64,000 nucleotides of DNA from contig OW804097.1 in assembly GCA_942159475.1 (NCBI GenBank), positions 8,895,685 to 8,959,684 on the forward strand, in the 5' to 3' direction. The first letter of the stretch is position 1; the number at the start of each line of letters is the position of its first letter. This stretch comes from Sthenelais limicola (lineage: Eukaryota > Annelida > Polychaeta > Phyllodocida > Sigalionidae). The notes under the pieces were generated by a model that ran no database searches, was not told where the DNA came from, and saw only the letters and a list, made by a program, of their open reading frames with translations. The translations under genes were made by a program, and so were the position numbers. Positions 1-64,000 of the stretch are shown here, one piece after another.

Positions 1-170
1 TATTATATGAATTTGTATTTGAAAATATTTAAGTTGCATAGAAACCAGGTGTCATCGAAATACATGAGACACCTAGTGGTTATACAGCCCACATCAACAA
101 AAATAACAAACTGATATATAGATGTCAAACTACAAATAAAGATAATCCATTATTTATATTATTGTAGTAC

Positions 171-365
171 CTCGTTATTAAATTCCGCGCCTCTGTCGGT
201 GAGAATATTTTTGGGTGTCCCATACGTATAAATGACGTCTACCAGGACGTCAAACACGTTTTCAGCAGTTTTTGTCTCAATAGGTCTAGCAAAAACCCAT
301 TTTGAAAATAGATCCGTTCCGGTTAATATATACTTGTAACCCTCGGCGGAGTCAGAGACATGGGG
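171..365 (-). pseudogene. integrase core exon of a GIN-like gene (degraded)
   Basis: Read on the minus strand, 365-171 is an open frame encoding an rve-type integrase core piece: it contains GYKYILTGTDLFSKWV, then YGTPKNILTDRGAEFNN with the second catalytic Asp. The frame ends at GAG followed by GTAC, which could be a splice donor; reading on reaches a stop soon after. Immediately upstream the frame has a TGA (368-366), and the segment that should carry the first catalytic Asp (the Asp-x-x-Gly-Pro region) is not readable in one frame. The third catalytic residue (Glu) would lie beyond the window edge. It belongs with the exons at 515-589, 799-838 and 5496-5581 in the same orientation. It could be a domesticated GIN-type gene or an old intron-bearing Ty3/Gypsy integrase; in either case it looks inactive. 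Confidence 0.7.
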
Positions 366-514
366 TCAGACTTAGCCCTTTGTTAAAGGTTGAATATTTA
401 TCCTCTTAGCTACTGTTGCTTGCTTATATCAACGAGATTATATTTCAATAGATAATTTTGTGTATCTATGAACAGCTTAATAGATGCTGAAATAATGACA
501 TTAATAGTACTCAC

Positions 515-589
515 ATAAATGGGTTTCAAATCGGGTTCTCCGACTGTGTTTAACTGCGCCTGACTCTGGCAGGCATTACAACCAGCAAT
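515..589 (-). pseudogene. integrase zinc-binding exon, C-x2-C half
   Basis: A 75-nt (25-codon) exon on the minus strand, between a good acceptor (ATTCTTCAG before 589) and a canonical donor (GTGAGT after 515). It encodes a segment beginning IAGCNACQSQAQ and ending DLKPIY, which matches the C-x2-C-Q half of the integrase H2C2 zinc-binding domain and the linker to the core. It starts and ends in phase 0 and follows directly on the Ser-Tyr end of the exon at 799. This strict splice architecture is what suggests a host-type gene and not an ordinary intronless retroelement. Confidence 0.7.
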
Positions 590-798
590 CTGAAGAATAT
601 TAAATAATATGGCAGAAATGAAGTAATGTGTCTTTGTTCCAACTTGAATGGACCTTGTAAACTACTACAGCCGCTAATTTCATTGAACAAGTATATGATG
701 TCATTATAGCAATAGCTATACTTTATCAAGAACTATCTTGGGAAACATTGTGTTAGCACCATATTTATTGAAGTAACAAACATGTTCAGATTACTTAC

Positions 799-838
799 AT
801 AACTACACACATCCTCGGTCATTGATGGCCAAAAAAAC
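799..838 (-). pseudogene. integrase H2C2 exon, 3' half (split by insertion)
   Basis: Minus-strand exon fragment reading FFWPSMTEDVCSY up to a canonical GTAAGT donor (RC of 793-798). This is the Trp-Pro-x-Met segment that in Ty3/Gypsy and GIN integrases lies between the His pair and the Cys pair of the zinc finger. The His-containing half is found 4.66 kb away at 5496-5581. Bases 830-838 are one copy of the 9-bp target-site duplication of the intervening element. Confidence 0.75.
830..838. repeat. target-site duplication, left copy
   Basis: CAAAAAAAC at 830-838 is repeated exactly at 5496-5504, on either side of the 839-5495 element. Removing the element and one copy gives an exon of 117 nt with an unbroken frame, which fixes the duplication length at 9 bp. 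Confidence 0.8.
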
Positions 839-1019
839 GGTAACAGGAACTTTCAACCCCTGGTCTTTTCCCACCTGGAACTTTCAACCCCTGGTCTTTT
901 CCCCCCAGGTCTTTTCAACCCCTGGTCATTTCAACCCCAGGTCGTTTCAACCCCGGGTCGTTTCAACCCCGGGTCGTTTCAACCCCGGGTCATTTCAACC
1001 CCTAGTCTTTTCAACCCCA
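839..1019 (+). repeat. left TIR minisatellite array, 16-bp unit
   Basis: About eleven head-to-tail units of TTTCAACCCC plus a variable six-base joint (CTGGTC, CAGGTC, CGGGTC and so on). The first part, through the two AACTTTCAACCCC copies and the run of six C, is nearly identical to the right array in reverse complement; the inner units differ in phase and sequence. Confidence 0.9.
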
Positions 1020-1831
1020 ATCCGCTCCCCATACATAATTTGCCATTAATCATTGAAAGAATATATACTTCACCAGAAACTTGCGTCCCTAAAACCAGGG
1101 TATTTCCCTCCTTACTTTACTGCAATAATTATACCTTTCGCGCAGGATTTATTTTCACGCACAAAGATTGATATCAATTGTCAAGTGATAATAGGACGAT
1201 GCCTGCATATAGGTGTAACATTTAGCGCGACAATATTCTGGAGCTATATGTCAGTGCATATTGTTATACTAGCAGGTGTAGCTCCATAATTGCTGACAGA
1301 TAAATGCTCAATATGGTATAAATGTTATGTCTTATGTTGTGGGAACCCAATGGTTGTGTTGAGGACAGATGTTTGTGAACAATAGAATTAAAAGTTCAGA
1401 AAAGCAACCGTTTTGCAGCCAAATAGGTGAAATTTATGAAATAAATACCTAGGTTTGTTTTAACCTAAGGTATATGGTTGTAATGCGGCGGCCGGAGATT
1501 GGCCATTTCTGGATTACGGGTAGCGCCACCATGCAGCAGGCGTCTCGGCGGCCGCCACTTCGGCAGAACTACCATACCCCTAGCATGGCTACACACATGC
1601 TTGCAGCCTTATATCTTTGTTATTTGAGTCATTATCCGTTGGCAATGTTTGATCACCAGTTACAAGTGTCACAGCTTAATCCTAAACATACATCTTCAAG
1701 TTAATTGTTGAATCCACTGACATTACAGCCACTGATCTAGTTAGGACTTTGTGGTTAGGCCTATATCTTGACAATTGGCTTAGAATATCTAGGAATCTAG
1801 GGCCCAAAACGTTTATTTTAAACATTTGTGA

Positions 1832-1922
1832 TGTTTCTCAGGAAAATGAGTCACAAGTTGCAAAAAATGAATTCTGAGATATCATCATATTTGATAAGAT
1901 GAAATCAAGCCGATTCCAATGA
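1832..1922 (+). repeat. inverted repeat arm 1 inside the Foldback-like element
   Basis: This segment matches the reverse complement of 3182-3271 over about 90 bp with scattered mismatches (shared blocks include AGCCGATTCCAATG and GAGATATCA). A further related direct piece lies at 2880-2915. It may be an older MITE inside the larger element. Confidence 0.6.
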
Positions 1923-2082
1923 TGGTAAAAGTATCTAAGAAGTGTTTTTTTCAGTTTCAATATTCATGTACACAGATGGATTTAGAAAATATATTAATTC
2001 GTCTAGGACAAAATTAATGGTTTCTACACATGCACACATGTTCATTATTATGAAAAAACAGAATTTTTATGTAATTTACACT

Positions 2083-2165
2083 GATCTAGACATTGAAAAT
2101 ATCATTTTGGAATATTTGTGTCGCCGTTATGACATATATTGGCTTCAACACAATCTAATACCCCC
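2083..2165 (+). repeat. dispersed repeat, also at 7255-7335
   Basis: The stretch around GGAATATTTGTGTCG and TTATGACAT recurs near 7255-7335 outside the Foldback-like element with clear but imperfect similarity. This is an unnamed interspersed repeat with no coding content. Confidence 0.5.
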
Positions 2166-3181
2166 AAGAGTAATGATTAATATATTTATTGGTCGATTCC
2201 AGCCTCTTTTTTTTTTTTTTTTTTTTGCACGAATTTTATTCAGGAAATAAAGCATGGCAACTGCCTATATGCTGAATATTTTATTACGGCTAGGGGATCC
2301 CTATATTCCGCCGCATCCTGAAAGTCACAATTGCATTTTGAACGTAATCACAGTGTCACATATCATGTTTGATCAGTACATATCTTATTTGCTTTTAGTG
2401 TAGTCTAATGGGATTAATGGAATGAGATGGGATGATATTTATTATATAAGAAAATGAGTGATAATTGGTATAATGGAGTACTGTTATCTGTTATCTTTAG
2501 TTATTATAGCATCCTTGTTATAATAAGTTTCATGATAATTGAATGTCTGAGTGTGTAGCTAGTAGTACATGTACTTGTACTAGATATTCGTAACAGCAGT
2601 AGTGTTAGTAACAACAATATTGTTAGCAGTGAAATAGTATAATATATATAATATATATAGTATATTAGGACAATATTCATTTACATTGTCAGGTAGATTT
2701 ACGCAAGTATACGTTGGCATACGTATATTTTAGTGTGATTTTGAGATTTTTGGTAAAAATAAAAAAATACTTTGTTTCAAAAAAGTCGCCGAGGTATAAG
2801 CATACATGTAAACTGCATTCAGGTACAATGATATTATTTCCTCAAAAGGTGGATTATTACAGCCTTATAAAATGTGGTGTGTTTCAGGAAAATGGGTCAC
2901 AAGTCGCAAAATTGGTGCTTTTCAAAGTCGTTTATTTACAAGATCTCTTTGTTGGAATATTTTCATTTTTGGGGTGTCTAGTGTCTAGTGTGGTTGAATA
3001 AATGTACCAAATTTCAGGACTGCTTGTTAATTATATCAGTGCGCTTCGTAGATCACCCTATGGAGTATATTTAGCTACTTTACTGGTAATTATCCACCCA
3101 GAAATATCGCAATTTTTTCAAAAATAAAAATATCTGACTAAAAAGATAAAAGTATTTATTAAATGTCCTTAATATTTACAT

Positions 3182-3271
3182 TCATTGGAATCGGCTTGGC
3201 CTCATCTTTTCAAATATGGTGATATCTCAAAATCCATATTTTGAGACTTATGACTAATTTACCTGAAACGG
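3182..3271 (-). repeat. inverted repeat arm 2 inside the Foldback-like element
   Basis: Reverse-complement partner of 1832-1922, about 1.25 kb away. The arms are diverged, so the repeat is older than the insertion that brought it here. Confidence 0.6.
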
Positions 3272-5313
3272 ATCACAAATATGAATTAAAATAGTGTACT
3301 AGCAACGATTAAGAGAATCAGTAGAACTAATATTCATATAATCTTGAGATGTTTTATAGAGTGGCATACTCATGTCAAGTCCTCATTAATGCCTTAATTA
3401 TGTCTTTCTCATGTGTTATGTATACTGTGCCCCATTTCCTATAGCTCAACTAATATCCAGAGATAACCCTACCAACTTATGCACAAAACGCTTCAGAACA
3501 TCTATGTTCATGATATAAGAAAAACTTCTGAATCAGACGCCAACAAATTAGAATTGACCATAATGCTAGCAGGAAATATAGGCTATTATACTGCCACCGC
3601 TACTGTTTCTCTATGTACATGCATATAGTCACCAAGCTGCTAGTGCGTCGCCAACCGTGTGGTGGCGCTACCTGTCACGGATTACACTCCTCCCGTAGAC
3701 GCATGCATCTTATGGCCCACACTTGGTATTGCATAGTGTCCCTTGAGGAGGCGGATTAGCTAACCGTCTGTGATTCTGAAAGTGCTATAACCACAAATGG
3801 GCAATATTGCAGCCTGCCAGCCACTTAGTGTAGGATAGAGGACAAGTTTTCTTTGCGAATATAATTGTCCAAGCACACTTATCCTCCAACTTCAATTGTT
3901 TGTTATTATTGAGGTGACCCAATCCCCCCTACCACCCTACAACAACTACCTGATCTGTGAGCCGTGATCAGTGGGTTTGCTTCGAGATATATGGTCCTAT
4001 ATATTGGAATTCCTCTCACTTTTATATTTCAAAGTAAAATCTATTATGAAATATACAATGAAATCGGGCATTAATTAAAATACTTGAAAAGAACACAACC
4101 AAAACCCTAATATTTGAAAAATAATTTTAAGAAAGTATTCTTTTTTCCATCCCTTGATTTAATTTTCATCTTTTTCATGCTCCTCAACCCGCCAGTTCGT
4201 TCATTGGTGGAATAAAGTGTATCTTTTAATAGTTGGAGTTATACAACCGCATGTCATGTGACTTTTTAACACCATATTTTGTGAATGGACTAGTGAAAAC
4301 CTTGGAGAACTATAATGGAGAATAATGGTCACTACTCAGCCGGACTAGTAGCCTGAATACCTGGATATCATTTATAGTCAATTACTATAAAGTAAACTAT
4401 TTATAGATAGACTAGATATACTCCTTATAACCTTAGATAAATACATTATTAATTTGGTACATGGAGCAGTGCTAAACACCCCAAAATACTGTTTCTATTC
4501 AATGTAGAAATATCAAGTGACTGGCTTTATTGAGGGAATTTAACATTTAAGTCTGTCGTGCACAGGGAGGTATAAAGGTAAATGGTAGGACCTAGAACAA
4601 TCCAAAATACATGCCAGAGAATAATGTGACAATGGGAGCGAGGTTGGAATATGATAATATCTAACCTATTAACATGTACTGGTGTTACACATTACTTGCA
4701 AATACATACCATTTAAATATGTCTAGGCCTATATCTATGTGGTGCATTCACACATCATATAGCCTCACACCTCAGTCGTTATAAGATATCATATATATGA
4801 CGCAATGAAAAAGGCTCAAGATATGCTTATAACATTATTCATTTGTGCATCTGGCCATCTACACGACAATCGTCTGAGAGAACATCAAACAAAGTACGAA
4901 TTATACTCGGCATTCAAAATTGCCAAAAACAAATTTAACTCTTGCTTCTCCCTATGTCATATGGATTGTGTATTACTTTGGCGTAGGGTGTTATGGCTAA
5001 ACAGGTTGCCCTCTGCGATTTTTACAGGCCACAAGTTGGGCTATACTTTGATTTAAATTGTCGTCAATCAGCAGCCATATTCAGTCCTTTACTAGAAGAT
5101 GTGCAAACAGGGGGCATAAATGCTGCAACCACACTACCATTAGAGCTTAATCCTATTAGTAATTATGGCCCATTGTTTTAAAGTGATAGCGAAATTGTCT
5201 GAAAATATAACATTTCGGGGGGAAAACCCCCACAAGATGTATTGTATCCTGTTATAAACTCCGGTCTGTGATAACGTCTGTGAAATACAAAGTATATTCT
5301 TCTATTAAAGAAA

Positions 5314-5495
5314 CTGGGGTTGAAACAACCAGGGGTTGAAATGACAAGGGGTTGAAACGACCTGGGGTTGAAACGACCAGGGGTTGAAATGACCAGGGGT
5401 TGAAACGACCAGGGGTTGAAAAGACCTGGGGGGAAAAGACCAGGGGTTGAAAGTTCCAGGTGGGAAAAGACCAGGGGTTGAAAGTTCCAGAAACC
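5314..5495 (-). repeat. right TIR minisatellite array, 16-bp unit
   Basis: Reverse-complement counterpart of the array at 839-1019. The outer 80 bp or so agree almost base for base with the left end; the inner units carry different variants. Frames read through this array give only low-complexity Phe-Asn-Pro repeats and are not genes. Confidence 0.9.
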
Positions 5496-5581
5496 CAAAA
5501 AAACCTATCGGCCACAATTGAATGCGTTTTGTTTTTTCCAATATGTCCGGTGTTGTGGACATCTAATAGGACTGTCGTTAT
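5496..5581 (-). pseudogene. integrase H2C2 exon, 5' half (split by insertion)
   Basis: On the minus strand an acceptor (TTATTTGCAG) precedes 5581, followed by a frame containing LLDVHNTGHIGKNKT and ending ADRFFW. This is the H-x3-H half of the integrase zinc finger with the usual Gly-His-x-Gly. It stops at the target-site duplication 5496-5504. Without the element and one duplication the two pieces total 86 + 31 = 117 nt, exactly 39 codons, so the exon was intact when the element landed. Confidence 0.8.
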
Positions 5582-6161
5582 CTGCAAATAATAATTAGCT
5601 TCAGAATAATTTTAAAGACCCAGTGACATTTGAAATAATATGTACTTTTGCTGCCCTTATATATGATAGCCGGTCTAACCATGATGCCAGATCTTAAATA
5701 TTAAGTTTCCATGTCCAACTATAAAGGAAACGACTGGAAGAGCTGGGAATATCCCAGATGTTTGTTGCCCTTTTGGCCTTCCTATATATATGTAATTTTA
5801 GACGAATAACAGATTGTTCAATTCAATGCAATGCAACATTTTTTCGTGATGAACTCGATATCCCATGTAATTGTCATCATAACCTTTACTTCCTCGCACA
5901 TATGACAATATTGTGACGAGAGGTCAATTATACATCATATTGTAAAGGAGAGAGCCATCTCCCAATATTATACAGACATAGCAACATTTAGAGAAACCAT
6001 AGGCAGTGCAGGGTAAAATAATATTGATCCTGATTAATATTTCAGTAATAGCTGTCACTCCCCCCCCCCCCTCCCCCCATTTAATCCAGCTTCACGATAT
6101 GTGGCTACAAGTGGCCACATTACGAATATCCTCAACATTCTTAGCTTCTGGGGCCCTATGT

Positions 6162-6226
6162 GTCAAATCTTTTCACATAACAGCACTCGCCCTATCGGGC
6201 TCGTGCTGCCATGGAAAAGATTTGAC
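6162..6226. repeat. 65-nt two-tier hairpin
   Basis: GTCAAATCTTTTC at 6162-6174 pairs with GAAAAGATTTGAC at 6214-6226, 13 of 13. A second, inner stem pairs AGCAC with GTGCT and GCCC with GGGC around the loop TATC. The compact shape resembles a precursor hairpin or a decayed mini-MITE. Confidence 0.7.
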
Positions 6227-8574
6227 TCTGACCCATGCAATCCTATTGCTAATAATACCTACTCGTGAGGTTCTATCATATTATTCATTACAAAGTCGTC
6301 CAATTTTGCTCTAAGCGATAGATTACGAATGACACGTTTTTCCTAGATATTTATTTTAGCTTTAAAGATTAATGAACGATATTTCCCATGTATATTGAAT
6401 ATTCCATTTTGTAAATTATCCCCAAATTTCTTGGTTCTGTAACAATTTCTCTAGCTGCTAGGCCTATTACCGATACATAAATCATATTTGTGTTGAATTC
6501 AATGGAGCAGGACAAATAGCAATGTTTGATAAATAGATAATAAAGTATAAGCAACGATCTTTGGTACATTTGATCATTGTTTATATCTGGACAGGTAACA
6601 GTCGCCAAAAGTCACATTTATCAGAGATACCTCTTTTCATCGGAAATCAGAATTTATCTTTAGTAGAAGATATTTCCGTCGATAAGCTTTATTTCATTTA
6701 AAACTGCCTTTAAATAGCCCTAGTGACAGTGCGTAATTACAGATTCCCTTGCTGTGCATGTGATTGCGGTTGTACACGTAGCCACTATAACCAAAATCAA
6801 GGGACTTTGACCGCACTGGGGTGAGCGGTTAGCTGCACCCTCTGCCCTCCCACTGCCCCACTGCCGTGGGGAATGTGCTTTGCTACTCCAGTGCCACAGA
6901 TATAGTGTAACGCTAGGGAGACTATGCATGTTTCCCACGGAAAGCTATAGGGAGACAGGCTCAGGCCACATGGGCACTGGCACCCTTGGCCCTTACTCCA
7001 AGGATGCCTCTGACATGTTCCCCTGGTTCCCCGACGGCGGTGACAGACTCTTGGAGTCATCGTTTATATCTTTAATTCAGTATATGAGTAATTCTCCCAA
7101 TCGAGCATCATTTGGTTTTCCAGCCTAGGGTGTCTATAACCTGTATTTGGGATTACCACACATAAATATAATCATTTTATTTGAATTCCTTGGCCAAAAT
7201 GAGGCCGTGGGAAGCTCCCTCTCAAAGCCCTTCATGTAACCATACACTTAAACTGATCTAGAATTGGAAAATATTGTTTTGGAATATTTGTGTCGTGTTA
7301 TGACATCTATTAGCTTCAAACTAATGAAATACCCCAAAACAAAACATTAATACTGAATTGCATTGAGTATTTATTGACGAAAATATGCACATATATGTAT
7401 ATTTTGATCAAAATAAAAGTTGCTAGCCCACAATGTATCTGAAACCTTTTATTCCCTTACATAACATTCCTTGAACAGGTAAGGGAATATTTTATGTAGC
7501 GTTACAACATATGATACATCTCCAATATTTTTTTCTAAAAAAACATTTATATGTTATTTCGACCTTCCTAGTAATGGGGGACTTTAGCGGGTAGTTCCAC
7601 CCGTTAGACGCTAGGTGGCAGGGGTAGTGATGGGGTATAGGAACTTGGGTGGGTCACTTGCCCGGGTCACTTGTCATAACAAATGACTCAACCCCAATCA
7701 TTACAGTGTATGACATTAACCTTTTTCTTCACCCGCCAACTTTGCGGGTAAAATCAAGCGATTTACCAGTTACCTCTCTGTCTGACCATTATTCCCGCTA
7801 TTGATGACTGCTAATGAATGCAATATCAATTATACACCATATGCATATTGTAAAATAGAGAACTATCTTCCAATATCATAGAATGAGATGAAGGCCAAAC
7901 ATCTATTACACAAAAAAACCTCGATTTCCGACTATTCAAATTACATTTTTATCTCAATATATTTTGCCATACCATTTTAAGCAAGATCATCATACAGTAT
8001 AATAATTACAATTTACTCGAGAACTCAATCACTAAACACATCGCAATGGACGTTAATGTATCTTTCTGTCTGTCTCACCTTCAGGGGGGCTGGTAACTTT
8101 GGAGTTTTACCCGCCCGAATAATTTTTTAGCCGCATTTTTGCGGTGGGTGGGTGTTAACTTCACACTGATTCAACCTAAATTATATTCTGAGAAAATGGC
8201 AATAAATATGCTGCATGAACGGACATAAATTCGCCTACCCCACAGCATTCTTCTGATCTTGTTGATGTATTGATATGAACATATATGCAACTGTAGCTAT
8301 ATGCCAATGTGTTTCCAGATTAATTCTGAGCTAATTTAACTTCGTGGCAAAATGAATTTTGCTAAAATCTGCATGTGCCTACGTCCGGGCACGATTTGTT
8401 AGTCAAAACTGTTAGAAACGGCCAGAAAACCTTACCCCGACGTAGGCCCCCGCCCTAATTTAGGCAGCAAGTAGGCTTTATATATTCTAACTAATGATTC
8501 TCAGTGTGGTGACTTCAAGATGAATAGACAGATACTTAAATGTTTTCCAGTCGTTTTTGTAAATGATTGAGATT

Positions 8575-8647
8575 GGTGCCTACGTCGGGGTAGGGTGCCA
8601 ACGTCAGGGGTAAAGTGCCTACATTGGTGGGGTGCCTACGTTGGGGC
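8575..8647 (+). repeat. minisatellite of about 18-20 bp
   Basis: Four degenerate copies of GGTGCCTACGTYGGGG with spacers, the first at 8575 and the last ending near 8647. A single inverted copy (CTTACCCCGACGTAGGC) lies near 8432-8450 and a direct partial copy near 8380. No coding potential. Confidence 0.7.
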
Positions 8648-8698
8648 ATTTTCTTTTATGATTTTCAAACCTCTACACGTACATGAATTTCATCGCAA

Positions 8699-8740
8699 AA
8701 CTGAAACGATGTATACACAGGTGTATACATCGTTTCAGTT
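8699..8740. repeat. perfect 20-bp inverted repeat
   Basis: AACTGAAACGATGTATACAC is followed by the two bases AG and then by its exact reverse complement. The arms have no mismatch, which suggests a recent origin or selection. Confidence 0.9.
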
Positions 8741-10220
8741 ATGTTATGTCAGTTATGTTTCAATCTGATGGGCGTCCCAATGATGCATTTGTTATCATTA
8801 CTGGTTATTATCAGTAACATAGTTATTATTATTATTATTATTGTAATCGTTATCATTTTATTGAACAATGCAGCTGTAACCCTAACTTTGTCAGAATAGA
8901 GACAGAAGTCGCCAAAACATAACCAGCCTACATGTCAAAAGACCAGGCAGATCATAACTGAAGTGAGATTCCCGATATTTCCGTTAGTCTTTAGCATTGG
9001 ATCAATGGAGCTCACGGAAATCTCTGAGGTCCTTCTCTCAAGAACTCCGGGAATGGTGCAGTAGGTGGCATCTTATACACCCCTTGAACTGATCTAGATA
9101 CCCACCGCTAATTAGGTCACACTGCCCTACAAACACACATGGTCCTTCATATGACATGTACGCCTATATCTATCTCTCCTTGGACCTTGGAAAATGTTCA
9201 GATTATTTTACCTTACTCAACTTACTTTTACCTTACTCAACTTGTATCCCTATATATAGAGTAGTCCACTCTCGTTCAGGTAAAATCTATGGCCCATGGT
9301 AGTTTTTTCTCTACTGGGAGCCTATTCCATATACAGTATTCCGTCCCATGAATTATGGACTTTTTTTGTGTTTGGCTGTGGTATTTTTAAGTTTCTGCCC
9401 TAGTATGGTGAGGCATTTAAATACTCTGAAACCAGTATTTTCTATATTTCCATATCTTCCCTATCTCTAGTGATGAGTAGTAAAATTTTGCTTCCTAAAT
9501 CTCACAGAAGGTAGTATACTACCCTCTAATTCTCATGAGTAAAAGTTGATAGGCCTTGAAGGCAATGGTTGTAAAATCAGACAAATTAATTTCGTTATTC
9601 TTGTAGGCAAATCTTATATTCACAGGCAGAGGCTTTTCGGAAATAATAACCTTTTATATGACAGCTTTATACCCGAGATTAAAAAAGGCTATCTGGCCTA
9701 AAAGTTGCAGCTGAATACAATGTGACTGCCATGAAGCTCTTTAAACCATGGAGGAACATTTTTGTTAACCTGTAAACCCACGTTTTGATAGAAATTAGGG
9801 ATAAGACCAATCCATCCATGTGTGTGTCGGTAGAAAAAAGGAAAGAAAACAAATGGAAAAAATATAAAAATATAAAATGAAGTAAACCCTTCAGAAATCC
9901 AAACGAAAGTATATATTAGAAATAGAATAAGATCTCTTTACCACTAAGATGACCCTAAAGTCGAAAGTATTGTCTCCATTTTTCAGATATTGTATCACAC
10001 AAATGATTATCGATGTAATCATATTTACAGAATGCTTCTATTTGGTATGTTATTTTTGCCTCCATCTCTATCGTCATGTTCATCTTCACTCTAATCTGAA
10101 GCTCATTTTCACCTTTTATTTCAGCTAAAACAGTTTGTGAAGGCCATCATCCAGGAACACATTGATCAACTCATGCCCTACAATCTACCAAATATCACCA
10201 ATGCCTATATTTGAGGTATC

Positions 10221-10426
10221 ATGGGTCCATGTATATACAGAATGGCCAGAATCAAGCAGGAATGGGATATGTTCTGGCTAAACATACCTTACATTCACCA
10301 TCTTGGAAGAGCGATACCAGGTCATGGGTCCATGTATATACAGAATGGCCAGAATCAAGCAGGAATGGGATATGTTCTGGCTAAACATACCTTACATTCA
10401 CCATCTTGGAAGAGCGATACCAGGTC
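10221..10426 (+). repeat. tandem duplication, 103 bp x 2
   Basis: A 103-bp unit starting ATGGGTCCATGTATATACAG at 10221 is repeated with no visible differences from 10324. The open frame through it is a by-product of the duplication. Confidence 0.9.
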
Positions 10427-12530
10427 ACCATAGGAGGGCAGAAATGCAAAGGAATCCCCTTAACAGACAATCGAAATAACTTCAGGAAGAAAGAAAACTA
10501 TATTCCTCTCACAAATATTAAACGTTTGGACACTTGCTATCGCTCTCCAACACATCCAATGGAATCAGCTTAGTTAAAAAAAGCCCTATTACAAGGGATA
10601 TATGTGGCATATGAAGGCATCGCAACTGATGATACTGTCCATGCTTTCGCCATCCAATATCTTCTAGTGTAATCAAATTTAATTCAAATGGGAGTGGAGG
10701 CAGTTTCAACACAAAAACCTATGGTATCGAACAGTATAGCTGCCTTGTTCAAGCCCAAAGTAAAGAAATTGGACTTACGAGCGGCCACTGTTTATGTTGG
10801 CATGACAACACCCTACTAGATGTGCATTTTTGGATCAAATTAGAAAATAAGGATGAGGTATGAACTAAAAATAAATGTATCAGTTGTAGATACATGTTTT
10901 GTGGTGAAAGCTAAGGTAAAAAAGAGACCAGTTGTACATGATATATGTGAACTCAGGCCTGTATATCTCATAAATCTTATATCGCAAAGCATTAATTCAT
11001 TGATTAGTAGACGGTTTTCATGAAAAGCATAGAAAGAGTGATTTATCTCTCAAATGAAGCTATTATTTTAAACACTATCAAACTCTTGTACTCAAATAAC
11101 GGTCAAATACCTAATCCCTGTCACATGGCCCCTATGTATAGTATTAATCAATTTTGTTTGACCATAAAAAGAATTGGGAGAGTTGTTATGTTGACGAAAA
11201 TGATGTATGTCACTTACTGGAAATTGAATTTGATTGTAAAACTTCCTAGTAGGTTAACCAATTGACCTCTCCACGAGCGGGGCTATGCTCCGCCCACTGT
11301 CTCCCGGGAGTCCATGCGGTGTAACCTCTGACAAACAACCCAACGACGGCCACTGTATAGCATTAAAACTGCCTATCTAGAGGCGTGTTTTCATCTTAAT
11401 TTGGACCCAGATACTAAATCTCTCTGATATTTTCTCAACATACAACATATAGACATCTACACTACGGACATGAGTAAATACTCAGTCTCAATAGCAACGA
11501 AAAATATGTTTGATATCATAAGATATAGAGAAAGAGGAAAAAGTTTAACCTTGAAAAGTACCAGTATATGACTGTGAATGATTTATTGAAATTAACATCC
11601 ATTGTGGAGATTGAGTGAGTCGGTATTTAAGCATATTATAGGCCTATCATTATACACAACTTCGCCTAAAATGGTAGGATGAATATTAAATATTTTCAGA
11701 TAAAAAGCTGGGTCCCTATCCCCCATGCTAGCAACTTAAAACACTTAAATTCCAATAAAAAATCCTATGTTTGGGGCAAAACATGGTACCTTCCTATTTT
11801 AAAGTATAGGCAATATTGTCATCTGTGTCTGAGGTCCGAGTTGTAAACATGTAGTGCGTGCAATACATGGCCATGTGGGCCACATCTGTTTATGGTTTCA
11901 ACCCACTGTTCCAAAATCAGGCATTTATATAGCAGAACACAGGTTCTCAAGCTTTTACATGAACTCCAAAGCTTCATATACGTTAATGTACACAAATTAA
12001 TACAAAAACGTGATTTTTGCACACTGAACAGTCATAACTGAAATTGCTAATTGTAGTTTGCCCAGGCGTACAAGCTAAATAGCAAAGCGCAATACTTGTG
12101 TGACACTAAATGACATATGGGTCATATTTTTTTAGAATGTACAATTGCGAAATTCCTGACCTTTGCACATTATACTGAATGGGTATTGCACACAAATGAA
12201 TCAATCCTAATGATCCTGGTATCATTGGAAAGGAGACATCTTGAGCTTTACGAAAATGTGCACATTAGTATCATATTCGTATGTTTTGTATGAAATAAAT
12301 CACCTTATATGTTGATTTCCTTATAAAAACACCTCAGAATTCACTATTTTTTCACATTACACCTCCATTCTGAAAAAAGTAATGGTTCTAGGTATTATTT
12401 CTCACCTGGTTTCATTCCTTATACATATCTATGACAACTTGGTAAATTTGTATCCTTCTATTAGCCTTCATCACAGTATGCCAGTCCTATACTCAAATCT
12501 CCAATTTTTAGAAGTCACATGGGTATGCCC

Positions 12531-14612
12531 GGTATCAAACACAGATTCTAGTATACTGGCTATGAATATATCCTTGGCATATGATTTAAAATATCTAGAA
12601 TACACTTTAACATATCATTAATGCAATCTTGGTACAATTTAGCCAGTTATGAAGACATTAATAGGGCCATGGTTCAATGTTTACCAAACCGCAGGTTTTA
12701 TACTATTTAATACCGGGTATGCCCTTACCCTATTCTAATGGAGAGACCCAGTTCCACTGGTACTAGAGTACTGAATTTCCGCATATATAATCCCAGTATG
12801 TATATTCATATATGCCCCAAATGACATTCTTCTAAAACAATTTATTATGGCGATATAAATGCAAATGATATAGGGGGGTATGCCCGGTATATTGTGGCAT
12901 ACCCGGTATGGCTGGAAAGAAACAACTAGGAGACACATTGAAACTGTTGTTACATGTTCAAGACTCAATGTTAACTTATGGAAACCATGTCGACCACCAC
13001 CTATAGTGATTGGCTGGGTCTTCCTGCGATTTATTGGATATTATCAACCAGAATGAGAATGATTGAGGCTTATACATTCATTTCTATGGTGTGCGAATAT
13101 TGTTAAAATGTTTAGGAATCAACCATTTGTGTGATATTCATCAGTCTAATCATTATTTATATGTTTGAAAAGTTGTTTTCAACAATTCTTAGTGAAGCAT
13201 TTTCCTGTCCTATGTTTAAGGAAGGATTAATATAGCCTCAAAGTTAACAAAAATCCAAGAGGGTATGCCCGGTACCATTATTATTTAACATGATTTCTAT
13301 GCACATTTAACAATTATTTCTCCATGGGGATCATCTTAAGTTAGTTTTTATTAATCAGAAATGTCATATGTATAATCCAACATAATTTTAGGACTATGGG
13401 GGTAGGGATGTTCAGACAAATGTATTTTAAATTGATACCGGGCATACCACACAAATCATTTTCTGTTGATAAATGATAGCAAAATATCAGTATTAGTGTC
13501 GGTAGGGTCCTCCTGTTATATCTCAATGTCCCTTGCAATTCCTTTTCCAATGTACGAGTGAAAGTTTGCTCATAAACACAATAGACACTTTTTCAAAGCA
13601 TATTAAAAGAGTGGTTGATACCGGGCATCCCCCCTTCTATCCTAGTAACCTTGACTAAGTACATTTTTAACCCACACATCACCATAAAACGTACCATTTG
13701 AACATATCACGCCTTAGTGTACATATGTCTGTGGCTTTATGCTTCATTTCCATGCAACTTAATTCAAATTTAATCAAAATCATGATACCGGGTATCCCTT
13801 GGCATCCCCTGAAAGGTAGAATTTTTGTAAAAACTTCTACCCATGTGACTTTATCTTCAGTATTTTTGTACAGTAACATGCCCTGTATCCATTACTACAC
13901 ATATTTCTTATGCACTTACTGAGTTTCATGTGAATGTACCCATTTAAGTAGCCACTACAATAAGATGTTAGATAACATGTACCAGATAACATGTACCCTT
14001 GTGGGGGATGCCCGGTATATTTGAGAAGGTGTTGTTCTCAGGCCAAGTGAGGTGATATTTAGACAAGGAGTGACTCAAAATTAGATCAATTGTGTCCCAA
14101 ATATATTTCTCCTTTGATGTAAATAAGTTTCTATTAGTGATATGAAAGCTTTCTGGTTTATTTGTGATGTCAAAGTCGGTGGGGAATTATAAGGGGATGC
14201 CCGGTATATTGGAAAAGGGATGCCCGGTATCAAACATAACTTTGTATTATCAATTTTCCCAGGGATACTAAATATGATAAATTGGTAACCAGTTGTTATA
14301 TTAATGGAAAAGATGCATATGTTACCAGAAAACAGGTTTTCACCCTGTTTATGGCAACAAATGCAGCATTATTGAATTTATGTTTGAACCATATGTTACC
14401 GATCAAAACACTCCTGTTTTGGGGAAATGTGATCCATTTGCTTTCATGTTTCACATAATATTCTTGGATGCTACATAGTTATGGATTGGTATACTTGTAA
14501 AGGAACATTTAATCCTTATAAAGAACTACTTTTTATTTGGAAATTGAAGTTTTATGTCCTGAGTTATTGAAGATACAAGGAACTGACACTTCATTTGATA
14601 CCGGGTATACCC
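12531..14612. repeat. cluster of twelve GGGTATGCCCGGTATC motifs
   Basis: The motif RGGGRTRCCCGGTATCAAA or its reverse complement occurs at about 12531, 12710, 12874, 12896, 13261, 13434, 13617, 13784, 14003, 14193, 14217 and 14597. Orientations are mixed. Centre-to-centre steps are near 165-190 bp in most cases, with near-doubles (365 and 380) where a site is missing and two close pairs (21 and 25 bp). The DNA between sites shows no obvious repetition, so this is not a simple satellite. It could be a binding-site array or the relic of a very old repeat. Confidence 0.75.
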
Positions 14613-14836
14613 TAAAAATGATCACCTTCTTTCAACTACAATAAAAACTGAGATATTGAGAGTTCGTGAGTATAATTGGTGGTTTTAGGTAGTGGAGACA
14701 TCTATGATACCAGTCAGAAGGAATATGAGCTTATACTTACTACTTTTTTTTTCAATCATCCTAAATCTCATAAAACCGCAATTGTACATTCTAAAAAAAT
14801 TTGACCCATATAGTCGATACAGTGACCTTAGCCACT

Positions 14837-14896
14837 TTATATAGCCTTGAAATTTTTGAAGATCTGTTATATAGCCTTGAAATTTTTGAAGATCTG
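14837..14896 (+). repeat. tandem duplication, 30 bp x 2
   Basis: TTATATAGCCTTGAAATTTT and the ten bases after it are repeated exactly at a 30-bp step. Confidence 0.9.
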
Positions 14897-16105
14897 TTTC
14901 TTACTGTACTGTAATTACACATCCCCTGATTTTCCCCTTTCACCCCTTCCACAGAGTGACTCATGAAGTAAAAGTTGAAAAACAGTGATTGATGTAGAAT
15001 GTGAATATATAATTTGTTAGATACCGGTACATCACTGACCTATGAAAAACAATAATGTCATCTGACGACCAATTTGTTTAGTTGGTTACTGGTTTAATCT
15101 CAATTTTCCGCCTAATTTCCATTTTCAGTCATTAAGACTGAAGATTTATTGACGATTGGCCCACAAAGCATACTGGTGAACCTTCATTCCTTTAAACATT
15201 TAATCTGTCCTTGTATATGCTAGCTACTATGTTTACCATACAGTCTAACGGGTGAGCTATATTTTTAAGACTGGTTCATCAGTCCCTGAATGCTCTACCC
15301 CATTATGTCATGGACAGCTGGGCAATGATATTGATGCAATAAATGTGATCTTCACGACAGTATCAGTAGGCCTACAGCATGTGAGTCAGGTAGTTTGAAA
15401 ATGTAGGTTTCAACTATTCTCTCAAATAACAAAAATTCACAATAAATGAAATTCAAATTATAGTTCAATCAGTATGCGAACAGACTTTTATAGCCAAATC
15501 AATAGCTATGTACTCAGTTATACCTAGTATTAATCATTTGTTTGAGCTAATTTTACAGTATTCACTGTATTGCTGCTGATTCTATATTTTCTGATCTGAA
15601 CTGTATTTGTTCACGTTCTATAGGTTGGTCAACACATCATTGTACATTGATCATATATACAATCTCCCATTAATTAATATTTGTCTGAGATTATGTGTAA
15701 AAGAATGTCGATTTACTTGATAATAAACAGGAGTTTAAACAAAACCTCAAATGTTGCTCGATTTGTGTCAAAGGCACTACAAGAATCAATACCTCCAAGC
15801 CACCAGAGTGCTAAACCGATTCCTTCCATATAGCATTAATTAAACCCCTCTATTGTATGTAATAAGAAATTAATGGGCTATCAACCCAATTTCGACTCAA
15901 CTAAGAAAAAGAGAAATGAACTATGGCTACCTCCTCTCTTGTTAGCAGCACCTTCCTCCTTTCTGTATGGTTCTCGTCTGGTTGCCTATACATCGATTTC
16001 GTCTCACCTGGAAAAAATAAATCAACACATGTTGAAATCAATGCACATTCAATCATAGCTAGCCTACTTCTTAAAATTTTAAGTCACAATTTCAAAATAA
16101 CTTAC

Positions 16106-16220
16106 CATCATAGAAGAAATTCTGAGCGTATCTCTTGAAGGAGTACTTCTTTGATTTGTCCAGGTCAGCTGGCAATACACCAGTAGCCAAAAAGGTACGC
16201 ACTTGACGTAGCTTCTCCAT
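16106..16220 (-). CDS. first coding exon of GIN-like integrase gene
   Basis: Minus-strand exon starting with ATG at 16220 (context GGCAATGG, good at -3 and +4) and ending at 16106 before a perfect GTAAGT donor; 38 codons plus one base. The peptide begins MEKLRQVRTFLATGVLPADL and ends KRYAQNFFYDG. A short helix, a Thr-Gly-x-x-Pro step and a basic segment leading to Asp-Gly fits the N-terminus of GIN/KRBA2-type integrase genes, just before the zinc finger. The zinc-finger exons found far downstream on the same strand (5581-515) support one gene, although the connecting exon was not found. An out-of-frame upstream ATG at 16242 would start a short overlapping reading frame. Since downstream exons are broken, this exon is probably a relic too. 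Confidence 0.55.
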
Positions 16221-16260
16221 TGCCAAGGCCAGCAATGAACATGGGGAGCAGTTATCCGAG

Positions 16261-16269
16261 CTTTATATA
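16261..16269 (-). promoter_or_regulatory. TATA box of the minus-strand integrase gene
   Basis: TATATAAAG on the minus strand, about 41-49 bases before the first-exon ATG at 16220. This leaves room for a short 5' UTR with a start site near 16235-16240. Predicted from sequence only. Confidence 0.5.
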
Positions 16270-16619
16270 TGGGCTTTGATTCGCTTCAAAACATCGTTTC
16301 GAAAAAGCGCAGGCTGATCGGGAGTAGGCCCCGCCCACTTTTAGATGGTGACCACAAACTTTAAGGGCAAAAAACTATATTTTCTGCTTGTTACAAAACC
16401 GTATTGGGCAAATCGTTAGAAAGGAAATTCTCTTTTATAGCTTGGTTGATGATTTCAATGTCATTAGTGGAGTAATAAGGCAGTTAAAACAATCGGATTT
16501 ACGACTAGACTGGCCCATGGAAGGATAAATGTTTAGATGAGTATGTATGTCATGTGACTGACTGACCCAGATCTGCCAAGCCACAAATTTACATAACATA
16601 ACCCCATTGGCTATCTACA

Positions 16620-17210
16620 TTTCGCGGTATAGGTCATGTGATCGTGTAAGTCCCTCCCCACTGATATCCCCGCGAATTTACATAAGCATTTTTCCCGCCC
16701 AAGGTCCAGGTGATGTGATCTTGCAAGGCCCCGCCCCTATTCGGTGAAATAAGCTATTTGTAGAACTAAACTCATCCAAACTATGTTTAACACCAAATGT
16801 GTCAATTTTATTTATAAAAACGTCCAAAAACTACAGCAGAAGTGATCGTTGAAACTAGGCATCACTGCGTTGCTGTTCACTGTACACTAGCGTCGAAATT
16901 GTCAATGTCAATCAGTCATTGGACGCCAATCAGCATCGCCGAAAGTAATACAAAATGCATAATAACATGCAAAATTACTCAGGTACATCAATTCCTAAAC
17001 GTAGACGTTTATTTCATCTTTGTAAGTAAGAGTTAAAGGAGGTAGCAAAGCTAAAATACTACGTCGCAGAGAAATAGGTCAACATCCAAGGCTAAATGGG
17101 CCATAATCCTAGCCGCGCAGTAACTGGGTCAAGTCTGGTCACGTGACTTCCGGTCGCAAGATTTCCCGGTCGCAGGATTTCCCGTGACAAGGCCCACTTG
17201 GCACCAACTG
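16620..17210. promoter_or_regulatory. GC-richer promoter-like region with E-box and ETS sites
   Basis: Upstream of the minus-strand exon, this region holds a palindromic GGTCACGTGAC (17138-17148, CACGTG core), an adjacent ACTTCCGG ETS-type site, and two copies of CGGTCGCARGATTTCCC (from 17151 and 17168). CCCCGCCC-type boxes occur near 16640-16735. No confident plus-strand exon follows it, so its target is unknown. Confidence 0.35.
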
Positions 17211-18457
17211 CTCATTGCCATACTTAACTTTATGGGTGAAGTCGCCAGAAAATGTACAATTCAGCTTCACCAATCCTCTCAAATAACCCAAATTTCAGAC
17301 GAAAATAATGTTTAAAATCTAACCAAATAGATTGCTAGAATCAATGCAATGACGAATATAGGCTAGGCCTATCCTCGGCTCGAATTGACCTAGTATTGAC
17401 CAAATTGCAGCCTAATTTAGCAGAATTTACTAAATGTGTACAGCTTCCAAATGTAGATTTTCTGAAAATCTGACCCTTATAATACCAGACTAATTTCCAA
17501 AAGAATATCAGTAGCTTCTTCTTGCCGAGGTTCTCTCTACTTAGGCCCTGTAGTGCCGGGTACGGTATGGGTACCGTAGGCCTACGGGACGGCTCCTGTA
17601 TGATGGTGGAGCGGGGGCAGTGTCCAATATTTTTGTCACTAGTCACTTGTCGCTAAGAAAACTCTGTCACAACTATAGTCCACCTATGGCGATTATAAGA
17701 AACGGCAACGTCGATTTGGCGATAATAATAAAAGATTATTTTAAATTCTAAAACCGCCGATTTGTTGATTTAACTCGAGTTCTTGAGAAAACACATTTTC
17801 ATGATAAAAATATGGGTTCATATTGATTACATTAAATTGGATATAATATGTTAAAGAATGTTTAGGCTACTTAAATTCTACCTAAATGAAGGTGCATCGC
17901 CTCAAACCTTGTGCTATTTAAAATTTTCGGAAGATATAATATGATTTTGTGGGGTTAGTACCTGCTGCTATATTTCGGTGAAAGGTTTCTACGGGGTTTC
18001 TACAACAGTTTCTGAGTTTTCTACAACATGTATGAATTTTTTATACCGTCAGGTGACGTGGCAGTCGCCCAGCCTACCATAGATAATCTATATTATGGTT
18101 CTACATAAATTTATCCACTAGGTAGACCCAATAGTATATCAAAGTGCGTAAAAATGTGGGCCAGTTCATATTGAAATAAAACTGGAAAAATTATATTTTG
18201 CAAATCTTAAGATAAATTTCATACAGGTATGAGGTAAAGTAATGATACATGAACATGGCTATGAAGAAATTAAAATTGAAGTACATTGATATATTATGAC
18301 ACAAGGAGGTATAATATTAACATATGTATTGAAATAACTGAACACTTGTCAGAAAATTACCTACCCTAGCTAGTGTTAATTTAATGTGTTTAATCGTATT
18401 TAATCAATTGACATGTATTATTACCTATCTATGTTGGAGTGACCGAACAGTAGGTAA

Positions 18458-18827
18458 TAGAGTGTGTAAGTGTCATGGCGGCGGGGCGCGAATTAACGAA
18501 AACTAGTCGCGTAGTTGTACCGATGTGTGGACCGGAAGCAAACAATCTCCATAGAGTTAGCATTGGGGCGATACATAATCACTCTTTACATCGCCCCTGT
18601 AGCGGTTTAAGGATTATGGAGGCTATAGTTGAAATCGTGTGCCTCTAGAGATGGATATATGTGAGTTAGAAGTCCTAAATCTATATAATCGTTGAAAGAA
18701 CAGAGATTTAATATAGCGGTAACGTTGGGGCTATGGGACTTTCGCGTGACATGTCCACATGACGTCATGAAACTGCAACAGTAGCGTGACTCAAAATATC
18801 GCCGCGGTGGACTACTTACGCGCCCTA
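18458..18827. mobile_element. MITE with TAGGGCGCGTAAGT ends, copy 1
   Basis: 370 bp, about 84% similar by eye to the outer parts of 51948-52931. Ends are imperfect inverted repeats (left TAGAGTGTGTAAGT, right TACTTACGCGCCCTA), consistent with a TA target duplication. It carries a TGACGTCA palindrome (18760-18767) and lies about 725 bp upstream of the copy A start codon, so it could affect that gene's promoter. No coding content. Confidence 0.7.
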
Positions 18828-18925
18828 TGGTGATAATTAGGACACCTTATAGTGTAAACGTGTGGCAACCCAGATTGTGCCCTCACCTCACCTAGCCTGG
18901 AGTAAATCTCAGTCAAGTAGGCCTA

Positions 18926-19328
18926 CCAGTCAATGCCATAGCTGGGAATGAGTGTAGTATAGGAAGATAACCTTTAAGTCAGGGTACATGTATTACACCT
19001 GGGGCCCGTTGCTCCGTTTCTCGCTAACTATTTCCCCATTGAAAGTGTATGGGAAAATAGTTAGTGGGAATGAGTGTAGTATAGGAAAGTAACCTTTAGG
19101 TCAGGGTACATGTATTACACCAGTCAACCCCATAGCTGGGAATGTGTGTAGTATAGGAAAGTAACCTTTAGGTCAGGATACATGTATTATACCGGTCAAC
19201 TCCATAGCTGGGAATGAGTGTAGTATAGGAAAGTAACCTTTAGGTCAGGGTACATGTATTACACCAGTCAATATAGCTGGGAATGAGTGTAGTATAGGAA
19301 AGTAACCTTTAGGTCAGGGTGTATGTAT
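18926..19328 (+). repeat. tandem array of 70-75-bp units before gene A
   Basis: Five copies of a unit containing ATAGCTGGGAATGAGTGTAG and TAACCTTTAGGTCAGGGTAC; steps are about 70-73 bp. The first and second are separated by a 58-bp insert holding GGGGCCCGTTGCTCCG and a short palindrome around AACTATTTCCCCATTG. It ends about 225 bp before the start codon of copy A. Copy B has no equivalent array. Confidence 0.9.
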
Positions 19329-19552
19329 TAGATAAAATAAACGTAGGACCAAAATCTGGTGATTCATGATTAATAAGCTGGATGAGATCTCATAAGAACT
19401 CAGGGTTAAGGTCGAAAGGTCAACGAGAGTGTCAATGTCAATAACTGATCGTATATTTTGATTATTTCGACATAGGTAAGGACACCTATGTCTTGAAGAA
19501 CCTATTGTCACGCCATCCAACAAACCTATAGAATACTAAGCCTACCACCAAC

Positions 19553-22500
19553 ATGCCTAAGGTCAAGGATAAGGGCCCCCATGTCCCCAAGGCCCATCCA
19601 TATTGGGGGATGACAATGAAGGAACTCACAGAGCAACTGAAGAAGAGAGGAGCCGATGTTTTAGGTCAAAAGGCAGACCTTGTGGCAAGGCAAGTATAGA
19701 CATGTATAGCAGCTGTTAGATAGTTATATGACTCCATGTCTATATAGGACTCCATTCATGCCCCCATGGGCCCACATTATATTTTGAAACTGTTGGCCTA
19801 CAATCCTATATAGTGTTTGAGTTTATCTTTTAGTGGATATCAGCCTGTTATCACCTTAGGTATAATACAACCTGAACAGATTTTTTAACCTAAAGTGTTA
19901 TGAGATTGAACCGGTGATTAAGATGTCCTTTTTGTGGTCAAGTGACTTCAATTTTCCCTTCAGATTTTCCAATTCATGTTTTATATTTTCTGTGTAGACT
20001 GGAATCATATGATACAAATGCCAACTTAGTGGCCAGTAGTAGCCAGGAAGTACCAGCCTCGGCATCGGCCTCGGCCTCAGACATGGACACTGACACAAAG
20101 GTAAATATATTGTTGTTACTTTAACAGTTAGATACAAGAAATTTTGGTTGTGACCAAGATAAGAACTGTTTCCTCCAAATCCCACTTCAAGTATAGGGCC
20201 TAGGCCTACAGAGTAAATACCCACCATTGATACCCACTCCAAACATTAAAAAAAAGGGGTGTCAAAGACTCAGTGTGCATTACTAACGTTGTGTAAATTA
20301 GAAGACATTACCATGACTAGGGCTACGTACAAGGTCCCCGAAAACTATTGATATAGCATGTGTCACAAACCCTTCAAGACCAATTCACAGTGAGTTGAAA
20401 CTTAAACTAACTGTTGAAATTTGCATATCAAAAAGTTTGGTTGTAGTAGAAGATCCTGTTTCACTCTGAAATTCCAGATATTGAATATGGCAGAGGACCG
20501 GTGAGTATACAACGTTTATTTTCTAACAATCTCAACTTGAGTTTAGTGCTGAGGCACTTTCTGGCAAGGTCAACATGACATCAACACTTTCATTGCAAGC
20601 ACCATGTTTCTTTTGTTCTTGGAACATCAAATTATGTTATCCTGCCTTCTGGGCATATACAGTTATAATCTGATGGTCGATTATTAGACCATGTCCTTTT
20701 TCGTCAACACAATATTTTTTTAGATTTTCAGTTTTCTGCACAAACTCTCTCCGCCCCCCCCCCCACATCCGCACACCTTTGACATTGATATAGGACCACC
20801 TCACATACAGCCAAAACAGACCAAATTATACACTTCACTTCTACTCTGACGAGAATTATACCAATCTGTTAACCAATTTCAACACATTCTTCCAATTCTG
20901 TGATCACATTTCTCCACAATTTGTGGCTTTTCTTCCCAAGAACTATGCTATTGTACTTGATAACTCTCACTTTTACTTTAATTTCATTAATACAGGCATG
21001 AATCACAATGTCATCATTAAAAAACAATTTCCGTCTAACAAAGTAACTTTTAACTGTAAAACAGAGCCAGTTCATGTACACCTTTCTTAAGTATAAATGG
21101 GGCCACCTAACAGTCAGTCAGACTGTAATTAACAGCTGTAGAGATCAAGTAACAACTCTACATGACTGAACCCTTAGAACTAAAAAGAACCAACGAATCC
21201 TGGATCCTGTCAATACTTTATATTAATATGAATAATTTAATATCAAATAATATTGACGTCTGATGCTTAACTGAGATCAAAATATGTAAGGTCTGATTTA
21301 TAAAGCAAAAACATGATGAAATCTGATCGCCTAGTGTCCCAAAGGGTATTTTTTCACTAACTTAAAAAATTCGATGAATATTTAATAAGTTCACCTGTAT
21401 CTAAATTATGAGGAAGGATGGTTGGCTGTCTTGTGTAGGTCTTCTTAAATAATGCATTATAAAATGTGGGCCTCGAGAGAGTATCCCCCTAACAAGATAG
21501 TTACAATAATCAACCCCTTGTATTCCAGTACTGACGCCAGCAGTGTTAAGCCATGGCAAGAGTCCCATGAAGAAGGTCAGAAGATGGTCAGTGGTGACAG
21601 GACACTGGTCAGCAAGTTGTTTGATGGCATGCCTTTACTTAGGTCTGAACTGGTTTTGTCTGATGAGTTCTGGGACTTGTTGGTACAGAAGAAAGTTATT
21701 GACACAAAGTTGAAATCCGATTTAAAGGTATTTTTAATGTACTGTGGGTTATTTTGCTATGAATTTACACACACTAGGAAGAAGGCCCTGATTTACATTA
21801 CTTTCCAAACCTTCATATGTTTAGACTGCTTGTAGGATATAAGATATCAAACAACCAAAATCTATATGTATTTCATGGACACTATAATTTTGCAGGCATT
21901 TGATTCCCAGGAACTCCAAGTGCATGATTTGGTGGGGCACCTGATGAGGGGGAAGTTGCACCAGGTGCATGGTTTCTTCTGGGTTCTTGTCAACACCAAG
22001 CAGCAACACCTTGTAGAGATGCTTGGGTTCCCCACCAGAAAATACATTGATGTCCAGCTGATGCTAAATTGAGTGAAATGTAAAATAGCTTTGATCAAAA
22101 GTAAAAGTTGCTACTTTGTACTAATGTGAGGAACGTTACTGTCAATTTAGATCATTGTTGTTTTGTTCTGGTTCACACATTGTAATGTATTTCTTGTTAC
22201 CTGCAGTTTAGCCAACAGATCTCCCTTATATTTACCATTGAATATAAGGTTGACCGTAAAGTTCAAAAGTGAAGAAAGGGAAGTTCTATGTTCTTCAGTT
22301 TGTTGAGACTGGGTTGAATATTCAAGCAATGACTATGAAAATATGTCCTGAATCTATAACATTTTGTGATGCTTACGGCACATCCTTGGGAGAGGATGGC
22401 CAGAATATTGATAGTGGTAGAGAACTGGTAGTGTTATTAATCAGCACATGTGTTTTCCAGGGAGTGTTGGCAGAGTTGATGCCTTTTAGGTCAGTTTTTT

Positions 22501-25500
22501 ATCATTGTTGGCACAGGTTAACTTGTTATTTATGTTATGCAACTCTTGACAACATATATATTTTGAATTTAAGGTAAGAAAGTATGATCTCCCTCCACAG
22601 GTGTCCAAACCTTTCAAGAGCTTGTCCTCCTCCCCACCCACGTACTGATAGGTATGGAAGCCTGACTTTTTATTGAGACATCATATGTAAAGGTTCTTCT
22701 TTTAGATCATCCTGCATCCACTGTCCGTCTTGCTGTGAGGTATTTTCAAACAAAGCATACGTCCTGATACAGTGTGGACACTATATCTGCCGGCCATGTG
22801 TCAAGGGTGCCCAATACTCAGTGGAAGACAACAAGACAGAGGGTATAACATGCCCAGTACCAGAGTGTGGTAAGGTTACCAAGACTCTCCCAAACAGTGG
22901 ACAAATTGGGTTAGAAGAAGACGATGTTTTCATGGGCATTGTTAGAGATCTCAACAGGGATGGTTCTGAAGATAAACTTTGCCAGCTTTGTTCCTCTGCC
23001 CTTAGCTTATCATTCAGAAGGCATTACTGTACTGGGTGTAAGGAGTTAGTGTGTGATGCTTGCATCAATGATCATGTAGATGATGACCATGTGGAGCATT
23101 ATCAGATCATTCACAAGCATGCTGCAGATGTGTGCTGCCGCCATGGGAGGAAGACAGAAACTGTCTGTTTGGAATGTAACATCTGCAGATGTCAGTCAAA
23201 AGAAGGGGAACCATGTCTGCATCAGGATTTAAGTCAAGGCGCTGAAAAAAACCCCACAAGCTTGCACTACATGGTTAATCGGGATAAAGAAATTAGTGCC
23301 AAGGCAGAAGAGTTTGAAAAGCTTGATGAACTACTGGGAAACCGCAAGGCTGAAATGGTGGAGTACGTAGAGCATCACCGTGATGAAGTGAAAAGGGGAA
23401 TAGATGAATGGTCTGATGACACTCTCTCATACATTTCAAGGATGTCACGCCAAGTAAGTACATTGTGCTCTGCTGGTTAAATTCCCCACTCTTTGGTAGG
23501 ATTCGAACATGAGAAATGTAGAGAAATTGTGCACTGACCATTTAATTCATGCCTTCTTACTGATGGTATTTGAAACATCTCTTTATACCATGATACCACA
23601 TAGGCCATACTTTTCCTTGCTATAGATTCCATCAGCTATATATTTCATAGGTTGTGGGGAAATATTTAATCATCTGAAGAAGGCCAAGTTGGCCAAAAGC
23701 TAGTGAAAATGATAATAAAAATAAAACAACACCTTTTATTGATATCTTGAAATACCAACTAAATTATATATTTCTGCCCTGCCAATATATATAGCGACTT
23801 CCCCACTCTCTAATGTATAATTTTGCAGGCATAAACATTCACAATCGTTTTACTGTATTTAGGCCTAAATACTTTTGCAGGTGAGGTTGAAGCACAAGCA
23901 GTCCCTTCAATGGAAGGCGTTGTCTTCGGATCTCATTGATATTCAAAAAGAACAGCCTTGGGTAGACCTTCCCTTGGACAGTATGGATTTGACCTTACCT
24001 TTTGAGGTGAACACATTTGTGTCAAAAGTCAGAGATGGTGAACCTCCATCAAAAATACTCTGTGGGGTTCCATATCTGCCTGCTCTTGCACCAAGAAAAG
24101 GTAAACAATATGTTTTATACTTATAACATTATTACATACTAGCAAATACCCGTGCTAAGCACAGGATTTGCTAGTGGAACAGTGGGGCCCACATCCTCAT
24201 CTTTCCTTGTTCCCTCTCTCACCATCTTTCTCTTTCAAGTTGTCTCTATAACTTAGTATCTGTATTAACATTCAAACCAAAAATGGAACCCTGTTTAGAT
24301 TCTTTTTTTGGTCACTGTTGTTGTGTTGCCTGTCCCTGTCCCTGTCCCACTCCTGCTGCAGACCCATCCAATATGCAAATCACCTCGTTGTGGTGTAGGG
24401 GCACTGATAGGGGATTGTTTTCAGGCACCGATAGGGACCCGGGATGGGGATGTTCAATTTCAACCCATTTCCAACCCATTTGTAACCCTGATGTCTTCCA
24501 AAAGTGTTAACGAAACATAGTGGAATGGCTCCACACCATTTTTAGCAATGTGCACCAGAAATATATCCGAGATCTGGCCTGCAGTTTTGGAGAAGATAGG
24601 GGTTTTACAACTTTAAACGCTATTCTGTTAATATTTAGATGTTTGAATGAAAGTATTATAAAGAAAGTTTTAAACTATATTTCATTGTGAAAATAGGGAC
24701 TGACCAAACCGATTGAATTCAACGCTCACAATGCTCTCAAATTGATATGAACCATTTGTGAAGTGTTTAAATACTATGATAGTGTGGTGCTTAGATATAA
24801 GTGGGTTACCACGCTTCAAGCATTTTCTGAATAAGGTCTTTTGCTGAATAATCATTCTCTGAGTACTCAGTGAGTAATGTTTCCTAATTCTCCATTTAAG
24901 ACTTAGCTAGAATATGTTAATCGGTTTCAGCTGAATCAGCCTCCATTTGGCTACTCAGTCATCAGTACATAACCTCAAAGAGGATTGCTTAGACCACTTA
25001 ACATCAGTAGGAAATAAACCTTCTGTACTAAGGAATCTGACCCTAGATTATTTGTTTGTGCTATACTCAGTTCCCTAACAGTGAGAAAAAGTGTATGGTT
25101 AAGTCCTTTCTCTTGATTATATGTGATTGTATTATATGTAATTGTGAATAAAAGTTTTATATATATATATAAGTACAGGAACATCAAGGATACTGCTGCG
25201 TATACTACCTTCAAACTTTTGCTACAGCTACATTAGACATTTTGATAATATCCATAATAACATATATTTTCAGCCAAGTACATGGCAGAGTGGCAGATTC
25301 CATGGTCTTACCACACTCCATCGATAGCGTGGACACCTAATGGTCAACTACTGGTTACTACACCTGAAGGCCTCCACCAACTTAACTACAATATGGCATC
25401 ATCATCCTTTACATCAACTCTTGTGTACAACAAAACTTTAGAGGACCTATTTCTGATCAGTACAGCTGAGGATGGATCCTGGGTGATGAGTACAGGTAAA

Positions 25501-26070
25501 TTGGTGATTTATGATGTTAACAAGGGAGGGATCAGGGTCTGGTCTCCTCCTGGTGTAAAGGCTTACAGTGCAGCTATAGATAACTCAGGTATCTATGTCA
25601 GGGATCAAGACTCTTCAACAGTGTACTGGTTCAGCAGAACCCTGAGGGAACAAAGGCAGTATCAGATAGATCCCCAATGGAATTGCAATGACAGTGAGAT
25701 TTATTTAAGCCAAACAGGTGACATCTTGCTGAATACATGGTGTAAACATGTCATTGTTATGGATCCCAAAACAGGAGTAAGCAGATCGTTTGAGAGGAAA
25801 GGTACCAAGCGTAAACCTGACTTATTAGTTGATCTTTGTACTGTGGTTGGGGGTGATTACATCCTTGTGTCTGAGTTACGCAACCATTGTGTGAGTGTAT
25901 TCACATATCAGGGTGACTACCTGCATGATATTCAGATAGAAGGTGGGGCAGGATGGCCATCCAATGTGAGCGTACTGGAGAGGCAGGGAGATCCCACTCT
26001 CATGGCTCTTGTCTGCAGAAATGCAAATGATGAGTATCAGTGGAGTGTGAAATTGTACTCATTGTCATGA
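19553..26070 (+). CDS. copy A: SAP-CARD / RING-B-box-NHL-like TRIM gene, split by lost splice donor
   Basis: Eight exons by comparison with copy B: 19553-19689, 19998-20100, 20478-20500, 21529-21727, 21896-22068, 22706-23453, 23881-24100 and 25274-26070. The ATG follows an in-frame stop (19529). Exon 1 encodes a SAP motif (MTMKELTEQLKKRGADVLGQ), exons 4-5 a CARD-like six-helix domain, exon 6 a C3HC4 RING (CPSC, CGHYICRPC, CPVPEC) with two B-boxes, exons 6-7 a coiled coil, exon 8 an NHL-like propeller. Intron 1 uses a GC donor (AAG|GCAAGT). After exon 5 the expected donor GTGAGT reads TTGAGT, and translation meets TGA at 22070-22072, predicting a 212-residue SAP-CARD protein. Exons 6-8 remain fully open (588 codons) with good splice sites, so the loss is recent, or the 3' half is expressed separately. 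Likely an E3 ligase of immune or death signalling (inference). Confidence 0.75.
21896..22072 (+). CDS. copy A CARD second-half exon with in-frame stop
   Basis: Acceptor TTTTGCAG precedes 21896. The exon encodes helices matching copy B, including DLVGHLMRGKLHQVHGFFWV, and ends QLMLN then TGA. In copy B the same point reads CTAAA|GTGAGT with a proper donor; here it is CTAAATTGAGTG, a single G-to-T change. Skipping the exon would shift the frame (phase 0 in, phase 2 out), so no simple splice bypass exists. The product would be a CARD without the ligase and propeller, comparable in kind to CARD-only regulators, or the gene is a young pseudogene. Confidence 0.75.
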   Translation, partial: AFDSQELQVHDLVGHLMRGKLHQVHGFFWVLVNTKQQHLVEMLGFPTRKYIDVQLMLN

Positions 26071-27615
26071 GGTACTCTTGAAATTCTTGAAGAATACCAG
26101 CAGCTTGCTCTTTACTGGATAATCTATTAGTATAACACTGTGATGTCTTGTTAAATTCATATATGAAATGCAAATGAGGTCTCTGTGTGGCCTCAATTAG
26201 CTTGAAATGCCTTCAAGTGTGAGAAAAATCAATACAAGGCCTAAAAAATGATTTTGGATGAAGGACCTGGAAAACAGTAATTCAAAACTGTTAATGGCCT
26301 TGAAATTTTCCGAAATCTGAACATACCACTTGTTTAATACATGCAACATCAGCATATGTACTACAATATAACCAGCTGGAAACCACTGAAATGGGGCTGA
26401 ATAATAACTGAAATTGGACTAAATGTTGTGTGTTGTCTGTGTTGTGCGGCCGAAGCATGGACCCTGTGTAATTACACCTTCTTCATATAAGGTATGTTTT
26501 CAGTTACAGACATAATTAGAGTTTTGGAATACATTGCGTGCAAATGTCAAAAATTGTCTAAATGCTTACAAGGTTGAGATTCAGCAACACTGCTGAACTA
26601 AGTTACCAACCAAACTGACAAAATGAAAATAAAAACATTAATTGAACTTTTTGTCATACCCATGTCATCTTCCAAAAAACATTAATCAATTTCAAGTATT
26701 TGCAATTTGCGACCACTAAGTGAGTCAAACGCACTAGTGTGATGTCACTACTCTGACTAAAGACTGAGCAGCTCAATTTTATTGGTTAATGAGTAAGACT
26801 GTGTTACTAAGTTACAGCCTAGGTTAGTTACATTTATAAATGTAACTATTTTTATGGCAACAATGTTAGATCGTTGTAGCTCTTGACTGTAATAATATTG
26901 CCATTTAACTTTTTTTGAAGACAGATTAATGATAAAACTATTTTGAGAGCATTTCTTTGAGAGAATTACTTGTTCCGTGGTTGTGATTAGGAAATAAATG
27001 TACTTAACATGTAGTTGACATTTAAAGATTAGCAGCTGTCTACCATTTACATCTACACATAGTTTTAATATTTAAAGTTGAGTGTAAAGATGTGGTATAT
27101 TTCTGTTCTGTAACTATGCCAACACTTCTAGATGCTGTGAACTTCATGAAATCCATGACTCAGTTCACAAGCTGCTGCTATTGATGAGGTGTAACGGACA
27201 CGTCGGTTTAGGTAGTAGCCACTTAGAAGTATTTTCTTTTATAACTGCATTATATTCCTTTGTCAGGTGCTCAGTCATTTTATAGCTTTACCTTGCTGTT
27301 TTGAAATGTGTTTACAGTGTAACTTTATGCAGATATTGTGTTCTCTTTCGAATTAAAAATGATTGATTGGGAGACATTTTTCATCTATTTAAAACATGTG
27401 TTACATGATGTCTTCAATTGGCCATATTTCAAAAAGGATTGTCTCATCATTACAAGATGGGAAAAAGTGATCATAATATTTTGTCTCTTGCATAGCAAAT
27501 AATTGTTAAGAATAAATGTTATTTCATGTTATGACTTTCATTAAATTCCATTGATTTCACAACTTTGTTGCAGAAATTCTCTACCATGTTTGAATAAAGT
27601 CAATACAGTTCATAA
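26071..27615 (+). other. 3' UTR of copy A
   Basis: Blocks of this region are shared with the downstream region of copy B, for example around TTCTAGATGCTGTGAAC and the last 50 bases before the polyA signal. That shared stretch and the lack of coding frames mark it as 3' UTR about 1.5 kb long. Several AATAAA-like sequences occur; the conserved one is at 27593. Confidence 0.6.
27593..27598 (+). terminator. polyadenylation signal AATAAA, copy A
   Basis: AATAAA after TCTACCATGTTTG; the same neighbourhood precedes AATAAA at 56871 in copy B, so this is the likely cleavage signal of the gene. Confidence 0.65.
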
Positions 27616-29389
27616 GCCATTTCTTGTTTGGTCATGTGTATTCCATATGCGGCGTGTCGGACTCAGAAACATGGTTGGTCCCGCATTTGTTGTATTCCAC
27701 TATATTAAAGGAATTTCTAAGTCGGAGAAACGTTGTGTTGGAGGTTCGTTTAAAGAGTGCTCTAGCGATGGAAACATGTACATGTATACCCATAGGGTGC
27801 CTCCCACCTGAGGGGTGGGTCAGTATGTATGACGTAATAAATATCACAATGTTATGTCATAAGTAACCACACAATAATTTCTACACTAAATCCAAGTAAT
27901 GTATAATCACAATAATTTCTACACTAAATCCAAGTAAGGTATAATGTCACAATTAATTAATAGAAGATGAGTATGATAATGATAATACATTCAATAATTC
28001 TGATTATTCAAAATGCAAGGAAAACCAATATTTCTATACCCGACTCCCGTACCTTTCCGGTAATACTTAAAGATCCCCCCTTCTGCTAGTCAATCTGACA
28101 TGGACAGCTTCTTTGTGTATTGGGATAAAGGATTAAGTCCTAGGCTTATGGCCTGCCAGATGGTCTGGTTATTTACTTATTTATGTCCCTCCCCTTTGAT
28201 TCGCTGCACTGAGATTGGCGAATGAGAATTATTGCATTTGATGTAAAACTTTGTCCAATAAAATTGTTATGAAAAATAAAATATAGATTACTTCCCCTTC
28301 TATCCTTCTACCCTTGGTCTACATTTAATTACTCAGGTAATTGGAGGGGCAGGTAATTACAAAGGTAGGTTGTATTGTTAGTTGGCATTTTCCCATGGCG
28401 CTGTAGCCTTCCCTTAATTAGATTAATTCGACTGGTTTAGGGACATTCGAACCAGTCAAGACATTCTAATATGTCTCGACTGGTTAGAATGTCTCTAGGA
28501 AACTCCGGTTGGGTTGCCATTTTAGGTAACTTAAACTAGGAAAAACATTGATAATTTTACAAAATAAGCCAACGTTTACATGAGGAATGAAATGTTAACT
28601 TATAGATAAAGATAACACTTAATTTCTTAATGCACAAATACTTACTGATTTAGCTACCCTCTACTGTTAATATTATACCATCAAAGATAATTTTATTTTT
28701 TTTCCAAATTATACCTGACCCTTCCTTCTTTTGTCACAGCACTAAGAAATTAAAGTTCTCAGGACTATTTTGATATTCACTATTTACACCCAAAGGCCTA
28801 AATTTATCTTTATTATACATGCATTAACTGAGACCCCCACAGCCGTTCGATCATTACTTGAGAAGCGTACTTACCAACATAACTTCACTTCATTGTCATG
28901 CTGACGTAAGATTGGTGACAGACACAGGTTTGCCGGTGCCAGTGTGACCTCCCCATGCAATCATTTCACATATTTCTAATAATGGTAAGGCCTATTATGT
29001 ATATTTTACAGGCAACATAAGGCAAGCATATTATATTAATAAACTTATAGGACTCGATCGGCAGCGTAGAATATAGCACTCACCCTGCAGGTTTGTGCTA
29101 TATTTGTACGCCTATGATCTCATTCTTTATTTTCGTGTTATGCTTCAACTCGTCCAATAAGTGCTAATTAATAAAATGTATATGACAAGAAAATCATAAA
29201 GGGCACATCCCAAAAGCAACAATGCAGTATCATTCTGACCTCACTATTCTACACTTGCGTCCGCCATGTGAGTATATTCGGTGTTATGTAGATTTAAAAA
29301 TTCTGGTTGGTAATGTTGAACTTTATTTTAAACATTATTTGTATCTTAAATTTGCATGATTTGAGTGGTGAATACAAATTGTAGGCCTA
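27616..29389. other. intergenic, no gene seen
   Basis: No supportable coding segment. It contains a 38-bp x 2 tandem repeat (27870-27945, unit beginning CACAATAATTTCTACAC) and the hairpin at 28439-28496. Confidence 0.5.
28439..28496. repeat. 58-nt hairpin with 26-nt arms
   Basis: AGGGACATTCGAACCAGTCA at 28439 continues to 28464 and pairs with 28471-28496; 23 of 26 positions match around a 6-nt loop (TCTAAT). The size and near-perfect stem resemble small hairpin precursors or a mini fold-back. Confidence 0.75.
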
Positions 29390-31205
29390 CTCAAGCTGGC
29401 AATTTCTTAAATCAGAAGGATGTTTCTTTGTATAAAATATTATGTCTATTAGATCGATTTCATGAAGCATCAGGATTAAAACTAAATCCCGAAAAATCAA
29501 ATGGCTTCAATATTGGTAATTGTCTCTTAACAAATAGGGAGGTGATGAAAATAAATTGGGTAAATAAAATGAAGATTCTAGGTATAGTTCTGCTGTACCC
29601 AAGGAAAGAAACTATGCTCACAAATGTCAACTGCAATGATTTATTTTGTAAAACGGAACAGGTTATAAGTAGTTGGAAGAAAAGAAACCTCACCATTAAA
29701 GGTAGGGTCTTGGTTTGTAATGTTTTTCTTTTGCCCATATTCCAATATGTAATGGCATGTGTATCAATCCCTGAAATCACTAAAAAGAAAATTGATAAAA
29801 TAATGATGAATTTTGTTTGCAAAGGCTCTCACAGGAAAATATGTGCCGATTTTCTTTCACAAAGATGTGAAAATGGGGGTCTTGGGCTAAGACTTATTCA
29901 TGAAATAGTGGAAACAAATAGGTTAAAATGGATTCAGAGATTGATACACGAGTCAACAACCATGAACTTTAGAGCTATGAATATGTATACTTTTTTTGCA
30001 AGAAGGCTGGAAGACATTATATTAGCCAGATATATGCCAAAAAAATGTTAAATGGTTTTATGAAGAGGTATTTCAAGTCTGGAATAAATATTACTACCGC
30101 ATGACACCAACTACACCTGCCGAAATTGCAAAGGAGAGAATTTGGGGCAATAGGTTGATCAAGCATAAGGGTCAGATGCTCCATTACGAAAGATGGGAAA
30201 GAAAAGGCATAACAATACCCTTAACTTGGTTGGCTGCCCTTAGAAATAAGCCTGAAGCTCCTGATCTTGGTGAGATTATCAATATAGGTAAGGTGAAAAT
30301 CGACATATTGAAAGACAGCAGTAAAAAAATATACTTTGCTCTAATATCCAAGAGAAAACCGAAATTCGAGAAGCTAAACAAATGGCAAGATCTTTTGGGT
30401 CTCTCGGATCAAGAATTTGAACAGGTATCCTGGAAAGAGATTTTTAGTTTACCCTACAAAATTACTAAAGAGACAAGACTGCAAACCTTGCAATATAGAG
30501 TGCTTCACCGTACCATCACATGTAACGAGCATTTAAAAAACATGGGAATAAGAACCAAATATGATTGTAGTTTCTGTGGTCAAAGAGACAATATATGTCA
30601 CTTTCTGGTAAAATGCGGAAATACTAACAAGCTGTGGGTGGAAGTTTTAAATATAATTGTCGAGGTAGGTTATATTAATGAGGACAACCGCAATGAACAG
30701 CTGGTACAAATGAAGAACAACAAAATTGATATGAGTGTCAAAGATTTAATTTTTGGTTTTAATCACTGTAATGCGAATACAAAAATTTTTTTGTTTTTTT
30801 TGTTGTTTTTTTTGTTACAAGGCGTTTGAGGCTGTTTTTATTTCCATTTTGTGATTGTTGTTGATGAAAACCTGCAACTGTGACTACTTCCAAAGTTGGT
30901 CACATTCTGGGATGAGATGCACATCCCATGTTCTGCATTTCTACTATATATCTTTTGCAAATCATTGCAATTAGTCTTATACAAAAATTGTTAATTGGAT
31001 AGTGTTGCAAACAAAAGCATTCATACAAAGGCAGAAGCTATTTTATGATGGAAGACTTGAGTTCAAAGCATTGTTGCTGGAGTTAAAAAGGAGGATTAAA
31101 TCTGAGATATACATCAATGCAATAGACAAAAAAATAAGCAGAGAGGAGAGGAAAAAGTGGTCGCAGATACTAGCGGACATTACCGACAGAGCAGAGAATA
31201 TTTAA
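29390..31205 (+). pseudogene. 5'-truncated L1/Tx1-like LINE, RT end and zinc knuckle
   Basis: Three plus-strand frames make up the 3' part of a non-LTR reverse transcriptase. 29390-30048 contains FHEASGLKLNPEKSN, a KILGI block and the thumb motif LTIKGRVLVCNVFLLP, then NGGLGLR. The frame shifts at the A-run 30039-30045. 30050-30780 continues with the C-terminal zf-RVT-like segment (LQYRVLHRTITCNEHL, CSFCGQ, CHFLVKC). After a stretch of T-rich, unreadable DNA (30780-31003), 31004-31202 holds the final helix (IQRQKLFYDGRLEFKALLLE). The catalytic YxDD motif and everything upstream are missing. The element is dead by 5' truncation, at least two frame changes and an internal disruption. Confidence 0.8.
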
Positions 31206-31510
31206 TGTGGCATAGTCAGGTTAGACGACAAACATAAATAAGCAAAGAGCGTCTGTATTACAGCAACGCCATCTTGTGTGAAAGAGCGGAAACACGCTTA
31301 CGCTCCAAATCTTAGTGTCGCCGACTAGCGGAAAAAGATTGAAATATTTTCTTCTTTCTTACAGCATGAGATTTTTAATGGCAATGCGCATTCGCTTGCT
31401 AATACACCTATATTACCATGTTCTAGCTTTGTAGAAGCCCAGAAGGCAGGAAAATGAATAAAAGCTTTAAAACCAAAAAAAAGAAAGTAGTTGGGGTGTA
31501 TTTTGGGTCG

Positions 31511-31892
31511 GGATTCAGGGTGGGAAATACCCCACTTTGAATCCCATTTCCCATTTTGTATAAGCCCCATTTCCCGAAACACGCCGGTTTTCAATTTGCA
31601 ATCCCGTTTTTCTATTTGCACTCCCTACCTGGAAAGATAAAATCTGGCTCTGAATCCGAATCCCGAATCCCGTAGGCCCTTGTAAATCCCGAATCCCGAC
31701 CTAAAATAGGCCCCAATCCTGGTTCCCGAAAAGGTATTCCCTACCCTGGGGATTCGGGATTTTAAAGGGCCTATGGCATTCGGGAAAGGGATTCAGAGTC
31801 AGATTTAACTTTTCCAGGTAGATAGGTAGGGATTCCAAATAGAAAAACAAATTGCAAATTGAAAACCTGCGGGATTCGGGAAATGAGGCTTA
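31511..31892. repeat. fold-back repeat, left arm and part of right arm
   Basis: A long imperfect inverted repeat rich in GAATCCCGAATCCC. The left arm is 31511-31690; the right arm runs 31749-31892 and resumes at 34223-34290 after the nested element. Matching blocks include TTTTCAATTTGCAATC with its complement and AGGCCCTT with AAGGGCCT. Confidence 0.75.
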
Positions 31893-34219
31893 GGGGCCAT
31901 CCACAAATGACGTCATGCCCTAGGGGGGGAGGGGGGGTTGAGTTTCTATGACAAGGCATGACAATGGGGGGAGGGGGGGTCAACTCATGTATGACATCAT
32001 GTTTTTATATTTTTTCAATCAAAAGACTACCGTGATGGGGAAAGTTGTGCTCTAAGAAAAATTCATTTGTAATACATCTTAGAATAGAAGATTACTGGAC
32101 GCATGCTTCTATGGCCTTGATATCTAGAAATATATCCAGATCATTTTGTTTTTCTTGAATATCAAACTTCAACAATGGCACCATGTGAAAACAACCCTAA
32201 TGGATATTGTGTTTTTGTTTTTTTTCTATAATAATTGAAATAATGTATTGGCCTTAAACTTAACTTTAGAAATAAATGAATAAAGACATGTGTAATGTAA
32301 CTTGAGTGGTAGCCTTAGACTGCATTTATTAAAGTGGCAAAGGTCACTGGGAATAAAAATTGGGATTTGTATAAAATATAACAAGAATTTAGTTCAAGCT
32401 ATATCAGGTGTTCTCAAACTCATTTCAAATTGTTTCTACTTATCCTGGGTTGCTTTTTATCATGATTAGTCAATGCGAGATGACTACAGTGAAGGCATGA
32501 CATGGTTTCATTTTGAAATAGCAGTAACTAGGTAATAATGACGCACTGACACAAGACATCACAAAAATGTATGCAAACCTCCGCAGCAGGAAACTTGCAT
32601 GTATCAGTTTGTTTTATATGTTTAAACCTATATCCACTTCTTTAAAATAATTTCAATATGCTGATTTTTGGTAAGAAATGCACTCCATAGACTTTGGGCA
32701 GATTGAATACACATTATATATACATCCAGTGAGAGAGAGTAGTTAAGGTATATAGCTTTGTTTATATCATGATGTTCGCTCTGATAATGCGTCAATGACG
32801 GCCGTTATGGAATGTGTACTTGCGTAACGGCCATGCTGTACCCGGGTCATTTTGGTCTGGCAGACCAATATAATTTTCAACAGGAAGATTTGGAAAATAC
32901 CAAAGAAATAAGTGTTTATATGATCAAATCCGGAAAGCCATGGGTAAAGGAGGTTCTATTGTACTGAATTTCTGTAATTTTGACCACTCTCATAAATGTG
33001 TTTTAATAAATAAATAAAGTCTATAATATATATCATTAAGAGAAGTGGTCATTGAACTGACCCCTGTGAGACTACACTGACTTTATCTTGTTTAAAGCCT
33101 TGGATGCGCTATATTCCATTATTACATACATATGTGATTACAGAGGGCCTGATTCAGGGGTGCCATTAGAAATCTCGTATCGCATATGTATGTGATTCGA
33201 AATATGGCGAGACCTATGAGAATAAACTAACTAAATAACTTCAAAATCCAGAGAATATACGATTATTTAAAGAATTATTCAGTCATAAATGGTCAAAATT
33301 AAATGAATCGGTGGAAAGAAACGCCTAGAATAGTGATAAATCTGTGTAGTAATATCAAGTATTTCCGGGTAAATTAACTTCCGCTGTGCTCGAACATCGC
33401 CGTCATGGCCAAAGATCGATGGAAATGAAGCTAAAATGCTATTAAAATTGTGTTAATCTTGTTGATCTAGTATGAAATAAATACTGAATAGCCCTCTGTC
33501 GATGTCAAATCGATTTCGACGTCGAGTTAAAGCGCACCCCAAAGGGGTGTCGTCTGCTTTGACCCTCCATCTCAATCGATTTGACATCGACATTGGGCTA
33601 TTCGGTATAACTACTACATCCTAAAATATAGCCTCCATAACTTTACACAATATGTAAGTCAGATTTAATGGGTTTTTTAAATTATACTACTGCCAAACCC
33701 TTGGGGCGCCCTGTAACAGCCTAAGAATCAATGGATCGATGAACCATCTGGCCAAATTTTGTCCAGCCCCAGTGATTAATAGGCCACTCACATATTCAGT
33801 GAGTGTGTGATTAACCCCTATCTCTGTGCACATGTGCTCATTAGACCCACATACATCGGTGGGTAGAAAACTAATCTTAACATAGTGGTCGATAATGTAC
33901 TAAAAGAATTTGTGAAGTAGCCTATTCAAGTTCAGGGGCTTAGTTTTTTTAATATGGAGATTTCAATGTTGTGGATCATAGTTCTAATAATGGGGTCTGC
34001 ATATTTTATTGAAATGCTTTAACTAATTGATTATAAGCTTTTTTAAAAGGGGGAGTTGTGTTTGTATGGAGGGGAAGAGGGGGGGGGGTGCTGCAAACAT
34101 GACGTCATTTTTTATCATTTTTAAGGGGGGGTCTGGAACAGTGTGACAAAACATGACCTGGGGGGGAGGGGGGGTAAAAAATGGCCAAAAAAAGCATGAC
34201 GTCATTTGTGGATGGCCCC
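31893..34219. mobile_element. PIF/Harbinger-like DNA element, 2.3 kb
   Basis: Ends are inverted repeats: GGGGCCATCCACAAATGACG at 31893, continuing to about 26 bp, and its complement ending at 34219. The flanks carry TTA at 31890-31892 and 34220-34222, a TWA duplication typical of the PIF/Harbinger group. G-rich runs and TGACGTCA palindromes lie just inside both ends. No transposase frame is visible, so it is non-autonomous or decayed. It interrupts the right arm of a fold-back repeat, and joining the flanks restores similarity to the left arm, which confirms both boundaries. Confidence 0.8.
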
Positions 34220-34222
34220 TTA

Positions 34223-34290
34223 GGCCTATACAAAACGGGAAACAGGATTTATAGGGGGGCGTGGGGAATTCCATTCCCTGAAATGAGATT
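34223..34290. repeat. fold-back repeat, remainder of right arm
   Basis: GGCCTATACAAAACGGGAAA and following bases match the complement of 31511-31570 (GGGATTCAGGGTGGG through TTTTGTATAAGCCCC). It was separated from the rest of the arm by the Harbinger-like insertion. Confidence 0.65.
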
Positions 34291-34336
34291 ATCGATTTGA
34301 TGAACAGAAGGGATTAATTATCTCTTCAAGAGACAA

Positions 34337-34391
34337 AGGGGCGGGGGGCGGGGGGGGGGCGGGGGGGGGGGGCGGGGGGGGGGGGGGGGGG
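34337..34391 (+). repeat. G-run tract
   Basis: About 55 bases of almost pure G with five C interruptions, followed by a short GA repeat. It can form G-quadruplexes and is a probable assembly-length uncertainty. Confidence 0.9.
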
Positions 34392-37300
34392 GAGAGAGAA
34401 ATATGTAGGCCTACCAACAAAGGAATTTTTGCGGAAAAAAAATCATCTTTAATATTTCAATTTTTGAAAATTCATATACATGCATCCATTAAAAGTTAAT
34501 AGTGTTACTGTTAGTTATAGAGCAATAGGGCTCAAACAGGCTGAATATCCTAGAAGTAAATGACACAAATCGGGTGGTAATTTTGGCTCTAGTCTACTCG
34601 TTGACATTTAGCCCATATACAAGTAGTCCACATGTACCTGGTCCTGGCCCTGCCTGGTATAGGCCTAATCAAAAGGGAAATGACAGACCGATTTCAACCA
34701 AGTGCCGAATGTTTCGAGTGAGGCTGTGGAGAAACTATAGGCGGGACTTGAATCTGTGAGGATACACGAACACCGCCAAAACCGGAAGTCATGCGATCAT
34801 ATTATCTCCCGAACGCACCGGCGCGGGAATGTGAGAGAGACTCGACCCGGGGACTCGACTCGTTCAGTGCTGGTAAGATTGAGAAAACACTTGAGAATTC
34901 TATACTGTCATGCCGATCTTTTACATGTACTGATTGCATCAAGTGTTAGTTTATTAGATGTCGTTATTGCTATTGAGCAATCAGTTTTAGTAAAATATAA
35001 TCGCGCCATTTCAGAATTGAAAGTCTAACGGCGGCACGCATAGGGGTGATAGGCTAGCCATAGCCATAGCCTGGCCCTATAATTATAGGGCATGGCCGTG
35101 CGGTGGACGGAGCATCATCGTCTTCAGGCATTAATAAATCAGCAAAATTATTTGTCTGGTACTTGTAGAATAGATGTATTTCATCACTGATTTAAATCCG
35201 CACATAAGACTCCACATGGATGTCGTCATGGCATTAAGCAACCATCACTCACTCACTCATTTCATTGCATGTCGCTGAGTTGTGGCCGTTTTCCACCAGT
35301 GGGCACTAGTGAGGTCTTCCAACAAGTGCAACTACTCGATCACTCAAACTTAGCCTTAGATGTTACTTTTGGACAGAAAATGCCAAAACACTACTTAAAA
35401 GTGCATATCTTGGTCCGGCTAAGTTCATGAGAAAATAAACCTAAATCCTCATAGATGTGCCAAATATCAACACTTATTTTTTAGTAATTATTTTTTTTAA
35501 AATTTCATTTCAGGCCAATATAATGTAATTATAGACACTTACAAAAAGACGCTTTTATTCATCATGGTTGTTTTCAAGCGTTGCCTCGTAACTAAAAATA
35601 CTACAAATACTTGCAATTCTTTCAAAAGACGAGGTATGTCAACATTACTTCAACAGGGATGCAAGTTGTCCGTCAGTTGACGGATTTCCTTCAATCTCCT
35701 CATTACCAAAATCTGTATATTAATTTCCCATATGTCTCCCAAATTACCTATAAAACCCTTTAAAAAGGTTCATTATGAACGGACTGACTGAATAGTATGT
35801 CCATCTACCCCAAACATTGCATTGTAATATATGGGAGAGCTATGTACCACTCGCCGCCTGCATCACTCCCTTGTCAGCCAAGGTTCCGCTAGCAACTCGG
35901 TAGAGTGATAGCATCGGGAGTTTAGCCGAATTCCGCTTAGCGGAGGGGACTCACCGTACACCACTAACCGGAGCTGGGGCAGACGACCCGGCAGACAGTA
36001 GTGTGCCTGCCTATCAACTTTTCTATCAACTATTAAGTTTGAATATATATATGTATATGTCTATATGCATAATCCCTTCAGTTGTAAGCACTTTGGAAAG
36101 AATATTTTTATCTCAGAAATTTGTCCGTCAATTTTGCATACCCCAACTTGCTTCCCTGCTTCAACCGCTAACCTATGAATCAAAACTCGTTAAACACAGA
36201 AAGAAAGAAAGCAAAACTCATATTCCTATCTTTGCCATGGTCCTGGGTAAGACCTTAAAGTGCCTTTCTGTCTCTATTTCTCTGTCTCTCTCTCCCTTCT
36301 TCTCTATCTCTGTTTCCTGGGTATGATCATAAACTGCCTCCCTCTCAGCTATCCCGCCCTTGGTATAACCATCTTAAATGTGTTGACAAGCGGCTTCGCC
36401 ACTTGAGCCCATATATTATATCATATAATTTTATTTTTTCTAAAAAAAATGACCTGCTGAAATCAAATGCTGTCCCGTTTCAGAGAATTACTATAGGCTA
36501 ATGTGTGGATGGGTACATTCTTTCTCTGAGAGAAAAAGAGAGAGAGAGAGAGAGGGGGGGGGGGAGGGAGATAAAGAAATGACAGAGAGAGAGGGGGGAG
36601 CGTTGGAGATAGAGGTTAGACAGTAAACAGATGAATACATTTTTTTATCCTTCCTCCCCTTTCGTCCCCCTCCCTTTCCCCCTCTCCGACTTACTGCTAC
36701 ACCCCTTTCCTCTTGTTCCACCCCCTACTCTTCCTCCACCTCCCCACTATACCTATTACATAAAGATTCATATTTATATGGTTTGGGTCAATTGGGATAT
36801 ATGGGGAATAAGGGCGTAAAGCAACCAATCTCACTCACTCACTCCTCCCCGCACTCCCCCCTTCCCCCAGGAGGAGGTTGAGGTGGGGCAGGAGAAGGAA
36901 GAGAGATAGAGGAGAAAGAGGAGGAGGGGTTTGTAACAGTTTGTAACAGGTATGGTAGCAGGACGGGGAGGAGGAGGAGGATATGAGTTTTATAGAGGGA
37001 TAGAGAGGGAGGAACAGAGAGAGAGAAGTTCACAGAAGGAGAGGGGAGAGTGGGAGGTGTAAAAGCTACTGAGGGTTACCTTTTTATGGGGATTGGTGCG
37101 AGCTGTGGTGGAGATGACTGAGGGGTGCGGGGAGCCACTGCCCTATGCTATGGGGGAGTTAGTGAGAGGACAGCGACGTAATAGGTCCGACTGGGTTTTT
37201 GACCCATGCTCTCTGGCTCTCTCTCATGTAGTTTGACCCTCCTCAGTTCTCTCACATGGGGGTGGTTATAAGAGGGAAGAAAAGCCCGGTACCAGCAGCC

Positions 37301-39103
37301 TCTCTTTACTTCACTGGTCCCCCGTTCCCCCCTTTTCCATGAGGGGATATCAGTAAGCGGACGCCCCGTCTTTATTATATAGGCTACAAGCGGCTTTGCC
37401 ACTTTAGCCCACATAGGTCTATATCATATAAATGCGCAGAATGAAAAGGCTGACAGAAAGAAGTTTAAAGCGTTGTGTAGGCCAATGAATGACGTCATGC
37501 GCTACTCGCGGTAATTAGCGCAAGGGAAAGCGTGCTGTGGTGAGGGGTGAGGCTATGGTGGAGATGCACTTGACCTCTCACCGCTCACGAAAACACCTGA
37601 AGTAAACCAAAGAAAAAAACCCAGGCGCCCTACCGCTGTATACTGGCGCCGGGCCTCGCTAGCTTCGGGAGTGGTGACACTCAAGCTCTCGAGATATCTC
37701 ACACATTGCGATATTCTGCTTGCAGCCTGCCACTAACTTCCACAGCGTTTTTAAAGAGGGTTCAATAAGGGCGTAAAGCAACCAATCTCACTCACTCCTA
37801 TCTTTGCCAAGTTACTTAATCAGGATAGTGTAGTGTTTGTTCCACTTCAAAATCATTATTAGATCACTAGACGAAAAAAATAAAATAAAAATCAGTATTT
37901 ACATTGTTTTTAGTTTTTAGGACCCAATAACGTATGGTAGTTTTTAGGACCCAATAACGTATGGTACTAAGTTTTGGAGTCCAGTCATTGTCTGTTTTTT
38001 CTGTTGTGACTATCTCCCAATAGATGATCAGGGTGAGAATGTTCTGACATTAAAACAATAAAAACATTTCATTCTTTTACAACATGCCGAATCAGTGAGC
38101 AAAATTGGTTATCTACTATTACAGGATGTATTACCTTGGAGTAGATCTCTCACCTCCAAAAATGCATGTTAGTGTGAATGTCACTCTTGGGAGCTCGGGG
38201 ACATTCAATTGATAATTACTCTGGCATTATAGGGAGTTGTCTCAGTATGGAGCTGATTTATAATTATTAATACTGGTTCATGTAGAGTCTAGTTGATCGT
38301 GTGAAGTCTGCATGAAGATATGGACTAACACTAACATGATTGTGTATCTTGCTAGCTTTATAATAATAACTCTAGTAGAGCAACGGTCAGCGTTGGAGAA
38401 CTGAATAGGCATCTCAAACTCAATGGATAGGTGCAGGAACTGGACCATAGTCTGGGCGTTCAATCAAGTCAGTTAGTCAGTAAGCATAAGTCCATAAAAA
38501 GAAGTTGAGTCAGCGTCAAGAGTAGAGTGACTCCACTAAGACCTGGGGGCCTTTATATATAATTAAGGTTTCGTCATCCATACTGGGCCTTGAAGCAATG
38601 TTCTAGAACATTCTAGCAAACACCAAGTAGCATTGCATTAGAATTACTTGGTATAGAAGGATAGAGATGGGGCTTGCATTACCCTGGAAGTCCAAGGACG
38701 AGCTTGTGAGTGACTCGCCCATGGTGCAATGTACTCTAAATATGGGAGGAGCAGATCTGGCACAATACCCTGACTCATGTCATCATGAGGGGCAATGCCT
38801 CAGACTGCGTCCTATTGCAATATCGGATAACATACTGACTAAGTATGGCCGAGTTTGTTCAATACAATTAAATACTTTATTTACGCACCTCTTAAACAAT
38901 TAACTTCAAAGCAATACAATAAGTTTAACCCGAAACACTGAAAAAAATATACTTAAACAATAAAACATTAACATTAGTATGTTATCCCCCAAAAACAACT
39001 TTGAGGTCTGACCCGAAATATGTAATCTAAGTCTGAAAAACAAAAGAAAGACCCCAGAGGTCGCATGGTAGAGGATGACATTAGTCTTATAATTTGTCCT
39101 GGT

Positions 39104-39165
39104 ACAATGTTAAAGGATATAACATCAGCTAAATAGATAGCTGATTTTATATCCTTTAACATTGT
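39104..39165. repeat. 62-nt hairpin with 28-bp stem
   Basis: ACAATGTTAAAGGATATAAC starts the left arm (39104-39131); the right arm is 39138-39165. Only one of 28 positions mismatches and the loop is AATAGA. It lies about 275 bp before the copy B start codon. It could be a microRNA-type precursor or a tiny MITE. Confidence 0.85.
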
Positions 39166-39440
39166 CATTTAAACAATTAATTTTTTTTAATGAATTGACA
39201 ATGAAAACTAATTTTGTATAGATATTAATATCTGTGATACAACAAAGTGTCATGTCAGCAGGCAAGCCCCTGGGGGTCATCCCACCTGCAAGTCAGGGAG
39301 GTTACAACACAGATGATACAACTCGCACACCACTACTGTCAATAACTGACCGTATATATTTGAATGATTTCATAGGTGAGGACACTTTTCGCCTACTAAT
39401 CAACCATCCAACAAACCAATAGAACAAGCCTACCACCACC

Positions 39441-39691
39441 ATGCCCAAGGTCAAGTCTAAAGATGCCCATGTCCCCAAGGACCATCCATATTGGAAGATG
39501 ACAATGAAGCAACTCACAGAGCAACTGAAGAAGAGAGGAGCAGACGTTTTAGGTCATAAAGCAGACCTCGTGGCAAGGCAAGTATAGATATGTATAGAAG
39601 CTGTTGGATAGTTTAGAGAGAGAAGCAGTTGACACTGATTTGAGCCAGGAAGCAGGGCCTGTGTGAGTGTGGGCGGGGCACTATTATAGCA

Positions 39692-39722
<31 letters not shown>

Positions 39723-42700
39723 AGATTTTATTTCGGACAAATTTCACAAACGTGATACCTTTCAATGCCGAAAGTGGCTCTGCATTAATACCCGAGGTTT
39801 TGGATGGTCTGAGTGGTCTGTTGCCTGGTGGACAATTCGAGGGGTGTTAGCCCTGAGAATTTCCACCAGGCAACAGACCACTTAGACCATCCAAAACCTC
39901 AGGTTTTAGTGCTTTTAGACCCGGTTTGGTCAGATTCGACTGTTATTTACCACTTACTGACTTTTATTTACCAGTTCTTTCAATGTCTATAACCCCCATT
40001 CCTTACCGGAAGTTGCCGGAAGTGATTGCCGTGGTCTATTGTGACAAAAATACACCCCAGAATCTGATCAAACTTGGGTCTAACAGACACGGGCTTAGGG
40101 GCAGCAGAGCATACACCTGGGGCTCACACACTGTAGTGTCTGTATGCACCCACCTGTTCCAAGCTGTTGTATGCACATCTTTGAAGTGTCTGGTAAATAC
40201 TGTAGTGCATTTTCACATTTAACTAAATATGTCCAAACATCGCTTTGTTTTGTCCAGAATGGAGAAGTATTTAGATACATTTACCAGTCGTCCATGGAAC
40301 CATGTCCAATTTACCTGCAAAATTATTTATTTTCCTGGAGTGGATAAAACATAATGTGCATGGTGTTGTCACACATATCCTCATGTGGTGTCATTAGATT
40401 TCTGTTATTGGTGGTGTTATTAGATTTCTTTCTGTCACTTAAGAGACTTTTACTCAGGAGCCCTCCCTGTGTCCATTGGCAGCTGTACCCCTATACATAT
40501 AATGTAATTTATTTTTCACCAGTCATGAATCCTATATATATTATATCGAATCATCCCTATTCATATATAGTGTTTGAGTTTATTATTGAGTGAGTATCAG
40601 TTTGTTTTACCTTATTCTTACATAAGGGTAACTACCTAAATTTTCATTCCATTTACATGCTACCTGCATGCTGGCTCATGCCAGAGTTATTATTAATTAA
40701 CTGTGATTGGACAGCTTCACCCATGCAGGTGCCCCCCCTCGCATATAAGGGGCACTCTGACCCCTCATTTGGTAACTTACCATCTGTACCATCTGTAAGA
40801 ACGATATTAGGTGTATAATACATCCTGAACAGATTTTTTAACTCAAGTGTTGTGAGATTGATCCGGTGATACAGATGTTCTTTTGTGGTCAAGTGATTTC
40901 AACTTTCCCTTCAGATTTTATTATTCATGAGTTTTATATTTTCTGTCTAGACTGGAATCATGTGACAGGAATGCCAACTTAGTGACCAGTAGCCAAGAAG
41001 CACCAGTCCCAGATATGAACACTGACACAAAGGTAAATATATCTTTATTCAGCATCAGTCTACATCAGTCCTACTAGTGCTATCACTGACAGTTGCTGCT
41101 ACTTTTAACGCCCAACTCATAATTGTTTCCAATGGCCCAGTCACAAACTGACTCACAGGCACCTTCTAAAAGGTGAAGCGGCTTCTGTATGTCAGACATG
41201 CAACACTCAAGTGAGTGTAGAGCATCTCTTAATACATTGTCAGGCAACCAAGAGAAACAGAATAAAATTCCTGCAAAATCGCAGGACACTGCAGAGTATT
41301 TTCCGGGAATCTACAACGGGAACAAAAATATTCTTGATTTCCTACGGGAAACCAAATTGTACGACAAAATTTAGGTAACCTAAGTGAAGCCTGACTTCGT
41401 CAGGCCAAACTCTGTTTCATGAAATAGGGAGTTTCACAGAATAAAATAATAAAACCACAGTATATCTGCTAACTTTTAATTACTATTAGCGGAGGTGAAA
41501 CTAACCAAACCAAACCAAACCAATTCCAATGGCCTCCCAACACTTGTAATTGTCACCCATACTTATATCAGAAATTTATGTCAGTTGAAACTTATATTAA
41601 CTGTAAATTTTAATTTTGTATCTTGAACCCCATGGCTGTACTGAAACTGAAAGTTTCACTCTGTAATTCCAGATATTGAATATGTCAGAGGCTTGGTGAG
41701 TACATAGCGTTTATTCTCTTAACTAAATTGAGTTTAGTGTCTGCTGAGGCACTTTGTGGCAAGGTAAAAAGAACATCAACACTTTCATTGCATAAACCAA
41801 TGTGTTTTGAGGGGTCTGAGTGGTTAAGGCTAGGACTCTTTTAAACAGTTTGGTTGCTGTACGCCCTGATTGAGTCCTGGGTTTGAATCCCATAGCGACG
41901 TACCATAAGATTAATTTCACCTCCAGACTCCCACCTGCTTGTGTTTAGTGCAAGCATCTTCATTTAACCATTTAGTATTATTTTGTATCAATTTTATCAT
42001 TTTGTATAAATTTTTAAACAATTGTTTAGGGTTATTTCGAGGGGAGGATATTAGACTACCATTACGTTAGACTGTATATAACTATACCTCCATGATATAT
42101 ACAATCGAGAACACCCAGAAACTTTGTTACTTCTCGCGTGCGTTTGTTATGACTTGACCACTGAGCCATATATGGCATGCGCTTGACCACTGACCCTCCA
42201 TATATGGCATGCCCGCTCTATATATGGCATGCCCGCTCCATATATGGCATGCACCAACCCATATGCCCGCGCATGTGCCGTCTCATACGAAAAAACAAGA
42301 TGGCGGCCACGGTCCAGCCAAGAAAATAAAACTGCTTTCTGGCTGCTTTGAATGATTTTACACAATAATCCTGGCATATGAGGTTGAAAACAAGGTTAGA
42401 TTAAACGTTCAGGCATTTATATTCAGTCGCTGGTTAATCATTACGGCTTCGGTAGTCACTGTCCACCACGACCGCCGTACCATAGGTAGATAGGTAGACA
42501 CGCGCATGCGCAATACGAAAACAAGATGGCGGCCACGGTCTTTGCCGTAATCAGCCAAGAAAATAAAACTGCTTTCTGAGCGCTTTGAATGATTTTACAC
42601 AATAATCCTGGCATATGAGGTTGAAAACAAGGTTAGATTAGACGTTCAGTCATTTATATTCAGTCGATGGTTAATCATTACGGCTTTTGTAGTATCCACA

Positions 42701-45700
42701 AGCATAGGCCGGGGCTATAATGACTCGGTGGACATAAGGGTCCACTAGCACGAAGGTCCATTGTGCCGGCTGCTAGGCCCGCTACGGCGTGTGCAGCTAC
42801 GAGCTCCGCCAACACAGCCGCCTAACCCTACGTAGACACGCACATGTGCATGAGGCTAAGTAAAAAGCATGGCTTCCCACAAGACGGAGGTGGTGATATT
42901 TCCACCAAAAGGAATATCGTCAGACTATAATATGTTCATAAACTATTGTTTGGGATAGTATTTGAAGTCAACATGACTGATTTATGCAGATTATACGGAT
43001 GTTATTGTGTCAGAGACCAGAAACGGGTTCGCTCGAAGAATGTGCGATCGGTGAAATTGTAAATACTAATAAAAAGGTTGGTTAGATTTAATTCGATATG
43101 CTTCATTTCTTTCGATTTCCAAGCCTATGTCAGTTCTGTTTGCCTCGAGAAAGCCTGTACATATAATCATTACGCATTCTTAAGCTGGTAGAACTGACAG
43201 CAACAGGCTTGTGTGTGTGCGTGGCTTCAAATCAACTACGTAATTCTGTAAGGAACATCAACATGTTAAAAAATGAACAAATATGGTTGGAATCTTGAGA
43301 AATCTGCTAATATATAGGCTAGTATCACTCAATATAAACTATAAAGCCTCGTTGAATGATATGTTGTAAAGAATTGCAATTCTTGTGGGTTGAATTTACC
43401 ACTAAAATGGCATCCAACTACTCTGACTTCATCATTTCCATACCGAATCTCTGGGCAAATTGCCATTGCATTCTCACAATGTCATGTTGATTTGTCTATA
43501 CATGAACTTAGAATCTGTAATATTGTGTAATTATTGCAAGGTGTAAATATCAGTAGGTCATCAAAATTATTCACAGATTCCAGACACAGTGGAGGGGGGA
43601 TGTTTAAAATGGCTTCCATACGATATTGGATCTCATGTACTGTTTATGAGAATATTATAGTATTTACTCTAATGTTGTCATGCACATTTATATAGCTCAA
43701 AGAAAGAAAATAAAGTTTGGAAAGCTGTTTGGTCAGCAAGGACATATTATTTTTCGGGAACTAGTTCAAGCATTAGAATGAAATTATTATTTCAGTGTTT
43801 TCCATTGATTTCATGTTTCTAGACCTAGTCGATCAACTATTTCCACTTTCCGATCGACCATTTCCACTTTTCGATCGACTATTTCCACTTTTCGATCGAC
43901 TAGTTCGTACTTATGCAATTACACACTCCGTACATACATTTTTATTTTAATAATATACATTGCAGTTTTGAATCGGAACTTCAGGTGAAGGTCAGTAAGA
44001 GGTGTCCCCTGAAATATTCTCCCCCGCAATGTCTTAAATGTTGTAAGATCGTCTTAAGATACTGTAAGTCGACTTACATATAAGATTCCCTAAAATCACG
44101 TTAGTACAACAGAATTTAAGATCATCTTATATTTTGGTAACCATCTTAAATATAAGACAAGTGCCTTCGGCACTTGGATTGTAGAGGCAGTTGTGTTTCT
44201 ACTTCTTATAGGAATCCAACAATTTAGTTAATCAAAAAGTCAGAATAGTCAATAGAAAAGTCAGTCACCTTCTCATAGATTATATTTCATGATATCAAGA
44301 GTAATTAGAGACAACAGATAATATATCTCTAAGCCAACTGATCCACCGCAACTGTTAGACTGTTAAACTGTGTCCGACCCGATGGGGCCGAGAGGTCCTT
44401 TAAAAGACTGTTAAAATTAGGAGTATTAGCTTGTTATCAATAACCAATGAAATTCCAATTAATTTAAATTTATACAAAACTAATAAGAAGAACAATCAAC
44501 CAGGATGCTAACTCTGCTTTATGAGTATGAGTACCACAGCTGTCATCACCACCTCAGTTTCTTTCTTCTGGCATATCTATCATCCTGGGGTCAGCTGGGG
44601 GTGCCAGCAGGTTTGCTGGGGTTTAGAAATCGTATAATGTATAATTTACATGCAATGACGTGCAATGAGCTAGTTTCAGTGTCACATCCACATCTATTTT
44701 TAGTAACTCAGTGGGGTGACTTAATTTCTTCAAGTACATGTATATATAGCTAGTTGTAGGGGTAAGTGTGGAAACGAGATATTTAGTGTTGAATTGTTTG
44801 AGATTATGTTCATATTTTTCAGCTCTGCTCTTTGCTAGATTGATTTTCCATTGTACTTAGGACCCATATTTTGTCGGGGAATTTATCCGACTTTTTACCA
44901 GCCTCCCACTTTCATCCCTGTTGTTTATAACAAATGGTCAGAGCACAGCTTGCACCATATTCAAAGAGACCCCAACCAACAGGGTCACCTGTATCTAAAT
45001 TATTCTCACTGACGAATGATGGTTGGGTGTAGGTCTTCTTAAATAATGATTGCAGTTCTGCAATATAGAATGTGTGCCTCAGGAAGTGCTATATATAGGT
45101 ACGCGCGTATAATTAAAACCTATTATGGTAGTATACTCCCCCTTCATATATCTTGGGTAGTAGCCCCCCTACTATTCTAGATATGCAAGCCCGCACATGC
45201 GTGCTTGGACGTGTGGGTCATGCCCACACTCACATAGAGAATAAAAAGTTAACATCAAGAAGCCGCCGTGTCCACTTGCTTTTTCCCTTACATTATATAC
45301 GATAATATAACAGAAGTAGTCCCTCTAACAAGATTGTTACAATAATCAAACCCTTTTATTCCAGTACTGACACCAGCAGTGTTAAACCATGGCAAGAGTC
45401 CCATGAAGAAGGTCAGAAGATGGTCAGTGGTGACAGGACACTGGTCAGCAAGTTGTTTGATGGCATGCCTTTACTTAGGTCTGAACTGGTTGTGTCTGAT
45501 GAGTTCTGGGACATGTTGGTACAGAAGAAAGTTATTGACACAAAGTTGAAATCCGATTTAAAGGTATTTTTAATGTACTTTGGGTTATTTTGCTATTTTC
45601 TAAGGGAAAGTGCACTTCCTTATTTTTGTTTACTTTCCAAACCTTGATATCTTTTTGACTGCTTGTAGGGCATAAAGATAATTGTATTGGCATATAACTG

Positions 45701-48700
45701 ATTTTTTTTAAAAAAAAAAGATCCAAAATCTATAATTATGATGCATATATCATGGATACAATACATTTTCCAGGCATTCGATACCCAGGAACTCCAGGTG
45801 CATGATTTGGTGGGGCACCTGATGAAAGACAAGGTGCACCAGGTGCATGGTTTCCTCTGGGTGCTGGTGCACACTAAGCAGCATAGCCTAGTGGAGCAGT
45901 TGGGCTTCCCTGCCAAAAACTACTGTGATGCCCAGCCAATGCTAAAGTGAGTAATTAATAATGTGTTAAAATGTCTATGATCAATTTGCTACTTTTAAAT
46001 AAATGTGGGAAACATCATGGTTGGCTTGATCTGGTTCTCACATTATCTCAAATAAAGTACAGCTGTCAGTACAATTGTGCTGATATACACCGTTTCAGCG
46101 AGCATGCGCAGTGAGTTTGACCAGGAGAATTAAACATTGGGTTAGAAAAACTAGGTCACAGTGACCAGCCATGGGATTACGCTTGGATCACATTTGCTCA
46201 CAAAACTCACATATCAGGGAAGAACAAGTAATTCCTTTTCTCATATATCCAAAGGGATATGTGATCTATCGATCTGGTAAAATGAACTACTTTTAAAATA
46301 CTTAATAAAGAATTTAGATGAGTTTGAAGTTGTTGCATTGGCATGCTGTTGGTTTGCGCATGTTCCTTGAGCCACCTCCCATTGAGCAAGCAGGCAACTG
46401 TGGATCGCCCAGTCCCTATAACTAGGGGTGAGTTATGTGTTTCTACAGAGGCAGAGGCAGATCTTCTAGTGTTGCAGGAAATGCAACAGATTGAGGGGAC
46501 CTTGGATTTATCTAGTGTGGTCATGGTAGTTTTCTCTTCTATTTTAAAAACTATTGAAGTGGGAATGACCTGTCCATGCATATCTCCCAGTGTCCCAGTG
46601 GTGTAACCCATTCCGCTGGCTATCCCCAAGCATGCTTCATCCACTGTTTCTGACATAGAATTTAATCAAATATTTCAGGTTTTTGCTGATGTGACATCCT
46701 AATGTATTTTAACAGTATGGAAAAAGAACTCTTGGCCATTAACTCACAGAAATCCTGATTCATTTCTATGAGGAAAAACGACCTTACTGAACTTGAGAAG
46801 TCTTAAAAAGTTGACTTCCCCCATGTATAAGTATAGGTCGGGGAACTTTCTATCCTAACAAGTTAGTTCAGAATTCTACCAATGGTGACGGGCCTCTAAC
46901 CGAAACACTGCAGGTTCTCTTATTAAATAAAGTCATACCTGCAGTATACAAATATCCCTAGTAATTACAACCTTGAAAGAAACATTTGAAATGTCCTAAA
47001 CAGACCCCATGATTCGCCAAACTACCCAAAATCAATTTTGATGTCACCCTGGCTAAAACAGCTGTGTTACCCTTCGCCAGCCAAGCCAGTGCGAATGGGT
47101 TGTGGGCATGGTTTGGTTGAAGTTTGAATCATGTTTTCCTCCCTTTAGATCCCTAATAAGCAATTTGTTGCTAATAGTGAGCGTGGAACAGGTTATAACT
47201 GGACTGGTATGAGTTTGTTTGAACTTAGATGGTTTGAGATGAAGCTTGTGCAGTCCTGAAAAAAGTTTTTGTTTTTGTAAAATGATAGAAATACTAAATC
47301 ACATTTGTACTGATGGCATGAATGTAAAAAGGGGTATTTGGTAGAAATGGATGATTAAATATCAATCCGGTATAAATTGAGTGAAAGATAACAGAAATTG
47401 ATATAATCATTTAACATAATACCATTAATTTTATCAAAAGTAAGGCTACCTCTTATAATCTGTATAGTCTTTAATCTTCCAGATGTTTTTCCAATTAAAT
47501 CATTAAAACTACTTTCAAATTTGAGATCTTCTTGTAACGCAATGCCTAGATATCTAAATTTCATGACCCATTCAATTTCCATTTTAATTTGATTTATTGG
47601 TTGTATGTCTCTGTTATGCACTTTATTACATTGCTTTAGTTTTTTGTTAAGTTATACCAAGTTTGTTGAAGTTGTTGATTTTCTCACAGTCCCTGATAAC
47701 TGAGTCTATGAGTTTTGCATAACTGTCTTCTATATTTGATAAAACTTCACTTCAAGTTTCATATTAGCCTCTAGTACTAAGTTGTTAATATCAATCAAAT
47801 ATAGTATAAACATTAAAGGACCAAGTATTGACCCCTGTGGAACTCAGGTTATGATATTGGCTTTTTTTGAAATTCTTGTACTGTTACCTGTTGGCTTCTG
47901 CCTTGCAGGTAACTTCTAGGCAATTTTATGGTTTTATCACTAATATTGTAAACTTTTCATTTATTCAACAATGGATTATATGGCACACAGTCAAAAGCCT
48001 TAAAGTGGCTAAGATAGTTAAAAACACAGGTTTGGGAATAAAATTGAATAAATATCTGTTAAAGAATGAAATATATCATTTCGGCTTCTCCAGGGATTTT
48101 TTAGGTAGGTTCAGACAGACAATATACTAGAATAGTGGGAAGAAATTGTGTTACTCATGATTCTAGCCCAGAACAGTGAGAAGAGTCTTTAAGATAATCA
48201 AAAAATGTACATGCTATGAATTTCTTGTCATTAAAACCCTTAAAAACAGGGCCAAACAGCTAGTGCTGCTCCCGAACAATTAGTGTTTATACACATGGAA
48301 GCCTGACTTATCATAGACATGATACAACACCTGATGATGCCCAAACCAGGGCGAAAGCTTGTGAATAAACCATAGAAAATCATAACACAGGGTTTTATTC
48401 CATCCCATTAAGGAAACATCAATTATGTAGAACCCGGCCCCCCTAGTATAACACCATCACTTCTCACCTGCAATATTTATCATAGACATATTCTAAGTAA
48501 AGTTTTTGCTTTCAGATCATCCTGTATCAAATGTCCATCATGCCTGGAGGTATTTACCACCAAGGCCTACATTATGGTGCAGTGTGGACACTATGTCTGT
48601 CGTCCCTGTATCAAGGGTGCCTGTTTCTCAGTGGAAGCAGACAAGACAGAGGCTATAACATGCCCTGTACCAGATTGTGGTGAGGTTACCAAGACACTCC

Positions 48701-51700
48701 CAAACAGTGGACTGGAAGAAGATGAAGTTTTCATGGGTATTGTTGGAGATCTTATGAAGGATAGTTTTGAAGATGAAATTTGCCACCTTTGTTCCTCCGA
48801 CGTTAGCTTATCTTTCAGAAAGCATTACTGTACTAAATGTAAGGAGTTACTGTGCGGGGCATGCATCAATGAGCATAGTGATGCCTGCATCAATGAGCAT
48901 TACAGGATTTATGGTCATCGGATCATCCACAAGCATGCTGCAGATGTGTGTTGCCTCCACGGGAAGAAAACCGAAACTTTCTGTAGGAAATGTAACATCT
49001 TCAGATGTCAGTCAAAAGAAGAGGAGCCTTGTGAACATCAGGATTCAAGTGGAGACGCTGAATATAAAAATACAAGCTTGGAACACATGATCAATCAGGA
49101 TAAAATGATTGGTGACAAGGTAAAAGAGTACAAGACGCTTGATGAAGGCATAGAGAAGCGCAGGGCTGAAATGGTGGAGTATGTAGAACATCATCGTGAT
49201 GAAGTGAAAAGGGTTATGGATGAATGGTCTGATGACAATCTGTCATACATTTCAAGGATGACACGCCAAGTAAGTACATTGTGCTGCTTCAATGACTCTT
49301 TTAGTTGCATGAGTGATGGTCATTTTCTATAAGGTATTAAGTAGTTGCTTGCTGTTGATTGCTAATCAGATTTAGATATAGGAGGATATATTCTCATACT
49401 TATAGTCACTACAGTTGAGGGGACTGTTACTGCATCATGCACCAGCAGGCCCCTCAATGGCGGTCATAATTTATTTAACAGTTAGTTATGTAAAAATTGT
49501 TTTTTGTTTGAATTGGAGTTGAGTCCTGCATACCAACCATCTCGTTAATGCAAACAACCCATAATTAGGACCTGTTTGACTTCAATTCAATTCAATTAAA
49601 AAATTGCTGTTGGAATTAAAAGTGTTTGGTGTTTGTCTCTGACTTGATGTAGTAATGATGCAACCATAGTTTTCCAGCCCCAATAACCCTAGCTCTCACT
49701 CTAACGGCCACTTATAGTTTATGGCAGGGTAATTATAGAGCGGGGATATCTCTCTGATGTCGAGGTGTGGAAGAAGGCATATTCCATTAGTTCCTCTTAA
49801 TCAGTTCACATCTCCATTAAAAACAGCTGGGCTCGACGCCCTCGACCCAATTTGGGGGGAAGTTCCTCCTGTCTTAGATTTAATCCTCTCTCCTCTAAGC
49901 CAGGTCATGATAGCACATATCAAGTAGGCGACCTTTAATGGCACTTAAAATCATAAAATGACGCCTAAATGACCAATGGATATATGGCCATCCCTCCCCT
50001 TCCCAGTTCCCTCTAAAGGAAAGGAGCGCTAAACTATACCAAGGCTCATTATTGTAGGATTAATAGGAAATTTGCATGTCTCACTGCGCATGTCTACTGC
50101 AGTGCATGCTGGGATGGATTCTGGTGAAATCCAACAAACAAAAAGGGTTCTCCATTAATGCTCGCCTGATCTTGCCTGATGTCCTGGGGGCATGATTTCA
50201 GTTAGTGGAGACCCCTGAAAAATATTTGGCAACATTTTTATCGAAAAATACAACCATGTCTTCACCAACATCAGAGTTTGTATGAATGATATATTAAAAC
50301 CAAATGCATGATGGGAAAGATGGGGACTTGTGTCATGGAACCATGTAAAACACAGGTATTGACATTAGCGCATTAATGAATATTCCATGCTGAACATGGG
50401 ATGTTTTCTATAGAGATTAGACTGAACCATTAGTCCCATAATTCCATGATTCAAAATGGCGGTTATGCAAATCCCTTATTCTACTTGGATTCATAATCAT
50501 TTTCCTTTTCAGGTGAGGGTGAAGCACAAGCAGTCACTTCAATGGAAGGCATTGTCTTCAGAACTCATTGGTATTCAAAAAGAACAGCCTTGGGTGAACC
50601 TTCCCCTGGACAGTAAGGACCTAACATTGTCTCCTGACGTGGTAGACTTTGTTGTTAAATTCAGAGCGGGTGAGCCTCTGTCAAGCATACTCGGTGGAGT
50701 GCCATATGTGCCTTCACCTGCACCAAGAAAAGGTGAGGAATATTTTAAATTAATCTTTTAACTTCCGTTACTGAAATTAGTTTCTTTCCTGTCCACTTGG
50801 ACTATGGGGCCATGCAGCACCTTATGGTGGCTTAACCCTTTCCTCTGAAATGAGTAGTTTTCTAACCCATTCATTACACATATTCAATACCACAATGTTG
50901 GCCCCATAATTTCCTGCAAATCAAGATTCAAAATGGCACTGCTATACCTATCATATATGATTACACTGACAAAGTTTAACGAGATTTCATGACTACTTAT
51001 TTAACTATCTTAGCCACTTTAATAAAGTGTACACAGGTCAGGTCTACATATTCTGCTAATGTAGTCTGAAAAGTGATATATACTCGCTATATCCAAATTT
51101 TGTCATTGTTATGAGGGACGGATCGCTCAGGTGTTAGACTTTGTCCTACTTGATCCTCCTATGATGGGCCCTCATTTTGCCATGACCCATATTAACACTG
51201 TACTCAGGGCTCGACTGCTAAGTCGCACATGGTGTTTGTTTACTTTTCAGTGCTGTAGTGGAAGTGGGTCCCAGTCAGTGTGGTGGTGGTGATGGAGCGG
51301 CCAAATTTTTTTGACTTTATGACAAGACTTTTCCAACTTAACGGACTTTTCTGACTTAAAATGAATTTACAACCAACTTAAACTTGACTTTTTTTCACTT
51401 TGCAAGTGACTTTTTCAACTTTGTAACTACTTTTGTGACTGTACGACTGACTTTTCTGACTGTTTTCCGACTACTATTATGATTGATTTTTTTTTAACTT
51501 CACGGCTAAAGTTTCGACTGACATAACAACTGTACAACTACTTGACCATATCATCAACTGCTTTTAGTATCCTGTTAGGACAGGGCAATGGGTGAGACAA
51601 TCCATACAACACCAATGAAGACATACATTACACATTAAAGGACAGGTGATAGACTGATACACCACAGCTGATAGGCTTGTTGCTAGAATGATATTAGTTG

Positions 51701-54700
51701 CTCTGACAACTGCCCTCCTGGTGAAGTAGCTAGAATGATAGACCGTAGCTGATGGAGTAGATCCATCCTGATCCAGATAAATCTAACAAGGTGATGGCTG
51801 TCAACTTGTTAGGTACTAATATTGCAGTTTGTTTTTTCTATTTTTGCTGGGTTGGCTATTTTTTCTCTAAGCTATGGTATTAGTCATTCAAGTTGACAAG
51901 TTGTCATGAAGGTTAACACAATAATATGGTTGTGTTAAACAGGTTGATAGGCCGCGTAAGTGTCATGGTGGCGGGGCGCGAATTAATGAAAATTAGTCGC
52001 GTAGTTGTACTGATGTGTGGACCGGAAGTAAATAATCCCCATAGAGTTAGCATTGGGGCAATAAATAATCACTCTATACATCGTATATATTGAACGAAGC
52101 GAGTACGTCCACCTGGCCCAGCCAAACTGCTACCATGCAATGAAGACTAGAACGTCTCCATAGCGATGTTATTACATCACAGGCGATGCCATGTAACAGT
52201 TGTGATGTTTCAACTGTTATTATTATTTATTGTTTTTTCCATAACAAATGATGGTTTTAATAAATAATAACCCTTCTGCCGTGTTAATATTGTTATAATA
52301 AGGAATTTGTTGTAAAAATTCCCATAATCCACTAGTGGGCAGGGGGGGGCCCCTTCCCCTTTGGGGGCGGGGCTTGTTGGCATTACATGGTTTCGCTCCT
52401 GGGGGAGCTCATCAGGCAGTCCTCAAGTAACAACAAAGGTTGATACAGGTGGCAATTTGTATCAGAAGTGACACTGACTTAATTAAGTCACAGATTTTGA
52501 AATAAAACCCCAAAAGAAGGAAGGGGTTACTTCCAAAAAATGTTAAAAGGTTGCATTTGGCCCCAGGTGGGGGCTGGATGCTGTGACTGGACTAGGTTCA
52601 GTCGGGATGTCCAGGGACGGCTGGCGTCGGGGACGTGTGGGTAGGGGAGATGGATGATCTGAGGTCGACGACGTTGGGGATAAAAATTTAGATACTATAT
52701 ACATCGTCCCAGTAACGGTTTGATGATTATGAAGGCTATAGTTGAAATTGTTTGCCTCTAAAGATGGATATATGTAAGTTAGAACTCATAAAACTGTATG
52801 ATCCATGGACAAACAGAGATTATTTATCTCCGCAATGGTGGAGCTTTGCGCGACATGTCCACATGACGTCATGAAACTGCGACAGTAGCACGACTCAAAA
52901 ACTCGCTGCCGTGGACTATTTACGCGCCCTATATCGGATCTTGTATGCTGTTAATGATAATATTGTGGTATTTTCTTTAATGTTATCACTTTTATATAGC
53001 TCTAAGAGAGAAAATAAGGTTTGAAGTGCTCTTTATTCCAAATTCAAAATGTTTCTTGAAGGATATTGAAGCCATGTGAGATTTAAATGAGAGGTATATG
53101 ATTTGTATAAGCAGCCATGTTGAAGATTCATAACGTTAACATTTATCAATTTTTTGTTTAGGTATTATAACTTGATATTATGATTTTGTAACTAGTTAAA
53201 GCATCATAATAATGTTTTGAGATGACATGGTAGAACTGTCAGGAACAATAAAGCGTTTTCTCCATGGTTCACAACAATATATTTCTATTATTTAATGATT
53301 AAATGAAGATACTTTATGAGTTGTTATATGGTTGATTGTACATATATATTGACAAATTTAATATCCTGAAGAATAAATTCCATTTATTTCATTGTTTTTA
53401 AGGGGTCATTCAAAAATTATGTAACGCATTTTTGTCTCAAAATGTACACCCCCCCTCTGCATTACGCCCCAGAATGTTATAGTGAAGAAATGCGGGCCAT
53501 TCTTCGTAATAATTCAGGGTCAGAGAGATAACGGTCAGACCTGGACCTCACCGGTACCTTTGGACTTTGGGATGATAAGAAATCCGCGAGCGTTGTGGCG
53601 GTAAGAAAGTGTGGGTAGCCTTCTGGCCGGTAGGGGCGCGACGAATGTCTGGCTGAATGAGACAACTTTAACTCAAAATTAGACAATTTAGGCTTGTCAA
53701 TTTTACAATAGTATGGGACCGTCTGACATCCCCCCCCCACCCCCACCCCCCTCGAGCGTTACATAATTTTTGAATGACCCCTAAGCTCATCTGTTGTCCC
53801 CATCTCCCTGCCCCCCCCCTCTCTCTCTCTCTCTTAAAATCCAACCAACCCAGCAATATCTGTCAGTAGACGATTGCTGTTGTTATTAGAAATTTTCATG
53901 ATATGCTTGATAACATGCATTTTCAGCTAAGTTCATGGCAGAGTGGCAGCTTCCTCCATGTGAATACAATGCATCAATAGCCTGGACACATGATGGTGCA
54001 CTGCTTGTTACTTCATCTACAGGCCTCCACCAGGTTAACTACAATATGGCATCCAGCACCTTCACAGCTTCACTCATACACAGCACCACAGCAGAACCTT
54101 TGCAGATCAGCGCAGCCGAGGATGGATCCTGGGTAATGACTGATACAGAAAAACTGGTGATTCATGATGTTAACAAGGGAGAGGTAAGGGAGTGGTTTCC
54201 TCCTGGTATAACGGCTCACAGTGCAGCTATTGATAACACATGTATCTATGTCAGGGAGGAATACTCACCCACAGTATACATATACAGCAGGGACCTGGTG
54301 GAGCAAAGGCAGTATCACATAGATCTTAAGAGGTGGTATTGTGATGACACTTTTATTCATTTAAGCCAAACAGGTGACATCTTGCTTGAGTCTCATCGGA
54401 ATCAATCCGTCCTTGTCATGGATTCCAAAACAGGAAAAAGCAGATCATTTGAGAGGATCACAGGTCCCGACAGTGATGAAGAACCCATAGTCAGTCTTTG
54501 TACTATGGGAAAGGGTCAGTACATCCTTGTGTCTGAGTTAGACTCCTCTTTTGTGAGGGTATTCACGTATCAGGGTGAATACCTGCATAATATAAAGATA
54601 GAAGGTGGGATTTACTTACCAGCTCGTGTGAGCATACTGGAGAGGCAGGGAGAGCCCACTGTCATGGCTCTCACCTCGTATGCATATGATGGTGGGCCGT

Positions 54701-54744
54701 TTAGGAGTGATCAGCATTATGTCAAGTTGTACACACTGTCATGA
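39441..54744 (+). CDS. copy B: SAP-CARD-RING-B-box-coiled coil-NHL-like protein
   Basis: Eight exons: 39441-39577, 40951-41032, 41673-41695, 45365-45563, 45774-45946, 48516-49269, 50513-50732 and 53927-54744; 2406 nt, 801 residues, all junctions in phase. The ATG (ACCACCATGC) follows an in-frame stop (39420). Domains: SAP 19-48; CARD-like about 92-195; RING 211-259 (C211, C214, C228, H230, C233, C236, C254, C259); B-box type zinc sites 294-345 and 350-382 (C350/351, H353, C361, C364, C369); coiled coil about 390-470; NHL-like propeller about 533-801 with repeats such as VFTYQGEYLHNIKIEGG. Known RING/B-box/coiled-coil proteins are E3 ubiquitin ligases; CARD suggests assembly with death-fold partners; SAP usually binds DNA. 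Together a sensor-ligase role is plausible but inferred. Intron 1 begins with GC. Introns 1, 3 and 7 are swollen by transposons. Confidence 0.85.
39577..39583 (+). other. GC splice donor of intron 1, copy B
   Basis: Exon 1 must end AAG|GCAAGT to stay in frame with exon 2 (A CTG GAA TCA). Using the nearby GT instead gives an early stop in copy A and the wrong phase. The same AAG|GCAAGT stands at 19689/19690 in copy A, and matches the best GC-AG donor consensus. Confidence 0.75.
39686..39718 (+). repeat. poly-T tract
   Basis: About 33 consecutive T within intron 1 of copy B; likely a retroposed poly-A tail in reverse or simple repeat expansion. Confidence 0.9.
39782..40083. mobile_element. hairpin MITE, copy 1 (intron 1 of copy B)
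   Basis: About 300 bp, similar throughout to 55934-56231. The first 115 bases (39790-39904) form a hairpin with about 43-bp arms (ACCCGAGGTTTTGGATGGTC against its near-perfect complement). The remainder has a second inverted pair: GACCCGGTTTGGTCAGATTC near 39917 and its near-complement ending at 40080. No coding frame. Confidence 0.8.
41138..41523 (+). mobile_element. LINE 3' end with target-site duplication
   Basis: Flanked by TTCCAATGGCC at 41127-41137 and 41524-41534. One frame reads a CCHC-like tail (CQTCNTQVSVEHLLIHCQAT) typical of the C-terminus of Jockey/CR1-type reverse transcriptases, followed by a short 3' UTR and an AACCA-type microsatellite tail (near 41500-41522). It is a 5'-truncated, dead copy inside intron 2 of gene B and absent from gene A. 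Confidence 0.75.
41808..41905 (+). mobile_element. tRNA-derived SINE head
   Basis: Carries an A-box-like CTGAGTGGTTAAGG and a B-box GGTTTGAATCC about 65 bases later, the spacing of a Leu/Ser-type tRNA with a variable arm. The cloverleaf does not close well, so it is not a functional tRNA. It interrupts intron 3 of copy B just after sequence shared with copy A. Confidence 0.55.
42160..42262 (+). repeat. tandem repeat of CATATATGGCATGC
   Basis: Four copies of ATATATGGCATGCCCGCTC-like units of 19-30 bp in intron 3 of copy B. Confidence 0.8.
42286..42694 (+). repeat. direct duplication (about 238 bp step) with YY1/TISU and NRF1 motifs
   Basis: 42286-42457 and 42524-42694 share about 170 bp at high identity. 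Each begins with CAAGATGGCGGCCACGG, which fits the TISU consensus (SAASATGGCGGC) and YY1 core. The second is preceded by GCGCATGCGC (42512-42521), the NRF1 palindrome. The ATG in the first opens 9 codons and in the second 17 codons before a stop. It is either a nested promoter inside intron 3 of copy B or a retained piece of one. Confidence 0.6.
43828..43908 (+). repeat. 21-bp tandem repeat
   Basis: Units of TTTCCACTTTTCGATCGACTA, about 3.5 copies, bounded by CTAGTCGATC and GATCGACTAG, so the whole block begins and ends as an inverted pair. Confidence 0.85.
45087..45312. mobile_element. solo LTR, 226 bp
   Basis: Begins TGCTATATATAGG and ends ATAATATAACA, bounded by GAAG at 45083-45086 and 45313-45316. 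The corresponding intron of copy A lacks it and is continuous across the site. TG...CA ends with a short target duplication indicate a solo long terminal repeat. AATAAA occurs near 45240 in the plus orientation. Orientation not settled. Confidence 0.65.
47355..48125 (-). pseudogene. LINE reverse transcriptase fragment (Jockey/CR1-type)
   Basis: On the minus strand the order of RT blocks is kept: KAFDCVPYNPLLN near 48010-47972, a SYLQGR block, VPQGSILGPLMFILY near 47848-47804, then KFRYLGIALQEDLKFESSF near 47560-47505. The frames change between blocks and the YxDD motif is missing. Dead copy within intron 5 of gene B. A nearby segment (48330-48400) resembles a separate retroelement tail. Confidence 0.8.
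51305..51550 (+). repeat. cryptic simple sequence rich in GACTTTT/AACTT
   Basis: GACTTT, ACTTTT and AACTT words recur irregularly about twenty times across this intron 7 segment without a fixed period; a degenerate short-word expansion. Confidence 0.6.
51948..52931. mobile_element. MITE with TAGGGCGCGTAAGT ends, copy 2
   Basis: Same family as 18458-18827, ends TAGGCCGCGTAAGT and TTTACGCGCCCTA. It is 984 bp because another 613-bp sequence sits inside it. Without that and one duplication it is about 361 bp, close to copy 1. It keeps the TGACGTCA palindrome (52864-52871). Located in intron 7 of copy B. Confidence 0.75.
52085..52697. mobile_element. 613-bp insertion nested in MITE copy 2
   Basis: Bounded by a 10-bp direct repeat TATACATCGT (52075-52084 and 52698-52707); copy 1 of the MITE is continuous at this place. 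No coding frame and no clear terminal inverted repeats. Contains a block TTTCGCTCCTGGGGGAGCTC. Class unknown. Confidence 0.7.
53402..53781. mobile_element. Harbinger-like MITE, 380 bp
   Basis: Perfect inverted ends of about 26 bp starting GGGGTCATTCAAAAATTATG, with TAA at 53399-53401 and 53782-53784. The TWA duplication and GGGG start match the 31893-34219 element in kind, though the sequences differ. In intron 7 of copy B. The frames inside are not genes. Confidence 0.85.
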
Positions 54745-55933
54745 GCTGCTCTTGAGTATTGTGCTGGAGGCTGTTTGTTCCTCTCATTTTGATCTATTAC
54801 TATAATACTGTAATGTATGTTTTGTTACGTATAGACAGGTTTTGTTCTCTGACTGGAAAAGCTTGAACAGTAATGAATTTGGAAAATAAATTCAAGGCCT
54901 GGAGGCCATTTTGAAGGGTCTGGAAAACAATCAACGAAATCTGTTAAATGACTTTCATTAGATTCTCACAGATTCTTGGTGTGCAATTTACCTCTGTGCT
55001 GACCCTCTTTCACAATAACGGTGACTTAGATATGGTGATTGTCATTGATTATGAAATCTGAAATAACTTAAATACAACATTGGCCTATGTACAACATTAG
55101 ATGCAGCCCTCTGGTCATTTGGGCCTTGGAAATTACTGAAAAGGGCCTGAAAATTCACTAAAAAATGGGCCAGGAAAATCACTGAAACTGGCCTGGCAAA
55201 GAGTTGTGATTATTGTGACCATAAGCAAGTTACTTTACCTTTTTGTACTACCCATGTCATTTTCCCAAACCTAATTCAACATTAGGAATTGCATTTTGGA
55301 GGTTTCTAATACATTGTCCAGGGATGAAAGTCTTCAGTATTTCTATTGAAATCAGTATTTTTGAATTTCTAATTATTATCCAATTTCCTTCGAATTCCAT
55401 CATTTTTATCCCTCAAATTAAAATTAAAAAGTATTTTTGCTGCGACCCCACTTTCATCCCTGATTGTCTTTATTGTTAAACTTCTTCACGTTATTGTGTA
55501 GAAAAGTTCACCCATCAATCCTTATCCCATGTATGACAGTTCGCTTTGTTACTACTAGGGAGTGTAGCGGATGAATTTCCCACTTACAGGACTAACTGGT
55601 AGAAGTTTAGCAGAAAAATAAGGTTGTTACATAGATTATAGCTTACAATTACTTTGCTTTGGGAATTAGTAGCATTAATTAGTCAGAATTTATTATTTGA
55701 TGTATTTTAGTTCTTGGGTTGATTTTTAAAAATGTTTGACACTTTGAAGTGTTTTAATTCTTGATGTAAAATATACCTTGGGATGAAGGTCATCTGTAGC
55801 ACGCGTTGCTTCAATGTGTACTCTTGTAGTAATGACATCCAGTCCCAGCTGGAAAGTGTATTAATTAACGATGTGTTATCAGATGAGAAAGGGACCAAGG
55901 GGATGTTAACCATCTGTAGTTAACATATTATAG

Positions 55934-56231
55934 CATTAATACCCTCGGTTTTGGATAGTCTAAGTGGTCTGTTGCTTGGTGGACAATTCAAGGGGCATTT
56001 CCACCAGGCAACAGACCACTTAGACCATCCAAAACCGAGGGTATTTGTGCTTTTAGACGCGGTTTGGTCAGATTCGACTGAGGGCTATTAAGAAAAAAAG
56101 ATTCACCAACCTCTAGACCTTTTATTTACCAGTTCTTTCGACGTCTATAACCCCCATTCCCTACCGGAAGTGATTGTTGTGGTCTATTGTGACAAAAATA
56201 CACCCCAGAATCTGACCAAACCGGGTCTAAA
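55934..56231. mobile_element. hairpin MITE, copy 2 (3' UTR of copy B)
   Basis: 55941-56042 forms a hairpin with 43-bp arms (ACCCTCGGTTTTGGATAGTC against its complement ending at 56042) and a 16-nt loop. The distal part repeats the inner inverted pair seen in copy 1, ending GACCAAACCGGGTCTAA. If transcribed as UTR it would place a strong hairpin in the mRNA. Confidence 0.85.
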
Positions 56232-56870
56232 GTCTTACATCTAATGATTAGCCGCTGTCTACCATTTACATCGAAGTGTTATTGCTATAGCAGAATTTCA
56301 TAGTTTTAATATTTACAATTGAGTGTAAAGGTGTGGTATATTTCTGTAACTATGCCAACACTTCTAGATGCTGTGAACATCATGAAATCCATGAATCACT
56401 TCAGAAGCTGCTGCTATTGATAAGCATTGAGTGACGTCTGAGCTTCAAACATTCACCAATTTTTATTTAAGTGCACAAAATATTTGTGGTTATGGCTATT
56501 TCAGGATATTTACTTTTATTACTGCATTATATTCCTTAGTCAGGAAAGTAGAAAACATTTTATAGGTTTACCTTGCCTTGTTTTGAAAACATGTTACAAT
56601 CCCGGTTACAATGTAACAATAATGTGTACTCCTTCCAATTGAAAATGATTTATAAGGGGAAGATTTTCACCAATTTAAAAAAGTGGTACATGGTATTTGC
56701 AATTGGCGATGTCAAAAAGGGTCATCATATCCTTGTACGATGGGAAGAGGAATCCTATTATTGGAATCCTATTATTGTTTGTTGCATAACGAATAATTGT
56801 TAAGAAGAGATGCTTTTATGTTATGACGTATTGTTCACGACTTTGTTGTAGAAATTTTCTACCATGTTTT

Positions 56871-56876
56871 AATAAA
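56871..56876 (+). terminator. polyadenylation signal AATAAA, copy B
   Basis: AATAAA after TCTACCATGTTTT, in the same conserved setting as 27593-27598 of copy A. Confidence 0.65.
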
Positions 56877-57049
56877 GGTACTAATACAGTTAATTACTAT
56901 TCTTTTGTTTATTTCTCCATGTATTTATTATCTGTACATTTACCGAGGATGCACTAGACCTAGGATATCTACTCATAGAAATGGAGTAAATTTGAACAAA
57001 GCAAAACAGTTTTCCTCTGATTAGACATCAACGCATAATATATGTTTGA

Positions 57050-58105
57050 TGTATTGTAAAGAAGTCTAAGGGTTTTTAGCCCATAGGTTCAGTAAGATGA
57101 AGAAGTGAGACAAGAAGTCCGAGGTTGTAGTTCGTCTGGATTCGGCCTAGGCGGTGGTGACTCAGCGAGTACCTAGGTCCGAGTCTTTCACTTTATTTTA
57201 TACTCCAAAATCATGAATTATTCATATAATCAAACCCAGGAAATATTCCACTGGCTCTTCCCCTTCCCTCTAATTGGTTGAGGGAGAGAGGATCTTCCTT
57301 GCCCACACGCCGACCTCTGCTCCCCATGCAGAGACCATAAATGGAGTGCATGCAAGTTGGATCCCTCTCCCCAGCCTTCCCCCTCCCACCCCTTACTCAT
57401 AGATCCCAAGGCTCGTGCCAGCCCCCCTCCCTCTTAGCCCTTCCCCCCTCTTGATAAACCCAGAGCAGTGTATACAGTAATTAGGTCGGGCTGGGGGAGT
57501 CGGGGTGAGCCCTGAGTGGCTCATCTCCCCCTCCCTCCTGGCCAGGCCATGTGTGGCGTGCATGCCCCGACCATGATCAGGGCTAAATAGGTCGGATCTT
57601 GGGTCTAAAGATTTCAGTTCTTTACATTCGTCCCATATTTTATTTTTGCTGAAAGCTTTCTTTCGAACAAAATATTTAGCCACTGATCAGCCCAGTCCAA
57701 CCAAACAAGAGAAATAGAAATAAGGTTACATAATTTACACACACAAAATCATAAAAAGGGTAAGGTAAAAGTATTATAAATTATTATATCTGTAGACCTA
57801 ACGGGTCAAGATGGAAAGTTTCCAAAGGGAGTGGCTCTATTAAAAGGAGTGTTCATTTATATCAGAGACCATCACCCTGCACTAAAAAGTCTTTTAGTCG
57901 AATATTATGTAAGAGAAGTCTCTGTGTTTTTAAGTGTGCTTCTGAACACTGTTAAATGTCTTCCTTTGTACGGAGCTAGTACACACAAAGTTCTCAAGTA
58001 CGGTCGTCACCGCCGTCTCCTCTGCCCGGCCGGTCAGCCGAGGCCCCCGCTGGACCTCGTCGCTGACCGACAGGACGCCCGTCTCTTTCTCTCTCCTCCT
58101 TTGGC
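57050..58105 (-). repeat. probable 3' LTR region
   Basis: After env, a purine-rich tract on the minus strand (RC of 58079-58102, AAAGGAGGAGAGAGAAAGAG) could be the polypurine tract that primes plus-strand synthesis. The DNA beyond it has GC-rich promoter-like segments and minus-strand AATAAA sequences. The short frames within it show no known domain. Edges uncertain. Confidence 0.4.
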
Positions 58106-58290
58106 CATGGAGAGTGAGAGCGGTTGGGTAGTCAACACTACAATATTTCCACTTTTAACCTCAAACACTACAGAACACCTGTCGACTTTACTGTAGCATC
58201 ACGTATAAACTCTTATTACTTGGAAAAATACCTCTTCAAAGCAGAATGGTCGGAGACAAGGTGAGGGCTTCGATTCCATGGTGCTTCCTC

Positions 58291-58572
58291 TCAGGCTCCT
58301 CTGTCTCGACCGATTCTGTTTGTGTAAAAACAACTTCTCACAATGAGAGTTGAAATAAAAATACCTTTTTGGGCTGGATCCTTGTCCACGGATTCCACCA
58401 TTTCCTCCCGAGAGAGAAAATGGATTTCACCCAGGTATACTACTCTGTGTTCTGTGATCTCCCTCGCACCCGAGAAGAGGACAGAACAAATATTAATAGT
58501 AAATATTAAACAAGAGTAAGTTACAGACAAGTTCAAAAAGTGTTTGTTACCCCAGAGAAACCAAATAAACAT
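58291..58572 (-). CDS. small ORF after env, possible membrane peptide
   Basis: 93 codons, ATG at 58572, twelve bases past the env stop. The N-terminal 35 residues are hydrophobic (LSVTYSCLIFTINICSVLF), as in a signal anchor; the rest is charged and unrecognised. It could be an accessory product of the retroelement or a chance frame in the env-LTR spacer. No homology recognised. Confidence 0.25.
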   Translation of the reverse strand: MFIWFLWGNKHFLNLSVTYSCLIFTINICSVLFSGAREITEHRVVYLGEIHFLSREEMVESVDKDPAQKGIFISTLIVRSCFYTNRIGRDRGA

Positions 58573-58583
58573 TGGTAGACTAA

Positions 58584-60497
58584 TTATTTCATCCTGGTCA
58601 GTCCGAAATTGGCAGCGTAATATGGTGAGGCGGGGGAGGGGGCAGGGATATGCTCGAGGGAACGAGAGCCAGTCCTAGCGCCTGGAGTGGCCTCTCCCTC
58701 CTCTCGATCTAGGTCTTGGAGGGCTAGGGCTACAGGGTGGTGGGTTGGGGGTCCTATTGGGATATTCTCTCGGGGCTTAAGGTTCCTCAGACAACACAAA
58801 AGGCTGACTTTACCTCTTGGGGCGAGCCCCTTTTGGCGGAGGTAGATTATTCCCAGGGTCATGACTCCTAGGAGAGTGGGGATGAGAGTGGCTATACCCC
58901 AGATAGAACTTTCAGACCAAGGGGTGGAGGAAATCAGGGGGGAAACGGGTTTAGGGAAATCTGTCAGGGCGAGTAAGGGTATTTCAGCTCTTGGCAGGAA
59001 GGTCAATTGCTGATCTAAATGGGGGTAAAGGGATAATTTGCCATAAGTCAGATTAAACCCAGGGAGGGGCATAATCTTGGGGATGGGGAGTGTTATATGG
59101 GACTCATGGCGTTGGATGCTACTTACACGCCAATCCTTTCCAACCAGGAGACAACCGCCTTCTAAAATCACCCTGGCATGCCGATGATACGTTTGTATCA
59201 CTGGTTTCTGCCCAGGGCACCTCAAGATTGTTTCCAGAGGTTCATAAATAGCCAGAATTACAGAAGAAATGGACTCTCCCTCTCTAAACACTTGGTTTGT
59301 TAAGTTATTTCTTTTTACAATCTGCGCCTTACAAAGGTCTGGCTTTTTACCTAAAATAATATTTGTTTCGCAGGTCGGGGTTAGATGCTCTATTGCAGCT
59401 GAGCAAATCTGGGGTTCAAACCCGATACAGTGCTGAGGAAGAAATGACGCGCTGGATATGCTATCTAGGGCCACCTCCTCCTCTCCTACCAACTTTCTCA
59501 GGTGGTCAGCACCATATGGGACCGGAAAATACTTTAATCTATAGTGTAAAAATTGAGTGCCTGAAACTGCCGGAATTACTGTCTGGTATATTAGCTCCTG
59601 TTCGTCATCTAATAATAGTCGAACGTTCAGGTGTCTATAATACCAGCGGTTATCTTGTGGGGTGTAATGTTTCCCTTCTTGTAATTTAGACAATATTTCT
59701 GATAAGTAGGCCAGTGGTAAAATCTGGTCTGTTAAGAATCCCCTTTCCAGCTGAATGCGCTGGCGATAAAATAATTCGTTTTGACGGTGGTAATTTTCCA
59801 CCGCCCTACTCACTCGCTGCAATAGAATATCCACTTCCCTTTTCATATGAATCCTGTGAATATCTTTACTGAAACCATTTAACTGTGTTAGAATGTCTGC
59901 CACTTGGCGGGAGATGTTACTTGCTGCAGCTTGGAGCTGCGCGATGTCCAAGCGGTTCTCTGTCATGTAGAGCCTTGTCTGATTCAACACCGACACCATC
60001 TCTTCCTGACAATGGGCCAATGCGCTCTCGCTAGCCTGAGCTTCTTGTACTGCAGATCTTAATTCGTTCACCTGTCCTACAGTAGCGGTGCAAAACAAGG
60101 CACGGCTTAGCGAGCCCACAAAATTAAAGAGGCCTCTCTTCCTTCGGGTGTCTTGTTGGACTGGTGTTGGAATCTCTGCCTGGAGGAAACCCATGTGCTC
60201 CTCCCAGGCACTGACATCTCTGTCTCCCACAACCTCCGCCTGTCTGAGTTCTCCAATTCGTCTTCTTAGGACGGAGACCCAAGCACTGACAGGAGGGGGC
60301 GTGGGGGGGTGTAGAACGATCACTGTTGTCCAAGTCGCGGTCAGGGCTCTGACCTCCCCCTCCTCATACACCAACACCCCTTCCTCCTCAAACAAATCGC
60401 CATTAGCCATCATAGCCAGGGTGATTATGAGGAGGGACTGGAAGGTGTAGGTTGAGAGAAGTCCGTCACTGGTGGTGCCCCTGGGTCGAACTCCCAT
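58584..60497 (-). CDS. env-like fusion glycoprotein of Gypsy element
   Basis: 637 residues, uninterrupted. A hydrophobic stretch at about 19-32 may be the signal peptide. A furin-type site RRKR (118-121) is followed directly by GLFNFVGSLSRALF, the fusion-peptide pattern of baculovirus F proteins and errantivirus Env. Then come helical heptad-like segments (about 140-260), a Cys-rich ectodomain, and a C-terminal membrane span (about 534-552, TLIPTLLGVMTLGIIYL) with a tail of about 83 residues. The start overlaps the pol end by 73 nt in another frame; in relatives env is expressed from a spliced RNA. Function as a fusion protein is by family resemblance only. Confidence 0.85.
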   Translation of the reverse strand: MGVRPRGTTSDGLLSTYTFQSLLIITLAMMANGDLFEEEGVLVYEEGEVRALTATWTTVIVLHPPTPPPVSAWVSVLRRRIGELRQAEVVGDRDVSAWEEHMGFLQAEIPTPVQQDTRRKRGLFNFVGSLSRALFCTATVGQVNELRSAVQEAQASESALAHCQEEMVSVLNQTRLYMTENRLDIAQLQAAASNISRQVADILTQLNGFSKDIHRIHMKREVDILLQRVSRAVENYHRQNELFYRQRIQLERGFLTDQILPLAYLSEILSKLQEGKHYTPQDNRWYYRHLNVRLLLDDEQELIYQTVIPAVSGTQFLHYRLKYFPVPYGADHLRKLVGEEEVALDSISSASFLPQHCIGFEPQICSAAIEHLTPTCETNIILGKKPDLCKAQIVKRNNLTNQVFREGESISSVILAIYEPLETILRCPGQKPVIQTYHRHARVILEGGCLLVGKDWRVSSIQRHESHITLPIPKIMPLPGFNLTYGKLSLYPHLDQQLTFLPRAEIPLLALTDFPKPVSPLISSTPWSESSIWGIATLIPTLLGVMTLGIIYLRQKGLAPRGKVSLLCCLRNLKPRENIPIGPPTHHPVALALQDLDREEGEATPGARTGSRSLEHIPAPSPASPYYAANFGLTRMK

Positions 60498-63400
60498 GGT
60501 TGGGGCTGTGGTGGGGGTGACGGTGGGGGTGGGGGTGTAGGTGGTGGTGATGGTGGTGGCGATGGTGGGGGTATACAGGGCAGCTTCCTCGGCCTCTGCA
60601 CGGGTGAAGTGGGCGTGGCTGGGTTTGGTGAGGAGTCAGGCCTTTCCCTCTTAGTAGAGCCTAGAGGGTGGAACACTTTGATCCTCTTTTCAGTGCATTC
60701 AGAGGTGGTGGTCAAAGCCTTGGGTTTAGGGCACTTGGTTGGGGTCTCTATCCTCCCTCTTTTTGCCCTTGACCTTGTAACAGGACCTGGTGGTGGTGTG
60801 CGCAGGGGAGCAGTCTCCACAGCAACGGCTGGTGGCAGGGGTCGGCGCAATGTAACTGGCTTAGGTGAAGCTAGTACTAGCACCTTCTCCCTCGGCGGTC
60901 GCTGCTGGGGTGGGCGTGGCACTTGTTGTGGTTGTGGTGGGCGTGGCACTTGGTCCTCGTCCTCCACATGCATGTGCTCGTCCTCTGGTTGCTCTGCTCT
61001 CGCTTGGTCTTCCTGTTCTATCTGAATTGGAGGAGGCATGTTTGGTATGGGTAAATAAACAGTGTCGGGCACTGCCCTAGGCTGGGGTGGGGGAGGTGGT
61101 GGAACATGAACTTGTTGAGCTTTTTGGGCTTGTCTCCGAGCCTTATTTCTCTTTCCTTGACCCGCCCTCGGTTGCCTAGTTCTCAGTACATCCCATTCTA
61201 TTTCCCCAGATACCATTTTTACCCTATCCCTATTTATACGCCTGCGTTCACCCTGGGGTCCCCTCATAGTTAGGGTGGTACCCCTTATCCCCGTTATTAC
61301 ATAACCATGATCCCACTTGGGATCCAATGGAGCGCTGGTGCCTGATAGCACCACCACATGATCCCCTATTTTTAGATCCTTTGCATTTGCTCTGGCCCTT
61401 AATCTCTCATAATTAGCCACTCTACTGGCCTCAGTGCGCTCAGCAGCTTCTCTGAACGCATCTGTTAAGGCCTGTAGGCGCTCACTGAGTACAGCATCTT
61501 CTGTTCCCTCGGGAGTGGGGAATATTTTGGAAAGGGGATATCTTGGATTGGTGCTGAAAGTTAAAAAATATGGTGTAAAACCAGTTACACAAGAAGTGGA
61601 GACTCTATGTGCCCAGAGGGTTGGACCTAAATGGCTCTCCCACTCTGCTGGTCTTGCATTGATGAATTTTCTAAGTATATTTTTAAAAGTTTTGTTAAAT
61701 CTTTCAATTTTACCATTTGTCTGGGGGTGAAAAGCTGTAGAATGCCTTACTTCAGTGCCTATGGATTTAAGGTACCCTTCCACTTGCTGGTTCATAAATT
61801 CGAGTCCCCGGTCGGTGATGAGCACCTCTGGGGGGCCATACCTAGGGACATATTCATTAGCCAGATAATCAGCAATGTTTTTTGCTGCTTTGGAGGGTAT
61901 GGGTTTGACTTCTACCCAGCCAGTTGCGTGATCTATTACAGTCAAGATGTATCTATTACCTTTATCAGAGACTGGGAAGGGACCACAGAGATCCATTCCC
62001 AGTATCTGACCAGGATATTTTGCTATTGGCATCGCAGTAGGAGGTACACGCGCCCTACCCACTCTGTTTACAGCACACCTAGCGCATCGGATTAAGACAT
62101 TATAGGTATCTCTTCTCATGGTGGGCCATTTATAAGCCTCTTGGATCCTATCTAGGGTCTTCCTCATGCCCTGGTGGCCTACTTCAGTGTGGGCGCGCCT
62201 CACTACTCTATGCCTAGCTGAGGGTGGCAGGACCAGGCGGGGGTAGGCTGGCTTGCCTGGGGGAGGGGTGAGAGTGAAAAGCATGCCATCAATTATGGTG
62301 TAATCCCCCTCATCCTCCATCCCCTGTTGAAATTGTTCCAACTCCCTCTGTTCTAAACGTATTTTGTCTTTCTCGAGTTTATCAAATTCCCAAGGAATTT
62401 CATCTATCTCCTCCAAGGCACAGACTTCAAGAGAACTGAGAGTCGGCCCTTCCTTCTTGGGGTTTGTTTTTATTCGAGAAAGCATGTCTGCCCTGATATT
62501 GTTTGCCCCTTTTCTATATTCAATGGGAGCCCCAAACTCTGCTATTAATACCGCCCATCTTTGAATTTTGGTGTTTTTAACTTCTCCCACAAACAGAGAC
62601 TTTAAAGGCTTGTGGTCAGTGTAAATTTTGAATTCGCTACCCTGTAGATAAGGTCTGAGCTTATTTAAGGCATACACGATTGCATAAGCTTCCTTTTCAA
62701 TTGTAGCCCAATTGAGTTGTGGCCCAGAGAGTTGTTTAGAGATATACTGAACTGGCCTCTCTATGCCTTCACTATCAGACTGGACCAATATGGCCCCAAT
62801 TGCGTAATCACACGCATCGCTATAGAGACGATAAGGCTTATCCAACTGGGGGTGCGCCATTACTCTATCTGAAGTTAGTAATTCCTTCAGAGTTTCAAAT
62901 GAGCTTTGCTGCTCCTCCAACCATTCGAACCTGGCATACTTTTTGGTAAGTTTGACCAAAGGATGAGCTACCTTAGCATAATCTGGGATACATTGACGGT
63001 AATACCCAGTCATTCCCAGGAAGGAGCGAATTCCGCTCACATCCTCTGGAGGTAGCATATCCCTGATAGCACTACATTTATCTGGGTGGGAATTAATTCC
63101 ATCTTTTGAAACTTGGTAGCCGAGGAGATCTACCTTCTCTTGTTTGAAAATACATTTACTCTTTTTGACTGTAATTCCGTATTCTTCTAATTTATCAAAC
63201 ACCAGAGCCAAATGGTGATCATGCTCCTCTTCAGATTTAGAATAGATTACAATATCATCTATGAAAGTCATGCAAAATTTGCCAATAAATTCCGAAAACA
63301 TTTTGTTCATGGCCCGTTGAAAGACGGCTGGTGCGTTAGTGAGTCCAAAAGGCATCCTACGGAATTGAAATAGGCCCCTATGGCACACAAACGCTGTCTT

Positions 63401-64000
63401 TTCCATGCTATCCGGGTCCATCTCTACTTGCCAGTAGCCGCTTTTTAGGTCGATGGTGGAAAAGACAGTTGATCCTGCTAAACTGTCAAAAATATCTTGA
63501 ATATTTGGAAGTGGATGAGCATCCTTTTTGCTTACAGAGTTTAGTTTTCTGAAGTCGACACAAGGTCTATTGCTCCCATCTTTCTTTGGGACCAACAATA
63601 TCGGGCTTCCCCATGCTGAGCTGCTGGGTTCTATTACTCCCAGCTCCAGCATTTCATCTAATTCTTTATCTACAAGTTTTCTCTTGGCCAGGGGCAAACG
63701 ATAGGGGCGTTGATTAATTGGGCGCGCATTTCCAGTATCTATGTGCATTTTCACATCTTTAAAGGTACCTAATTTTCCCTGTTTTCCTATGCCAAAAACA
63801 GCGGGGTATTTTTCTTCCCATGCTTCTGCCTCTGTGTGGATAGAGGCGAATTCTTGATCTGCACTACCCACTTGTTGCCTTCTGTAACTTTTTCCTTCCA
63901 AAATTACCTTTCTTTTTCTGAAGCTAATTTGGGCATCTAATATAAATAAGGCATCATCCCCCAGAAGCAGTTCATGGTGAAGTCTTCTTACAATATAAAC
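60425..64000 (-). CDS. pol: Gypsy pol polyprotein (partial): protease end, RT, RNase H, integrase
   Basis: The frame is open from the window edge to its stop at 60425. The first codons (64000 to about 63900) look like the end of a retropepsin. Counting from the codon at 63901: reverse transcriptase about 60-245 with Asp151 (STIDLKSGY) and FIDDIVIYS (Asp215/216); RNase H about 355-475 (YSDACDYAIGA, TDHKPLKSLF); integrase zinc finger His571/His575/Cys606/Cys609; core Asp637 (GMDLCGPF), Asp697 (ITDRGLEF), Glu733 (NGKIERF). A basic, proline-rich tail of about 300 residues ends the protein. All catalytic residues I can check are present. The integrase is unlike the one at the left end in detail and has no introns. 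Confidence 0.95.
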   Translation of the reverse strand, partial: VYIVRRLHHELLLGDDALFILDAQISFRKRKVILEGKSYRRQQVGSADQEFASIHTEAEAWEEKYPAVFGIGKQGKLGTFKDVKMHIDTGNARPINQRPYRLPLAKRKLVDKELDEMLELGVIEPSSSAWGSPILLVPKKDGSNRPCVDFRKLNSVSKKDAHPLPNIQDIFDSLAGSTVFSTIDLKSGYWQVEMDPDSMEKTAFVCHRGLFQFRRMPFGLTNAPAVFQRAMNKMFSEFIGKFCMTFIDDIVIYSKSEEEHDHHLALVFDKLEEYGITVKKSKCIFKQEKVDLLGYQVSKDGINSHPDKCSAIRDMLPPEDVSGIRSFLGMTGYYRQCIPDYAKVAHPLVKLTKKYARFEWLEEQQSSFETLKELLTSDRVMAHPQLDKPYRLYSDACDYAIGAILVQSDSEGIERPVQYISKQLSGPQLNWATIEKEAYAIVYALNKLRPYLQGSEFKIYTDHKPLKSLFVGEVKNTKIQRWAVLIAEFGAPIEYRKGANNIRADMLSRIKTNPKKEGPTLSSLEVCALEEIDEIPWEFDKLEKDKIRLEQRELEQFQQGMEDEGDYTIIDGMLFTLTPPPGKPAYPRLVLPPSARHRVVRRAHTEVGHQGMRKTLDRIQEAYKWPTMRRDTYNVLIRCARCAVNRVGRARVPPTAMPIAKYPGQILGMDLCGPFPVSDKGNRYILTVIDHATGWVEVKPIPSKAAKNIADYLANEYVPRYGPPEVLITDRGLEFMNQQVEGYLKSIGTEVRHSTAFHPQTNGKIERFNKTFKNILRKFINARPAEWESHLGPTLWAHRVSTSCVTGFTPYFLTFSTNPRYPLSKIFPTPEGTEDAVLSERLQALTDAFREAAERTEASRVANYERLRARANAKDLKIGDHVVVLSGTSAPLDPKWDHGYVITGIRGTTLTMRGPQGERRRINRDRVKMVSGEIEWDVLRTRQPRAGQGKRNKARRQAQKAQQVHVPPPPPPQPRAVPDTVYLPIPNMPPPIQIEQEDQARAEQPEDEHMHVEDEDQVPRPPQPQQVPRPPQQRPPREKVLVLASPKPVTLRRPLPPAVAVETAPLRTPPPGPVTRSRAKRGRIETPTKCPKPKALTTTSECTEKRIKVFHPLGSTKRERPDSSPNPATPTSPVQRPRKLPCIPPPSPPPSPPPTPPPPPSPPPQPQPWEFDPGAPPVTDFSQPTPSSPSS

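Follow-up and report, generated by a model that had tools for sequence, protein, structure and literature searches.

Tandem genes of a large TRIM-NHL-type family with a probable CARD-like domain ahead of the RING in Sthenelais limicola

In known pathways, CARD adaptors and TRIM ubiquitin ligases are mostly separate proteins that need to meet. PIAS and RAD18 are E3 ligases in which a SAP motif and a RING-type module are joined in one chain, and to our knowledge they carry no CARD, B-box, or propeller. In cIAP1 and cIAP2 the domain order is BIR, UBA, CARD, and RING. The same four domains are given for both proteins in PMC8869227. TRIM-NHL proteins form subfamily C (TRIM2, TRIM3, TRIM32, TRIM56, TRIM71, and Brat), TRIM56 having lost its end domain (PMC3503706), and Apaf-1 homologues carry varied N-terminal death-fold domains (PMC2246300). 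Architectures such as the one reported here appeared in none of the titles or abstract openings among the matches listed from open-access full-text literature; the search covered that literature, and existing gene sets may already include these genes. SAP domain, B-box, NHL, CARD, and RING were together in none of the open-access matches listed; for a further set of six terms, PMC13175477 was the one paper with all of them. Judged by titles and abstracts, seven of nine open-access papers containing "CARD-RING" deal with cIAPs, IAP antagonists, or RIPK1.

The window (the whole 64-kb stretch of DNA that was analyzed) contains two paralogues of eight exons each, here copy 1 and copy 2, with a third tandem copy (copy 0) upstream of them. 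Their exons are as follows.

Copy 1 exon 1: 19553..19689, plus strand, start codon and SAP motif, with a GC donor after it
Copy 1 exon 2: 19998..20100, plus strand, linker
Copy 1 exon 3: 20478..20500, plus strand, micro-exon of 23 nt
Copy 1 exon 4: 21529..21727, plus strand, first half of the CARD-like domain
Copy 1 exon 5: 21896..22068, plus strand, second half of the CARD-like domain, TT donor
Copy 1 exon 6: 22706..23453, plus strand, RING (last ligand pair C-x4-C), B-box-1-like finger, degenerate B-box 2, helical tail
Copy 1 exon 7: 23881..24100, plus strand, linker
Copy 1 exon 8: 25274..26070, plus strand, NHL-type propeller and stop
Copy 2 exon 1: 39441..39577, plus strand, start codon and SAP motif, GC donor
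Copy 2 exon 2: 40951..41032, plus strand
Copy 2 exon 3: 41673..41695, plus strand, micro-exon
Copy 2 exon 4: 45365..45563, plus strand, first half of the CARD-like domain
Copy 2 exon 5: 45774..45946, plus strand, second half of the CARD-like domain, GT donor
Copy 2 exon 6: 48516..49269, plus strand, RING, B-box-1-like finger, degenerate B-box 2, helical tail
Copy 2 exon 7: 50513..50732, plus strand
Copy 2 exon 8: 53927..54744, plus strand, NHL-type propeller (24 strands in the model, taken as six blades) and stop

Exon lengths in copies 1 and 2 are 137, 103/82, 23, 199, 173, 748/754, 220, and 797/818 nt, and the phases are identical exon by exon, in agreement with the preliminary description of two eight-exon paralogues sharing phases and five lengths (137, 23, 199, 173, and 220 nt). 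The joined chains comprise 799 and 801 amino acids and share 69% identity (557 of 813 alignment columns, counting gaps and the stop). Intron 1 is of the GC-AG type in both copies, intron 4 measures 168 and 210 nt, both multiples of three, and the 23-nt micro-exon 3 has a counterpart of 20 nt in copy 0 (manual count). The 98% identity of exon 4 between copies 1 and 2 is put down to gene conversion. An Rfam scan of the window gave no match at gathering scores.

The domains proposed earlier for these chains are supported to different degrees. The SAP motif (PF02037) stands at the Pfam cut-off in copy 1 (23.9 bits, cut-off 23.9) but just under it in copy 2 (21.8 bits). The TRIM-type RING is confirmed by one Pfam model above its cut-off in each copy (28 vs 27.9 bits, E 2.1e-6; 26.3 vs 25.2 bits, E 7.6e-6); its best PDB match is the TRIM32 RING (E 0.0013), and its last ligand pair has the spacing C-x4-C instead of C-x2-C. 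As regards the B-boxes, the ligand spacing of the first finger fits, but the second departs from the canonical spacing and is degenerate, and PF00643 has no match up to E 10 in copies 1 and 2. The B-box 1 region also bears a weak resemblance to FYVE (Pfam, copy 1 E 0.0045 and the other copy 0.44; PDB, E about 0.002). By rough arithmetic, the PF00643 match of two conventional B-box genes from this genome falls where exon 6 aligns from residues 144-147 or so onward. The coiled coil is no more than a candidate, since 22 of 300 shuffles in one copy and 44 in the other equalled its heptad score. The NHL-like propeller at the C terminus is borne out as a predicted fold: the model of copy 2 has 24 strands, read as six blades, and matches NHL domains, RNA-bound Brat and Trim71 among them. 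By sequence, the NHL repeat (PF01436) matches copy 1 weakly (10.7 bits vs a cut-off of 20, E 0.6) and copy 2 not at all, and the PDB match is Brat (E 0.5).

The claim that all these domains lie in one chain, on a joined model called firm, fits copy 2 but fails for the assembled copy 1, in which the exon 5 donor is broken. Exon 5 ends in AAA/TTGAGT in copy 1 vs AAA/GTGAGT in copy 2 (slash, exon end), and read-through in copy 1 meets a stop directly after the split codon, so that the assembled sequence of this copy encodes a SAP-CARD product of 212 aa. None of the six alternative donors listed for copy 1 between 21896 and 22300 was both in frame and stop-free. GT occupies this position in 19 of 19 readable paralogues (20 stretches fetched; L036, without an exon 4 match, was omitted), in copy 2, and in copy 0, that is, in 21 of the 22 copies examined, so copy 1 is the sole exception. 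The odds are about even that copy 1 has lost the full protein and is left either with the 212-aa SAP-CARD protein, a possible CARD-only decoy, or as a pseudogene in the making, although its exons 6-8 are still open over 588 codons, so the TT change would be recent or an assembly error. A model with separate genes, one for SAP-CARD and one for RING-NHL, was rejected for the family because exon 6 lacks a suitable ATG and all but one of the 22 copies retain the junction donor; for copy 1 it is still a possible reading. In exon 6 the earliest ATG in frame follows the RING in copy 1 and falls within it in copy 2, and upstream of the exon the frame stays open for just 10 and 35 codons, respectively.

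The 1.13-Gb genome contains at least 81 copies that span most of the RING/B-box exon and are open in frame, so that the initial report of two tandem genes was right as to the arrangement but understated the number, with three in tandem at this locus alone. For exon 6, 150 of 215 candidates were scored and 81 of 150 rows kept (275 bits or more); the corresponding figures were 150 of 185 candidates and 82 of 139 rows for exon 5, 139 of 139 and 86 of 109 for exon 4, 39 of 39 and 36 of 36 for SAP, and 142 of 293 and 78 of 143 for exon 8. The second CARD exon precedes exon 6 on the same strand in 80 of the 81 copies and a propeller exon follows in at least 71, whereas a recognizable SAP exon lies upstream of 25, about a third (another SAP query yielded 37 rows, of which the single new one is left out of this count). 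Exon 8 and SAP also occur on the wrong side of exon 6 within 40 kb (32/81 and 13/81) because the family genes are clustered. Since the exon order recurs genome-wide, the core of CARD-like, RING/B-box, and propeller exons is real and beyond chance. The architecture first described, with SAP, a CARD-like fold, RING, B-boxes, and propeller in that order, was right. Copy 0 lacks six of the eight RING ligands. No family match was found in ten 10-kb stretches starting 10 kb beyond the downstream end of the window, and no relative in scans of prokaryote genomes and viral contigs. In a protein database, a collection apparently without animals, no candidate out of 4916 reached E 1e-3.

We estimate at roughly 50% the probability that both genes belong to a large, mostly clustered TRIM-NHL-type family, with a CARD-like domain directly before the RING and SAP in a minority of members, that combines a variable-face sensor with a ligase. 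The family would be a novel TRIM-NHL variant and is probably a diversified set of sensors, a function that we infer. The evidence for a sensor comes from the propeller, compared in 10 fetched exon 8 copies together with copies 0, 1, and 2 (n = 13): the strands are constrained (dN/dS 0.43), and the loops on one face change fast (dN/dS 1.20), although the interval spans 1 (95% 0.93-1.55; 0.81-1.51 for the better-modelled residues 1-175). The earlier suggestion of a propeller sensor is thus favored by the fast loops of one face and tempered by that interval. Because the interval includes 1 and dS is lower in the propeller exon than in exon 6 (0.315 vs 0.604), relaxed constraint after duplication, and not selection by a ligand, could explain the fast change; we regard this as possible but doubtful, given that exon 6 stays at 0.26 in genes sampled from these clusters (10 fetched copies and copies 1 and 2), the propeller strands are constrained as noted, and the difference between the two faces has the same sign in 96% of bootstraps.

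If the genes do encode sensors joined to ligases, the variable propeller face would bind a varied non-self or altered-self ligand, and binding would cluster the ligase and free or polymerize the CARD. The RING would then ubiquitinate CARD partners or the ligand, which would feed an innate-immune or cell-death pathway, and in members that have a SAP motif it may tether the protein to nucleic acid. A bolder version, which we put forward only tentatively, is that some 80 or more genes make up an undescribed class of germline-diversified immune receptors with sensor, ligase, and CARD in one chain, a SAP subset on nucleic acid, and RING-less or uncoupled members (copies 0 and 1) serving as CARD decoys.

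The CARD might instead act mainly as an intramolecular brake on the RING, as reported for cIAP1, without recruiting CARD partners. This reading, which our analysis leaves rather unlikely, draws on the position of the CARD exon, whose end in each copy is some three residues short of the first RING cysteine, and on a review according to which the cIAP CARD controls activating dimerization and enzymatic activity (PMC8869227, citing a paper on CARD-mediated autoinhibition of cIAP1); however, the Pfam list of both copies up to E 10 contains no BIR, UBA, or other IAP feature (nor a filamin domain), and the constraint on exon 5 (dN/dS 0.24-0.30) fits a brake or recruitment alike.

The CARD assignment itself is advanced solely by the paralogues, not by the window copies, in which exons 4-5 have no Pfam or PDB match up to E 10. 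Among 10 of the 22 family sequences scanned, including the six best by CARD-profile score, five gave sub-threshold matches to Pfam CARD (PF00619; best 20.4 bits, cut-off 23.9, E 5e-4) and five gave none; the two best, which are close relatives, align over profile positions 7-82 of 85, and in the same scan unrelated models reach E 0.005-0.09. The PDB matches of the paralogues are nearly all CARD proteins, seven of them caspase or caspase-9 entries that are not independent. The top row of that PDB search was the de novo designed protein 7vty. The family alignment for the segment comprised 11 of 22 sequences, and the hhalign probability for CARD was 49%. On a profile from 10 CARDs, copies 2 and 1 score 10.2 and 6.9 bits, compared with 28-55 bits for known CARDs left out singly and 9.4 for the NGFR death domain. 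Plain shuffles matched these scores in 0/4000 and 4/4000 cases (0/2795 and 2/944 in another run), and shuffles keeping the hydrophobic pattern did so in 33/4000 and 116/4000, or 78 and 260 of 4000 with a 13-CARD profile. DD, DED, and PYD profiles remained at chance level on the segment, and a fold prediction of exon 4, intron 4, and exon 5, with intron stops read as residues, reached pLDDT 37.

Exons 4-5 probably adopt a CARD fold, at odds that we set at about 80%, down from about 85%, because of the hhalign value and because the paralogues were mostly picked by CARD score; the CARD-like death fold of the preliminary description is probable from the paralogue matches, but none of these reaches the Pfam cut-off. 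A family-specific helical bundle other than a CARD is accordingly unlikely: the silence of the window copies and of half the paralogues, the pattern-keeping shuffles that frequently equal the scores of copies 1 and 2, and the hhalign value of a mere 49% speak for it, whereas the near-complete alignment of the two best paralogues, the predominance of CARD proteins among the PDB matches, and the chance-level scores of the other death-fold profiles speak against it. A housekeeping-like RNA regulator of the Brat or Lin41 type, duplicated by chance and binding RNA and DNA through propeller and SAP, would suit the match to RNA-bound Brat and Trim71 and the SAP motif, but is quite improbable with at least 81 copies, the loops of one face unconstrained, and SAP beside only 25 of the 81.

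If the main reading is correct, a CARD and a TRIM ligase in one chain, with a propeller that evolves fastest on one face, would constitute a ready-made invertebrate receptor family, and the question of whether TRIM-NHL propellers serve as pathogen receptors would become testable. The family shares with cIAP1/cIAP2 a probable CARD directly before a RING, and differs from them in that the Pfam list shows neither BIR nor UBA and that B-box-like fingers and a propeller follow the RING. Like PIAS and RAD18, it can combine SAP and a RING-type module in one chain; unlike them, it has a CARD-like domain, B-box-like fingers, and a predicted propeller. Apaf-1 homologues similarly join a death-fold domain to a propeller-type receptor end (PMC2246300), but their middle part is an NB-ARC ATPase, whereas that of the family is a predicted ubiquitin ligase. 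Comparable, too, are the TRIM-NHL proteins, with their RING, B-box fingers, and C-terminal NHL-type propeller (PMC3503706), from which the family is set apart by the CARD-like domain, in some members with SAP, ahead of the RING, by the C-x4-C pair of the RING, the degenerate second B-box, and the lack of a filamin domain in the Pfam list, and by its at least 81 RING-exon copies.

The two eight-exon paralogs of the window, copies 1 and 2, were reassembled exon by exon from its sequence. The gene model of the preliminary description, with its matching exon lengths and phases, is borne out by this reconstruction except at the exon 5 donor of copy 1. Exons 1 (SAP), 3, 4 and 5 (the halves of the CARD-like domain) and 7 (linker) have the same lengths in both copies (137, 23, 199, 173 and 220 nt), phases agree at every exon, and the joined proteins of 799 aa (copy 1) and 801 aa (copy 2) are 69% identical. 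Intron 1 has GC-AG boundaries in both, and eight of nine further SAP exons inspected outside these copies, four of the nine sitting in a dispersed repeat, end in [A/G]AG|GCAAGT; L052, the ninth, has an insertion, and its inspected context is too short to reach the donor.

Features of the gene family in and near the window (C4, contig OW804097.1, with the window at C4:8895685-8959684; bare coordinates are window positions)
19553-26070: copy 1
39441-54744: copy 2
C4:8835404 to ~8872980 (L012-L016): copy 0, same strand as copies 1 and 2, upstream of the window
~21350-21750 in copy 1; in copy 2, 45365-45563 (exon 4) plus the flank upstream of it: tract resembling gene conversion

The joined model, previously called firm, holds in lengths and phases but not at the end of exon 5, which reads AAA|TTGAGT in copy 1 versus AAA|GTGAGT in copy 2. 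Without splicing, a stop follows directly after the split codon in both copies, giving chains of 212 aa (copy 1) and 205 aa (copy 2), and none of the six alternative donors listed for copy 1 at 21896-22300 is both in frame and stop-free. The donor is GT in all 19 paralogs with both CARD exons readable (20 fetched) and in copy 0, leaving copy 1 as the sole exception among 22. Exons 6-8 of copy 1 remain open across 588 codons. The coding parts of copies 1 and 2 align with 18 gaps at the nucleotide level, of which 11 have lengths not divisible by three (24 of 31 in the alignable non-coding flanks), yet the coding gaps cancel out and exon lengths differ by multiples of three only. We conclude that the donor change is either a recent event or an assembly error.

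In the 1.13-Gb assembly, a search with exon 6 (RING/B-box) gave 150 matches in 150 scored, out of 215 candidates, so that all family copy numbers are lower bounds. At least 81 copies reach 275 bits or more, with 57-100% identity and no internal stop, and 70 of them lie on C4, where four stretches hold groups of 15, 9, 7 and 21. Nearly the whole exon is covered in 80; the other, copy 0, covers residues 39-250. Copy 0, the third tandem copy, comprises the exons for SAP, both CARD halves, B-box, linker and propeller. About 38 residues are missing from the start of its exon 6, among them six of eight RING ligands, and the frame beyond remains open. More distant matches on C8, C9, C6 and C4 (134.8-135.0 Mb) span mainly the RING part (~residues 2-90), several with weaker CARD-like (exon 5) and propeller (exon 8) matches alongside, as read by eye, which suggests a second, older branch.

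The same-strand order of exons, set against controls, defines the family core as CARD-RING-B-box-propeller. Exon 5 lies upstream within 15 kb in 80 of 81 exon 6 copies (median 1.5 kb; controls: 6 on the wrong side of the same strand, and on the opposite strand none upstream and 2 downstream), and exon 4 within 20 kb in 80 of 81 (17 on the wrong side; 0 and 2 on the opposite strand). Links within 40 kb are less exact for the downstream propeller exon (73/81; 32 on the wrong side; 7 and 2 on the opposite strand) and the upstream SAP exon (28/81; 13 on the wrong side; 1 and 0 on the opposite strand), their high wrong-side counts arising because the genes are clustered. With limits set at neighboring genes, the propeller exon accompanies 71, the SAP exon 25 and all four exons 23 of the 81; one further place came from a second SAP query. 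With SAP found in about a third of copies, the earlier wording, which puts both SAP and CARD ahead of the RING, fits a subset only.

The SAP first exon and its GC donor also occur in a dispersed repeat (L054 and L057 on C1, L055 on C7, L056 on C8), 97-98% identical over 557-721 nt among the four copies fetched. Ten SAP matches, these four inspected among them, have no family exon listed within 60 kb downstream; the pattern resembles capture of an exon by a mobile element. In the window, the minus strand of 58584-64000 carries a Ty3/Gypsy-type pol frame (named by eye) extending past the edge, after which comes an env-like frame that matches Baculo_F (PF12259; 26.9 bits against a cut-off of 24.1), and from these frames the element is classed as an envelope-bearing retroelement of Sthenelais limicola. 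Similar 16-nt minisatellites (CTTTCAACCCCTGGTC) lie in opposite orientation at 844-1018 and 5316-5483, a perfect doublet of 103 nt at 10219-10427, and pieces of a LINE-like reverse transcriptase, one with a zf-RVT match, on the plus strand at 29365-30829.

None of the libraries searched finds a CARD in copies 1 and 2. A profile of ten CARDs places its best windows within the exons 4-5 segment of both proteins, with DD, DED and PYD profiles at chance level; shuffles keeping the hydrophobic pattern reach the CARD score in 33 of 4000 cases for copy 2 and in 116 of 4000 for copy 1. In hhalign, a 22-sequence family profile and the CARD profile share an alignment of 95 columns (P 2.6e-5, probability 49%), with none to the DD, DED or PYD profiles, and 10 of the 22 members score at least 10 bits (top 19.2). 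Among ten paralogs, including the six best by CARD profile, five have Pfam CARD matches, all under cut-off (E 0.00051, 0.0026, 0.017, 0.052 and 0.053), in a scan where unrelated models reach E 0.005; the top two span profile positions 7-82 of 85 and come from close relatives. Against the PDB, the family profile gave nine rows up to E 10, the first, at E 0.018, being a protein designed de novo and the other eight caspase or caspase-9 entries or an ASC construct (E 0.078 to 1.7). We regard the segment as a remote CARD with a probability of about 80%.

At exon 4, copies 1 and 2 share 98% identity (dS 0.026, versus 0.28-0.52 in the other seven exons) but only 52-53% with copy 0, so that conversion of this exon between the two is probable. 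Pairwise Nei-Gojobori dN/dS among the three copies is 0.71-0.84 for the propeller, 0.24-0.30 for exon 5 and 0.39-0.63 for exon 6, the higher exon 6 values pairing with RING-less copy 0. Across 13 genes the propeller gives 0.69 overall, 0.43 in strands and 1.04 in loops, compared with 0.26 for exon 6 in 12 genes, a contrast to which dS contributes in part (0.604 for exon 6, 0.315 for the propeller). With faces alternating by the strand order of the predicted model, loops after odd strands reach 1.20 (dN 0.43) and those after even strands 0.76 (dN 0.15) in the 13 propellers; column bootstrap ranges are 0.93-1.55 and 0.50-1.23, the odd-strand face exceeding the even in 96%. In the better-modeled residues 1-175, loops give 1.10 (0.81-1.51) versus 0.79 (0.49-1.33), and strands 0.36.

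The analysis shows the structure of the genes, the size of the family, the linkage of its exons, a predicted propeller and the rate pattern, and the CARD is likely. In the mechanism proposed, the variable propeller face would recognize a ligand, the protein would cluster, the CARD would be released or polymerize, and ubiquitin would be transferred. The main alternative to the CARD as a recruiting arm is that it would act as a brake, since the cIAP CARD, according to a review (PMC8869227), controls activating dimerization and enzymatic activity. Membership of the family among the IAPs is ruled out, because copies 1 and 2 contain no BIR domain (Pfam up to E 10).

Titles and abstract beginnings in the open full-text literature yielded no CARD- or SAP-fronted TRIM-NHL architecture, and in the text of PMC3503706 "SAP" is absent and "CARD" occurs in two references only. 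That text describes TRIM subfamily C as RING, B-box and NHL. The present family resembles it in its RING, B-box-like fingers and predicted NHL-type propeller and differs in the N-terminal CARD-like domain, preceded in part of the copies by SAP; on sequence grounds it is a TRIM-NHL-like family with predicted ligase activity.
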